A stretch of DNA of 64,000 nt from Trebouxia sp. TZW2008. Lineage: Eukaryota > Chlorophyta > Trebouxiophyceae > Trebouxiales > Trebouxiaceae. Each line of letters starts with the position of its first letter. Positions within the stretch are counted from its first letter, which is position 1. Shown piece after piece: positions 1-64,000 of the stretch. Both the position numbers and the translations under genes were made by a program. Below the pieces are notes generated by a model. It did not search any database. It had not been told where the DNA came from and worked only from the letters and a program-made list of their open reading frames with translations. The stretch lies in the NCBI GenBank assembly GCA_002118135.1, contig BDIU01000050.1, forward strand, positions 62,001 to 126,000. The letters run 5' to 3'.

Positions 1-91
1 GAGAGTGGCAATGCTCCTTGTGCATGAGCGCACAATCCTACCCCTTGCTCTGTCAAGCTGTAAAGCAATTCATGGCTCTATTCTACTGCAG

Positions 92-1675
92 TTCTTTGAG
101 AAGGAGGGGTGCAAGATGGTGGAGATGAGCTGTGAGGAGCACGACAGGCAGGCTGCCAGCACCCAATTCATCACACACACAGTGGGCAGAGTGCTGGGAG
201 CCATGGAGCTGCAAGCCACACCCATTGACACCAGGCAAGCTGCTTTCACCAGACGTAGTAAACGAGCTTGTCGGGTCTTGACATCAGTGCACTAAATGCA
301 CACAGCGGGCTGATTGCTGGGAGTCATGGAGCTGCAGGCCACGCCGATTGACACCAAGCAAGCTTGCCATCTGCGGTAGCCTAAGCCTTCTGTTGGCATC
401 TGCAACTCCAAAAAGGGAAACAGAATGATGTTGATTGACTCAGAAAGCTTCTCAGCGAACAGCCGTTCCCTCTAGGCATTTTGTGCAGTCAAATCCTATG
501 CCTGGTGTGTGATATCTGTCAAGCTTACATACAATATGGCGTCATCAGATGGACATGGAATTATGCAGTTGTGCTTGCTGGCCAAGGTTGCAGTTGTGAA
601 TCCAGTAAACAAAAGCATGCTGATCTGTGTAGTGCACTGATGTTGCGCAGCAGGGTGCCTCTTAGCTTCATGTTTGGCAACATGAAATCAGTCTGCGCCA
701 CAAGCGCAACATGCAGCCTGCAAGTTATGCAGGCCTGCAGACTACATGCTGTGACGTTTCACAGAATATCTATGGCACCCTTTGCGCTGCATGCGGGAGC
801 CAATATAGTCTTCATGCATGACTCATGAAATACTAATGTCAATCTTGAGATCAACACAACACAGGGGTTAAGCTATGCTTGCCTTCTTCTATATCTTTTG
901 TACGCAAAGCCTTCAGCCTGACTGGACGGCATTTGGTTGCAGAGGGTTCAAGAGCCTACTGGACCTTGTGGATAACACAACGCACGACTCCTTCGAGCTA
1001 TACTATGGGCTCTTCATGTACAATCAGGTAAGGGACGTGCACAGCAAATTAGGCAATACTGCAACCGGCACCGCTTTGGGTGTGAGTATGAACTCAGTAT
1101 GAAATGCTTGCATGCTCTGAGCAGAGCAACTTCATCCTAAGTGTTTCAAGCATTGTGGAGGGACCATCTGCAACATCGCTCTGTCTTTCCACAAGCACCT
1201 GAGGCTGATGCCCAGTAGTACACACTCAGAGGCAACATCAGCTTTCATCTACATGCATTGCAAGGCGTGTTATTTGCACATGTTCTGCCTGATGTGAGGC
1301 AACTCATCGGCTGCCGCCTGTGTGCTTTGTATGCCCTGAACAGCATGGCATCTTTTGCCAGGTGCCTGCAAATGGTGCTGTCATGTCTTTGAATTCAAAC
1401 CACTCTTGCAGAATGCGACAGAAGAGCTAGAGAGGCTTGGATACGCCTTTGACGCTGTCAAGAAGCAGTTGCTAGGCCGTTTGCATGAGCTCGCCAGAAA
1501 GCAGATTGGCTTTGACACTGCGCCAGTGAACTCAGTCCTTCAACATCACAATGGGAATGCAACAAACGGCTCAAATGGTAGCTCTGGTTCGAAATCCTAC
1601 ACAGGCATGCCTGAAGTTACTGATGCAGTCTCTCAAACGTTTGTTGACCAACCTGATGACAAGGCTGTCCGCTGA
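92..1675 (+). CDS. TYRA: Arogenate dehydrogenase (TyrA type), C-terminal exons
   Basis: This is the 3' part of a plant-type arogenate dehydrogenase, which oxidatively decarboxylates arogenate to tyrosine with NADP+, normally in the plastid. Three exons are visible: 92-234, 943-1027 and 1412-1675 (TGA). The joins are phase-consistent (phase 2, then phase 0). They read through GCKMVEMSCEEHDRQAAS, then TPIDTRGFKSLLDLVDNTT, then YYGLFMYNQNATEELERL, which match the conserved C-terminal helical region of plant TyrA proteins. The last ~35 residues (Gly/Asn/Ser-rich) are a non-conserved tail. The N-terminal NADP-binding domain lies upstream of the window, so the gene is partial. The first intron is GC-AG (donor CAG|GCAAGC at 235); the second is GT-AG. 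Assignment to arogenate rather than prephenate dehydrogenase rests on similarity to plant enzymes only. Confidence 0.93.
299..366 (+). repeat. Decayed copy of the upstream TyrA exon end plus donor
   Basis: About 68 bp resemble positions 174-243, the end of the first visible TyrA exon including its GC donor, 125 bp upstream. Shared stretches include GGAG.CATGGAGCTGCA and GATTGACACCA.GCAAGC. The copy lies inside the first intron, and base changes have put it out of frame. It is a pseudo-exon end carrying its own GC-type donor-like site. Confidence 0.8.
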
Positions 1676-4392
1676 AATCATAAGTATGAGAGTGAGAGCG
1701 TTTTGCAGTGAGATATCAAGTGGATATGAGTGTCTATGATATGTGAGTGACAGAGTCATCTGGTCTGTGCTGTAATGGCCGTCTTGCACACAGCGTTTTC
1801 AGTTCTTGAGTAGGTCACAGTGAGAATGTGCTGCTAATTCAGGGTTTGTCTCAGTAGTGCAGCACAGTGTGACTACGCAAAACGCACGGTGTGTGATGAA
1901 TTAAACAAAATCATCAAAATGTGTGAGAGTCGATTTAGGGTCCACGACTGAACTGGCAAGCAGAAGCGCTCCGAGCTCGTCTCATCTCGTAGTTCTGCAC
2001 CTTCAGTCAAGGTTTGGTCAGTGATCGCGTCGCATCTAATCTTGGGCCTATTGGCCTGATGAAATATTAATTACAAGATCATTTTGACCAATGACAGAGC
2101 AAATTGTCCAAATTGGCTGTGCTGACCAGTGCGAGCATAAACATAATCAACAATGACAACAAGAGGTTTAAACAACTGGCCATCACTACACTTTGCACCC
2201 ACTGAAACTAGTTAAGTAAATTGAAGCAAAAAACTGTGTCATCCATGAGGCAAGCTTGACGCGTGGTGAGCAAAGATGAAATGTTGCAAGAGAAAGCTGT
2301 GCACACTCTTCATACAATCCATTGCAAGAACATTGGTACCAATGATTTCTAATTTTCCAAGCACGCTTTTTCAAGTAATGGCACCAAAAGCTGCTGTGTG
2401 AAACGGCAGCCAGCCTGCTGTAGGAACAATCTGGATGGTTACACTTGGCTGTTGACCGCCAAAAAAATTCTATAGAGCTTCCAGCTTTCAACTTCCACAG
2501 ACTTTGCTGAACAGAACACACTGACTCGCTGAGAAATCCTCGCCAAGCAGCTCCTGACCAAGCAAACATGCTGCAGCTGGCCACAAAGTGTGTAATAGCG
2601 GGGCATTTGATAGTGACAGAGGAAAACTACTTCTGTCTGGACTGGTTCGCAGCCTGCCCCCTACTGACGATCAAGACGGTCAAGTCGGTGCCTGTGCAAA
2701 ACATCCTGCCTGCTGCTCATCCGCGCACACAAATGCCAGTCAACAAGCCCCAGCATTGTCGGCGTGTAGTTGTCACCAGGTGTTAACGCAGGCGCTGTAC
2801 ACACAACTGGTCAGTCCCTACTCCAGACACCTGCAGACCAACAGGAAAAGATCTGACTACCTTCAGCACAATGTTGGGCTTTGGTTGCAGAGGTGCGTAG
2901 GTCCGGCGTGGGCGCAGATGCTGGTGCACTGATTCGAGGCGCAGGGCCATAGAATGTAACGTATGCTGTTTTCGCGCAGATTCAGATGGTGCAGATTCAT
3001 GGATGCTAAATACTGCCTTATCTGATGACTAATAACAAAATTCACAAAGTTCAAGTACATGACACAAAACCTCATGCACACATGAAAATGGCTCGAGTTG
3101 ATCATGATCTGTCCAGGTTTTTGGGCATGCAAACTTTCATCAGATGAGACAATTATTATTTTCGTCCTGTTTGGGGCCTATTCGCGTCGCATCAATAACG
3201 AATTGTGGGACTTAGACTTTTCGGTTTTCAGTGTCCCTTGTACGCAAGCATACAGGAAAGCCCCTTGCACACCCTTCCGACAAGATTAGTAATGGGCCGA
3301 GAAAGACCCCCTCAACATTTGACACATGTGCTCGAGAGATTTGGCGGAGTGTAACGGGTTGATAGCTGAGGAAAGGCGCTCGTTGACATGTAGTGCACTG
3401 CCTCAGCAACAGTATAACGTATAAACGTTTTACGTATAACAGTTACATGGAGTGTACTTGCTTCGTAAAATTTACAATTATGTCTAATGCAAACTCTGTC
3501 ACTACTGCATGTCAATGAATAGCGCTTTCTAATTTCGCAATTCACCACTTCGTAATGACATATAGTACTATCATGCTATTGTTTGTATGTTGTGCTGATG
3601 ACGAAGATGTGTGCAAATCAAGCAAATGGTCTGACCACCAAAGCAATTGGCATATATGGTTGTCTCTTGCGCCTGATACCATTGTCCTTGAGGCGCACTA
3701 ACATAGAGTGTCATCATCAGTTATTGTTGCTGCCTCTTAATGCAGCGCTAGCGCACCGCAAAATGGAGTCTGAAAATAGGATATTGATTGGCTCGCGTTC
3801 TGGAACGTTCTTGGGAGGTTTGTATCTAACTTACATTCCTGTTACGCAAGCTAGGCATGCATGAGGCAACAAGACATAGGGCCATCAAAGCAGCGTCTGG
3901 CTACACAGTGTAGGTTCAATTGCAAACTGTAAGTCTTCTTACTATATAGTCCTCTATATGATAAGAGGCGTCTTTAGTGCAATGCAACATCATAGAAGCT
4001 AAGAAATATTGACGCGGGTCAAACGATTCAGAGGTAGTGAGCGTCGTATAGCCAAGCATCAGCTGACACAAGCTTTTTGAAAAGGCTAAGCACTGAACAT
4101 ACATCTTATACCTTGAAGACATCAGAGACTTCTGCTTTGTGAAATGTATTGTCATTTGTTACAATCAAACGCTGCAGACATGCAAAATACTGTGCATACA
4201 TTGGTGAATCAAATTATGGGTACTGCAACTACACATTGCTAAGGTGCATGCTTGAACACGTTGCTTGAGTGCTTCCACATGCACAAGAAACACAAATGTT
4301 CAGGAACACATCATGACCGTAAGGCTGCACCACTTGTAACTCAAAAGCCTGCGCAACAAAGTGCATGTAACTCATATACATGCATTTGTGGC
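1676..4392. other. Intergenic stretch without a supported gene
   Basis: The stretch lies between the TyrA stop and the 3' end of the minus-strand nuclease-like gene. Open frames of 60-130 codons exist on both strands (for example 2186-2584 minus and 2588-2932 plus). None shows recognisable domains or splice-consistent neighbours, and I treat them as chance. The only structured signal I see is the decayed copy at 3300-3548. Confidence 0.6.
3300..3548 (-). pseudogene. Decayed partial copy of the nuclease-like gene's last exon
   Basis: Two blocks match pieces of the last exon and its upstream intron at 4400-4850. Around 3310-3350, CCTCAA..TTGACACATGTGCT and TTTGGCGGAGTG match 4695-4735. Around 3455-3530, GCTTCGTAAAATTTA and CTGTCACTA..GCATG with AATGGCGCTTT-like sequence match 4411-4425 and 4780-4812. 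The order is preserved only loosely and frames are broken. It is probably a relic of a tandem duplication of the neighbouring gene. Confidence 0.5.
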
Positions 4393-6018
4393 TTATGCTC
4401 GCTTGACTGATGCTTCGTAAAATTTAGACACACAAGCTGGTGTGGAGTGCGTCCATTCTCTTGCTAGTTGATATGCAGTACACACTTGATCTTCAAGAGA
4501 TGGACAAAACGACATCAATGATTGAATCTGATCAGCAAATGTGGCACCTTGTACACATCCTTTGAGCTTTTTGATAGGTCGTTGAAGGTCCTCTTCCAAT
4601 CCCTCTGGAGGCTCTGTTATTGTGACTTTGCTTGTGAGCATGTGGCCATCCTTTTTGTGGAAGTTTGCCATTTTAGTGTATGCCCGCAACCACCCCTCAA
4701 TTGACACATGTGCTTGCAACCTTTGGCGGAGTGCATTTGATTCTTTGGACTTGCAAAATTCTCTGAGATGTATAAAGCAAAAGCTGTCACTATGGCATGC
4801 ATGAATGGCGCTTTGTAGCTTCACAATGCAATTCTTGTCATGGCGCATCAACAAGCCAGAATGTGTGTATTGTGTCAAAGAGCAAGACGGAAACTTGCAC
4901 AACATCCAGAATCTGGTCTGCATGCAGACATGTGCCATTCACTTAAGACCTGTCATGACTCACAAGATTGACAAACATGACATTGTAGTGTTGAGGGTTT
5001 GCAAGAAATTTGAGACCAAAGATACCCTTTTCTGCATACCTGGTCAGGCGTGCATCCTTCATACACAAGCAGCTGATCGCCCTTCAAACGCAACAAGTGA
5101 TGTTTCTTGCCATCAGTCAGATCCAAAATCAAAGGAAGCTGGCACGTTGCGTGCGCTGCCAGCAAACAACAGATAACTTGGCCTCTGCCAACCTTGAAGG
5201 ATTATGGTCTAGGTGAGGCCACTTCTTTCTACAAGCACACACCAAGTGCTATGCCAACGCAATACAAGACAAGATCAGCAATGTTTACTTTTGAAATTAC
5301 AAGAATGGAACTTGACCTCACCTGTGCCGCATGTGGATACTTGATTTGAAATGCGGCTTTATCTTCTGTGGGCTGCTTATGCTCAAATCCTATTCGCAAC
5401 ATGTTTGTAGCTGAAGCGTCTCTCACAGCAAATGGAAGGACACCTCCATCTATGCCGCCGCTGTATTTTTGGTCCCCTATCTGTACATGATACAATGTTG
5501 CTTCATGCAAATCATGCACTTGGTTTCCACTGCCCCCCATGCGTACGCCACACGCTTCTAAATGCTTCTGATGATACTCAAGAAATTGAGGTGTTCCTTT
5601 ACTCTCAGTTTTAAATTCAGAGTAGTCAAACGGTTCTATGCAAGCCACTCCTGCGATGGCTCAGTGTGAGCCTAGTCCATGATGTGTACACCATAAGTGC
5701 TGACAAGCGACTTTACCTAGCTTCAACTGGCTCTCACCTGTTGATGCGTCCAAAGGAAGTTCTGCAAACCCATCCACCTCAGTCAATTGCACATCTCGCA
5801 ATAGCTGGCTTGCCGTTGCCCCTGGTATTGATGTGAAGGCCATGCTCTTGGCTGAAACGCTTGCCTTGGACAACATTGCTGTAAACACAGCACACAAAGC
5901 TTCATATTGCCAGTAAAGCTAGTGTAGCGCAAGGCAGAGAAAGTGCATACACCCTCAACTCACATTCTCTGAGCAAGCGAAATTTGTCGCTCAAGTAGGC
6001 CATGAACTGCGTTGAGGT
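4393..6018 (-). CDS. Putative PD-(D/E)XK-fold nuclease-like protein, multi-exon
   Basis: Five minus-strand exons join in consistent phase: 6018-5964, 5878-5738, 5650-5322, 5138-5040 and 4749-4393 (stop). Together they encode about 260 residues. No named family is certain. Visible features are a GGIDGG motif followed about 30 residues later by FEHKQ, then a predicted beta-rich stretch (LILDLTDGKKHHLLRL, then GDQLLVYEGCTPDQ). D followed by ExK, with downstream strands, is the layout of restriction-endonuclease-like (PD-(D/E)XK) domains. Such domains occur in single-copy and effector-like (Crinkler-type) nuclease proteins of eukaryotes. That reading is inference. The C-terminal ~110 residues are polar and helical. 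The true start is unresolved; the coiled-coil ORF at 6471-6626 may be its first exon. The last intron's acceptor (TTGCAAG) is the least certain join. Confidence 0.55.
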
Positions 6019-6470
6019 CTGCTCTGGTCCTACATGTCATGCAAACGCTTAGCGACTTGTTAAGCCATACTCAGGTTCAAGGAGTGTCAAACAAGGACAA
6101 TGAGATATCAAGTGCAAGATCAATTGGTCATCGGCACACAGTGCATGACTTCATGAGCTCAGGCCTGAGTTTTTGGCTGAAGAGACTAATAGCTCCTGTT
6201 CATCTTGCCAAGCTCGCTTCAGTCATCAAAACAGAAGTGGCAGACACGCAACTTGAAGTGCAAAAGTGGCTGGAGGGCAATATAATGTGAACAGCCATTT
6301 ATCAGCTTTCTAAAATGTGCTACTTCTTGAAACCGGCGATGCATTGCGACGATTAAACATTCCTTGAGATGTGTAGTGCAAACTAGCTGGATGCCCTTAC
6401 ATATGGCCCTGTTTATACTAAACAGGAGTGTGAGGCAACAATTGAGACGCAACAGTAAAGTGATTGCGGC

Positions 6471-6626
6471 CTAGACTCGATCCAAGTCCTTGCTCAGCTC
6501 TGCCAACAACTCAAGGTCTCGAGTGCCCTTTTCTTCCTTCAATTCTGAAGCCTTTTGCTCCTCCAAGCCTTTTAGATCTTCTTCCAGCTCGGCCAGCTTA
6601 CTGCGAGAAGCACTGCTGGACGCCAT
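6471..6626 (-). CDS. Short charged coiled-coil ORF, possible first exon of the gene at 4393-6018
   Basis: An ATG at 6626 opens 51 codons beginning MASSSASRSKLAELEEDL. They are strongly Glu/Lys/Leu-rich with heptad spacing typical of a coiled coil, and TAG ends the frame at 6471. It is on the same strand as, and ~450 bp upstream of, the first phase-confirmed exon of the nuclease-like gene, so it may be its 5' exon. The only in-frame GT near the end (GTCTAG) is a poor donor, so I could not prove the splice. It could also be a very small separate protein. Confidence 0.4.
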   Translation of the reverse strand: MASSSASRSKLAELEEDLKGLEEQKASELKEEKGTRDLELLAELSKDLDRV

Positions 6627-7435
6627 CCTGCCAGCGAGAAGACAGGGCTGACAACGGCAGACAAGCGCACGCCGAGCCACCTCCTAAGTTTCGTACATTG
6701 AAGCACTGCAGTCGGACTGTTGCACCAAGGTTCATCAATGGTGGAAAACCTGTCCATTTTGCAAAACCCACCAAGAGCCTGCCAGGGCTTGACCTCCAAC
6801 CCAATTTATGGTGGGGTCATGTAAGGGCGGGGCGAGTCGCCTCGGCCCTGAAGAGGCCATGTCGCGTCCCATTGACATGACCCGCGACGAGTCCGAGCGA
6901 TCGAGCAGGTGCAATCTGCAACTTTTCAGCAAATCTTGCGAGCGCACGTCTGTTCAGCAACAAAGCTTACGCATAGACAGCTGCAAATCACATCTGTCTG
7001 TAAACATACAGCCGTGTCTTGATCGCAAGCTTCAGAAGTGCGCGCGAATATTGTCACTGGCGCTGCGCGCCACACGGTCGCGACCTTCGCAAGGCAATCA
7101 GGCCTTGCGCAACACACGCAGCACTTGAAGTGTTGCGCAATACGCCACGCCTCCCACCATCTTGGCAAGGTCTTGGATTGAGCGACAGACGTCTCGGGAC
7201 CGACGGCGAAAGCCGAACGGCGAGGTGCGTCGACATGGATGGGCACATTTTGCAATTTTGCATTTGTGCAAAGCGGTCTGATGTGATCGATCGTCTGCAG
7301 TGCATTCCAGTCACTTGTTTCGCCTAATATTGCTGGTCATCCTTGCAGTACCTGGCTTGCTGACAACCCAGATGGACCCAGGCAGTGTTTAGAAGCTGCC
7401 AGAGGGCCTGCATCTGCAATCTTGGCAAGGCGTTC
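6627..7435. promoter_or_regulatory. Divergent intergenic region between the coiled-coil ORF and the glycosyltransferase gene
   Basis: The stretch separates a minus-strand start (6626) from a plus-strand start (7436), so it likely holds both promoters and 5' leaders. It is locally GC-rich (about 6810-7220). A short ATG frame at 6858 (MSRPIDMTRDESERSS) ends at a GT after CGAGCAG and could be an upstream leader exon. It does not join the 7436 exon in phase, so I do not include it in the gene. I identified no motif confidently. Confidence 0.4.
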
Positions 7436-10400
7436 ATGAAGGGCAACAAGCTTGCCAGAGACAACAGCATCACATGGCGCAAATGGCGCCAGACGACCAT
7501 CAAAGCATTTGTGGGGCTCAACATAGTGCTGATCATTGGGTTCTATGTGGCAACAAGCAGTTTCCATGGCGGCCTTGACCACATAGACCACTCAAGTTCA
7601 ACTGCGCAAAGTAGCAATGACAAAGGGCGGCAAGGTATGCTATGCACATGCCTTGTGTATTGTGGCTAATAGAGCTGTCATATAATAACGCCTTGTGAAT
7701 TGTTTCTCATGAACATCTCATACAAATAGATATTGACGCTGTTTCCACATCACTGCATTGAAGCCGCTGCATGATGGTGACTTGCTGGCAATCAAGAATG
7801 TATCAGCTGGAAGACTGCTGACCTTCACTGCAGGGCATATCCTCTGCAGAACTGAGCATGAATGCTTTTCCCAATTTGAGAGGGACAATAAGGCCCACTG
7901 TGATGGCATTGATGCTAACACAGCAGGAGACCACAAATACAAGCTGCATAGTGCCATTGGTCAGACAATGTAAAGTTGTCGAAATCCAGCATGCTTGCCT
8001 GATTCAAAAGGCTATTTGTATGCTGTGTAAGCTTCAAGTCTTGATGTCCTTCAGGCTGCCCCATGCAGGGCGTATACCTGCATGACCCATCATGAACACC
8101 ATCAGAGTTTGACAAGTGCGATGACAGCTGATGGCTGGCAAACAGCAAATGCAGGGTCAGGAGTGTAGTAATTTCTGTCACGCAGCATCCAGCAGCCTTA
8201 GGACATTTGCTTGTGGTACAGACCGCATGCTGGGTACTCAAGATGGCAGCCAACAGAAGGTGCTAATCCCAGCAGACCCCAATGGGGAGCAAGGGTTGTG
8301 ATCAGTGGCGCATCACAGGCAGCCTGGCATTGTTTCACATCACACTGTACTTCAACGGCCTTAACACCTTTCTCTCTGGTGCAGCTCGCATGCTGGGTGC
8401 TCAGGATGGCAGCCAACTGAAGGCGCTGACCTTAGCAGATCCCAATGGGCAGCAAGTGCTGTGGTCAGTGGCGCATCACAGGCAACAGAACAAAGCACGG
8501 AACTGTTTCACATCACCCTGTACTTCAACGGCCTCAACACCTTTCTCTCTGGTGCAGGACGCATGCTAGGGGCTCAAGACGGCAGCCAACAGAAGGTGCT
8601 GACCCTAGCAGACCCCAATGGGGGTGCAAGGGCCGTAGTCAATGGTGCGTCACAGGCTGAAGCTCACCTGAAGCAACTGAATCAGCCTCAGCACGTTCAA
8701 GTGGACAAGGCAGTTGTGGCAGAACAGCCCCGCTTCTACAAGGGCCCTATGGACGTGGATGAAGCCACCATGAAGCTGGCTGAGCAGATCAACCAGACTT
8801 ACTGGGATGATCCAGGTGCAGAGGCTGTATACCACTGATGCTTGCCTTGGCATCTTTTGATCAGGCAGATACAAGTACAGGATATGTTAGGCTGCATGGT
8901 GTTACTACAGTGTCAATTACACACAGCTTGCATCACGCTGCAGCTTTCCATGTAGTGTCTGACATAGCTGATGACATTTCAGAAGGCTGGGACAAGTCAG
9001 TCAGTCAGACAAGTCAGTGCTTTAGAAGCTGCATCTGAAATAGATGATCATTGCAGGTGAGAAGACATGGTGGAACAAGCCTGGCTTCCACCTGAGTTAC
9101 ATGGAGGATTACCCGCCCTACCCCTACCAGCGTATCAAGTCTGAGGATGGCAAAGACATTGGAGTGGTAGCACTCATTGCGCCTTATTATGATCTGACCT
9201 ACTACAGGGTGAACAACAGCCTCAACCTTTTTCTCAATCCTGTATTGTCATGAATGCTTAGGCTGAGTAGTGCTACTGTGCTTCTGCATCAAGCCCGAAT
9301 ATGGCAACGACACCAGAGGGCCGGTTTTGAGTGCTGCTGGCTAGCTCCTCCCCTGATATAAGCTACACATCATTTGCGTGTTTGCCCCACGTTATGTCTG
9401 GTCAAGCTGCCTAAACTGCCTTGTCCAGCTGTCCTTGTTCTGCCTCAAATCGGGTCGTGACATGGGCATGAATGTGGTAACAGCCACTGCGCCTGACGAC
9501 CATTGCGGTGACTTCAGGTTGACCGACTATGCATGCCTTTTTTTTGCACATGTACAGGCTTTGATCATGGTGTGGAGGCTGTCACTGGGGAAGGTTACTG
9601 TCACTTTTGCCTATGACAGCCTTTTCAGCATGATCAAGCGCTGCGCCTGGCGCAAAAGACTTAGTTGCAGCGTTGCCTCAGCTAAATTACTTGCATTGAC
9701 AAAGTGGTTGTTTGTATTTGCATGCTGTACAACACCTCATGTTTTGATTGGCCAAGTCGGCTGGAGAAACCTTAATCCTGCTCATCTTCATCTGGAACAC
9801 TGATCATGGCCAAAGCTCAACCGCCCTTGAGATGGTTTGCTCTTCAACCTACATAGCGTAACCTTGATGCGCTTGGCAATGTGCATGCAGGCAGAAATGG
9901 CACGGGCACTGTTCTGGCGCATGAAAGCCAACGGGCAAATTGTGATTGGCATCAGCAGCTATCAGGAGTTCCCTGGCCAGATCACCAACCCCTTTGATGA
10001 CAGGCACACCACAGAAGCTGACTGGGAAATCTACAAAGCATGTGATGGTTGGCTGCATTGCTTCAGGTCAGTACAGTTGCACACTATACTCAGAGTCAGC
10101 ATCTGCACTGTTCTGCACTAGCTCTGAGCTCAGCATTGAGTTAGCGTCGCCTGACTATGTGGTTGCATTGCTTCATGTCAGCACAGTCACACCGTAATTC
10201 CACTGCCTGTGCTTGCATGAAAGTTACTTCTGGTCTTGACATTGGTCTTGTTCTGCTAGCCTGTCTGACTGCTTTGGTTCAGTAAATAAGCTCTGTGATG
10301 TATGCTTTCAGCGAACTGCCTGCATGAGCATGGGGTCTGTCTCTAGGCTCAGCACTTTGCCCTGTGGCTGAGCTGCACTGCTTCAGGACAGCACATTAAC

Positions 10401-13400
10401 GCTGCAGCGCCACTGCCAGCATGTGCGTTGCTTCTATTTCTGGGCTCCGTGCGTTTGTTTGGTTTGATTTTGCCTAATTGCCTGGCTGCATTGCTTCAGC
10501 TTAGCATGGCTTTGGTCCAGTATCATGTCTAAAACAGCAGCTGTGATTTTCCCAGCATGGTTCTGTGAATAATGTTTGCGCCTTGCTTGATGTAGGGAGC
10601 CCGACAAGGTCATACCACCCGGGGTGCCGCGCATTCTCCTCAGTGAGTCAGACTTTCACAACCCTGAGCGCAGAGATGGCGGTAAGTTGCTGCTCCTGAG
10701 ACAAGTGCTGTCAACGTTTGCGTGCTAGCTTAATTGCTGTCTCTTCTTGAGATTGTCTTGCAATAGGACCTGTCAACAAGGAGAGAGTGCAATGGAAATC
10801 ATACGAATTAAAAGCTGTTATTATTGTCAAGGCTATGTCTTCAGCTAGTATGATGATTTCTGGCACATGTGTTGTTGTTAGCATGTTTGGTGCTGTTGGG
10901 TGCCCAAGAATTGTCTCCAATGTTGTGTGGCAATTGCTGTCACTTGTGCAGCAAAAGTCCTTTTTCCAAGAATTGAAATTTGTCTGTACAAGGGTAGTAT
11001 GCATCCATTTTCATATTTTCTTGAATGCGCATGCTAGACAGGCTCAGCAGGCACAGCTAGGTACATACTGGAGCAATCAACTATCTCTAATCAGTCTAGT
11101 CTTGCCAAACACTGAACCACATATACTGAATGTTGTAAGGGGAGAGACCTGTAACAAGATGTCTGCCAAGTGTCTCTGGGCTTATCCTTGGCCTTTGTGC
11201 TTGGTGACTGCTCGAACATAGAGCGGAAAGGCAATCTGTCCTGTCATATGCGTGCTGTGTCCGCCAGGCGTCTGTGCCTCCTATGGGTAACAACCTGATC
11301 AAGAGACTTAGATGGCTGGCTCACATAAAACGTATGCCACAGTACAGACTTCCATTTGAGTGTATGTTCGGGCAGTATGTATAGGTCAGCAGCATTTGAT
11401 ATGCTTATTGAATTCAAGAAATCCGGATAAAGAGTGTTTGCGAAGTGTGACCAAATCCGTCAACAACACCACCAGGATTGTCTGCATGCACCTTTGCCCT
11501 GCAAAACAGAGCACTATCTGATCCTGTAACAGCTCATTGCAGGTTTTTGTATCGTGCCTTTATGAGATTGTCTGTTTAAGGCTCCTGTCTCTTCTCAACA
11601 AGTTCAGGGATGGCCAGCAAGCTCCTGATGTTGCATTTGTGAGTGTTGTGATTCTGCACAGCTTCATCTCACTTTGCTCATTGTGTCTGCAAAGCTGACT
11701 CTCTGATTGGAGATTGATGACACTGCCTATGGCAACATCAGCAACACAGCTTGACAAGCGCTTGCCAAAACATCTGCAACAGCTTGCTTGTTTCTGGGCT
11801 TTGTCTCTTTTGCTTCCACACAAGCTGTGCTTACATGCAGGGTCCCCTGCAGCTGTATGTCCTTCAGGAGCTTCATGTCTTAGTCCACAGCAAACACAGC
11901 AGCATGTTGTTTTGTTTGATATGCACTAATGCCCGAAGTTTTTGTGGCATTTCAGGCTGTAGGAGCCTGTATAAGATGTGCTTGCGTTCAGGGAGGTTTT
12001 CTGTGTCTGTGTGCGCTACAGAGGATTCAGGCCATAGTCTACAGCAAACACAGCAGTAGGTTGCTTTGCTCACTGGTGACCAAGGCCCAGAGCATTTGCC
12101 GCACTTGAGGGTGCACAAGCCTGTAATGCATGCGCTTCCATTCAGGGACTTTCTCTGCAGCTGCATGTGCTCTGACAGCTTGAGGCCTGTGTCTCACCAA
12201 GCTTGGTTTGATCAGGGTCTGAGGTTGTCGGAGCACATTCAGCTGCAGGGCCGTGTTTGAGCTGCGCTTGCATGCAGGAAGCTCCCCTGCAGCTTTCTGT
12301 GCTATTGCAATTTCAGGTTTTCGGTCTCATCAAGCTTTGTCTGACCCAGGCCTGATACTGTCACAGAACATAAGGCTGCAGGATCCTGTGTGAAGTACAC
12401 TTGCATGCATGCAACAGTCTACAGCTCCAGGGGTTGCAAAACAAGGCAACAAATGTGCCACACTGAGCATTACTACGATTTGCATCTTCTGCTTCTGAGT
12501 CATCTGTACATTCACAAAGTTCTGCTGCACTCGTATGTGCTGTAGAAGCTTCAAGTCTAGGTCTCACCAAGCTTCCGGCCTCGGTAAGACTTGGACCCGA
12601 TGCTTTTGTAGCATATGAGGCTGCACTTGCATGTGAGGCAGCATCTACAGCCACTTAAGTTGGTAGATTGCACCAACCTTGCCTTCACAGAAATTGAAGC
12701 TGTAGGTTGATGCTTTCTGGTCTGAGCCTCTTTTTGCTTCCATTCCAGCTGTGCTTGCATGCATGGCTTTCCTTGCAGCCTTACAAGCCTCACACACTGC
12801 AGGAGCTTGAGGCTTTGGTCTGTAACGATCCAAGTAGCAGCAGCTTGCCCTGTTTGGTACAATACAGAGTCCCAAGCTTTTGTAGTACATAAGGCTGCGG
12901 CGACTTGTGTGAGCTGGGCTTGCCTGCCAGCAGTCTCCTTTGAATTATTGCAAACGTTATGCCTATTTGGTACAGTACAGAGTCTCAAGCTGTTGTACTA
13001 CACCAGGCTGCGGCGACTTGTGTGAGCTGGGCTTGCCTGCCACCTCTCTCCTATGAATGATTGCAAACGTCAAGTTGGCGTCACCGCAAACAGAGCTGCA
13101 GTCTGCCACTTGAGCTGTTAAGTAAGCTGTGCAAACAACATCACATTGCTGCTGTCTCTCCTCTCACTCTTCTGCTTCTGAGTTCATTCTGCTTGCAGGG
13201 GTCTTCCTGCAGCCAGGGGCCCTAAGCAGCCTTGCAAATGTTGCACTGCAGTCGCTGCAATACAACAACACAGCTGCAACTTGCCTCTTGCGCTTGTGAC
13301 TTGCCTGTGCCTGCATGCAGGGGGTTCCTTGCAGCCCTGGGGGCTGGAAAAGCTATACGACGTCGCATACAGCAACCAAGGCGGCGAGTGGAATGACTGG

Positions 13401-14331
13401 GCACGTAACTGGACCCTAGCCAAACCCAGCTTCATTCAGCTCATCCAAGAAACCAACGCCACAGTGCTCATTCTGGGGCGAGACTTGACCACAGAACCAG
13501 ATCTGCAACCTTACATTGCTTCTGGCAACATTGTGTCACATGAGAAAGCTCTCTGGCGGGATTTTCTGAAACTGATTGAGCAGTCGCGGTCTATGGTGAC
13601 ATTCAATGTCCACGACGCCTCTCCAAGAGTATTAGCTGAGGCTATGTGTATGGATGTTCCTGTGTTGATCAATTGGCATATACTGGGCGGCTGGAAATAT
13701 GCTACTGAGCAAACTGGGGAGGACTTTGTTGACACGGCGAGCTTCGTACAAGCGTACAAGCGTTTACGGGAACCAGACCGTAAAGGTCAGTTACGCCCAA
13801 GGGAGTGGTATAGGTGAGCAGTTCACTGACTTCTTGCTTGCAACCCTTGGCCCCCTGTTGTGATTAGCGATCTGCACAGTGTAATTGCCTTTGCCTGTTG
13901 GGCCATTAGTTGAAACAAAGCAGTGGTGACCTTTGCTGTAATCAATCTTCAAGTGCAGTCCTCTCAGCTTTCAGCATGTCATGTTGATTGCATAGACATC
14001 ACGTTACTCATCAGCGGCAAGATCCATTCACTGCAAGCTAGCCCTCGTATCATGCACATTCGCCTGCATAGTTGTCAAGAAATGTAAAGCACATGCTGAT
14101 GCCACAGCTACTAAGCTTGCATTTGAGCATGCTTAAGTGAATCAGCGTGATCTGATGCTGCCACCTGTTGACTGCCACCTGTGCAATGACCGGTTTGGTT
14201 TTGGCTGCAGGGAGAACTCAGGATACTACAGGTCAAGCCTACAGCTGCAGGCCTTCCTGCAAATTGTTGTAGGAGAGGAAAGGCTCAAGGCAGCAAAACA
14301 ACTGGTCGTCGATCGCCATGCAGAACCTTGA
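7436..14331 (+). CDS. Golgi-type II membrane glycosyltransferase (GT-B-like)
   Basis: Supported exons are 7436-7634, 8558-8815, 9057-9208, about 9429-9530 (uncertain end), 9891-10066, 10596-10681, 13321-13813 and 14211-14331 (TGA). Apart from the uncertain one, junction phases agree. The start ATG gives a short basic cytoplasmic tail (KLARDNSITWRKWR) and a single hydrophobic anchor (FVGLNIVLIIGFYVA), the layout of Golgi type II enzymes. The lumenal part contains EKTWWNKPGFHLSYME, ALFWRMKANGQIVIGISSY and FHNPERRDGG. Near the end is a nucleotide-sugar-binding-like region (NVHDASPRVLAEAMCMD, then HILGGWKY), resembling the C-terminal half of GT-B glycosyltransferases (pfam Glycos_transf_1 style). 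Acceptor and sugar are unknown. Introns 1, 5 and 6 hold decayed copies of the flanking exon ends. The gene is complete. Confidence 0.75.
8223..8660 (+). repeat. Three tandem copies of glycosyltransferase exon 2 start with acceptor
   Basis: Three units begin at 8225, 8388 and 8561 (periods 163 and 173 bp). Each contains CTCTCTGGTGCAG or a similar acceptor, then GCATGCT.GG..CTCAAGA.GGCAGCCAAC, then GCAGA.CCCAATGGG, then TCAGTGGCGCATCACAGGC or a variant. The third unit is the exon used in the gene model (acceptor at 8557). The first two acceptors (before 8223 and 8385) would join exon 1 in the same reading phase. Unit 2 also has a donor-like GTCAGT downstream, so these are potential alternative exons or relics. 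Confidence 0.9.
10050..10515 (+). repeat. Degenerate copies of an exon end plus donor
   Basis: The end of exon 9891-10066 with its donor (GGCTGCATTGCTTCAGGTCAG) is echoed downstream in the intron near 10160-10185 (TTGCATTGCTTCATGTCAGC), 10370-10395 (CTGCACTGCTTCAGGACAGC) and 10483-10505 (GGCTGCATTGCTTCAGCTTAG). Copies are short and decayed, at roughly 110-210 bp spacing. Confidence 0.65.
11820..13334 (+). repeat. Array of ~10 degenerate acceptor-like repeats in a 2.6-kb intron
   Basis: The intron before exon 13321 repeats the motif GCTTGCATGCAGG..TCC.TGCAGC near 11825, 11980, 12130, 12265, 12400, 12750, 12915, 13030 and 13188. The real acceptor and exon start (TGCATGCAGGGGGTTCC) is at 13312. 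Spacing is irregular, around 110-150 bp or multiples. Two neighbouring units (about 12850-12955 and 12963-13068) are nearly identical with a 113-bp period, sharing GGCTGCGGCGACTTGTGTGA. The array looks like repeated duplication of the intron end with the exon start. Confidence 0.75.
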
Positions 14332-17300
14332 GGGTGATTACATGAGCTATCACGCTGGCCTATAGCCATCTGCATCATCAAGCACCAGCAGCTGCACAAG
14401 AGGGTTTGAGTTGCGTGTTTCTACAGCACAAGGGCATGTGGGCAGGCATGTGGGCAGGCGGCAGGAAGATTCAACTTATGTTTTTTTTGATAGTGAACCC
14501 AACAGATGGCAAATGATGATGCTGTGATATGTGCATGACCAGAAACGGATACAGCATTGCAACGGACGTCTCCAAGCATGTCTATATTTAGCCCAAATGC
14601 ATAGTTTGCAGTCAAAAGCCAAATGAACCAGCTCATACAAAATTTTTGCTTTGTTGCCTTATGAATCTCGTGTCTGCTGCGGAAATGCTGCTTTAACCTT
14701 GCTTGCACTCATGAGAATCACAGAACCAATTCTGATGCAATTATAAGATTTGTCCACAATGCATGCTTACTTTGTCTTGCAGACATCACAATGCATTTGA
14801 ATCAGTTTGCACGATACTGGCGTTTTACAACACCCTTCGGGGCGTGCAAGTCTGATGTCTGTGAAGTCATGTTGACAGTCATTAAAAGCAACAACTGTTG
14901 TTGCATGAGACGCTGGGCGGTGCAAATAACTGTCACGCAGATTGTGCGCAGCTGAGCATGATCTGGCATGAACCAATCACCCTTCATGCCAGCTGGACAT
15001 CACTTATTGGACTGCGCTCCGAAACCAGATCCTTGATGTCAGACAAGTGCAGACGGGTCTGACCTGCAGGTCAGCTGAGTTGGATTGCCGCGCAGGCCTT
15101 CACGTTTTGGCTCTGCGTTCAGCTCCCCTTTTCGACCTGTCGAGCTCAACTATCAACGCAGTTTCGTACCTGCACGCGCGCCCTTTTCGCCGTTGCGAGT
15201 GTCCGAGGCCAGGCAAGCCATACGCATGTTGTGGACCATGGATCAGGGTAGCTGCCACAACGATGACGCGCAACCAGGAATGCATACACTGGCTTGCGAC
15301 TGTCGTGGGAGACATGTTCGACGGTAGGGACGTGAGCACGTGCGCGAGCTTTGTCCTCAGCGTGCCTCTGCACCGAAGCCTCAATACTTGAAGCTGACCG
15401 TCTTATTGCAGATATGTTCTGCGAGTCTGGCTCGTCACAGACCTTCGGCCTTCCAGCAGTCTAGCAGATGTTCACTGCGTCTGGCAAAGGCAATACATGC
15501 AGCCGGCTGTGGCAAAAGCTTCCAGCCCGGATCAAAGTAAGTCGGGGCATGCTTGCTTGTGGCATAAGCCTTGTGCTGCCCTCACTCAGGCTGACAACAC
15601 TGAAATGCAAGTGACTGCACGTCAATTGTAGCGTGCTTTCTGATTATGCTGTCTGTTCTCAGAGCACACTGTGAAGTGTGTGCTGCCTTTTGTTCACCAG
15701 CTTGCTCTGTCTGTTAGGTCAAAAAGTTCTATGAACGTGTTGTAGCCACCTCAGAGTCTGTCATATATTGGTGCACACAACTGCAAGCCAAAATGCTACT
15801 GGCTGCAGATATGCATATTGAACTCGTGTCACACACCGAGCCTGTCAGGTCCGTTGACAACACGCATTTGTTCACCTACTTGCAGACCGCAACAACAGCT
15901 TTTCACAGTGCATGAAAGCTGCCTTTAGCAGTCTTAGTTGCCACTTAAAAGCCAATACTTGCCATTGTATCTGCAGCATCATAACAACATGTGCGTCAGC
16001 AGCTGCAAGGTAGCATGTCAAGCTGTCAAAATGCTGTCTCAATGGTAACTCTACAAGTGGTTTCTCTGCCATAGCATCAATTTTGGATGCTGTCCTCTGC
16101 AGGTAGGTGTCCTTGGTCTCTGTACCGCCAGGCCATAGTGGGCAAGCAGCAACAGGAAAAGGGCCAAACAACTCTCTGCTGAAGTTGATCCGCTAATGCT
16201 AGCCCCGCTCTGCAGGTAGGTGCTTTCAAGCTTCATTGTTATTGCTATGCTGCCAAGTACATGGCACAAGGCTGCAATTCTTGGTCAATTTGCGCAATGC
16301 TATGTTACGTAGTGTCATTTGATCTAATCCTAATAAATATACATGTAGCCTCATGTGCTTGATATCATGACTTTCAGTGCAGCACACGTCAAACTGAGCT
16401 AACATGAAAATATGCGGGTTGAGAAACATTGCATACCTACACTCAGCCAAACAAACAGGTGCGCACAGTCATATGTTTGTCATCTTGTACGTAAAGGTGT
16501 ACCTTTTTGTCAACTTTTGCATGTCTGACACAACATGATAACTCAGTAAGTTGGGCTGATAAAAGGAGTGAACATATTTGACATACAGGTTACTGCAGTG
16601 ACACACAGGAACTTGGGTGCAGCAGCAACACTCTATGCTTCATTGTGACCAGACAGGCATGGATGCACCTTGCGCAATGTACTCGAGAATCTCACGTCGG
16701 CTCGTAGCCACCACTGCTACACTATTTACATCTAATGTCCTCACAGATTGTACTGCCACAGTAAACAGTGGGTCATGACACAAGCACAATTGTATGTTCA
16801 AGCTGAAAGGTTCGTGCTTGCTGTATCCACTCTAATCTGTACCTCCAAATGCCAGCAATTTTGCATTTGGCGGGCGCAACGCCAACACGACTTAGTAAGT
16901 TGCGCCATCATGCGTAATACCTTCGTAACAAGGTGCTACAATCTGTAAGCGCGTTGACTTCCCGCCCGTACCTACGCATGGCGCCACATTAGGGCAAAAC
17001 GATACTTCTCGGCCAGGCAACGATCAGCAGCTCACCCTTGCTTCGCTCGCTTCTGCAGGCTGCGTCTGGTGTTGCAGTGGCGTTCCTTGCTGTCTTGGCG
17101 TGCGCATTGTTCTCGCGCAGTGCCCGTCAAGGCACAAATCTAGTCGTCAACGACAAGGTGTGATGCCCATGCCAACATCGTTGTTGACCTTCGCTGCCTG
17201 ACGCACGAAAACCGTACAAGCAGTTCTTTCAGTCTCTTGCGGCTGCATTTCTGCTGTAATGGCTGTCTGCTTTCAGTTGAGGCTTGAGACCAACTGCATG

Positions 17301-17452
17301 TGCAAGCGTCACAACCACAACTGATGTCTTGTCGTCAGTCAATTCGCCGTCCACCGCCTTTGCTGTCTTTATGCACTCGACGCAGCGACCCACTTCGTGC
17401 GTCTGCTGTTTGCAGATACCAGAGAGCAGCTTGGTCTACAGCGGCTGATCCC
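14332..17452. other. Intergenic stretch with a few exon-like fragments, no full gene
   Basis: I could not assemble a gene here. Exon-like pieces are listed for follow-up. A plus frame around 15410-15535, after a TTATTGCAG acceptor, has a Ser/Arg/Ala-rich transit-peptide look (ASLARHRPSAFQQSSRCS). At 17059-17158 on the plus strand, bounded by CTGCAG and AAG|GTGTGA, there is a hydrophobic segment (SGVAVAFLAVLACALFS). On the minus strand at 15990-16230, TYLQRTASKIDAMAEKPLVE-like sequence is followed upstream by a diverged repeat of itself (TYLQSGASISGST). GC content rises at 15030-15540 and 16950-17160, which suggests real gene starts. Confidence 0.35.
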
Positions 17453-18246
17453 ATGTTCGCAACAGCCTCTGCCAGGTGTCGTCTGCAGCAAGCGCAGCTA
17501 ATAGCACTACTGTACGTACTCACAGTTGGTACGCCCTCTCTGCCGTCTGTCGCTGGCTTTAACTGTGCATGACGCGTGAGTCGTTCGTACTGACGACTGT
17601 CTCGACCTCTGCAGGCATCAGTACTGTTTCGGCTCAACTGTTTCCCGTCAGCGCCCCGTACTTCTACGCAGCCACACAGAGTGCGCAGACATGTCAAGAT
17701 GTATGTACATTTGGTGGCGTCAATGGCATGACCAATTACTACTTCAGTGGCTTCTATGACTCACAACCCACAAGCTTATGTGCCCTTTCTATCAATGGCA
17801 CTTGGGTTTCAGGCTCACAGAGGGCAGGTTCAACAGACTGCTCAGTGGTTGTGCTGACCAGCGGTGCCTCATCAGCCGGCATGGCCTGTGCTTGCATCAA
17901 CACAAACAACTCTCCAGGACTGGCCTCACCAGTTGGATACAGCACGTGCTCAGATGCTTGCTATGACAGCTCATACGGCACAGGCTCCTCCATACCTGGC
18001 AGCGGAACAGACACCAGAGACACCTATGCCTGTGTGTCAACGGACAATGTTGGTGTCACCAATGCTTTTGGCAACGTGGTGACAGATCCTGCAAGCGGCA
18101 ACACCACATGTTTGACAGCTAGCTTGACAGGTGGCGTTGCTACACAGTCGTCATCATACTCATGTGCATGTGTGTACCCCACACCTGCGCGCAGGAGGTT
18201 GACATTGCATAGAAAGGATCTGTCAGCCCTAGCTGCTCAAGCGTAG
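17453..18246 (+). CDS. Secreted protein with a tandem six-cysteine domain
   Basis: The main exon (17615-18246) encodes ~210 residues, rich in Ser/Thr/Gly and without a known family. It contains two copies of one pattern: C-x3-C, single C, single C, then C-x-C. Copy 1 runs from TCQDVC to MACACIN, copy 2 from TCSDACYDSS to YSCACVYP. I favour a first exon at 17453-17564 encoding a signal peptide (QLIALLYVLTVGTPSLPS), joined in phase by a 50-bp intron with a GTGCAT donor. An alternative is an unspliced start at 17569 without a signal. NGT and NTT glycosylation sites and six paired cysteines per domain fit an extracellular or cell-wall protein. The C-terminus ends RRRLTLHRKDLSALAAQA. Function unknown. 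Confidence 0.65.
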
Positions 18247-19149
18247 TCCGCTTGCAGCCAAAATATGCCGTCTCAGATTACAACTTATGCACACAGTTCA
18301 AGCTTTTCTGCAGCTCTTTCTTATTTGTACAAGTAGATTAGTCAACATCTGTTTCCACTGTGATCAACAACTGGTATAGGCACATTGTCCATAGGAACCA
18401 ACCGTGCCGTATGTACAGATGCTTACTGTTAGGTACTAGGGCATCATTTGTTTTTGCTTTCTGAAGTTTCCAGTTGACTCAACAATTGACACAGTTTTGA
18501 CAATCAGTTTGACTTTGCTGTTTTCATTTGCAAAGCCTTATTTCAGCTGCTCATGACTTCATTTGGTTCAAGATTCAGGCAAGGGGGTCGTTTCGTGTCA
18601 ACAGATTTTGCTGTCAGCATCATGCCATGATCTGTCAGCCATACTGGCAGTTTTGCCAATATGCTATGAACGATTTTGCCTGTGCACGCTATCAGTGCCA
18701 AGCGCCTATAGCACGCAATCTTGTAAACAGGACCAACATACATGCATGCGAGGCTCAGTGCTGCACTTCAAGCTTCTGCGTCAGCTTAGCTTTGTCAGCG
18801 CCATGCAACGATAATCATCAGTGCGAACTTGTGCTTGATGCTCGCGTCAGCACAGGTGACACTGCATGTAGCCACGATGCACTGCGTCTTCTCACCTTTT
18901 CCTGAGTTCAGAGCACATGGGCTTTGCTATGACGTCAAACACTACTACGCATTTTGTCATCAATGACTACAAAGCGCACTTGCATCTGCATCTGCCCTTG
19001 TATCTGCCCTACATTGTCGCCAAGCGCCCTCGAGAGTCCCTACTTGAACTTTCAGTTCATGCGCTGTGGCCACTCTGCGCACCATCTGGCCGCGCAGGCA
19101 AAGCTGCCATGGAGTCCAATTTTTCAGTGTGCAATAGGCATCAAGCAGC
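18247..19149. other. Intergenic stretch
   Basis: This is the 3' flank of the cysteine-rich gene and 5' flank of the DUF1295 gene. A plus-strand frame at 18528-18905 carries a Cys-rich patch (ACEAQCCTSSFCVSLALS), faintly like a PAN/apple fold. I see no splice partners and do not call it a gene. Confidence 0.45.
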
Positions 19150-21906
19150 ATGACAACGCTAAACGTCTCTCTGTTGCTGCTTGCAGCAGCACCTGCGATC
19201 TCGTTCGATAGGTTTTGCCGCCATGCTGCCGTGGCAGCTGATCATAAGCAGTATACTGCTCTGAGCAGAATTTTGCCGCCAAGCTGCGAGACGTGGTTTT
19301 ACTGCCCAGTCGCTACCGTCAACGCGGTCTTGATCTGGAATGTGTGTGTCGTGTTCTGGCTTCTTTCGCTTCTGCAACGGAGCACATGGGTGAGGGCACG
19401 CATTGACACACCGCTTCACATTTGCAGCTAGCCGATCGTTGCACCTTGCTTTGTGCAGTTGATTGATCCCTACTGGACCATCATTCCTGTCTTAGTTGAG
19501 GCATACTACTGCACACATCCTGCAGCAACAGGCAGCAGCAGATCCAGATGTGTGGCTACTCTCATTGGACTGTGGAGCTTACGCTTGAGCCACTCATACA
19601 TCCGGAGGTGACTAGTTGCAAAGTCTAAGGCAGGTTCAACCTTAGCCAACTCCTGCACTGATTGTCCTTCGCTATGGGCAAGAATGCTATTTTCTTTTAG
19701 TCATTCTGAAAGGCAGCTATACATGCCAGCAACACTCCGCAGAAGTGACTTGAACCTTGCAGCAAATGCACTGGGTCCATCTGTACAGAGAGTTCTCTTG
19801 CCCTGGCACTCGTCAAGCTGGCACCCCGCCATACTACTCCTCCTGCTTGCATGTGCTTTTGCTGCTGACCAAAGCAGTGCACCATTATCACCGCAAACGC
19901 TTGTCGTGAGGACCTCATTGGCAGCGCTCACAGGGAGGAAGGTGCAAATAAGGGAAAGGGAGGACTGAAAATCTACTGACATCTCATTGTTGATGTTTGC
20001 AGAGAGGAATGGCAAATAGGGGCAAAGGAGGACTGGAGGTTTGCTGACATGCGCAGCAGATATGGCCAGCACTGGTGGTGGCTGTCCTTCTTCCTAGTTT
20101 ATGTCTCCCAGTACTTCATGCTCATGGGCCTTACGCTGCCCTTGTACTCTGCCAGCTTCTCCACAGCTCCTTGGCAGTGGCAGACTGACAGCCTTGCCTT
20201 TGTGGTGTGTTTGACAGGTGTGCACCACTAAAGCATGTTGCAGCTCAAGCACAATGATGACAAGTTTGTGGGCTTGTGTGGTGTTTAGGCTTTGGGGCGT
20301 GAGGTTTAGGATGAATTTTGACTAAGCAGCAAGTTGTAGTCCGGTGCTCAATAGATCACAGCGCTGATCAAGCATCTGTCACCATGTCTTCTTACACGCT
20401 TAGCATGCAGCATAGCAAGTGTGCCCGATAAAAGACATAGGTCAGCCAGAATTTGGCAAATTGATGCTGTCTGGCTGTGAGATCCTTTGCTCAAGCCAGG
20501 CAGTCGCTCAAACTTACAGCACCTTGCTGCATGTCGCAGACATTGTACAAATTGTGGCATGGCTCACTTTGCTTCATGATGCAGGTCTAGCGGTGGCTCA
20601 TGTGTCTGACACCTCATTGCATCACTTTGTCGCGACCAAAAAGAAGCTCAAGGCAACTGGCCAGCGGCCCAAACAGCAGCTGCTGCAAACAGGTCAGTAA
20701 GCTGCTGTGCTCCATAGCAGATTGCCTTTGCAAAACATGACTTGAGCCACACATACTTTTTAGCTGGCCTGTCATGTGACCTGTCAGCGCTGACATGTGA
20801 CTGTCTGCCTGGCAGCTTGCACGTGCACTTTTGTCAAAGCTTCATCAGCTTCTCATCCGTACAGTGAATGCCGCAAAATGAATTTGGCCTCAGCCAGCAT
20901 ATTGCTGCAGTGACAGCAATGCAGCCACCAATGCCAAATGTGTGTGGCAGTCCTGTTGAGATATTTAAGGCACTGATATCAATTTGCAACAATAGCAGTC
21001 CTGGCATCGTTTCCAGCTGTTCTTGTAGGCCTGCAGCGCACCTCAAGGCATGCAAATCCACCTATAGCTCCATTGGCATCAGTGCTGTCACTCATGTTTA
21101 CCACTTCCTGCAGGCCTGTGGCTTTACTCGAGGCATCCAAATCATGTGGGGGAGCAGCTCTTCTGGTGGGGGCTCAGCCTGTTTGCTGTCAGCTCAAGGG
21201 ACTACTGGACGCTTGTGGGACCACTTTTCAACACCATCTGCATGGTAAGGTCTCCTGCGCTGTTGGCACTTGCTTTAAATTCTACTTCTGGTTTCTGTCT
21301 GATGGCCAGTCAGCTGTTGAACAAAGAGGGCCTCAGCCTCTTCACGTCGTTTGCCAGCTCAAGGGACTATTGGACGCTTGTAGAGCCACTTTTCAACACC
21401 GTCTGCACCGTGAGCCCTTCTGCTCAATTGGCAGTTGCTTGCTTCAGCGCTTGTTGCTTGCTTGCACTTACGTATTGCTTGCAGCAGTAGCAGCTGTCCT
21501 GAAATTGAGTCAGAGACTCTTGCTAAACGCTAGGAGAGCATAGGCCACTGCAAGCTGCAGCACAATCCTGGCTTGCTTCGGCCAAGCCCATAAGCAGACT
21601 ACCTGTACAAGGGCTACTATGCATGCAACATCAAACTAGATGGGCTACAGATCTTCAACTCTAAAGTCATCAGCCACATACTTTGCACACGTACAACATG
21701 AAGGCTTCTTCATCAGGTCAGAGTCTGGGGACTCACCCATGTGATAGCTAAACACCAATTAGTGAATGCAGGTGCAAGTGACTGGGCTAGTTGAAGCAAG
21801 GATGCTGCAGCAAAAAGATCGTGCAGAAGCATACCGGCTGTATCAAAGGCGAACAGCAATGTGGCTCCCAAATCCATTCACAGTGTTGAGGCACAGGCAT
21901 GACTGA
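19150..21906 (+). CDS. DUF1295 / steroid 5-alpha-reductase-family membrane protein
   Basis: Six exons join in phase: 19150-19389, 19459-19607, 20003-20217, 20585-20692, 21114-21244 and 21772-21906 (TGA), giving about 325 residues. The product is a multi-pass membrane protein of the DUF1295 branch of the 3-oxo-5-alpha-steroid 4-dehydrogenase superfamily. Exon 2 has LIDPYWTIIPVLVEAYY and exon 3 has EEWQIGAKEDWRFADMR followed by membrane segments. Exon 5 has the family signature SRHPNHVGEQLFWWGLSLF with the conserved His/Glu, and the last exon has VEARMLQQKDRAEAYRLYQ. The substrate in algae is unknown. Exon 5's end and exon 3's start are each duplicated inside neighbouring introns. The start at 19150 fits the family N-terminus with its first hydrophobic helix. 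Gene complete. Confidence 0.9.
19925..20051 (+). repeat. Decayed copy of DUF1295 exon 3 start
   Basis: Positions about 19928-19982 (CAGGGAGGAAGGTGCAAATA, then AAAGGGAGGACTG) repeat the acceptor and start of exon 3 at 19999-20051 (CAGAGAGGAATGGCAAATA, then AAAGGAGGACTGG). The offset is about 70 bp. The upstream copy has lost the frame (GACTGA), so only the second can be the exon. Confidence 0.8.
21020..21412 (+). repeat. Duplicated pieces of DUF1295 exon 5 on both sides
   Basis: About 21023-21062 is a decayed copy of the exon 5 acceptor and start (GGCCTG..G.CTC.AGGCAT.CAAATC, compare 21113-21150). About 21315-21412 is a second copy of the exon 5 end with donor. AGCTCAAGGGACTA.TGGACG and CCACTTTTCAACACC recur 165 bp after their first occurrence at 21190-21244. 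The second copy keeps an open frame ending CTVSPS but lacks the SRHPN signature, so it looks non-functional. Confidence 0.85.
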
Positions 21907-23003
21907 TTGCACACAGCGTCTAAGAAATCTAGTAGGAAGACTTCAAGCCGATTGGCACTGGGCACTGCATGGTCATGTTATGTTGTGGCAATGCATGGTA
22001 CTGCTATGTTGTAACAATGTCATCAGGCTTTCTATATTGCAACACACTGAACGCCTGTCCCTGACTGGAGGCTGTGTCTTGATGAAGCATGCGTCAAAAT
22101 TTGTTGCTAGCTTGATGACAGACAAGTTGACATGAATTGAGCATATGCCCCGCCTTTGTCACAATTGGCTGCAGAAAAGCCAATCTGCCTGATGGTGCGC
22201 TTTTGCTGACCTCCTGATTGCGTGGTTTGCTGAAGAGGTCAGCATCAGATTAATGAAGATGGCAGCATCACAACAGACTGCATCCGGTCGTGATGGCTTG
22301 CATGGCAATGCTGTCCAACCCTGCGCAAAACATGGTACATACATTGAAGAGCTGACTAAACAAGCAGAAACTCCGCAGATAAGACTGAAAACGGTGTTGA
22401 TCAGCCATTATGATGAGCACTGAGACAAAGCTCAGATGCTTGGAATGGGTGACTCTGAAAAGTGGGACAAGCAACCGTAAGCGATGTGCGAGCTGTCAGA
22501 TCAAGTTTTGTCTGAACTGACTTGTTGCACCATGACTAGTTTGACAGACGGTTAATTGGCAAAACATCAACAGTAGCATACAAAACTGCTGCGCTGATCA
22601 GATTTTGAGAGTGAAAACATTCTGAATGAGCAAGACCCAGAGCTTGGTCAAAACACTTGAAGAAGCTGGTTAAGCGCTCAGCATTTATGTTGATGCTTGT
22701 GTTCATGATCTATCCTGCCCTGCCCTGTCCTATCCTGCCGTGATCTACCCAGGCTATCACTGCAGAGCCCTGCAACTTGCTGGGCTGACAAAATGTGTCT
22801 GTGCGCTGCATATTCATACTCATATCCATATCAATCTGTCCATTTCTTTGAGCTGACACCAAATTTGCTGTGCTCTGCTGACATGTGCCGAGAGTCTTAC
22901 TCTGCCCGATTGTGTACACGCCTTGCCCTTTCTCTAGAGATTAGTCAAGTGCCTCGGCCCGTCACGGAAGTGCCCTGCAGAAATGCCCTGGAGAAGTAAT
23001 CTG
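21907..23003. other. Convergent 3' region between DUF1295 and SOS1-like genes
   Basis: The region carries the 3' ends of two converging genes. It has no supported gene. A pyrimidine-rich CCTGCC run sits near 22712-22740. Around 22962-22980 GTCACGGAAGTGCCCTGC copies the terminal SOS1 exon end at 23004-23022 (GTCATGGAAGTGCCCTGC), 42 bp away. Confidence 0.5.
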
Positions 23004-26000
23004 TCATGGAAGTGCCCTGCCATCCCCCAGCTTGCTCCACAAGTCATGTGACAGGAAGGCTGAGGGCTCATGCAGCTTTTTGCCCCAGTGGCCTGTGTCC
23101 ACAGCCCTAGCAGCTTCCTCTGTATTGCTGATGTCAAGGTGTTGCTGTATGCTAACTTGAGGTCTCTCATCCTCAGCACTTGCATCATTGTCTGAGTCTG
23201 CTGGTGTGTCTGAGGCCTGGTGAAGAAGATCAATGGGCAGATGGAAGATCTGCACAAACCACTTGGCATGACTCTGACAATCAATGCTGACAGTGTTAGC
23301 TGCAATGCAATGTGGTGCAAATGTTTTGGCATGTAAGTGCAGCCTAAGCCTTGAGCAACTAGTAATGCAGTGCTTTCACAGGTAGGAAACTTAGATCCAA
23401 AGGCGCCCAAGTCAAGTCCAGAGTCACGCAAACGCAATGACGTGATAGATTGAATGCAACCTTGGCTCCAGAAGACAAAGCAAATGTTGATCAATTGACT
23501 GAGTCATGCTTGATGTTGGTTGATGCATTCATCAATGCTTGTTTGAAATACTGCAGTCTCACCTGAGCATGCTGAAGGCATATCACATGAGCATTCGTGA
23601 AGCTGAAGCTAAACGGTGCCTGCAGACAGCAACTGTCATCCTCCACTTCACTGCCTTCATCACTTCTGCCATTTGAAACATTTGCCTGGCCCATGACATC
23701 TTCTTCCTCTGATGGTGGAGAACCCCTTAAGGGGGGTAGGGGGGCACGCTCTGGGGATGGCAGATTGCTGCCAGGCATGGCAGAACCTCTCATTAGGGAC
23801 TGGACACCCTTAGCTGAAGATGAAGTATGCAATGCTGGTGCATGGGTACTTATGGAGCAGCCATTGGACAGTTGAAGCTGACCAGAAAAGAGGAAGCAAG
23901 GGCCATGCAGTTGAGCCCGCTGGCCTTGTGACAGATCCTGCAGCTTTGCCTTCCTGCAGAAGAAGAACGGCTTGATGAGGAAGAGCAGAAGATGAATGTT
24001 GGTCTTTAAAACAAGAGCAGAACAAGCTTGGCCTGAAGAAGAAGAGCAGAACAAGTTCAGCTTGATGCAGGAGAGCAGAAGGAGGAAGAAGAGGAAGCAG
24101 GGCCCAGTGAGATGAATCCTGTATCCACATGGTAGCTAGCCGTAAAACTGCAAGATCACCAGGAACGAGGGGCATTTCTGCCAGATCAGACACAGCCCCC
24201 AAAAGTGCAAGCTAAAGCCTCTAGTCTCTATACTTGCATGGCTGACTTGCCTGAAGATCCTCTGCAGGGGGGTCCAGGGGGGATGGGTTAGGAGGGGTCC
24301 CCCATGCAGCATGGCCACCTGAGCCGCGCACAGCTGTAGCATCCTCACTTGCATGGCCTCATTTGTGCTCCCCAAAGACTGCAAGCATAATTTTTTGTGT
24401 CAGAGCGTCCTTTGCTTGTGCCTCATGGCACGAGCTGCACTGTAGTATGATGCAGTATGTTACACAACGAGATGGCAAAATATAAACAAAACATGTGTGA
24501 TACAACATGTGTGCGTAATCTGTGTCTCTCTCTCAGCACAGCACAGCATCACAACATGAAGCAAAACTCAGTCCAAAGTCAGGTATTTAGTATGATGATT
24601 CAGGCCGAGTATACTGCAGCACGGTGTCTCTACATGCAGTCTGTGGCAGCTGTCAAATACATCGCCCTTGGTACAGGTGACAAAGATTCGCTGTGCAGCA
24701 CAGCAGCACAGAGCTTTGGGCGCCACCTGCATGCACGCCCACGGCACCTCAAATGCCTCTACAACTGTGTTCGCAGCCGCTTGAATGTCAAATGGTGCTT
24801 GCTGCATAGCACCAGGCAATCCCAAAGCCAAACCCCTAGCATCCAGCACCTGTTTGTCTGTCCAAGAATCTTGCATGCCTGACTGATCTGCGGGTTCATG
24901 CTGTTGTCCTTCGCCGTTACACTGTCCAAGCATTTGGCTGCTATGAGTATCTTGCAAGTGTAAGGGCTCAGCGCTGTTTCTGTCTGCCAAATGAGTGGAA
25001 TGGTCAAGCATGTGTGGCGATTGAGTAGTGTCTGCCAGCTGAGAGATGAAGTGATCTGGCTGGTCAGATCTGCTGATCTTTTGCTGATCTGGCTGATCCC
25101 GGATGAGATCTGCCTTGTCAGGCTTGCTGATCTTGCGCTGATCCAGCTGATCCTTGGCTTGGCTGGTGTGATCATGCCGGCTGATCTGGTGCTGATCTTG
25201 GGCATGATGTTGTGCGTGTGATGTCTGGATGGTGACAGCACCACGCAAAATGAACAGCAGGCAGCTGTCATGTTTAGATTGCACTGCAGTACCCTCCCCA
25301 AACAGTCGTAGCCTTGCAGCTGAGGTCACCTGTGTACATCAAAAAAACTTGATGCTGATCAGTGCAAAATCTAGGTTTGCATCTAGGTTGAATGCATAGG
25401 TGAAGCTGTAAAAAGTCAGTGGCAAAAGATCAAAGTGCATAAGCAGGGAAAGGGCAAGAGATAGAAGCAGAAGATGGGAAACACAAAGGAGAAGAAGAAG
25501 GAGAGCAAGGGCAAAGGGAAGAGGGCGTAGAAGAGGAAAAGGAAGGGAAGCAGACATACTTAGGGTAAGCGGAAGGTGACAGGGTATCAAAGTGTGAGAA
25601 GAGGAGACAAAGGGAGCAAGGAGGAATGAGGTCAGGACTTCCTGGCTCTAGAACAAGTGAACTAGTGGCACAGCAGAGCTGTATCCTCTTTGCAAAAAGC
25701 AAAATTGCCCTTGCAAAACCCTAAGCAATTGAACGTGGCGACATGAGCGTTAGTGCTGAAGGAAGTCAGCAAAAGACACAACCTAAGGAAGCCAGGCTTT
25801 GACCCACAGGATTGAGTCGTTACCCTAGCAAAGTCTGCATCTGAAAGGCCCTGGAACAAGGGCAGCTGCTGCAGCTCTTTGTGTGCAGACTGCACATGCA
25901 TTAGGGAATCTGCAAAGTGCAGCTTCTTCTTCTGCCTGTCCACAAGATGGATCACCTCCTCTAGTTCTGCTTCGTCCATCAGACCTATACAAGGAAGAGT

Positions 26001-29000
26001 TGACTTGTCATTTGACAACAGCATTGCGGCCATACATCCAATGGGAAAGACAGCATGCATGCAAAGGCTGTGTGCAGCTATTTCCATTTTGGCAGTCGAT
26101 AGCATCTCATGCAGCTCTTTCAAAAACCAGAATGTTTGCATAGGCCAAGGTCACAGGTAGACTTATTCTGCAGTGAAACACCCTTTATGGAACCAATGAC
26201 TGGCTAGCCTCGCAGGGCTGCCATTGACAAAGCGTTGTGGGTTGTTCCGATGCAAGCGGCGGCTCGCCGAGTGCCATAAATGCGAAATCAGAGACTAACA
26301 CCAACGAAAAAGGAAAAAAAAGACCGCCAAAAAAGTTACGACCAATGTGGGGTTCGAACCCACAACCTTCAGATTAGAAGTCTGACGCGCTATCCATTGC
26401 GCCAATCGGTCTTTGCGATTTCACGACTGTGTCACGCTGGCCAAATGCGCACATAGTAAAGCCATCGAGCTTTCACAGCTTGCTGTCATTGATGCGACGA
26501 TTCACCTGATGCCTTCAGCTCATGTATGTAGGCCTCCTTGACCAGCAGCATCTCTTGAGCCACTTGCTTGGTTCTGATGCTGGCCAAAATCTCTGGATAT
26601 GCGTTGCGTAATGACAGCAGGTAACGCTCCGCTTTCAGCAACTCATCTTTGCTCTCCTCTATCACCTGCACGACTGCATACTATGGAGTACTGTCACAAA
26701 TTGCTACAATGCTACCCGTGTTCAATGACTTTGGCGTTGATTGACGCCTTTGAACACTCCCTTGCACAACATGTCCAAGTACTGTACTGGAATTGTAGAA
26801 AACTACCCATTGTGATCGTGACTTACTAGCATATGCATCCTGTGGTACAGCAAGCACCAAACATGGCTGCTGTACCACATATTCCTATGTGGAACAGCGC
26901 ATCACCAATAATACGAACAACAGCAGGGATTGCTACACCATCCTGCACAGCGCTAGGTGTTGACGCGCCTTGATAAACAATACAATGCAGCTGCACAATA
27001 TACACAGTCGCATTGAGTGTTGCTCGCCTCTTTGATGCCTAGCACTTCTGCCAACATGCGCCGAACATATCATTGTCAATATCACTGCTATACCAAAGCG
27101 GTGGCTTACCTCCTTGATGGTTTGAGCTTTTGCTGTATCAACAGCATTGGTGTTGGAGTGCCTCTGTCATTGACTTTATTGGAATGAAGGTCCTGCTCTT
27201 GACAGAACACACAGCATCTGCGCAGTATGTGCAGTGTCATTGACTGATGCCCACCTCCTTGATGATTTGAGCTTTTGCTGTATCAACAGCACCGGCGTTT
27301 GGAGTGCCTCTGTCATTGACCTCATCTGAGTGAAGGTCCTGCTCCAACAGCAAGTCAAAGTGCAACATGGACTGGGCGGCGTCTGTGTGTGCGTAATGGA
27401 AGGTGACCATGAGAGAAGCGCTGTGCTCTAGGTACTGGAACAGCTGCTGGCGGCAGAACCTGGCCGTGAATGGCAGAACCCGCAGCCTGCATAGCAAATT
27501 GCAAAGTGATTTGCACTGCGTCTGTATGTGGGTCGTGAAAGATGACCAACAGAGAAGCACTGTGCTCTAGGTAGTGGAATAGCTGCTGACGGCACAACCT
27601 GGCTATGAATGGCAGAACCTGCAGCCTGCATAGGAAGTGGCGGAACGGATTGCGCAGCGTCTCTATGTGCGTAATGGAATGTGACCATGAGGGAGAAACT
27701 GTGCTCTAGATATTGGAATAGCTGCTGATGGCAGAACTGCGCCGTAAATGGCAGAACCTGCAGCCTGCATAGCACATCAAACCTGAGTAGGTTTAGAATG
27801 CCGCAAGATGGGGGCCACTGCAGTCATTGCTCTTGGTCCTGGAATGGTTGCTGACAGCAGAACCGGGCCATGAATGGCAGAACCTGCAGCCTGCATAGCA
27901 ATCAGCAACTAGGATTGCTGGTACTGCTGACAGCTAGGGCGAGTGTTCTGTCAATGCTGTGTGGCCATGCTTGAGCCATATTCAGAAGTTGTGGGTGCTG
28001 GCGGTAGAAACGCATCATACGGGAACAAGCCCAGCCGCCAAAGCAATTGGCAAACTGGCTTGGCAGTGCACAACGACTTTGACAGAATTGTTGTGAGGCG
28101 ATTTGCTGCTCCTGTAAGCACATGGCCGGGTGTCAGAACCTTACGAGAAAGCATGTGGACCATGCTATTGAAGGATGGCAAATTGGATTGCTGGTACTGC
28201 AGATAGCTAGGGCAGGCTTTGAGTTGACTGATTGTGTTCACGCCTCAGCCATGGATTGCAATTGGAAGTGTCAGGGTTTGAGGCTACACAGTGGTGCCAA
28301 TCTAGGACATCATGATCCTGGCAGGAGGTACCACATTACTGCTTCACAGCATAGATGCATTCTGAGCAGAACATTGTATGTGACCTAGTACAAGCAGCCA
28401 AAATGCTTAATTGAGGCATTTGAGCATGGTTTCAGAATCATTAACACTCATCACTTTGGTTGCAAGTGCCAGGAAGCCAGCAGCATCAGCAATAACTCAT
28501 CAACATCGGCAGCCAAGCAGGAAGCTGGCATGCTGCAGCAGGGTTAGTCATACCATTGTAAGACATGCTGCCAAGCAGGCAGCTGGCATGCCTCATCAGG
28601 GTGAGTCAGAGCTGTGTAACACATGCAGCCAAGCAGGAAGCTAGCATGCCTCAGCACCAATAGTCATACCTTCGTAACACATGCAGCCAAGTAGACAGCT
28701 GGCATGTCTCATGATGACTAGTCATACCTGAGTAAGACATGCAGCCAAGCACGCAGCTGGCATGTCTCATGATGACTAGTTTTACCTGTGTAAGACATGC
28801 AGTCAAGCAGGCAGCTGGCATGCCGCATGAGGATTAGTCATACCTTTGTGATACGGGCAGCCAAGCAGGAAGCTGCCATGCTGCATGAAGGTGTCGCCAA
28901 GAGGCAACAATACTAGCAACTCCTTCACATACAGCCAAACAGGAAGCTGGCATGGCTCATCAAGGCACCAGGAGCCAAAATTACTCTTACCTTTGCAATA

Positions 29001-32000
29001 CGTGCAGCCAAGCAGGCAGCTGGCATGCCTCATCAAGGTACCGCCAATCACACACAGGCTGGTCTGTATGATCCAAAGCCCTGTTGGCACTTTTCCTCAG
29101 CTTGTACATGTGGGCCGGTGCAATCTGAGCCCTCTCAAAGACGTCCTCATAAGTCTGCTGCACAGCTCTGAGCAGCCGAGCTCGGGTCTCCTGGCGAACT
29201 TGCGCAGCCTTGTGCTCAGCTGTGATGTGCCGTTGTGAGGCTTCTGTTACAAAGCAAAGCAGCACTCAATCTAGGGAGAACAGCACTCAACTAAGGCAAA
29301 TCAGCATTTAGGTTGGGCAGAACAGCATTCAGACTAGGTTCGCGTAGCGTTTGTCGAGAGGTCTAGGTCGCAGGGTTGTGAGCAAGAAGTCTCCATGGCA
29401 AAGTTGTGCTGCCTGGTGCTTGGCTGTAATGTGCCCCTGAGAGGTGTCTCCCAGACGGCAGAACAAAAGTTACATTATGTCAGCTTAGGGTCGGTCAGAC
29501 AGGTCAAAACTTAGTGCTTTTGGCAGTCACAATCAGGTCAGGTAGGCTTAGTCATGTCAAGGCGGGGTGGTGACTTGCATGCAGAAAATGAAAACATGTC
29601 TCACAAAACAACTTGCAGGATTCAGCTGTAGCATTAGCTTTACAGCAAAACACTATGCTAAATGTGTAACATGTGTCATGATGGTTTGCGGCACTGACCT
29701 AATTCAACATCCCCAGCAGAATCCCAGTATGAGAAGGCCGCGTCATGTTGTACACTGATGCATAGCGCGTCGGTATGCACCTAACGCCTGTGCTACCATA
29801 TCCGCAATTTAGCATGAGCATCATGTCTCATTGCTGGATCACATCTTGTTACTTGCTATGTGTTTTTGGCATGATTTGAGGCACTGACCTAGCTCAACAT
29901 CGCCAGCAGGGTCCCAGTAGGGGAAAGGCCGCCTCATGTTGTGCACTGACGCATACCGTGTCAGCAGCTGCTTGGCATTCAGAGAGGCCAGAGCTGAGAT
30001 GTCTTTCCAGTTGGGCGGTCCTAGAACATCTGAATGCTCAACCATCTGCAAAAACAAGCACAGTAAAAAACAATCCGTTGTGCTGTCAGATGTTCAGCGT
30101 CAACAAAAGTGACTGCAAAACAGTGACAGAAGCATTGTTAGCATTCAGAGAGGCCAGAGATGAGATATCCTTTTGCTCCAGGGAATTGAAATTTTAGGGC
30201 TCCTTCCCACTGCAAGGATGTGAAAAGCATCGGAGTTTTGGAGAGCTGACCGGGGATCTTGCAAACAAAGGTCGGGGAATCTGGATCCTCCACCATCTGT
30301 ATCAGCAAACAGGCATGCATTTGATTTCAAAAAGCCATCACCTCACATTGGCAATAACTGCTATGCTGCGGAATTCAGCAAGACAACTCTCAACAACAAC
30401 ATCTGACGTGTCGCCAGTGGCACATGGCTATCTGCTGTTGAGAGTTAGCTTGCATGTATAAACAAGAATGAGGGCAAAACAGTCACAGCAAATGTGCACT
30501 ATCAACTGTCCAGACAGGTGGTGCTACATCTTGTATGTCTTCTTCTTTCTTGTTGGGCTGGCAAGTGGTACAAAACCACCAAAGAGCATAGAAGGCCGGT
30601 TGTTGCTACAGGCTAGGCGTTGTAGTCAATTGCCTGCAATAAGCACTGCAAGAACAGGATAAGAAAAGGGCACTGTATATGTCATATAAGCTGTCAGCAA
30701 GACACACTGAGGCCTTCATCTTTTGCAACTCATCAATTGACAACGCAGGCATCACAACGCAAAATCCAACTAGCCATAGGCTTCTGAGGTTTGCAGGTCA
30801 GCACTGTTAGTGATCTGATGCAAAATTTGCCGATATTTGCAGGTCAGCAGTGTGAGTGATCTGATGCAAAATTTGCCTGTGTTTGCAGGTCAGCAGCGTA
30901 AGTGATCTGACGCAAATTTGCATGGCACATGAGTATAGTGCAGACATGAGCATGGGACCCCTTTGCATGTCAAAATCTCCGTGGTCAAGTTATGCTGTAA
31001 ACAGAAAGAGCAAGAATGACTGCGTTATGAGTCAGCACCTTGGCATGTGCATCACCATACCGCTCCACTTGGTGCATGACATTGTTCAGGAAGGTACGCT
31101 TGGCAGATAGCCGCCGCGTCAGTCCTAAAGCCTGCAAACCATCATCATCAGCAGCAGCAGCAAGAGCAATTGTTGTCATGTTCAGCACCATCATCATCAG
31201 CACAAGCGATCACTGTCAACATCAGCACAAACAATCATTATCATCATCAGCACTGTTATCATCAGAGCAGTTACTGTCGTCATCAGCACCATCATCATCA
31301 GCACGAGCAATCACTGTCATCATCAGCACCAACATCACAGCATGAGCGATCACTTTCATCATTAGCACTATTAGAGCGATCAATGTCGTCATCAGCATCA
31401 TCATTGTCACTGTCATTACATGCTTGCAAATGAGGTCTTGTGCCGCATCAGTCCTAGGGCCTGCATAGCATATGTTGCGCTACAACAACAACAGCGGGAT
31501 AGGACTTCGGCCACACACCAAGCACATGTGCTGGAGTGTGTAACTTTTGAGTTTAACGGCAACAGCCAGCATATGGCCTCAGTTATTGCTCATGACTGTT
31601 GCAAAAGTTGGTGCAGGTGGGGACATGGTTGCAATATCTGCAATGACAACAGGGTGCATAAAAAAGTGCCCAAGCGCGCATCAAGGCAAGCAAACAGTAT
31701 TGTGCATGCAGGGGCTCACACAAAGAAGAGTGTTCACATCGTGTCAGCTGAGCGTGAGCACTTGCTATGGCCCAGCACAAGCAGAGAGCAACATTTGGGC
31801 TGGGCAATACGATGCAATACGAACATTTGCATCACCCGTCACTGCAGTTGCTCACCTGAAGAAGAATGCCAGTGGTGGATCCTTGAACGCAAATCGTAAT
31901 GGCTGAAATGAGCCCCATGAAGAAGAACGCCAGCAGTCTGAAGCTTCTATCACTGATCTGACCATCAAAGAGGACAAAGAGGGAGAGGGCTAATCCAACT

Positions 32001-35000
32001 GCCCCTCTCAGGCCGGCCCATACCATGATTATGGCCTTACGGAAGGTAATGCCATAACCAGTCACTTTCAACACTGGGTAGCAGACCATAAATATGACTG
32101 CTCTGACGCACTGCAAGCAGACAGTGAGGCTTTAGACAAAGCATTTCAGCACTTAGCGATGCTGCATCTCAAGACCTTGGGCAAAATGTGATTGCTCTAT
32201 TGCAGACACACAAATGTAGCTATTCAAAAGCTGGATGATGTATTGTTGAGCACATGCGTGTGACTGATGTCCTGCAGCAACACAACAGTTTTGCCTGAAC
32301 CGACATTGCTGCAAACCTCAAAGCTGCACCAAAATGTGCATTGTCATTTGAACCCGTTGTGACTTGAATGCAAGGAAAGCATTAGCTACGGGCTGCATGC
32401 ATCAGGTAAGACATCATGCAGGGTCCAGTACAGTTCGGAACTCACCAGCAAGACGACCCAGAGCAGCACAGCATAGCCATAGTCCCGCCCTTTGATTTCA
32501 AACGGTGATGCTGAGCTGTGTTCTGACTGGTAGATATTGCCGGCAATGATGACTCCCGCCAAAACAAAGATCAGCGTATTGGCGATGAACTCGAGCTCCT
32601 CCCTGGCGGGAAATCAGCATCATCAGTCGAAGTGTCGGCTGGAAACCGTGGGGTCCATACACATATGCATGGAATCTTATGACGCAATGTATGCTTCTTG
32701 TGCATCTTTTGTATCAGAAAGCAACTCTATCAGCAAGTGAGCTCATTTGTGTGTAGCTTGCTCGAAATTGACACATAACACATGTCTCATGCATGGTCAC
32801 CAAGTACGCAGACTATCAAGTAAACAGCCTCCATGTGCAGTGGCGCTGAGGGCATCAGCATACGCAAACATCAATCATTGGCAATAGCACTAGCCTAAAT
32901 ACAGGTTATAGCACAGGATCAAACTGCTGAGAGACAGCTGAATGCTCCTGTACATACCTAGCTGGGCCTGCTGAGCCTGACTAGCAGACGTCTAGAATGA
33001 ATGACTGGAACAATTCATTGGCAATGGTGCTCAGCATTGCAGGGCACTCACCAAATGATGTGCAGAGGTTCTTGGACCTGCCGACTGATGTGATGAGATC
33101 CAAACGCCGCCATCCAGATTCCCAGGCACAGCACGGCCAGCACGCCAGATACTCCCAGAATCTCATTGCTTACAATGAAACAACCCAAGGCAGCGACAAT
33201 GGTCATGGTCACTTCGACCACGTCTTGGTTGTAAATGAAGCGCAGCCATATGACCATGACTAATCCAAAAGCGATGCCCACCGCTGGCCCACCGATGGAC
33301 AGCTGGCATAACTGCTTGATTACATAACCTGGGGTGAGCTGCTGACCATTCAAGGCATTCTGCAGAAACACACTGCACAGCTTTCATCTGTCGACACAAC
33401 TCAGACATGTGCATCTGCAGTACCTAGCTGGGCCTGTCTGGCATGCACGTTGAGAAAATGAATGCAGACCGAGGCAGCTTCGCCTATAAATATATAAGGG
33501 TCTTGTACAGGTTTTAAACCTAGCCAAACCAGTACTTCACAATCTGCAACAAGAGACCGGAACAGTTTCTTGTTTGACATTTAAACAACTTGATGCTGGT
33601 CTTTTCAAGCAGAGTGGAAATGTGAATTGTTTCAGTATTGTCTGCAGATGCTGTGAGGTGCACAGACTCTGCCAGTCTAAATATGCCCCTGCAAGTGCTT
33701 GAGACCCCTGTTCAAGTACGAGGCAACAAATATCGTCCTCTGAGGTGAGGAGTCACAAACAGCATGCACTAAGGCAACCACGTTATACACTGCGTTCATG
33801 CACCTGTTCAAAGAACTCAACTTGTGCATCCTCATGCAGTGATTTTTCCTTAAAAGGACACTCCAAACCAATCACTGCGTTTTGACTGCAGTGGTATCTA
33901 GAGGTATGGACAATTTGTGGTAAGGACAATTTTCTTGGTGTCAATCCAATGCATTTGATGTAAAGCACAAATTACTGCAGCACGTTCTACAACTTCACAT
34001 GGCAAAGCTCCAAAACAAGTGCAATCCTGGTTCGTAGACATTTGATGAGTGGGTCCACATGCAAAAACAGGCTCTGAATGCTCACAAACAATGGCGTGGC
34101 ACGGCAAACCATGCAACACATGACATTACGGCAAATTTAGGGCACACGACAAACTGAGGATTGGGACGGGTCCAGTTATCGATGATTTGAGTCAGCAGCT
34201 GCCGCACAATCAGTGTGCTTGCACAACACATTATGAAGCAGGTGTTGTGACCGTCGGAATTTGGTTGTGACTGAGCATTCTGGAGAGTAGCTCACATGGA
34301 ATAGCAGGAAGAGAACATATGCTGAGCCGTCATTGAACAGGCTCTCCCCTTCAATGACAGTGCGCAGCTCCTTGTCAGCCCCAACCTGCAACCAACTCTT
34401 TCATCAGTCTCAAAGAGAAACCTGAATCATTCTCATGTCAGTTCACTGAAACCATCTTTTAATCAGTCACATAATACGCATCAGACATTTGCCCTGACAA
34501 GGGTTTATCAGATATCAATGACAAGCTGTAAAGTGGGGACCACTGTCAATCACTGTTCATATATATATGAGAAAGGGAATGGTGTGCACCTGGACCACCA
34601 AAGAACTCATGATTTGCATGCGTCTCAATAGACGAGTCACCCCTCATCAGCTTCAGTGCGACACAATGTAAATTCCATCAGCTACATGTACCGTACGTCC
34701 TCAAATTGATCGCGCATAAATAATTAAATCAGCCCTGCGCGATCAGCTCGGGTAATAATTTTGCCTCTGCGCAAAGTGCCCTGCGCAAAGCGACTTAGTA
34801 ATTGTTTTGCCTCAAAAGTGCCCAAAACGCTTAAAATTCACAATTTTTGGCCGATTTTGGCCATATTTTGCCAAATGCGCGACGCCTCCAAACCCCTCAA
34901 GGCCCTGCGGGAAAGGGGCGCGCAAAGCCCTAAAATAATCCAAAAGTTTGGGGTGCGCGATCAATTCGAGGACGTACAGTAAGCTGAGCAGGGTGCTCTG

Positions 35001-37703
35001 TCTGACAAGAACGCAATGGCGGAGCAAGTTGAGCAAGTTACAAAAACCAACAGATCATGCTCAGCAAATGCTGTGAGGGACTCAGCATTACCTCTTGTAA
35101 CAGTGACTCCTGTGAGCACTGCAAACTGCATATGTAGTCCAGAAGACATGCAGCACAGCTACTGGTAGCTTGAACGCTGTTAAATTTGACACCCAGCAAG
35201 CAAACAGCGAGCTTGCTGACTAGGGACTGAACATCACCTCTTGTAACAGCGCAATGACGGCGACAGGGTCAGTGGCACTCAGCATGGCTCCAAACAGCAG
35301 GGACTCTAGCCAAGTCCAGTTGTAAGGGAAAGCATACTTGACAAAGACTGCAGTCAGGGCTGTGCCCAGCACAACTCCAGGCCCAGCTAACAGCAACACC
35401 TGAATAATCAGTCAGCAAAGATCAGGTAGACGCTTTGGCAAGGTTGCACATGCATGCTCACTCAGCATGGCTCCAAACAGCAGGGATTGCAGCCAGGTCC
35501 ATGTGTAGGGAACACATACTCGACAAAGACTGCAGTCAGGGCTATCCCCAGCACAACGCCAGGCCCAGCCAGCAACAGCACCTGCAGATTTACACATCGT
35601 GACTGTCATCAGCATGGTCCTCATTGAAAAGATTGCTGTTGAGGTATGGTATTGCTGCTAGGTGCTCAGCAGAGGTCAGATCAACAACCGAGCCAGGTCC
35701 AGTTGCAGGGGAACGCATACTTGACAAAGACTGCGGTCAGCGCTATGCCAAGCACCACGCCAGGCCCAGCCAGCAACAGCACCTACATTTGGAGTCAGCA
35801 AAGATCAGATTCTTTTCATCTTCGTTTGGAAGGTGGTGAGGCGCCGCTCAAGGCGCTGGTCTCAAATCTTGATCAGCGATTGCAGGCCTTGTGTACATGA
35901 GTTGATTGGTGGCCTTGACCTTGTTTGTTTGTGTCTACTGCACAGCTCAGGCGTGGTTTCTCGCACTATCGTACGTGGATTGTGTGAGAGACGATGAAGA
36001 TGATTGGTGGCCTCTTGATCACTGCCTCATTGAGATCTCAGGAACAGAAATCATAGGACAAACTTTACTCATGAGCAAGCCTTTGATTCCCTTGATGCAA
36101 TCTTGAGTTTCATAGCTTGCATGCTTGAGCAGTGTGTTGACCTGAAGCATGCACCACCATAGGGTATTCACAGTGCATGGCAATGCCTGCTGGGTAAATG
36201 ATGAGGGAATTTGCTTACGTGCCAGCTTTTGAATCTTTTCATGCAGCGTAGGTGACAAATCAGTCTCAAGCGTTGGATTGTGCGGGGGATATTTACCTGA
36301 AGCATGCAGCGCCGCAAGGTGTGCCGATGCGTGGCAATAGCCGTTGAGGAAGCGATGGGGAACAACAGACAGGAATTAGCTTACAAGCAAGCGATTAATT
36401 CTTTTGATGCAGTGTAGGTGTCAGATCAGCCTCAAGTGTTGGTTTGGAGTCATGGCCTTGGACTCAGTCACCCGCCGAGCTGGCAGCACTTCCTCCTGTA
36501 TTCAACATGAGTAGCAGACTTGGCAGCAGCAAAAGGGGGGGTTGGGGTGGCTTCCTGAGTGGGACTGGTGCGCTTTGATGCTTCCTCACACTCTGGGACA
36601 GCTGGAGTCTTGTCCTTGGCAGCGATACTTGTTACTCAACTGCGCAATTTGCGCTAGTAGCGGGTGCAGGAGGGCATTCACCTGAAACATGCAGCGGCGC
36701 AGGGTGTGCCAGTGCATGGCAATGGCTGCTGAGTAGATGATCAGGGGCAGCAGCAGCGCCAAGAAGAAGTTTGGCTCAATGTCCTGAAGGCGCATGTGGG
36801 TGAGTCAGAACTCGTGCATACAATTGAAGTGCATGACAATACAGCAAGTTCAGTTAGCTACATGTGGTATGGCTGGATGCCATTGCACAAATCAATTGTC
36901 ACGCTGTGTTGCAGCTGCTGTGCCAGAAGCAGCGTTACACTGAACACAGCTTGTCACAGACAAATGTCACAGACAAATATCACAGACAACACACAAGTTT
37001 GCGCAAGGTATTGTCTCAAGCTTGGTATGAGTTCAATGCTGTACATCAACTAAGTTTCAGACACAGAATGCAACTGACGCCCCTGGCATGCAAAACAGCA
37101 AAGGCAGCTATGATTCTGGAACACTGAACACTCCTGACTATGTGCTGACAGCAACAAGTGCAAAGGAAGAATCTGAGTGTTCACAGTTCATGCAGCACTT
37201 GGGCATGGTGGCAGGGCAAGGCAACATGATATCACACAGATGCAGCATGTGATCACCAAACACCTGAAATTCAAAATCACGGGTAACTGGGTAAGCTTTG
37301 TCATACCTCCCAAACTGCAATGCCAGGGCCAACGTAGTCCCAATTCTTGGTGTATGTCTCATTCCCAATGCCAAGCAAAACCCCCCACACCTGCGAAGTT
37401 GAATTGAGCAAGTCAAGACACATGCAAAGCTGTCTTGTATGGTCTGAATTGGCTGAGGTTACCAGCAGAAGAGCTGTGAAGGGTAGCTTCGTCCATGCCA
37501 AGGCGGATCTGGTGAAGATGCCTACAGGAAGCAGACCCCGTTTGGCAATGTGACCTTTCCATACGCGTGTGAGCGACCATTGCGCATTGTCTTGGGGACA
37601 GCTTACCCAGAAACAGCGCTATAGCCACAAAGAACAATCCATATAGTGCGCTTTCGCTCTGGTCTTGATTGTGATCAAGGATCGAGCCTCCTGATTCGCT
37701 CAT
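23004..37703 (-). CDS. SOS1: Plasma-membrane Na+/H+ antiporter, SOS1/NHX7 type, with cNMP-binding domain
   Basis: The product is a CPA1-family Na+/H+ exchanger with a long cytosolic tail. Phase-consistent exons (minus) are 37703-37607, 37521-37463, 37390-37307, 36783-36682, 35399-35238, 34385-34296, 33359-33052, 32602-32446, 32110-31856, 31131-31039, 30045-29889, 29243-28991, 27486-27255, 26665-26506, 25984-25824 and 25329-24727. These are followed by 24378-~24260, ~23819-23600 (tentative) and 23249-23004. The ion-transport motifs are present: FGAMLSATDPVAVIALLQE, then IEGESLFNDGSAY, then VWAGLRGAVGLALSL. The tail holds RALDHTDQPVCDWRYL, as in plant SOS1. The cyclic-nucleotide-binding-like domain starts at LPLFQGLSDADFARV and continues RLFGEGTAVQSKHDSCLLFI. 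It is interrupted by a long Asp/Gln-rich insertion. The start ATG could instead be 37724. The joins between 24727 and 23249 are not resolved. Confidence 0.93.
25430..25625 (+). repeat. Long polypurine tract in a SOS1-like intron
   Basis: The plus strand is almost wholly A/G for ~190 bp (GAAGAAGAAGGAGAGCAAGG and similar). Read on the gene's strand this is a very long polypyrimidine tract, 100-300 bp upstream of the acceptor of the exon starting at 25329. Confidence 0.75.
26340..26411 (-). tRNA. tRNA-Arg (anticodon UCU)
   Basis: The 72-nt cloverleaf on the minus strand has a 7-bp acceptor stem (GACCGAT pairing with ATTGGTC, one G-U). The D-arm region is GGCGCAATGGATAGC, the anticodon stem TCAGA/TCTGA encloses loop CTTCTAA, and the T-arm carries GGTTCGAACC. 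The anticodon TCT reads AGA codons. Internal A and B boxes are intact. T-runs just downstream on the minus strand (six and eight T) look like RNA polymerase III terminators. It lies inside the SOS1-like intron between exons 26506 and 25984, on the same strand. Confidence 0.95.
27112..27205 (-). repeat. Decayed copy of a SOS1-like exon 3' end with donor
   Basis: The segment repeats the 3' third of exon 27486-27255. Shared blocks are TCAATGACAGAGGCACTCCAA, TGCTGTTGATACAGCAAAAGC and ATCAAGGAG, then GTAAGC (donor). The copy lies ~140 bp downstream of the real exon end, within the next intron, with a stronger donor than the real one (GTGGGC). Confidence 0.85.
27420..27900 (-). repeat. Four tandem copies of a SOS1-like exon start with acceptor
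   Basis: Units around 27440-27494 (the true exon), 27580-27633, 27720-27774 and 27845-27900 each read, on the minus strand, TGCAGGCTGC.GGTTCTGCCATT followed by CAG.AGC, with period ~126-141 bp. The first three also share the downstream GAGCACAG and ATGGTCA blocks. The lowest-coordinate unit continues into an intact exon and is the one used. The others are in the upstream intron and carry acceptors of equal quality. Confidence 0.88.
28490..29040 (-). repeat. Minisatellite made from an exon end plus its donor (8 extra copies)
   Basis: The true exon end (exon 29243-28991) contains GCATGCCAGCTGCCTGCTTG (minus strand), then GCTGCACGTATTGCAAAG and donor GTAAGAG. Eight further units start near plus positions 28511, 28571, 28626, 28685, 28744, 28803, 28860 and 28933. 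Their core on the plus strand is GCCAAGCAGG.AGCTGGCATG, with 55-74 bp spacing. Most units keep a GT at the donor place (GTATGACTA, GTAAAACTA). The array fills the start of the intron. Confidence 0.95.
29395..29770 (-). repeat. Copies of two adjacent SOS1-like exon ends in one intron
   Basis: About 29399-29450 echoes the start of exon 29243-28991 with its acceptor (plus strand: TGCTTGGCTGTAATGTGCCCCTGAGAGG). About 29692-29770 echoes the last ~80 bp of exon 30045-29889 with donor (plus: CACTGACCTAATTCAACATC, then CGTCATGTTGTACACTGA). Thus one intron carries a copy of the upstream exon's end and one of the downstream exon's start. Confidence 0.8.
30138..30305 (-). repeat. Decayed full-length copy of SOS1-like exon 30045-29889
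   Basis: On the minus strand it begins at a CTGATACAG acceptor with ATGGTGGAGGATCCAGATT (real exon: ATGGTTGAGCATTCAGATG). It ends with ATCTCATCTCTGGCCTCTCTG (real exon: ATCTCAGCTCTGGCCTCTCTG). The middle has diverged. It sits 5' of the real exon in the preceding intron. Confidence 0.8.
30787..30922 (+). repeat. Three 48-bp tandem repeats in an intron
   Basis: Three units share TTTGCAGGTCAGCA, GTGATCTGA and GCAAA.TTTGC, at about 30791, 30837 and 30885. The period is close to 48 bp and the units are nearly identical. Confidence 0.9.
31138..31465 (+). repeat. CATCAT/ATCAGCAC microsatellite and a copied SOS1-like exon start
   Basis: From 31138 to about 31420 the plus strand is dominated by CATCATCATCAGCA units with interspersed GCGATCACTGT. 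Immediately after, 31440-31465 (GCCGCATCAGTCCTAGGGCCTG) copies the acceptor and start of exon 31131-31039 (GCCGCGTCAGTCCTAAAGCCTG). The simple repeat therefore lies between the real exon start and its copy. Confidence 0.85.
34688..34983. mobile_element. MITE-like element, ~295 bp, with ~28-bp terminal inverted repeats
   Basis: The left end GTACGTCCTCAAATTGATCG (from 34693) is the near-perfect inverted complement of the right end CGATCAATTCGAGGACGTAC (34959-34978). Pairing extends further inward through CGCGCA/TGCGCG. The interior has no coding capacity. It holds subterminal repeats (TGCGCAAAG twice; TAAT..TTTTGCCTC twice) and an AT-rich centre (TTTTGGCCGATTTTGGCC). It is inserted in a SOS1-like intron. 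I could not fix a clean target-site duplication. This layout fits a non-autonomous DNA transposon. Confidence 0.8.
35087..35800 (-). repeat. Four copies of a SOS1-like transmembrane exon
   Basis: The intact exon is 35399-35238. Upstream on the gene's strand are two partial copies starting near 35783 and 35583. Both have an acceptor and encode VLLLAGPGVVLGIALTAVFV, but end differently: the first hits a stop after TWLGC, the second has a one-base frame slip at FP(Y)TW. Downstream, about 35087-35105 copies only the exon end with donor (CTGTTACAAGAG|GTAATG). Spacing is ~190-200 bp. Confidence 0.92.
35119..35205. repeat. Dispersed ~85-bp repeat (partner at 38115-38205)
   Basis: GTAGTCCAGA, then CAGCTACTGGTAGCTTGAA, then AGCAAGC.AACAG.GAGCTTG in the SOS1-like intron is similar to 38118-38200 upstream of the same gene (GTAGTCCAGA, CAGCTTTTGGAAGCTTGAA, AGCAAGTGAAGATCGAGCTTG), same orientation. 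The origin is unknown. Confidence 0.6.
36120..36345 (-). repeat. Two decayed copies of a SOS1-like exon end with donor
   Basis: The real exon 36783-36682 ends AMHWHTLRRCMFQ|GTGAAT. Minus-strand copies end near 36299 (THRHTLRRCMLQ|GTAAAT) and near 36142 (TVNTLWWCMLQ|GTCAAC). Both lie in the following intron, 385 and 540 bp away. Confidence 0.85.
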
Positions 37704-38651
37704 CAGGCTGAAATTGGTGAGCAATTGACGGCTTAGCTGCTGTCACAGCGCTAATTCCGTCGTTTCAGCGGCATGCGGGTGATCACTACTCAAACTCTTT
37801 TCAAGCGCAAGTCCGCAATTCTGCTCAGCGCGAATCATTTGCAGATGCAACGGGGATATTTGTGATGCCCAGATTTAACGCTGCGCAGCGCAGCGCAGCT
37901 GGCCAGTCCGAAAAAATGTAACGGCTGCAGAGCCTTTCGTTTCAAGCGACCCCACCTGCATCTGTCACTGCATCTGCACATCAAGGCATAATTGTCATCA
38001 GTGTCCCTAGCGCGGCGTGTCATGTAGAGCTGGACACAGAGTAAAACCATAGCAAAAGCCATGCAGACCATCCCACACTCCTGCAGTCCTATGGGCACTG
38101 CAAAGCACATGACATTGTGTAGTCCAGACAACACGTAGTACAGCTTTTGGAAGCTTGAAGACTTGCTGTCTACATCAAGCAAGTGAAGATCGAGCTTGTT
38201 AACCTCAACCGTCACATGCATATAGACAAGTCAATCCAGGGCATTGGGCTTGTCTGCATCACCCATTTCGTTGTAGCATCAATGTCATGCGCGCATGCAT
38301 CCTTCGCATTGTCGAAACTTTTGACGACATGCTTGACAGTTCAAACTTTACTGTACACAAGCCGAAAAAATAGGCGTCAGTGCTTCAATGTTGAGACAGG
38401 CTGGTGCATGTGCACATTTTCGTGCAACAAAACCCTGTTCTGCAAGCAGTTCTGCTTATGAATTAAGGCAAGTCCTGATGAACTCTGGCTTGGCTGCCAG
38501 CAAGTAGCCGTACTGTACATCGCATGAAGCATCAAGTTCCCGCATATGCTGCAACTCTCAAGACCAAAGCCGCTGTGGTCATACCAGCACAGAAGCCGCT
38601 TCTGTGTTGAGCATTTGAGTTGCAGCCTGTCACAGCTTGTATTATTGGCCT
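37704..38651. promoter_or_regulatory. Upstream region of the SOS1-like gene
   Basis: The region includes the SOS1-like 5' leader and promoter and the 3' flank of the next minus-strand gene. A GC-rich palindromic run (GCGCTGCGCAGCGCAGCGCA) sits at about 37881-37900. A repeat shared with 35119-35205 lies at 38115-38205. I identified no defined promoter element. Confidence 0.35.
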
Positions 38652-40046
38652 TTACACCTGCCTTCTCCTCCCTCCAAGAATCTTGTTCAGGAATGTCACA
38701 ATGACAACAGCACCAAGACCAACCAGCACCTTTGCTGCAGTTGATGCGTGGGTCTCAACATGGTTTGCATAGTCGCCCAAAGATGATCTGTGGGTTGTGG
38801 TCAAATCTAGTATAAATGCCTGCATGTCACAAGCCATAAACTAAATTAAATGACAACACAGCATCATGTAAGGGGTTCATTCAGCATGCAGCAACTTGTT
38901 GAGCAGTAAACAATCTGGGTATTGTCTTCTGCCCCTCAAGACGAACTTGCAACTCGATTTATGAAGTTATGCAAGACATCAGGCCATGTTTCTGGCAAAA
39001 AGATCAGCCCCAGACATCTTCTGGTGTAGTTGACGCAGGTCAGCACATGCCTAGATTTGACTGAAGACGTGTCAACTGCTTGCAGTGATCCTTTGCTCAA
39101 GCTGAAGTCCTGAAGATTCAGAGTCAGGCTGATGACTATGATGCGCTACCAAGCAACAGCTTAAGCGCACAAGTCAAATGCAAGGTATGCGTCCCAGCAT
39201 GCACACCATTGGGCCATGCAGATGCCTGTTGCCTGCATGTTCGCGCATGTCATAACAATCAGCGTTCAATTGCTGCCAAAAAGCCCACCTCAAGCCTGGC
39301 AGTGAGGTGTCCAACATACTTGATGGCTGTGAAGATGTGCAACCTGGCCCTTGATAGCCATGGGGCTGTCCTGTATCTGAACGATGTCCAGCTGCTGTAC
39401 ACATTGGTGTAGTGGGAACCTGCATGTCAGCTGTGTCAAGGATGCAATCCACTGTACAGCAGCAAGATATGCCTGTCAGCGCGTACTGAAAGAATGTGCA
39501 GCATGCAGCTATATGCCAGCTTGACGATAGCAGATGATGCAAATACATACAGAGGCATTCCTGTCTCTCTGCTGATGGGAAAAGTTCAAAGCAGCCCAGA
39601 AAAGGAGTAAAGATTGAAAAGCAGGACCTCTGTCACAGGACAGCAGTTGCAAAAGAGCAATCAGATGTATGCACAGAAAAATGCAATGGGCAGGGGGATT
39701 GCTCACCCAAGACTTTGCGGGCACCATACTCTATCAAGCTGGCCAACTCATCTACAAGGGCTTGAGCTCTGAGCTTCTGTCGCTCAAGTGTGACTTCCCA
39801 GCCAGTGGCTTGCGCCTGCAGCAAGCACAAGCTGTGTCAAAAGCGCTTCCTATGTGCTCAGCAGGCAGTGCTGCTTAATTGCTTCAGCAGTCTTTGAGAG
39901 CTGCCTGCACAAGACTATGTCCGACCAACCTTCGCTTGTGCCTTCAGGTTTGCGCTCTGTGAAGCAGCTGACGCGCAAAGCACCAGTGACAAGCAAAACA
40001 CCGCAAGAAGGCCCCACAGGGCAGCTTTGCGTGCTGAAAAGCTCAT
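38652..40046 (-). CDS. Signal-peptide protein with C-terminal membrane anchor, unknown function
   Basis: The start at 40046 encodes an excellent signal peptide (ARKAALWGLLAVFCLSLVLC, then ASAASQSANLK). Later minus-strand exons are 39815-39717 (ATGWEVTLERQKLRAQALVD), about 39394-39320 (LDIVQIQDSPMAIKGQ) and the terminal exon 38819-38652. The last encodes a predicted transmembrane helix (AAKVLVGLGAVVIVTFL) followed by NKILGGRRRQV and TAA. The middle joins are not all phase-proven, and small exons may be missing. The overall layout is a type I membrane protein of the ER or secretory system with a helical lumenal domain and a short basic cytosolic tail. I do not recognise the family. It is divergent from the BAP31-like gene at 40384, 337 bp away. 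Confidence 0.6.
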
Positions 40047-40383
40047 GCTGTTGTCGAGATCCACAGTGTAAGATGAGGTGTATTGCCCAACGTCGGTCCG
40101 ACGTTCAAGCCGCGCTGTGAGTATAACACCTAATCGCGCGGCACAGAGCTAGGTGAGCTGCAATTGGGCAGTCAGAGGTGCTGCTGTTGTGACACGGTCA
40201 GAGCTTGTTTGAAACCAGAACTGTTAGCGCGGTGCGTGTGTGAAGTTACACGGAGCGCGTACATGTATTGAGGGAAACACAGCAGCTTCGCAGTCGCATC
40301 GAGCATAGTGCAAGTGTGCCTTGCCTGCTCTAGTCGGCTGAGTGTCAAGATCTGCTGCATTACATTGCCGTGAAGTGGTCACA

Positions 40384-40946
40384 ATGCTAGGATTTACATT
40401 GCCGCTGTTGGTATTTGGAGCCATCGAGGGGTTCATCGCGATCTTGCTGCTGCTTCCCCTGCCTTTTTGTCGGCCAGCAATCTTCATTTGCAAGCTCACG
40501 AAAACACATGCCGGGAAAACTGTAGTGATCACGATCTCGATTGTACTCGCGGCTTTGCTGCTGGCTCCCTTGTACGACCTGATCCATATGCATGATAGGC
40601 CAGAAGAGACGGCCGGTGCAAGCGCTGAGCGCAGGTAGGCCAACAGACTCTGGTGCTCGCAGACTTTTTGTTTTCACCAGCTTACAGGCTGATTGAGCGA
40701 GGTGCCTGCTGCTGCAGAGAGTCAGAGGCTACAGCCAACCTTGGAGCTGTTTTGACTGGCAGCACTCTGGTGACAATGTTTGTGGTCAGAAAGCTGGGTT
40801 TGACGCTGGCTGAACTGGATGATGTTACAAGTGGTGTTACTTCCACATCTGAAGCCAAGGCTCATATCAATGCATTTGGCGGCGCACCAACGGATAGCTC
40901 AAGTGCTCAAGGACAAGTGAACGCTGAGATTCGGAAGCAGCAGTGA
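40384..40946 (+). CDS. Short BAP31-like ER membrane protein (paralogue 1)
   Basis: Two exons, 40384-40634 and 40718-40946 (TGA), joined in phase 2, give 159 residues. The first exon encodes two membrane segments (LPLLVFGAIEGFIAILLLL and VVITISIVLAALLLAPLYD). The second encodes a third segment (AVLTGSTLVTMFVVRKLG) and a short polar tail ending AEIRKQQ. The layout matches the N-terminal membrane domain of BAP29/BAP31, ER proteins that act as cargo chaperones and receptors. The coiled-coil cytosolic half of BAP31 is absent. It is paralogous to 50072-50583 and 51474-53618. Confidence 0.75.
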
Positions 40947-41879
40947 CCAGCATGAGGCAATTGCATTACTGCATTTCTTACATGCTCATCCAGTTGTCGA
41001 GTTTTGATGTGACACTGGCAAGGAATGCCATGCAAGTTCTTAGTGAGAGGCAGGCTTGCCCATACTTTATTGATGCAAATGCAGCTCTGGCTTGAAGGTA
41101 GCAGTGTTGCTTATGTTTCATTACCAGGCCTGCAGACTGCAAACAACTGATTGTCCTTGGTTTGATGCCTGTAGCAAATTTGCTCTGCCAAGAAGCTCCA
41201 GGACTTGAATCTCAGTTCCAGTAATTTTGGATTAAAGTCAACAGTGCTGTGTAAAACTGCCCTAGGAGTCTCCATTTTGCCTCGCCACGTGAAAAGTGCT
41301 GCTGCTGTGACGTGACACATCAAGATTCAGTAAACAAGGAAGGCTGCTCCGATTTGACAGGGACCCAAACGGATCATTGGCATGAGTACACAGTCACAAT
41401 GCAGCAGCTGACAGCATGGGCAGAGCTGAGTAGATTATCATCACATCTTTGGTTACTCTACTGCGGTAAGGGCTTGAGCTGCTGCTTTTTGAGCTACACA
41501 GGATGCATCTGCAGCATGTCACAGTTTTGTGTAGGACGCAACAATGTTAATATGTTAAGAGAAGACACATGTTGATGCTTTGTGTGTGGGGCCAGAACAG
41601 TGTTGAGGCAGGAGTAGCATACAATTGGGTTCACAGCAGGTGGTCCACGGAGCTTCACATTTCCACTAGGGCAGCCACGTGCTCGCCACAACCGGAGGAA
41701 GGCGCAAGCAGACGAGGTTCAACTACGTTCAGCGCAACACTGTTCCTGTCATTGCCATTGTAGGCGGCTAGGTTTGCAGTTTATTGAGGGCCACAGCAGC
41801 GACGCATTGGACGCAATAAGAAGCGAACTTGGCGCAAAGCTAGTGTGCGAGCTGCCCTGCGCGTCGAGCCGTGGACACT
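40947..41879. other. Intergenic stretch between a BAP31-like gene and the Rieske oxygenase
   Basis: I see no gene. The region holds the 3' flank of the BAP31-like gene. Just before 41880 a GC-richer leader probably carries the oxygenase promoter. Confidence 0.5.
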
Positions 41880-44800
41880 ATGGCCTGTTCCGGCACTTTG
41901 CCGGTTGGCGGTGTTCAGCTGCGGCATCAACAATGTGGGCCTCGACAATGTTGGGGTCGTTTCGGGGCACCCTTTGCCACAGGCAGGCCAGTGATCACTC
42001 GTGAACGGCAGTGTTTCAGTCGACGCCAGCCCTACCTCCGGCTTCAGACAGCAGCCACATTCACTGCCGACAAGGTAACATGCAGTTTATCGCAAGCGCA
42101 TCAGCTTTGTAAGCGTATTATGGCGATGTTTGTCTCATCACCTGAGACAGAAGTGGTTCTGCTGGCACTCAAGCTGCATGGTTGTGTGTCCAATCTGTTT
42201 TGAAGGCGCACCAGGTACTGCGCAAGCAGCATCCTGACATGATCTTACTGCAGGAGGTGGCACAGCAGAAGCTACCCACAGAATTCTTTCAAGCAGAGAC
42301 ACCATCTCCACTCAACTGGGGCAAGCAATGGTACCCTTTGCATGCGATTGAGGACCTGGATCCAGCAAAACCACACTCTGCAACACTGTTGGGTATGTTA
42401 TGCAGCCTGCATTTGATGCTGACCAAACTGCAAGAATATTGTGCTGCTCAGTGTACCTCACACAAGTGGTGTCTACATGCTGTCTATTGTATGCAATCAG
42501 CAGCATTTGGAACTTAGCACTGGCCGCATTACAGATCCTTGTTTGGCAGTTTATGCACTTGCACAATCGCCACTTGGCTCCTGAAACAGTAACCCACAGT
42601 GCTTTGCTATTGTACAGGCAAAAACCTTGTGCTCTGGAATGACAAGACACAATGGAAGGCCTTTTTGGACTTATGCCCACACAGGTACAATTTTGCTGCT
42701 TGAATTGTATGGCAGCTTGGCATCACATGCATGTCAGCACCCATCCTTTGTTTTTCTGATTAGTGCAGCCTTTGAACTGCAAAGCTCATATCACACAGTG
42801 TCTGACCAGCAATTGCATAAGCTATTCAAGCAAATAGGGTGTGTCAGTCAGTCGCAACTTCTAGCCTATGCACAGATGAGCTACCTATCAGTGCGAGAGG
42901 AGACATCTAGCGAGCAAATTTCCAGAAATGCACTGCTCAGACTTTGTACATCTTGAGGGTCCGGAGTGCTGTATTGCCCAGAATTGCACAGAAACTTGTC
43001 CTGGTGTCATCATCAACCTGCAGGTGTTACAAGACCTGACTTTGATGGCATGCCTTGACACTGGGGTTTAAATGTGCTGTTTTTGCAGGATGGTACCTCT
43101 TTCTGAAGGGCGTGTTCATGATGGCACGCTTGAGTGCGCATACCATGGTTGGGAGTTTGATGGCTCAGGCAAGCCTGTTGTCATCCCTCAGGTGAAATCA
43201 ACAGTACATCAGCCTGCTGCTACTCAGCAAACAAGCCAACCAACATGTTGTCTATGCACCCATTGCCTGCAAACCAATCCAGTGAATGATCAGTTCAAGA
43301 TGTATGAATTGATGTTGTTCACTGAGCACATGCAACGATACATACATTGCAAGTATCCAAGTGTGTGAGCTGCAGATTGGGCACTCTGACAAGAAGGCTG
43401 AGCAGTATGCCTGCCAGAACAGCATGCTGTTTGTCTGCAAGCCAGATAGCCTATCACAACCCTGCAGTGCATGCAATGGCTGCAAGTTGGGCATTTCACA
43501 ACAATCCCAAGCAGTGTGTCTGCCAGAACAGCACGCTACTTTGCAGCAAAACACTACATGTATGATCTCTTTGCATTGCTGCAGATCGGGCATTCTGACA
43601 AGAAGGCTGAGCAGTATGCCTGCCAGAACAGCCGCGCCTGCTGCAAGACCTTCCCCACCCAGGTGCGCCAGGGCCTCATATGGGTGTGGGCTGACAGCAG
43701 CCCCCAGGCACATATTGAGAGCAGCATGCAAGCACCCACCCTATCCCCTGAGTATGGAAGACATGAGGGCGAAGGTAAGCCTGACTTTACTAGTGAGAAC
43801 TTGCTTGATGGGTCTGGGCTGACAGCAGCCCTGAAGCCCACGATGAGAGCAGCACGCAAGCACCCTCCCTTTCCCCAGAGTATGCTCAACATGAGGATGA
43901 AGGTGACTTTTGCAGGGACTGTGTATTGCAATTTGTGTGAGGATGTGTTATGATCTGCCTTGTGGGTGCATGCTGACAGCAGCCCTCGAGCCCACATCAA
44001 GAGCAGCATGGAAGCTTGTACCCTACCTCCTGAAGGGCTTTGGCATAAGGCTGAAGGTTACTCTTGGAGTTGCTGTGACTGGATGTTTTGGTTTTGGGTC
44101 AAGGATATGTTACAATCTGCTTGATGCGCATGAGCTGACAGAAGGCCTTAACCCCTCATTATGAGCATGCGCACCGCATGCCTGTTGCATAAGCAAGGTC
44201 AGCAGGAGGTTACGGGTGCGGGCCTGTTTTGCAACGGTAATTTGCGCTGTGGCCAAGTCTGCACCACATACTTTACAATCAACTACAGTTACAAATCTAC
44301 TTGCATGCCTAATGGTATGTATTTAATGGCTGGAGCTTGAACATTGTTTGCAGATTGGGCATGGACGTATCAGCACTTTGTGCGAGATGTTCCTGGCAGC
44401 TTTGAGTTCTACATGACAAACATGATGGACCAGTCACTTGAAGCCTTGTCATTTGCCATTGAAGTGAGATAAACCCTGAAAACGAAACGCTCTTTGCAGA
44501 TCGGGCATGGACATATCAGCGCTGCAAGATATGCCTGGCAGCTTTTAGTTCTGGATGGAGAACATGATGGAGCAGTCACACGTTTTTTCCTGCTTGACAG
44601 TGCAATCACAAAGTGGCTCAAATCGAACGGCACATTGCAGATTGGGCATGGACATATCAGCACTACGTGCGAGATGTTCCTGGCAGCTTTGAGTTCTGGA
44701 TGTAGAGCATGATGGACCAGTGTCACGTGCCCTTCTCATCTGCATGGTGATCATTGAATGGCCAAACTTGTCAACGCTTTTTGCAGATTGGGCATGGACA

Positions 44801-47800
44801 TATCAGCACTACGTGCGAGATGTTCCTGGCAGCTTTGAGTTCTGGATGGAAAACATGATGGATCAGTCGCACGTCCCCTTCTCTCACTCTGGCGTGGCAG
44901 CTGACAGGCAAGCACACTTTGTACATACAATGTGTCCATGCAGCCCGCTGTTTGGGTAACTGCTGCTGACATTGCTGGTAGTACTGCTGGTGCTGCTGCC
45001 TGTGACTTGTTCTAGTGGAATGCTTTTTTTTTGCAATCGTGCATGCCATTGTGATCCCTGGTGTGTTGAGCGTTGTCAACAATCTGTCAATCTGAAAGCA
45101 TCTGCCAAGGCTGCTTTGCCATTAATTTTGCCGCAACTGGAGCAAAATTGTAAAAGCAAGACAACGTGTAGAGTCTGGGTCTAAAGACTTTCCTGCTCTC
45201 TTCTGCTCATGGGCATCACAACTACTTGTAGCTGCATCACTCCCCTTGTGTAAGCAAGGCAAGTCCTGACGAGTGCGTTGGGCGCCACGGAAAGGCAAAA
45301 AGCTGGGCAAGACAAAACCTGATTGTTGCTTTACACTTCACAGAAAGGCGCAAAGCTGGGGAAAAGCTGGTACAGTTGCATCTGGGATGATTTGCAAGTT
45401 CAAGCATGTCAATTGTCTGTTTATATACGCCTGTCATGACGCCCAGAACAAACCTGCCCTGGCAAGACCAACCTTTGACAAGAAAGAGAAATCAAAGTCT
45501 ACGCCATTAGCTGTCAAATCGGGAGCGGCTTTTTTATGCTTAGTCGCAGCATGCAAAATTTAGTAGTGCAAGCTGCAGCATGCAAGCTGCTGCTGCCAAA
45601 CACAAAAAGCCAAGCTTGCTTAGTTTGAAGAGATGTCCGCAAGCATTGGTCTCTGTGTGTTTGTCGCCTAGCTCTTTCACTAAGTTAGCTTGCCTTGCTC
45701 TGTCCAGCAGCAGCACTCTACATGTTGCAGATTGCACAATGTTTCTGGCACCCAGGTTGCAGTTGCATTGCAACCCACAATTGCTCAGCAAACCCAGTAC
45801 CTGCTTACTTGACAATCAGAGGGTGCAACATTTCTTGTTGGATGCCGCCCAGTATTCAAAGTACACAATTTAGCTCAGCAAGACTGGCCATGAATAAATC
45901 CCTGACGCTGCAGCTGGCTTGGTCACTCACAATGGCATCTGGTGCATCAAGTGTGGAGGTTGCATGTCAAGGCCAACTATGGGCTTGATTCACAATCTTC
46001 ATAATTCCTGCACCAGCCAGTATGAGGATGCTGAGAGAGCAGTTGGTCGCACTTGCATCATCCCAGCTGAGCTTTGCTGGTTTGACAGACCAGCAAAGAC
46101 TCCTACCTTGACATGTGGCACACGTGGTAACATGTGGCTTTTGTTGTTGTACATAAATGATTACTCCGCTGCGCAAAGAAGACGATTGAACTGACTTTGG
46201 AGAATTTCAAGCTCTTATTGGCTATAGAGCTGTAACACTCAGTAAGATCAGCTTGCCCGCTGAAGGCATGATGGCTGGTTAGCCGCATTGTCAGCAACAG
46301 ATGCAGTCATGCGATCACTCACTCACTCACTCACTCACACTCACTCACTCACTCACACTCACTCACTCACTCACTCACAATCACTCACTCACACTCACTC
46401 ACATTCACACTCACTCACTCAGACAGACAGTGCCTTAGTCATGTCCAGTTTTCAGTCAGTAAGTCAATCCGTGCGCCTTCATCTGGTCAACTCTTGCATG
46501 GCGTCTGTCCATATGCTTCTTTATTTTGCCAACTTCTCAGCCACTTTCCAGCAGGACGGTAGGCAGTACACTCTCTTTTTTTGGATGTAAAGACACTGTA
46601 CTGCTGGCCATCCTGGCACAAGGTGGCTGAGAAATTGGCAGAATACAAGATGATATGACTATAGGCATGATATGGGGTGGCCAGAAAGCAAGGCCACACT
46701 CGCTAATGCGTAAGTCGTTGTCAAGTTCATTCGACAAGCTTGATTGAAGTTTATGCCTGCAGGCATTTCAAGGAGGATGCAGAGCTGTTTCAGTATGTGG
46801 GAGTGGACAAACGACAGCAGCCCCAGGAAGGCTTTGAGTTCAACTACAAAGTCAACTTCAACAGCTCTTTTGGTCTCAGTGCACAAAATGTGGAGTTCAA
46901 GCCTCCAACTCTCTGCAGGTAAAGGACACCGTTATGCTGATCTTTTCAGCTGAAAGCAGATGCATGCGAGTTTTTGATTCTAGCCTGCTAACTTGTGTCA
47001 AGAATGGCTTTCAAGCAAAGCATAGTCTGCGTTAGTCTTAAATTTGCATCATCATTCTCTTTCAAAAATCTTGTGGACAGGTAGTTGCTGATCTCATCTC
47101 AGAGTGTTTGCTTGTTCCAGGAAACTGCATTCTAGCTTCCTTGTCACAATACGTGCCCATGTCCCATTCAGGAGCAGAGACTGTCTATGTTCAAATGCTG
47201 CAGCAAAGCGTTTAGGGTTTAGGCTTCTGAATGCTGTGGGATTGGCATTTGCTTGTGTGCGCCTTTAACTGGGTCTTTGGACCAATGTAGCATGTGGTCC
47301 AATCAATCATTGAGTCAAAGAACAAAGCATGATGCAGGTTTTCAACAGACAACAGCAAGAAGAGCGGTTTCTCTTTGTGGATCTACGCTGTCCCAATCAC
47401 CAGCAACAGCACCCGCCTCATCATCAATGCAGGCTTGAGTCCAAAAGCTTTCGCTGCTTCCATAGCAAATGCTCCAAAGAAGAAGAGCCCCGTTGACGCT
47501 GCCAAGACTGCTGCAATACGTGCCTTCAGCAAAGCAAAGCCCAGGTGAGCGGATTATCTGCATCCTGCTCAGGTTCAAGTCTGCAGCGCTGAATGACCTA
47601 TCACACCTTCAGTGCTAATGATGGTGATTGTCATGATGACCGTCATCATCAGCAGTACTGCTATTGCTATCTTGATCAACAATGGCGTCATCTTTATTAT
47701 CGTAATGTACTCGCTACTGTTTTCAACAGCGCTGCTGTTGTAACTATGATTTCCCCCCCTTGTGACTGTCACGCATTTTGTCCTTATTCCTGTTGTTGGT

Positions 47801-49347
47801 GCGGTCACCGTTTGTTTCACCACTTTGATTGTGATTTGAACAAGGTGATACAGGTGGCAGAGTCACATGCAGCTGAGTGGAATCACTGACGGTGATGCCG
47901 TCTTCCTGCACCGCCAAAGCAGCTATGCCAAAGAGCACGCTAAGGGGCAGCCCTCCACACAATACTACATGCCCTCCCCTAGTGACAGGTCACACATCCG
48001 TTCTGCATTGTGAATGCTGAGTACAATGATCCTGTTGTCACATGTCTGCTCCATCCTTCAACGCTACATGCCCTCCCCCGGTGACAGGTCAGACATCTAT
48101 ACAATGGTCAACACTGAGTATCATGAACATGTTGTCAAGCATGCTTGCCTTGTCCTGAGGAACGAGTTGTATTCCTGCATTGCTAAAGCAGCTATGCCAA
48201 GGAGCGCGCTAAGGGCCATCCCTCCACCCAATACTACATGCCCTCTCCCAGTGACAGGTCAGACCTGCGCTGCATTGTCAATGCTTATAGAACAAACGTG
48301 CTGCTGTCAAGGGTGCTTTGCTTGACCTCAGTCGTTGCACTGTTGATCTGCAGCTATGAAGTGTGCAGTATTGCATGACACTGGGAACATTGCAGCCCAC
48401 CCTCTGCTGTTTAGAAGGTGCATCAAAAGTCTCGGTGTGAAGGGTGTTTGAAGCATATGCAACTATTGTGCTGTTGGTACACCTGCCTGGACGTGCCATT
48501 GACCCAATTTGTGCACTAGGTCTTTGATGAGTTTGCCAGCAACAGTCAGGTACAAGCAAAGCGCTAGGCAACTGTGATTGACATCTGAAACCCCTCTTGG
48601 GCAACACCTGACAGTAGCAACCTTGCAGAGGATTGTCTGCACACCACTTCACTACAGTTTCAGAGCGCAAAGGCTTTGCCAAATGCTTGACATCAGCAGC
48701 TTTGTTTGCAGGGGAGTCTCTGCATGGTATCAGTGGCTAGACAGAAGGGGTGGTGGCGGGCCAAAATATGAGGGCCAGACCCAACCTGCTCTCTTCCAGA
48801 ATGACATGGGCAATGTGGAACGGCGAGTAATGTTGGACAGGAGCAACCACGTGCGCAACTGTTCATCGTGTACCAAGGTAAGTTGTAGCTGCAAATATCT
48901 CCATGCTGCCCTGACTAGATCTTGAATCACACTTTGACAGTAGCAAATCAGTAAAGGTGAAGATGCACAATCATTTTGTCCATTGCTACATGGCCTATGG
49001 TGCAATGCATACCTGCATTTACCTGGGACATTTACCCCTCAGTCATTGATTGTAGTAACTGGTTGTGTAGCAGGCTCTGTAATTAGTTTGCTGATATTGA
49101 CCATACACTTTTGTCATAAATCATGCAGGCTATGCAAAATACTCAGAAGCTGCAAGAGGCTTCAAAGTTCTCTGCTGTAGCAGCAGTCTTGGGCACAGCA
49201 TATCTGTTGGGTCAGGGCACAGACTTCCTATCTGTGCCTGTGCTTGCCAGCTTCATACTGGGAGCAGCATCTGTAGTAGCCAACAAGAAGCTACAGCAGC
49301 TTGAAAAGCATTTTGGGTTCTTGGATTGGGATCACTCTGAGCATTGA
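41880..49347 (+). CDS. PAO: Pheophorbide a oxygenase-family Rieske monooxygenase (PAO/TIC55/PTC52 type)
   Basis: Twelve exons join in perfect phase: 41880-42074, 42254-42392, 42618-42684, 43089-43191, 43585-43774, 44787-44907, 46763-46918, 47338-47544, 47854-47988, 48520-48549, 48712-48877 and 49129-49347. They give ~575 residues. The N-terminus is a basic, Ser/Arg-rich chloroplast transit peptide. The Rieske ligands are in LDLCPHR and [11 protein letters not shown]. The mononuclear iron site is [15 protein letters not shown] (D and two His). The C-terminal [11 protein letters not shown] motif (CxxC) and two hydrophobic segments at the end are typical of PAO, TIC55 and PTC52. PAO opens the pheophorbide a ring in chlorophyll breakdown; the exact subfamily is not decided here. 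The intron after 44907 is GC-AG. Copies of exons 5, 6 and 9 litter the introns. Confidence 0.92.
43370..43640 (+). repeat. Three copies of Rieske-gene exon 5 start with acceptor
   Basis: TGCAGAT.GGGCA.TCTGACAAG and GTATGCCTGCCAGAACAGC occur at 43371-43425 and in the true exon at 43581-43635. A poorer version (TTGGGCATTTCACAACAATC, then TGTCTGCCAGAACAGC) lies at 43485-43535. The first copy would be read [10 protein letters not shown] after the shared part and lacks the rest of the exon. Confidence 0.9.
43800..44160 (+). repeat. Decayed copies of Rieske-gene exon 5 end with donor
   Basis: The real exon end (43680-43774: TGGGCTGACAGCAGCCC, GAGAGCAGCATGCAAGCACC, then GAAG|GTAAG) is repeated at about 43803-43905 (TGGGCTGACAGCAGCCCTGA, then GATGAAG|GTGAC). 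It recurs at 43967-44062 (TGCTGACAGCAGCCCTCGAG, then CTGAAG|GTTAC), with a trace at 44120-44160. Confidence 0.88.
44340..44907 (+). repeat. Four tandem copies of Rieske-gene exon 6 (catalytic iron-site exon)
   Basis: Each unit starts TTGCAGAT.GGGCATGGAC.TATCAGC, at 44349, 44497, 44636 and 44781, with period ~140-148 bp. Unit 1 diverges after the FEF codons and loses the HxxxxH part. Unit 2 has a TAG in the GSF region. Unit 3 has a TAG in place of a Met-Glu stretch and a frame change. Unit 4 is intact and encodes the iron ligands. All four keep a perfect acceptor. Confidence 0.95.
46315..46425 (+). repeat. TCAC microsatellite
   Basis: (TCAC)n with occasional ACACTC interruptions, ~110 bp, in the Rieske-gene intron between exons 6 and 7. 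Confidence 0.95.
46510..46656. repeat. Imperfect hairpin (fold-back) element
   Basis: The left arm (46510-46577, including TTTTGCCAACTTCTCAGCCAC and GCAGTACA.TCTCTT) is the inverted complement of the right arm (about 46590-46656, AAGACACTGTACTGC, then GTGGCTGAGAAATTGGCAGA). Arms are ~65 bp with mismatches and the loop ~12 bp. Both strands can be read as a similar short peptide (FSAT.xQDG.QY), as expected of a palindrome. It could be a small fold-back transposon remnant or a hairpin-RNA source. Confidence 0.8.
47895..48285 (+). repeat. Copies of Rieske-gene exon 9 end with donor
   Basis: The real exon end at 47915-47988 (AAAGCAGCTATGCCAA, CAATACTACATGCCCTC, then GTGACAG|GTCA) is repeated at about 48056-48130 (CTACATGCCCTCCCCCGGTG, then ACAG|GTCAG) and 48180-48282 (AAAGCAGCTATGCCAAGGAG, then ACAG|GTCAG). 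The downstream intron sequence CTGCATTGT.AATGCT is included in the units. Confidence 0.9.
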
Positions 49348-50071
49348 TATTGATCAGCACTGATAGCAACCCAAGACAGGTTCAGCTCTTATGTTGTTGT
49401 ATCAAATGCGCGCTGAACTGTACCATTGATTGAGGGACATTTGCAGGTGCCTGGTAAGCACTACATTCTTTTTTTAAATCACATACATTGATTACCTTGG
49501 GCATTTTGGAGCGCAATGGCTGTTGCCTAAGCCAGCTGTCCAATTAGCATGTGATTGAACAGATTGTGACATAGGATTTCTTGTGTTTCTGCTAGCAGCC
49601 TTTTGTCTAGTTATATTCATGCAAGCATTCGTATTGTGTTGGTTTTCTGCTTTACTTGTGAATTATCAGATGACGATCCTTGAATGGCTTAGGAAACGGT
49701 CTTGGGAGCGCTTTGTTAGGAGGATTTGTACATTGTATCATGTTCGGCAAGAGTTGAGATTTTTGAATGACGATTTTGGTGAAATAGCTAGCAAGAAGCA
49801 CTTCAAGATGCATTGAACGGTCCTGATAAAGCTGGAAGTCTTGACAATGCCCTTGTAGATACAGGCTTGCGCCTGACCATCCCTGCTGCTCGGTCTGCTT
49901 TCTCACAAAAATTGTCCAGCGCATGCCGTGCGCTAGCGTTGCTGAGTCGATAACTGCCCCAGCCTCTGATACTGGTGATGGCTTCGGAGCAGTGCGTTGT
50001 CCTGACTACCTCATGAATCTGCATGCATAGTCTGTTCAACTTCGCACGTCGCTTTGGATCATCGCAACGCA
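49348..50071. other. Intergenic stretch
   Basis: Open frames on both strands (for example 49583-49816 plus and 49803-50072 minus) have no recognisable domains or splice partners. It probably contains the 3' end of the oxygenase gene and the promoter of the second BAP31-like gene. Confidence 0.5.
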
Positions 50072-50583
50072 ATGTTGGGCTTCGTGATACCCTTGCTAGC
50101 TTTCTGCGGTATTGAAGGCGCCCTTGGTCTTTCGCTGCTGTTGCCCTTGCCTTTTGCGAGACCTACAATTTTCGTATGTAAATTGACCAACACGCAGGCC
50201 GGCAGGTCAGTCGTTGCAACCATCTCGGTGATCCTTGTCTGTTTGTTGCTGGCGCCGCTGTATGATTTGACGAGATTTCATCATCGACCGGAAGACACGG
50301 CAGGCGCAAATGCAGTACGCAGGTGAGATCCGCATGCAGGCAAAATGCGCTTCTGCTTGAACGAGACATATAGCATGTTGCATCATGCTCAATTTTGTGT
50401 ATTCGCAGGCAATCTGAAGCCAGCGCCAATCTCGGAGCTATCCTCACCGCCTACGACTTGCTAGCTATGTTTGTTGTCAGGAAGCTAGGCTTGTCACTAG
50501 GAGAACTTGATGACGTGACCAGTGAAACAAAGCCTGTAGATCAAGTCAGAGCAGAAGTCAGGTCTTTTGCCCCAATGCAATGA
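50072..50583 (+). CDS. Short BAP31-like ER membrane protein (paralogue 2)
   Basis: Two exons, 50072-50322 and 50409-50583 (TGA), joined in phase 2, give 141 residues. Exon 1 is the same length (251 bp) as in paralogue 1 and starts MLGFVIPLLAFCGIEG. The second membrane pair is VVATISVILVCLLLAPLYD. Exon 2 starts SEASANLGAILTAYDLLAM, then FVVRKLGLSLGELDDVTS. As in paralogue 1, the protein stops where full-length BAP31 would enter its coiled coil. The tail is ~20 residues shorter than in paralogue 1. Confidence 0.75.
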
Positions 50584-51473
50584 ACAAACGAGCCTGTCAA
50601 AACTCTTGCACCTCAGTGGGGCAAGGTATCCCATTTTGCCGTCAGCATTCTGCCGAAGTTTGTGAAGGGCAATGCTTTGTCTCCCAGCAAGACCTGCAAA
50701 CTTTGTAGCAGCACTCTAGCACAGTGTCACGCTGTGTTGCTGTTGGTCTTGCATGATGATGAAAATCTGTTGCAAATATCAATGCCACAGACACTTATGC
50801 CATGCTTGACAAGCATCATGCAGCATTGTTAAGGCTGCAAGAATTTTGTTGTGGCCAACACAGTTGTGCTGGTCATTTACATGCCTTAGACGTAGTGTAG
50901 GCTTAGGTCAAGCTTTCAGCCATGCTGGTCCCATAAGTGCTGAGAAAAAAGAATTTCACCTTCTTCAGTCTGCAGTTGTGTCACCTGTGATGATAACTCA
51001 AGCCCGATGATGTGCTTTCACAGATATGTCAATTGAACAATCTTTCACTGTAGCAACCAAAGCTGGAGCACTTGTTGTGATATGCGGTTGAGCCAGTCAC
51101 AACGGCCTTTTATTTCATTTTGTGCGGGCATTGTGCATGACTATGACCATAGTAGTGATTTGGCAAGTCATTCATGTATGGGTAGAGCAACTACTACCCA
51201 GAGCAGCTTTGGTTACAATCGAGAACCAACTTGATGCGCCCATGTCAAATGGACACACCAGTCACAAAGTCTTTCAGTTCAGAGTGTCTCACAAGCGTGC
51301 AAGCACATCAAGAATATATTGTGTTACAGTGCCGCAGTGATGCTGCAGACAGCTATCTGATGAGTCAAGCATTTGCCATACACTGTCAGCATTGACCATT
51401 GTCTGTCTATTCAGCAGACTGTGCAATGTCTGCAGCAATGCTTTGTACAAGATATCAATCGTGTTGTAACCTC
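50584..51473. other. Intergenic stretch between convergent genes
   Basis: Converging 3' flanks of the BAP31-like gene 2 (+) and BAP31 (-). I see no gene or repeat of note. Confidence 0.5.
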
Positions 51474-53618
51474 TCAGTCCCTCTTGTTGCTTGCTTGATA
51501 AGGCGCTGACGAATCATGTCGGCTGATCTTCCGCTTTAAGTCATCATTTTGTTGTAATAATCGGTCGTACTCCTTTTCCAGACCCTGCAACAGTAGAAGT
51601 GCGTTTCTGCCTTACAACACTGATTTGTAGAATGACTCTCTGCACAGCTGTGCCCAAGTGCAGCCTTGATGTCTGCCAGGTGTCGCCAGAGCTCATGACT
51701 ACCTGCTGACTTCCTCATGCGCACAGCTGTTAATTGGAACTGTAGAGCATGTTGGGATGGCATGTGGGGGTCATGCAGTGATAGCCACAAGCTGCAGCAC
51801 AATGTGGCAGTAGATCACACAGCATTGCCAAAGTTTGTAAACAGTCGGGTCCACACCTGGCTTTGGCTCTTGAGGGTCTGCATATCTGATGTAGCTTTCC
51901 TCTTGTCTTCCAGAGCCTCATCTAGCTTCCTCTGCAACATGACAACCAGCTCAAACCATACTATTGTCACATCAGCGTGCACACTTTGTATACAGATATT
52001 CATCCTGCCAGCCATTGTCTTTGAAAGGGTACGAACAAGTGATATACACATGCTTGCTGTTGTGCATTGAGCACTGCTGTTGCCTCCGTTTGGAGGTATC
52101 CTTACATGCCAGCATGACTAGTCTGGTGACATAATGCACAAGCTATACGAGCAGGCACCTGAATTGTCGTAAACCATTTGCAGCACCATGCCTTTGCAAT
52201 GGGCTTAGAAGCTGTTGACAAATCAAAAAAGGATACACTATTTTCCATTTGGGCACAATATATGTGGTATCAAGCTGCGGCATCAGTACAGCCTTACCGA
52301 AGGTTGCTCCCTTCAGCAGGTCATGCCTCTGCAAATCAAATATTAAAATCGATATGCAAACTGCCTACAAGAAGTATGAGCCCCCATGACAATTGTGTAT
52401 ACTCTACAAGCAAGAGCAAGACCAAATGGGAGATGGGTGAATGCATACAGCTTTCCCACATCTTCTAACGGCAAGCCCTGCCAAGGCTTTTGTGCATGGG
52501 ATTAGGATGTCGACGCTTGCCTGCAATGATTGAAGTTGCTGTTGCAGATCAGGGCCCGATTGAGCTCCATCTTTTGCTCCTTTCTGGGGTGTGTCTCCTG
52601 ATGTCACCCTATTGTACTCATTCCGCAGTCCCTCTACCTACTGCAAAATAACTCAATTCCAGACTGATTGTGCAATTATGGTCATGGTCTTGACTGCAAC
52701 AGTCAGGATCTGGCAGCCAGATGCATCATGTGATTGAAAGTGATGCAAGGTACGCTACAGTATGTGGTGTCCTCACAGCATGAGACTATCCAAAACAGGC
52801 GTACAGTAAGGCAAATCAAGAATCGCTTAGCAAAAGGTGGCAGTCGCAAGCTGTTACGGACGCACACATTCCAACCAGCAGTGCAGCTGGATAGTTGCTG
52901 TCAAATGATGTCAGCATATGTCATTGACGCACCTGCTTGAGCATGGCTTGCTGAGATGTGCTCAGGGAGTCACGCTGGGAAATAACCAGCCCCAGTTTCC
53001 TGACGACAAATATGAGCACCAGGCAGGCAGCAGTCAGGACGGCTGACAGCTGGGACTCTGCCATTGATGCCCTGCAATCACAATGATGCAAAATCAGCTC
53101 AACATTGCATTGCTTGCAGCAAAGCGTATCTGCAGGGCTACTCTGATATGCATCCCTGAACCTCTGGAGGTTGCTTGTTGAATCACCCCTTGACACACGC
53201 CTACATGCCTTGAGTAATGCATGAATGCATGCGTGTTGTAGAGCCGCAAGATGTTGAACGGTGCATGGGCACAGAGAAAGGTCTCACCTGCGCTGCAAGC
53301 TGTCTGCTGAGGTTTCACGGTCGTGCTTGCGCATATGCAGCACGTCCCAGATTGGCGACGCTGACATGACCGCAAGTACCGTTGACAAGGTGGCAACGAC
53401 CGTCCATCCTGCAGGTTAAAAATATTGCAACCGTGTTCAGCGGTGACGCTGATTGATCAGTGTCGTGCGAGCTTCCTAGACTGCTTGCCTGCGCTGGTTT
53501 TGGTTGCTCGGCACAGCAGTACTGCAGGCCTGTCAAACGGAGGTGGGGACAGCAGCAAGAAGGCTATTGCGCTCAATATAGCACCGAGCACAAGCAGTGG
53601 GATTGCAAAACCGAGCAT
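51474..53618 (-). CDS. BAP31-type ER membrane protein, full length
   Basis: Six exons (minus) in consistent phase: 53618-53489, 53408-53288, 53071-52933, 52637-52521, 51931-51857 and 51584-51474. They give 230 residues, the normal BAP31 size. N-terminal membrane segments are MLGFAIPLLVLGAILSAIAF, VVATLSTVLAVMSASPIW and AVLTAACLVLIFVVRKLG. The cytosolic part is coiled coil (QQLQSLQ, RKLDEALEDKRKATSDMQ and GLEKEYDRLLQQNDDLKR). BAP31 proteins retain or export membrane cargo at the ER. Two of its five introns are GC-AG (donors CAG|GCAAGC at 53488 and 52520). In paralogues 1 and 2 the region of its first two exons is a single exon. The C-terminus SNKRD is not a KKXX signal. Confidence 0.88.
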
Positions 53619-54029
53619 GGCTTCGAAGCCGGTAGGTCAGAAGTAAGAGACCGCCAGATCAGACTGCATCGACGAACATGCACATGCAAACATTCTGTGA
53701 CTTGAAGTCTGACATCGATGCGCACAACGAAGTTTAGCAAATCGCGTTTGACTGAGCACTTGAGTCTTCTGAGTCAAACCTGTCAAGCAAAGTGCAGAGC
53801 GCAAGAAATTGCCGTTGCCAACAACTCGACGGGCGTATGGCCGAAAGCGGCAGGGCTCAGTGATTGATGCGGTTAGCTGCAGGGCATGACGTACCTTTAG
53901 GAGACTGCACGCACTTCGCAAGCCAGACAGGCCAGCATGCAAGGCAACGACCTTGAACGAACTGGCTCAGAGCATCATTCCATGTAAATTTAACGGTTCT
54001 GAGCTCTACCTCCGTGGAGGTTCGCTCAC
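53619..54029. promoter_or_regulatory. 411-bp divergent promoter region (BAP31 and menin-like genes)
   Basis: The two start codons face away from each other across this stretch, so it must contain both promoters and leaders. I see no defined element. It is GC-richer than the flanking introns. Confidence 0.5.
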
Positions 54030-57000
54030 ATGGTACATCCTGTCACAGCACTGCTGCAAAGCCTCATAGAGCAAGAGCTTGGTTCAGCTGACTTGAACAT
54101 TGCCAAAGTCTCTATTGCTCTGGGGGCTGTTGAGACCCCACTGACCAAGAAAGACGCTGCGCAACAGACTTGGCCTGCACACCTATTGGTAAACAGCCTG
54201 CTAGAGACAGAAAAGTTATAGTCACATGTTTGAGCAACCCAAGTTAGTCAGCACCTATTGCAGGCAGAGGTCGATGAATACCTGGCTATCTTTCAGACTT
54301 TTGTGGCTGACGTTGACAGGCAGCTCAGCTCAAAGCAACTAGACTTGCCAGTAAGCTTTTCCAGATACTTTGCATTGACCCTGCAACAGACATGCTGAAG
54401 ATGAGAGCATGAGTCACTGACTGCACTGAGCATTGCAGCAATCTGCTAACAGCATCTCATTGCACTTGCATCCTGCTTGTCTGATGTGCATGCTACACTT
54501 TGTGTGACCCGCCCAGCACTGCACAACATGCCACAGACTGTTGGATCCTCAGAGTTACGTGTTGCTTTTGCAACACCAGCAATGCTGATGTCGGTGTGAG
54601 GTGATTGTGAACTGATGATGAGCTGGACGAACTGATTGTGTCACATGACGCCTGTAGGGCAAAGTGAAGGTTGTGGCAGACTCAGTCTGGTCCAAATTGA
54701 CTGGAGTCTTTGTCAATGATGTACTTCATGTACAGGTACATTCAATTTACATGTTCTGCAGTTAACTGAGTCACACTCCTGCCCACAGCATCTCATCTGC
54801 AGACATTCTTGCTTTGCCTTCAAGCTCTGCTACTTGCCGCTCACCTCCAACAAGCTGGTCATGCATATGTGCAGCATGCAAACATCTCCACTCAGCACTT
54901 TCAAGCAACCAAAATATGCAGAGCATGATTATTGTCCACTCATCACAAAGTATCTGTACAGCATAAGCCTAGTGACAATAGCCGCATACTCACAACTGTG
55001 CGTGTGTGCAACGTGTGGACACCTCTCTTCACACTGCAAGCACATGCCTAGTGAACACTGACAATTTTGTCACCTAGGGCATGCAGCTGGTGTTGTTTAC
55101 TGCTCATCACTATGCATCTGTACAGCATTGAATTGGCAACCACAGCTGCATACTCACCAATGTGCGTGTGTGCAGCATGTGTACACTTTCACTCAGCATC
55201 TGAAGCACACTACATGTTTAGCTATCACCAATAGGTTTGCCACTTAGGGCATGCAGCTGACGTCATCTTCTGCTCATCACTATGCATCTGTACAGCATTT
55301 GAACTGGCAAGCACAGCTGCGGACTCACCAATGTGTTTGTGTGCAGCATGTGTACACCTTCACTCAGCACTTGAAGCATGGAACCAAGAGCCCCAAAAGG
55401 CAGCTGGACTGTGGTGGTGTAGTGACTACTGTATTAGCTGCATGCCTGATGTTGGCTTCGGAGCACGGCCACACGGATTTGGCAGCATGCAAGTTTCAGG
55501 CTAGGCCCTGACTTTCAGCTTGCTGTTGTGCTGCGCTCTTGATTTGCACAGCACCCGCTTTCATGCTAAACGCGTCACAGCAAACTCTGTATATGCTGCC
55601 TGATGTTGGGTTGGGTTGCTAGCTGAACAGTAGCCCCTGACGGTGCGCCTCCATTTGTGCTGTCAAAACAATTGTAGCAAGTTTTGCAAGCAAGATGAGA
55701 TGCACAGTAGGTCACATTTGGTCTGCACATGGGCTGGTCCAATGGCAATTGTGTCGCCGACCATGCACTGGCTGTTCCTGAGCGTCAAGTATACCAAAGA
55801 CTTGCAAATTTCATCAGGCTGTGTCTGTCGTGCAGGTGTCTGAGGATCACTGCTGGCTGAACAGTGACCCCAAAAGGGGCAAGGAAGGCCACCGTTGAAG
55901 TGCCAAGGGACAGCGCTGTAAACTACTGTGGACCAATGCTCAAAGTATAGTGGTCACATGGATATGACAAAAGCCTTAAACCAGGCTCTGTCTGTCATGC
56001 AGGTGTCTGAGGATCACTGCTGGCTGAACAGTGACCCCAAGGGGGCCAGGGAGGGCACTATTGAGGTCACAGTGGACAGTGCAGCCAAGAGGGCGCTGCC
56101 TGTGAATGCTGCAGCCTGGCAAGGGTGGCTCTACTCTGGAGGTCATGCTCCGCTTTGCTCAAGACAGGTATGGACTGCTACTCAGCTCTTGAACTACTGC
56201 ACCACCCCCTTTCCCACACAGGCACACGCCAAACCCCCCTTTCCCCCCATACCGCAACAGTGTTTTGTTTAGGAGTGATGTTGAAACCAAAGCGCTGCCT
56301 GTGAATGGTCCAGCCTGGGAAGGATAGTTGTAGCCAGGAGGGCATGCCCCCTCTGCTCTCAACAGGTATGGACGGTTGCTGCCCAGTGCTTTGTTGGGGC
56401 TCCTCCTTTTACACTTTGCTGGACAGTAGTGTTGCGTGTAAGTGCTGCAGCTTGACAGGGGCGGCCTTTTCCAGGCAGGCATGGCCCTCTCTCCTCCCGT
56501 CAGGTCTGAGTTGCTGCCTCACCAAAATGTGTTGTCTTGACAACCCCTGTCTAGACTGTGAAAAGAATATTGGTGACATTAAACATCCTCACCATTGTCA
56601 TGATAGCAATGACAGGCAGTGACAGCAGTAGCTAGCATGACAGCGTTAGCAGTAGTACTCCAGTGTTACTAATGATCCTGTACTGTTGATGCAGATGACT
56701 GTGACAGCTATGATCACGTCCATGAACCCTTCCATCACAGCTAGACAGAACAGTGGCCAAGATTCTGAAGAGGTAACGGCCTTCTTACTTTCTCACGGTA
56801 TGTCGGCAATCTGGCTGGGGCTGGCAAATTCAGTGCAGCCTTTGGCTTGCTGACTGAGGTGCACAGCCTGCATCGTTTGTTTATGTTCAAGAGCTCCTAA
56901 GCATGCTACATGGACTTTCGAGGCATTTGCTGATCAAATTTGTTGCTGTTGTCTCTTGCATGATCTGCATGAGATAGCACAAGAAATGACGCCCAAGCTG

Positions 57001-60000
57001 TGCATAAGACACAAACACACACGGTCAAAACAAATGTGATGTTGTCAAATGCCTGACACATGTCAAGTCACCACTAGTCCTCCAGTCACTGTCACTCTCA
57101 GATAGTGTGCAGGATCATTCATTGCAAATACGCTCCTCCACCACACTCAAGCTCCAATGTCTTGCAGTCCATGTTCAGTGATTTATTCTTATGTTGGCTG
57201 CTTTGGTCTCCAAGCAGAAAATTGTCCTTACTCAGAGGATCTACTGCATTTTGCCTGCATTGCTCGGTTCCCAATTGCATTGTCCTTACATTGACGATGT
57301 CCTCACATTGATTGTCCTTACAAAGAGAAGTCACTGCAGTTGAGGAGTCATTGGTCTGACTGCAGATGCAAAGCCTCCAGCGCCATCTTCTGCAGATGTT
57401 ACAGAAACAGCATCCTGACCTCATGTACCCTGCTGCTCTTGGCTGCTTGGCTGACCTGACTGAGGTGAAAAGCCAACTCTGTGCGCTTGCTGTCGTTTTT
57501 GTGTCAAACAGTAACTTGACTGCTGCTGCTGCTGCTGCTGCTGCTCATGCTGCTGCTCATGCTGCTGCTCATGCTGTTGTTGCAGCTGCTATTGTTTGTT
57601 GCTTTTCACACTTCTGGCAATTGACATTGACAAAATGTTGGCAGTGGCATTGAAAGTTGACAGTCCCGGGACTGCTTTTGCTGGCCATGAGCCAGAACTG
57701 CAGCAATCATTTCATGCACTGGCTAGCTGCTGCCACAGCATGGCCAAGTGTTCAAGGATGATGCAACACATCTTGGAAGCATTGTGTCTGTTGCGTAATT
57801 GCCACATTCTTGACAATTCAAAGCAGACCTGTACTGTGCAGATACAGAAGCAGGACGCTATGGATCAAGCTTTAGCAGCCCAGGACCAAAGCAAGCTGCA
57901 ACAGCTTATTAGCAATGATGACGCACAGGTGCTGCCCTGTAGCATGGCCATCTTTGTTTACATGCAATCAAGCATTTGCGTGCTGTCATAAATGCTATGA
58001 CTGCCGCATGCAATGTGTCAGTGCTTGTTGGCGGCCTTGCTCGTGGTCTCTGCACTTCTGCATTATGGCATGTACTTCAGCTTTTGTAGCACGCTTTGAA
58101 GTATAAATGCTGTTCATGTCACAATGTTGAAATAAGTGATGTGGTGCATGAGCCAAGGTTGCACGCTGGTGTAAAGTAATAATGACCAACATTGCTAATA
58201 CTCACACCTGACATACTGCACCTGCTATTGCTACTGAAATACTATCACGTGACCATTAGAACTTGGCTCAAGCTGGAAAACCCTGACTGTACTGCCCCTG
58301 CAAATATATAGATGCCAAATTTCTGAACGGCTTCTGACAACAGCAACTACAGAAATGCTGTCTAAAGACAAAGTCTGTTCTCTCTTTCCTGAATGTCAGG
58401 ATGGCATGCTAAATTAATTTTGCATGCTGCAGAGCTTGTTTGATCTGGCAATCAAGAAGTCCCTTGAGGAGGGGCTGGGAGGGGGTAGGCAGTGGTATCC
58501 CCACACCTACATGTTTGGATACCTCATGAGGCGGGCTGAATTTGTGGTCAAGCAAGCTATGCCACTGCTGGGTATGCCAAAGCACTAAAACTTTCATGAC
58601 ACAGTTGTCATGCTGTCTTAGGGCGGTCTGCTGCGCCGGCATCACTGCCCTATAGACAGGTGTTTGGTGTAGCTATCAAAGAGTCCTCCAAGAGGCCAGG
58701 CAGTGGTACCCCCACACCTCAATGTTGAACTACCTCATGCAGCGGGCTGAGTTTGTTGTCAAGCATGCCATGATGCTGCTAGGTATGCCAAATCACTAAA
58801 AGGTGCATAGCACAGTATAACACTTGCACTAGGGCGGTCTGCTGCGCCAGCATTGTGTGCTTTAAACAGTGTCTCATGTAGCTGTCAGAAAGTCCCTTTA
58901 ATGGGACTAAAAAGGGGGTCAAACCTCCTGACCCTCCAGACAGGGCAATGTCAGCCTTCAACCAATATGTTTGGCTACCTCATGAGGCGGGCTGAGCTTG
59001 TTGTCAAGCATGCCCTGACGCTGCTATGTAGGTCCAAGAAGTAGGCAAGCATATGAAGTGCATGACATGCTGCACTGGGATTTGTAGGCTGGGCTGGGAT
59101 ATATATGCTGTTCTAGAGTGTATATGCTGTGCCCAAGTTGGTATGCTGTGCCATTTGTTTCTTTGCAGATGTCTTAAGGCTCGAAGGGTGGCTTGAGAAG
59201 CCAGGCCTTCTTGGACAAGGCAACACAACCCTAGGTCTAAATTTTAATGTCCCAGCTGTAGTCCAGCAGGTTTACAAGCCTCTACACTAAGACTCTAGCC
59301 TTACAAGCATGCATCACTTGTTCAGTGCCTTTGCACAGCATGTACGCCTGCATTTCTAAGTCTGGCACGTAATCGCTTGCAGGTGAAGAGACATCAATGC
59401 AGCACGCAGAGCCCGCTATGCAGGCTGCCATGCACAGCCTGGGCTCACAGGGGGGCGCTGCTGTCTTGCTGCACTACAGGTGACCGTTACACACCATTGC
59501 ATATGCTGCTGTCTGTGCCTGACACAAAAGACAAGGGAAAGCTAACACTGGTAAGTGCCTGATGTGCAGCTTGGGCTCACAAGGTGGTGCTGCTGACAGG
59601 TGACCATTGTAGCTGCCGCTGTCGTTGCATGCAAGCTGATACAAAAGACAAGGTAGATGCGTGCTGTTTGGCATCATCATGGAAGCTTCTGCACACAAAT
59701 CCGGCCTAAAATGTATCTGATTTGCTGGAAAATGCTGATTTGTGCATGCAGCTTTCATGCTGAGCGCTTGAAGTGTGTGAATCTTGAGCAAGCAGTGACA
59801 TGCGAAACGAGCAGGCTGTATGGCATGAAAAGCCGTGTGATGTATCTCCTGCTGTGCAAGCTGAAACTCATCCATGTTGGCTTTTGTTGCAGCTTGACCA
59901 CATTCCAGCATATATATATCAAGCAGCTTTCGGGCTGCCTCTATAGACAGAGGCTCCCGTTATGACACCTATACCTATACCTTAGACTTTGCTTTTTCTG

Positions 60001-60597
60001 TTCTTCTTGAGCAGCACAGATGAAGACAACATTGTGTTCAGAGCTTAACGAAAGCTGTGCCTTGCTTTGTTGCAGGTATATGTCAATGGATGAGCAGCTG
60101 TCCAACAGAAAACTCTGCACAAACAAGAAGCGTATTGCTAAACAAATACTAAGGAAGGCTGTGGTGTGTGTTGTTGCAGATACATGTCAACAGATGAACA
60201 GCTGTACAAAGACATTGAAGGGGTTCTAGAGCAGGCATGTGACATGTTCAAATGGCGACATCAGCATTACAAGCAGCTCATTACTCAGCCAGAGCAGCTC
60301 ACATGCTTGCTTGAGTTCTGGGATGGAGTATGTCATCTATACACAGGCAAAGCAAAACCTAGTCATTGGGTGGCGAATTTGTTGAAGACCCTGAAGTTCT
60401 TTACACCATTTGCTAGGGAACAAGCTGTGAGCAAGGCAGAAACCAGTAGTGCTGTCATGACTAAAGCAAGTGTGTGGTGGGAGGAGCTAAAAGTACCTAG
60501 GCTCAAAGCGCTGTTTGAAACTGCTGACGTGGCTGACAATGACGTTGCTGCAAACAAGCGGCAAAAACGTAGTGGCACTCATAGATTTGACAAGTAG
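54030..60597 (+). CDS. MEN1-like: Menin-like protein
   Basis: Twelve exons close in frame: 54030-54188, 54264-54350, 54658-54735, 55347-55499, 56003-56167, 56695-56772, 57366-57464, 57842-57928, 58433-58571, 59169-59219, 59383-59479 and 60180-60597. They encode ~536 residues (human menin is ~610). Correspondences to menin, in order, are KVKVVADSVWSKLTGVFVND; QHLKHGTKSPKRQLDCGGVV; VSEDHCWLNSDPKGAREGT, then GWLYSGGHAPLC; TAMITSMNPSI; PDLMYPAALGCLADLTE; RQWYPHTYMFGYLMRRAE (menin's YPYMYLAGYH region); YMSTDEQLYKDIEGVL; and LLEFWDGVC. The C-terminus is basic (NKRQKR), like a nuclear signal. Menin is a chromatin scaffold best known from animals. Exons 4, 8, 10 and the 55499 GC donor are the least certain. 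Confidence 0.85.
54838..55395 (+). repeat. Copies of menin-like exon 4 start with upstream intron
   Basis: Units near 54865-54910 (GTGCAGCATGCAAACATCTC, ACTCAGCACTTTCAAG), 55160-55212 (GTGTGCAGCATGTGTACAC, ACTCAGCATCTGAAG) and the true exon at 55340-55390 (GTGTGCAGCATGTGTACAC, ACTCAGCACTTGAAG). The last two units also share ~90 bp of upstream intron (ACTATGCATCTGTACAGCAT). All keep the TGCAG acceptor. Confidence 0.88.
55825..56515 (+). repeat. Partial copies of menin-like exon 5 on both sides
   Basis: About 55833-55917 copies the exon 5 acceptor and start (GTGTCTGAGGATCACTGCTG, GGCTGAACAGTGACCCCAA), then frameshifts. Two units after the exon, about 56283-56372 (AAAGCGCTGCCTGTGAATG, then CTCAACAG|GTATGGAC) and 56415-56505, copy its end with donor. 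The unit at 56003-56167 is the intact exon. Confidence 0.88.
57518..57592 (+). repeat. CTG trinucleotide repeat
   Basis: CTGCTGCTGCTGCTG runs with CATG interruptions, ~75 bp, in the menin-like intron after exon 7. Confidence 0.95.
58440..59040 (+). repeat. Three copies of menin-like exon 9
   Basis: GGCAGTGGTA.CCCCACACCT and ACCTCATG..GCGGGCTGA..TTGT occur at 58478-58575 (exon used), 58700-58795 and 58935-59035. Copy 2 has a codon change (FGY to LNY) but stays open and has the same donor (CTAG|GTATGCC). Copy 3 has lost the WYPHTY start. Confidence 0.92.
60074..60115 (+). repeat. Copy of the last menin-like exon's start
   Basis: TTGCAGGTATATGTCAATGG and ATGAGCAGCTGTCCAA repeat the acceptor and start of the terminal exon at 60174-60210 (TTGCAGATACATGTCAACAG, ATGAACAGCTGTACAA), 104 bp upstream. 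Confidence 0.85.
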
Positions 60598-61257
60598 TTC
60601 TCGACAACAATCATGGTCACTTTGGCAAACCCATGAGAAAGGCTTTTTGAAATGGCTGTTGACTCCATTTGTCTTTTACAGTAGGACCGAAACTGCAACT
60701 ACATCCTCTGTCTGCTCGAATGTGGTGACCCTAAACATCAGATCTGAATCTAGAGCCTGCCAATTTTGCCTCAGCAGGTAGCAGTCACAGCTTTGACCAA
60801 GGAGACTTTGAGTGACCTCATGCGCATAACATTGTGACTACAGAACACGATGCGAAGCTGCAGCAGCTAATATTGTTGCATCAACAGCTGTGCAGTGATA
60901 GGACTTGAGCTGTAGTGCATCAGGCATTGTGCACTGATCTAAAACAACTTCATGGGCTGCTTGGTATGACAGTGTATTGAGTGTCTGACGCCAGTGCAAT
61001 GCTTGTCACGTTGCAGCTACCCGCAGAGCTACCCACCCTCCCCCCTCCCCTCCAGGGTTTCCCACGTAGGGTACAGACATCAGCACCTACGCAGGAAGCT
61101 GTTGTGAGCTGGCGTTATGTGCTCACTATTTGCTTCGCGAGTCTCGCACTGCGGCATTTCGCTCTGCTGCTGTAAAGCACGTCAACACGTTGAGCAGCAT
61201 CTGCCCTGCAAGCCAACTGTTCGCAACCTGAAGGGGCGTCGCGAGGGCTAAGGGCGT
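60598..61257. other. Intergenic stretch between menin-like and CTU1 genes
   Basis: This is the 3' flank of the menin-like gene and promoter of CTU1. A pyrimidine run (CCCTCCCCCCTCCCCTCC) lies at 61036-61053. No gene supported. Confidence 0.5.
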
Positions 61258-64000
61258 ATGGTCCAGCTTTGCGGACGGTGCAACAGCCAAAAAGCCGCGT
61301 TGAGGCGTCCCAAGACTTTTGTCCAGGTCGGATCGACTCTCAAAATACTGCGTGCTTCCACCAGGCATCGACTTGAGCCCGTGCCGCCAACAAGCCCTTA
61401 AGTTGTCACAGCTATATAAGCAATATAGAGGCTTGCTGGAGCTGCCAGGCAACTCTCAAGTGCGCAACTAATGGTCTGTACTCTGCAGCTGTGCCAGGAG
61501 TGCTTCTTTCAAGTGTTTGAGGATGAGGTGCATCAAACCATTGTTACCAACAAGCTGTTCAAACCAGGGGAGAAGGTTGCTATAGGCGCCTCAGGCAAGC
61601 TGCATGTTACGATCAATGCATTTGCTGCATCTGCAACAGCACACGTATGCTATTCAGCATTTGCAAGGCGCACCCTGCATGATGCATTCATCCTACATTG
61701 GTTTGCCTGCCTACACTTGGCAGAAGGCCATTGGATTGCAATCACTATGCAGCATTCAGCACATCAGCCAGTGGCATATGCCAAAAGCTTGATTTTGGTG
61801 TAAGCAATTGGCACACTTTGGAATGTTCTGGCTGGACCTTGACAGATTGTTGTGACGGAATTTTGCTGTGTGCAGGTGGCAAAGATTCCACTGTATTGGC
61901 GCATCTGCTTACCTTGCTGAACAAGCGCCACAACTATGGCTTAAACCTTTTCCTGCTCTCCATTGATGAGGGGATCACAGGTAGTTTGGTTGTACAATTG
62001 CCATGACCAATTTGCAAGATTGCAAGCTGCCCACTGACATAGCTATGGCTTGTGCCAGCATGTGCAAAGGCATGTTATTGTCACAGCCTTGAATGAAGCC
62101 CTGTGAGTCCACCACCTGCTTATGTACCTCTTACATTGCTATCACAGCCTCCACGGTCCCTGGTAGTAGAGGCTCTGCTTGTGATCTTTTGCCTTGGCTG
62201 TGATGATTGCTCATGCAGGCTATCGTGATGACTCACTTGAGACAGTCAAGCGCACCGAGTAGCAGTACCAGATTCCGCTGGAAGTCGTGTCTTACAAGCA
62301 GCTCTATCGATGGACCATGCATGAAATTGTGAAAGAGATTGGGACCTGTTACTATTTGTATGTGGCTGTCATGTTTGTTGCAGGCTATCGTGATGACTCA
62401 CTTGAGACAGTGAAGCGCAACGAGCAGCAGTACCAGATTCCGCTGGAAGTGGTGTCTTACAAACAGCTGTATGGCTGGACCATGGATGAAATTGTGAAGG
62501 AGATTGGCACCAAGAACAACTGCACCTTCTGTGGGGTGTTCAGGCGGCAAGCGCTTGACAGAGGAGCTTTCATGATGAAGGTGAATTACTGCGCATAATA
62601 TCGTGCACATAATATTGAACACAGCTTCCGCAAGTGTAGTCATCATACATGCAGGTGTAGCCCAAATACTATCTTGCAAAACCGGCTTGTTTTGCTGATG
62701 TATTTACACAGTGTATGACTTAGTTACATAGCCGCACTGGCATGCTGACTTGTGGCTGTGGGCATCGTAGCTCAACAATACCCGCTGCACATCATTGCAG
62801 GCATGTGCATCTGATGCACCATACTGTTTCCAAGTTTTGTGCATCACCGCCTCAGCTCAATGTCTGTGTCACTGAATTTTGTGGACCATGGGCACAGTTC
62901 TACATCAATGTTCAATGCCTTGCTTCAACGTTTTGTTCGTCAGCAGCCTGTAGAATCTGCTATGTACAGGCCGACAAGGTTGCTACTAGACCAACTATAA
63001 GTTTTGCTGCTGTGTGCAGGCTGACAAGATTGCTACTGGGCACAATGCAGATGACATTGCTGAGACTGTGCTACTCAATATACTGAGAGGGGACTTGCCT
63101 CGCCTGTCAAGATGTGCCTCAATCATCACTGGTAAGCAATCTTGCCCTTATGCTCATAAATGCTAGTATTGTGCTTAATCAGATTAAATGAACCAGGTTT
63201 TCCAGTGTCATGATTCTTTTTGCTATGCTTCTCAAGATGTGCCTCAACCATCGTTGGTAAGAAGAGTTGCCCTCGTACTCACTGACGTTAACAATGTGCC
63301 TATGATGAGCCAGGCTAGATCCTTAGCAGCTGTACTCACATGTGTTCACATTGTAGTGATACACAGAACTTAGCATGGCCCTTGGGCAGAGATGACATGC
63401 ATGTATTGAATGGCTCCGGCATCATAGAAGATCAAAGCGCCCTGAGCTTTGATATTGATGTTGTGCATATTCCAGGTGAGGATGGGGAGCTTCCCAGGGT
63501 GAAGCCTTTCAAGTACACCTACCAAAAAGAAATTGTCATGTATGCTTACTTCAAGAGGCTTGACTACTTCTCCACTGAATGCATTTACGCTCCCTTTGCG
63601 GCTAGAGGGCTGGCCAGAGACTTTGTCAAAGATCTTGAGGTGACAACTTGTTTGTACAATGCTTTGCATCCTGTCTTTCTCAAGGCGTTCAATACTTTGA
63701 CACCTGGGATTCTTGCCTGAGCTTATTGCTTGTGACTGACAGCAGCTGTTCAGCCGCAGCACAGCTCAGTCAGGACATCCTCGGCTGCAGACGGCGGCAG
63801 ACGGCTGCAGATCTAGTCATCGCATGCTGAGACATAGATTGTTGTGTGTCACTGGACATCCACAGACGCTTTGCATGATGGTGCCATGAGCAATGCAAAA
63901 CACCAACAGCCTCACAACTGCTTCTCAAAGTTGCACACCAACACTGACTCTGATGCAGCAGTGCCGCCATAACACATGATGCTGTCGTGCTTGACGTCAT
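61258..64000 (+). CDS. CTU1: Cytoplasmic tRNA 2-thiolation protein 1 (CTU1/NCS6), C-terminus outside window
   Basis: CTU1 with CTU2 thiolates the wobble uridine of tRNA-Lys, -Glu and -Gln. Six phase-consistent exons are seen: 61258-61326, 61489-61594, 61876-61980, 62384-62580, 63020-63131 and 63476-63639. Together they give 251 residues. Diagnostic motifs: an N-terminal zinc site split across exons (MVQLCGRCN and [15 protein letters not shown]), the PP-loop ATPase [15 protein letters not shown] across a GC-AG intron, [19 protein letters not shown], the catalytic CxxC ([14 protein letters not shown]), [20 protein letters not shown] and [20 protein letters not shown]. The remaining C-terminal exon (expected IIDIIHSGE-like) is not found before 64000. 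The ATG at 61258 gives the usual short N-terminus. Confidence 0.95.
62214..62515 (+). repeat. Stop-bearing copy of a CTU1 exon next to the intact one
   Basis: Positions 62214-62350 copy 62380-62516 (166 bp offset), including the acceptor GCAGGCTATCGTGATGACTC. The upstream copy has TAG in place of the CAG/GAG codon after KRTE, and CGATGG for GGCTGG. It loses the NNCTFC part. Only the second copy encodes a working exon. Confidence 0.95.
62965..63290 (+). repeat. Copies of both ends of a CTU1 exon
   Basis: Before exon 63020-63131, 62965-63001 (TACAGGCCGACAAGGTTGCTAC) copies its acceptor and start. After it, 63225-63288 (CAAGATGTGCCTCAACCATC, then GTTG|GTAAGA, then TTGCCCT) copies its end and donor (CAAGATGTGCCTCAATCATC, ACTG|GTAAGC, TTGCCCT). 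Confidence 0.9.

Follow-up and report, generated by a model that had tools for sequence, protein, structure and literature searches.

Decayed local direct duplications at exon edges and elsewhere in sampled sequence of Trebouxia sp. TZW2008

Short, decayed direct duplications recur in most of the Trebouxia sp. TZW2008 sequence sampled here, and many of them copy the edge of a predicted exon together with its splice site. We consider it probable that these copies derive from a general process of local tandem duplication and that the sets at exon edges are its tolerated survivors, with splicing still joining the original exons. The unit size, direct orientation, density and decay of the copies are observed, and so is the fact that they sit intronward of the splice site predicted to be the real one.

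Extent and form of the duplications

The main sample (264 kb) combined the window, by which we mean the whole 64-kb stretch of contig BDIU01000050.1 that was analysed, with 20 sampled 10-kb stretches; a held-out sample of five further stretches, pooled with it, gave 314 kb. Matches were scored from 34 bits upward and sets were called at 45 bits, with shifts of up to 1500 bp allowed. Exons, introns and junctions are throughout the predictions of our own unsupervised gene finder, which works from sequence only (predicted exons average ~126 bp). Some decoy exon edges were themselves called as exons by this program.

Direct local matches outnumbered inverted ones in the 264 kb (286 versus 41), and three shuffles of the same sequence each produced 0 direct and 3–5 inverted matches, which rules out chance similarity as the source of the repeats (all matches at least 34 bits). 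The asymmetry recurred in the held-out stretches (64 direct, 5 inverted), and 21 of 24 tested sequences contained at least one set at 45 bits, the three without a set at that threshold being L012, L013 and L022. Within the window we count 27 independent sets of local direct repeats. An earlier note on this DNA had proposed a genome-wide process. This is supported: stretches sampled from other contigs, and the five held-out ones, resemble the window in repeat density, unit size and the predominance of direct over inverted matches. Where the note gave periods of about 40–170 bp, those measured here lie mostly at 60–220 bp (117 of 128 sets in 314 kb; median unit 145.5 bp).

Few copies are young: the median best identity is 80% across the 101 sets in 264 kb, and only 4 of the 101 best pairs reach at least 90% (best pairs of the window sets span 68–96%). 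The gap between copies is at most 60 bp in 59 of 101 best pairs; this close spacing and the direct orientation are as expected of local tandem duplications. Since 78 of the 101 sets span fewer than 3.5 units, they are not minisatellites in the sense of many near-identical head-to-tail copies. The match covers a median 0.71 of the shift in the best pairs of these sets, and the rest of the presumed unit lacks clear similarity in most pairs; a flank with residual similarity above z = 2 was seen in 16 of the 44 pairs that touch exons and in 4 of the 13 that do not, with left-flank z biased upward.

Repeat sets in the window

The earlier note reported exon edges copied, splice site included, into introns of several named genes. 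Such decayed direct copies are confirmed in predicted introns of those genes, for example the Rieske/PaO, CTU1-like and SOS1-like genes. The gene names themselves held up in part: Pfam supports the DUF1295 gene (DUF1295, E 2.1e-29), the SOS1-like gene (Na_H_Exchanger) and the Rieske/PaO-type gene, but the CTU1-like and menin-like genes score below the Pfam cut-offs (ATP_bind_3, 25.8 bits against 27; Menin, 15.1 bits against 23.6), and a Pfam search of the proteins that had been named TyrA and glycosyltransferase returned no match.

The SOS1-like gene (minus strand) carries copies on both sides of its exons. The donor end of exon 27255–27486 is copied at 27108–27198 with a 1-bp gap (set 27108–27344; 89.1%, shift 145), and about three more copies of the acceptor and start of the same exon, retaining TATGCAG, lie at 27356–27904 (TRF period 139). 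The donor end of exon 28991–29243 is repeated in about nine 58-bp units at 28508–29047 (TRF period 58); TRF counts 6.6 copies, matches reach 29047, and the last unit is the end of the exon itself. Further copies surround exon 29889–30045 (29681–30172; 83.7%, shift 190) and the acceptor side of exon 35238–35399 (35276–35808; 73–83%, shifts 183 and 383).

On the plus strand, exon 43585–43774 of the Rieske/PaO gene is preceded by two copies of its acceptor and exon start (43369–43632; 96.4% over 55 bp at shift 209, and 68.5% at shift 110 for the middle copy) and followed by decayed copies of its end and donor (43680–44167; 81.4%, shift 128 and beyond). In the same gene, three decoys consisting of TTGCAG and exon start precede the real exon at 44787 (44347–44883; TRF period 146, 3.7 copies), and the end and donor of exon 47854–47988 recur at 48064 and 48169 (47900–48285; 85.7% at shift 269, 77.6% at shift 99). 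The menin-like gene (plus strand) has an acceptor and exon-start copy before the exon at 56003 (55815–56082; 85.3%, shift 167), a copy of an exon end and donor at 56093–56373 (79.5%, shift 199; the exon bounds differ between two models) and two copies of the end and donor of exon 58433–58571 (58487–59038; 76.6% and 79.5%, shifts 211 and 456).

The remaining sets discussed here that meet exons are also on the plus strand. In the CTU1-like gene, an acceptor and exon-start copy with an in-frame stop (62195–62346, matching 62363–62511; 88.8%, shift 168; set 62195–62511) precedes exon 62384–62580. The DUF1295 gene repeats the end and donor of exon 21114–21214 at 21352–21440 (set 21187–21440; 82.0%, shift 165), and exon 92–257, TyrA in the earlier note, has a stretch near its end copied at 299–364 (set 92–364; 87.9% over 66 bp, shift 123). 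Three copies of an acceptor and exon start occupy 8195–8657 (80.7%, shift 163), with junctions at ~8222, ~8385 and ~8558, the last copy opening into a long exon.

Other sets lie away from predicted exons and have no assigned strand, among them an old array at 11791–12779 (shifts 132 and 151, 68–79%) and a 113-bp tandem pair at 12849–13070 (89.0%). At 36137–36746 the best pair is off exons and a weaker pair touches a predicted exon.

Exon contact, decoy splice sites and decay

When each set is judged by its best pair, a predicted junction is crossed by 14 of the 27 window sets, while 17 touch an exon and 10 touch none; across the 128 sets in 314 kb the corresponding counts are 56, 81 and 47. 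The earlier claim that nearly every copied unit takes in the splice site is not confirmed, and a junction-only phenomenon is ruled out by the sets whose best pair touches no predicted exon. Since units of ~150 bp exceed predicted exons of ~126 bp, most exon-touching placements must cross a junction. Geometry is not the whole explanation for crossing, as local shifts, circular shifts and simulations all leave an exon excess.

The results differ with the null used. Random moving of best pairs over 314 kb gave 47.4 ± 5.0 crossings against 56 observed, a weak excess of junction-spanning repeats over random positions, and 60.4 exon contacts against 81; in the held-out set crossing was at chance level (9 versus 7.8, p 0.35) and exon contact was again higher (15 of 27 versus 9.8). 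Circular shifts of whole sets in 264 kb gave a clearer crossing excess (54 versus 42.4, p 0.01; exon contact 70 versus 52.7), as did simulated two-copy sets (n = 59; 27 versus 18–19, p 0.02–0.04 at the exon-score cut-off used and 0.002–0.016 at two others); for individual matches the crossing count was 118 of 211 versus 107. Exon contact in the simulated comparison was 42 of 59 observed against 20–22. Even with large indels added, the simulated exon fraction was 0.28–0.49, against 0.71 observed; high-indel simulations reached 0.65–0.75, at the cost of a gap rate that exceeded the real one several-fold. Overall, exon contact exceeded expectation ~1.3–2.5-fold, and no parameter set tried removed the excess while matching the gap rate. 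Exon-internal pairs numbered 2 of 59 against 0.2 simulated, the simulation dropping fully exonic events.

A process that expands introns outward from junctions, as the earlier note proposed, would have a copying machinery that favours exon edges (e.g. through nucleosomes, pausing polymerase or R-loops on exons). The data agree with it in part: exon contact was above chance in every test, and junction crossing was in excess under some nulls, though absent as an excess in the held-out set. Match ends falling 0–10 bp beyond a junction are in surplus as well (20 of the 143 ends measured versus 6.5–12 simulated). This surplus points the same way and, together with the mostly blank flanks, indicates that some sets are something other than simple head-to-tail duplicates. 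We nonetheless regard junction-directed copying as unlikely, given the weak and variable crossing excess, the 47 of 128 sets whose best pair lies off exons, and the longer detectability of old exon copies, one of whose partners is conserved. This slower loss of similarity accounts for part of the exon excess, which may otherwise reflect a real exon preference or detection.

Copies not labelled as exon lay upstream of the real acceptor in 65 of 67 acceptor cases and downstream of the real donor in 44 of 44 donor cases, a pattern partly built in by the labels. Where matches ran at least 20 columns into the intron, decoy AG was kept in 32 of 40 copies and GT in 24 of 32 (neutral expectation ~0.65–0.71), and among these copies no purging of either dinucleotide was seen. 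Selection for or against decoy splice sites was considered and rejected: acceptor AG first appeared to be kept in 64 of 73 copies, a figure partly due to match-end bias, and was kept in 27 of 35 once the count was limited to matches extending well into the intron whose partner did not coincide with a predicted junction. Unpurged decoy AG and GT would fit a spliceosome that ignores decoys, as had been suggested. Where exons are short and introns long, splice sites are typically recognised by exon definition.

The exon-edge copies look like neutral relics. Differences between exon and copy by codon position were 230/1779, 211/1777 and 426/1761 (0.129, 0.119 and 0.242) for 69 copies pooled, among which single sets may differ, and 41/344, 44/345 and 78/343 in the held-out sample; this ratio of about t, t and 2t is what a copy free of constraint would show beside an exon in which mostly third positions change. 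Of the 69 copies, 30 are broken by a stop or net frameshift, including 25 of the 46 that are at least 60 nt long, and unit lengths leave remainders of 0, 1 and 2 on division by three in 45, 38 and 45 sets, an even spread that implies no selection for frame. The idea that the copies function as alternative or mutually exclusive exons, or as decoys kept to regulate splicing, can draw on the 39 of 69 copies with neither stop nor net frameshift (18 of these are shorter than 60 nt), on a retention of decoy AG/GT slightly above the neutral expectation, and on one set (L014, 3205–3548) that aligns without gaps over 158 bp. We consider it improbable, and the codon-position pattern leads us to reject a coding role for the copies taken together, including one as mutually exclusive or cassette exons.

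Two further explanations fare worse. The copies might be what is left of Rogers-type intron gain, in which AGGT segments inside exons are duplicated in tandem and a new intron results, a known route that likewise starts from tandem copies with splice sites (described in parts of PMC3443670 and PMC4974935). This is highly improbable here: it requires the intron length to equal the duplication shift, as in just 1 of 448 predicted introns, and the junction-crossing sets copy an existing predicted acceptor or donor. An assembly artefact, judged from the assembled sequence alone, is scarcely credible, since artefactual copies would be near identical and not 68–96% identical as in the best pairs of the window; the copies also show a neutral codon-position pattern.

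Origin, significance and known systems

Under the general tandem-duplication process that we favour, each event would copy a short segment head to tail, probably when paired nicks or staggered breaks are filled in and rejoined. With predicted exons shorter than the unit, events touching coding sequence would nearly always span a splice junction; the message would be preserved by use of the distal acceptor where an acceptor is spanned, or of the proximal donor where a donor is. The spare exon edge would then turn intronic and decay neutrally, leaving the intron longer by one unit, and exon definition would leave lone decoy acceptors or donors weak. A more tentative version, which we think rather doubtful, has chromatin set the unit: about one nucleosome length (60–220 bp, centred near 145) would be copied, exon-bearing nucleosomes would be preferred, intact decoys would be ignored under exon definition, and the process would be the main route of intron growth. 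A literature search on duplication size in relation to nucleosomes found no paper.

If the 128 sets in 314 kb are simply extrapolated to 68.5 Mb, the total comes to roughly 28,000. If this holds, the genome offers a natural experiment on how the spliceosome chooses among several similar acceptors or donors, and on the repair route behind duplications of one unit size. The data also counsel caution for gene finders, which are at risk because decoy exon edges resemble exons.

Several known systems resemble these duplications, as far as the portions of the literature cited here describe them. Fill-in by Pol alpha-primase at breaks yields small tandem duplications, reported to be the commonest type among human insertions shorter than 100 bp (PMC8355091, in part). 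Short head-to-tail copies are thus known to arise in this way, though the units here are mostly longer, centred on ~145 bp. Introners share the aspect of genome-wide intron change (PMC9860276, in part). An introner or transposable element would recur as one sequence dispersed over many genes; no such family was seen for the one array checked among the 128 sets (44347–44883), which occurs at a single place in the assembly. Among 25 novel intron positions in Drosophila, some are explained by duplicated coding sequence with a proto-splice site (PMC2891723, in part); the likeness is that exonic sequence is duplicated and one of the copies turns into intron.

Closer in form is the potato RdRp gene, in which a tandem duplication crosses an intron–exon boundary and takes in the intron 3′ end and exon start, much like the sets of acceptor type described above; the same study reports an 83-bp tandem duplication that lies within an intron (PMC4974935, in part). 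The potato case is one young event that made a new intron, whereas the junction-crossing sets in our sample number 56 of 128, are mostly old and give no sign of new introns. The creation of introns through internal gene duplication (Gao and Lynch 2009, as cited in parts of PMC4974935 and PMC3443670) likewise involves short within-gene duplications whose extra copy is absorbed by splicing, but existing introns seem to have been enlarged here rather than new ones made (1 of 448 introns fits creation). Short duplications crossing splice junctions were previously known as single cases; here recognisable copies cover 12.8% of the bases in the 314 kb sampled, in a narrow unit of 60–220 bp. On the best reading, the phenomenon is of a known kind, internal duplication, and what is new is its scale and unit size.

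Predicted genes and local direct repeats

The window (C49:62001-126000, C49 being our handle for its contig) has a GC content of 47-50.5% in 4-kb blocks, and its parent assembly comprises 68.5 Mb in 527 contigs. Since a light-harvesting-protein Pfam model has 47 matches across the assembly, the source is probably a photosynthetic eukaryote. Exons were predicted with a two-strand gene finder trained without supervision on 264 kb (the window plus twenty 10-kb stretches), which settled on sharp splice sites (AG|GTRAG donor, TGCAG|G acceptor); retraining on repeat-masked sequence left the labels nearly the same (60,679 exon bases common to 61,454 and 63,457). Because its intron and intergenic labels are unreliable, "intron" means predicted intron throughout. 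Predicted spliced proteins matched the Pfam models Na_H_Exchanger (3.6e-38), DUF1295 (2.1e-29) and PaO/Rieske (decoy-derived pieces, from extra splice-edge copies inside introns, being excluded from this protein). ATP_bind_3 (25.8 bits, cut-off 27) and Menin (15.1, cut-off 23.6) scored below cut-off, and the proteins named TyrA and glycosyltransferase in the earlier note had no Pfam match. A tRNA-Arg (TCT) gene (window 26339-26411, minus strand) lies between two predicted SOS1-like exons on the same strand.

Self-comparison, limited to copies within 1.5 kb, yielded 286 direct versus 41 inverted matches of at least 34 bits in the 264 kb, and three shuffled controls gave 0 direct and 3-5 inverted matches. 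At 45 bits, the threshold defining sets (independent local direct-repeat groups), 211 direct matches formed 101 sets. Five held-out stretches, fetched later and outside gene-finder training, yielded 27 such sets, with 64 direct versus 5 inverted matches. The 128 sets in 314 kb occupy 40,177 bases (12.8%). Their smallest shift (distance between copies) was 60-220 bp in 117 of 128, with a median of 145.5 bp, units below 60 bp being under-detected at these score thresholds; the size cut near 220 bp was also present among matches of at least 34 bits in the 264-kb sample. Three of 24 sequences (two of the 24 being joined 20-kb stretches) contained no 45-bit set: the 10-kb stretches L012 and L013, with ordinary predicted exon density, and L022, where it is low.

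Few pairs are young, with best-pair identity (that of a set's two best-matching copies) reaching at least 90% in 4 of 101 sets; this scarcity could reflect a past burst, identical copies being lost fast, or their collapse in the assembly. Imperfect palindromes occur in the window at 9561-9637, 12155-12248 and 46510-46657, and the arms overlap in 19 of 24 local inverted repeats of at least 45 bits (264 kb).

Contact with exons and junctions

The window holds 27 sets, whose best pair crosses a predicted junction in 14, touches a predicted exon in 17 and touches none in 10. Random relocation of best pairs within their own sequence (314 kb) gave 47.4 +- 5.0 junction crossings against 56 observed, and 60.4 +- 5.4 exon contacts against 81 observed, a value unreached in 300 trials. 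Circular shifts of whole sets (264 kb) gave excesses for both junction crossing (54 vs 42.4, p 0.01) and exon contact (70 vs 52.7, p 0.002). Under a stricter null, in which simulated duplications were inserted and decayed with the exon copy conserved before detection and gene finding were rerun, 59 two-copy sets showed 42 exon contacts vs 20-22 simulated and 27 junction crossings vs 18-19 (p 0.02-0.04 at the exon-score cut-off used, and 0.002-0.016 at two alternative ones). The held-out stretches alone gave 9 junction crossings vs 7.8 (p 0.35); their exon contact was 15 vs 9.8 (p 0.03).

In simulation, detection alone lifts exon contact with age: once per-branch divergence exceeds ~0.19, the share of detected pairs touching an exon is 0.54-0.78; ages fitted from pair identities were mostly younger than this. 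Large-indel simulations roughly matched identity and gap rate, and placed match ends near junctions at 0.10-0.12 in three of four runs (0.05 in the fourth; observed 0.13), with exon contact of 0.28-0.49 vs 0.71 observed and junction crossing of 0.18-0.23 vs 0.46. Taking the relocation, circular-shift and simulation results together, we attribute junction crossing mostly to geometry and survival, which together leave a moderate exon excess over.

In many pairs similarity ended just beyond the splice site: 20 of 143 measured match ends fell 0-10 bp into the intron (6.5-12 in simulations at equal n), and the rest of the presumed unit retained clear similarity in only 16 of the 44 pairs touching exons and 4 of the 13 non-exonic ones, left-flank scores being biased upward. 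Either larger indels reshape introns, or part of the copies arose otherwise than by simple head-to-tail duplication.

Decay of copies and decoy splice sites

Predicted exons and their non-exon copies were compared in 69 best pairs, after dropping those with fewer than 30 exon bases or a largely exon-labelled partner. Differences at codon positions 1, 2 and 3 numbered 230/1779, 211/1777 and 426/1761 (held-out: 41/344, 44/345 and 78/343), a 1:1:2 pattern as expected from an unconstrained copy and an exon changing at silent sites. In-frame stops or net frameshifts occurred in 30 of 69 copies, and in 25 of the 46 of at least 60 nt; judged by sequence, the exon copies appear to be relics. One copy may still be in use: the 158-bp exon-end copy at 3205-3548 of another stretch, L014, aligns gap-free, has a donor-like end and is partly labelled exon by the gene finder, below the score cut-off.

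Among matches of at least 38 bits and shift below 700, copies without an exon label lay upstream of the real acceptor in 65 of 67 cases and downstream of the real donor in 44 of 44, a polarity partly built in, as the intact copy is the one called exon. Exon-labelled partners lay 5 upstream and 2 downstream for acceptors, and 7 downstream and 4 upstream for donors. Exon-edge copies placed in this way, upstream of an acceptor or downstream of a donor, leave it possible to keep the original message. AG was intact in 57 of 67 acceptor decoys and GT in 35 of 44 donor decoys; for matches reaching at least 20 columns into the intron, retention was 32/40 and 24/32, against a neutral expectation of 0.65-0.71, so decoy sites have not been purged, nor is there a clear sign of their maintenance.

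Possible origin and known duplications

The copies probably arise when a short segment is duplicated in tandem; lone decoys would be weak under exon definition. The unit size here is, by our own comparison, near nucleosome or Okazaki-fragment length. One published route to short duplications (PMC8355091) starts from breaks whose 3' overhangs are complementary: these are filled in, and the ends are then joined. In our searches of open-licence papers we found no report of a genome with such dense copies at such unit size, density being measured here in this one genome; both internal gene duplication and the gain of introns by tandem duplication are already known (PMC3443670, PMC4974935, PMC2891723).
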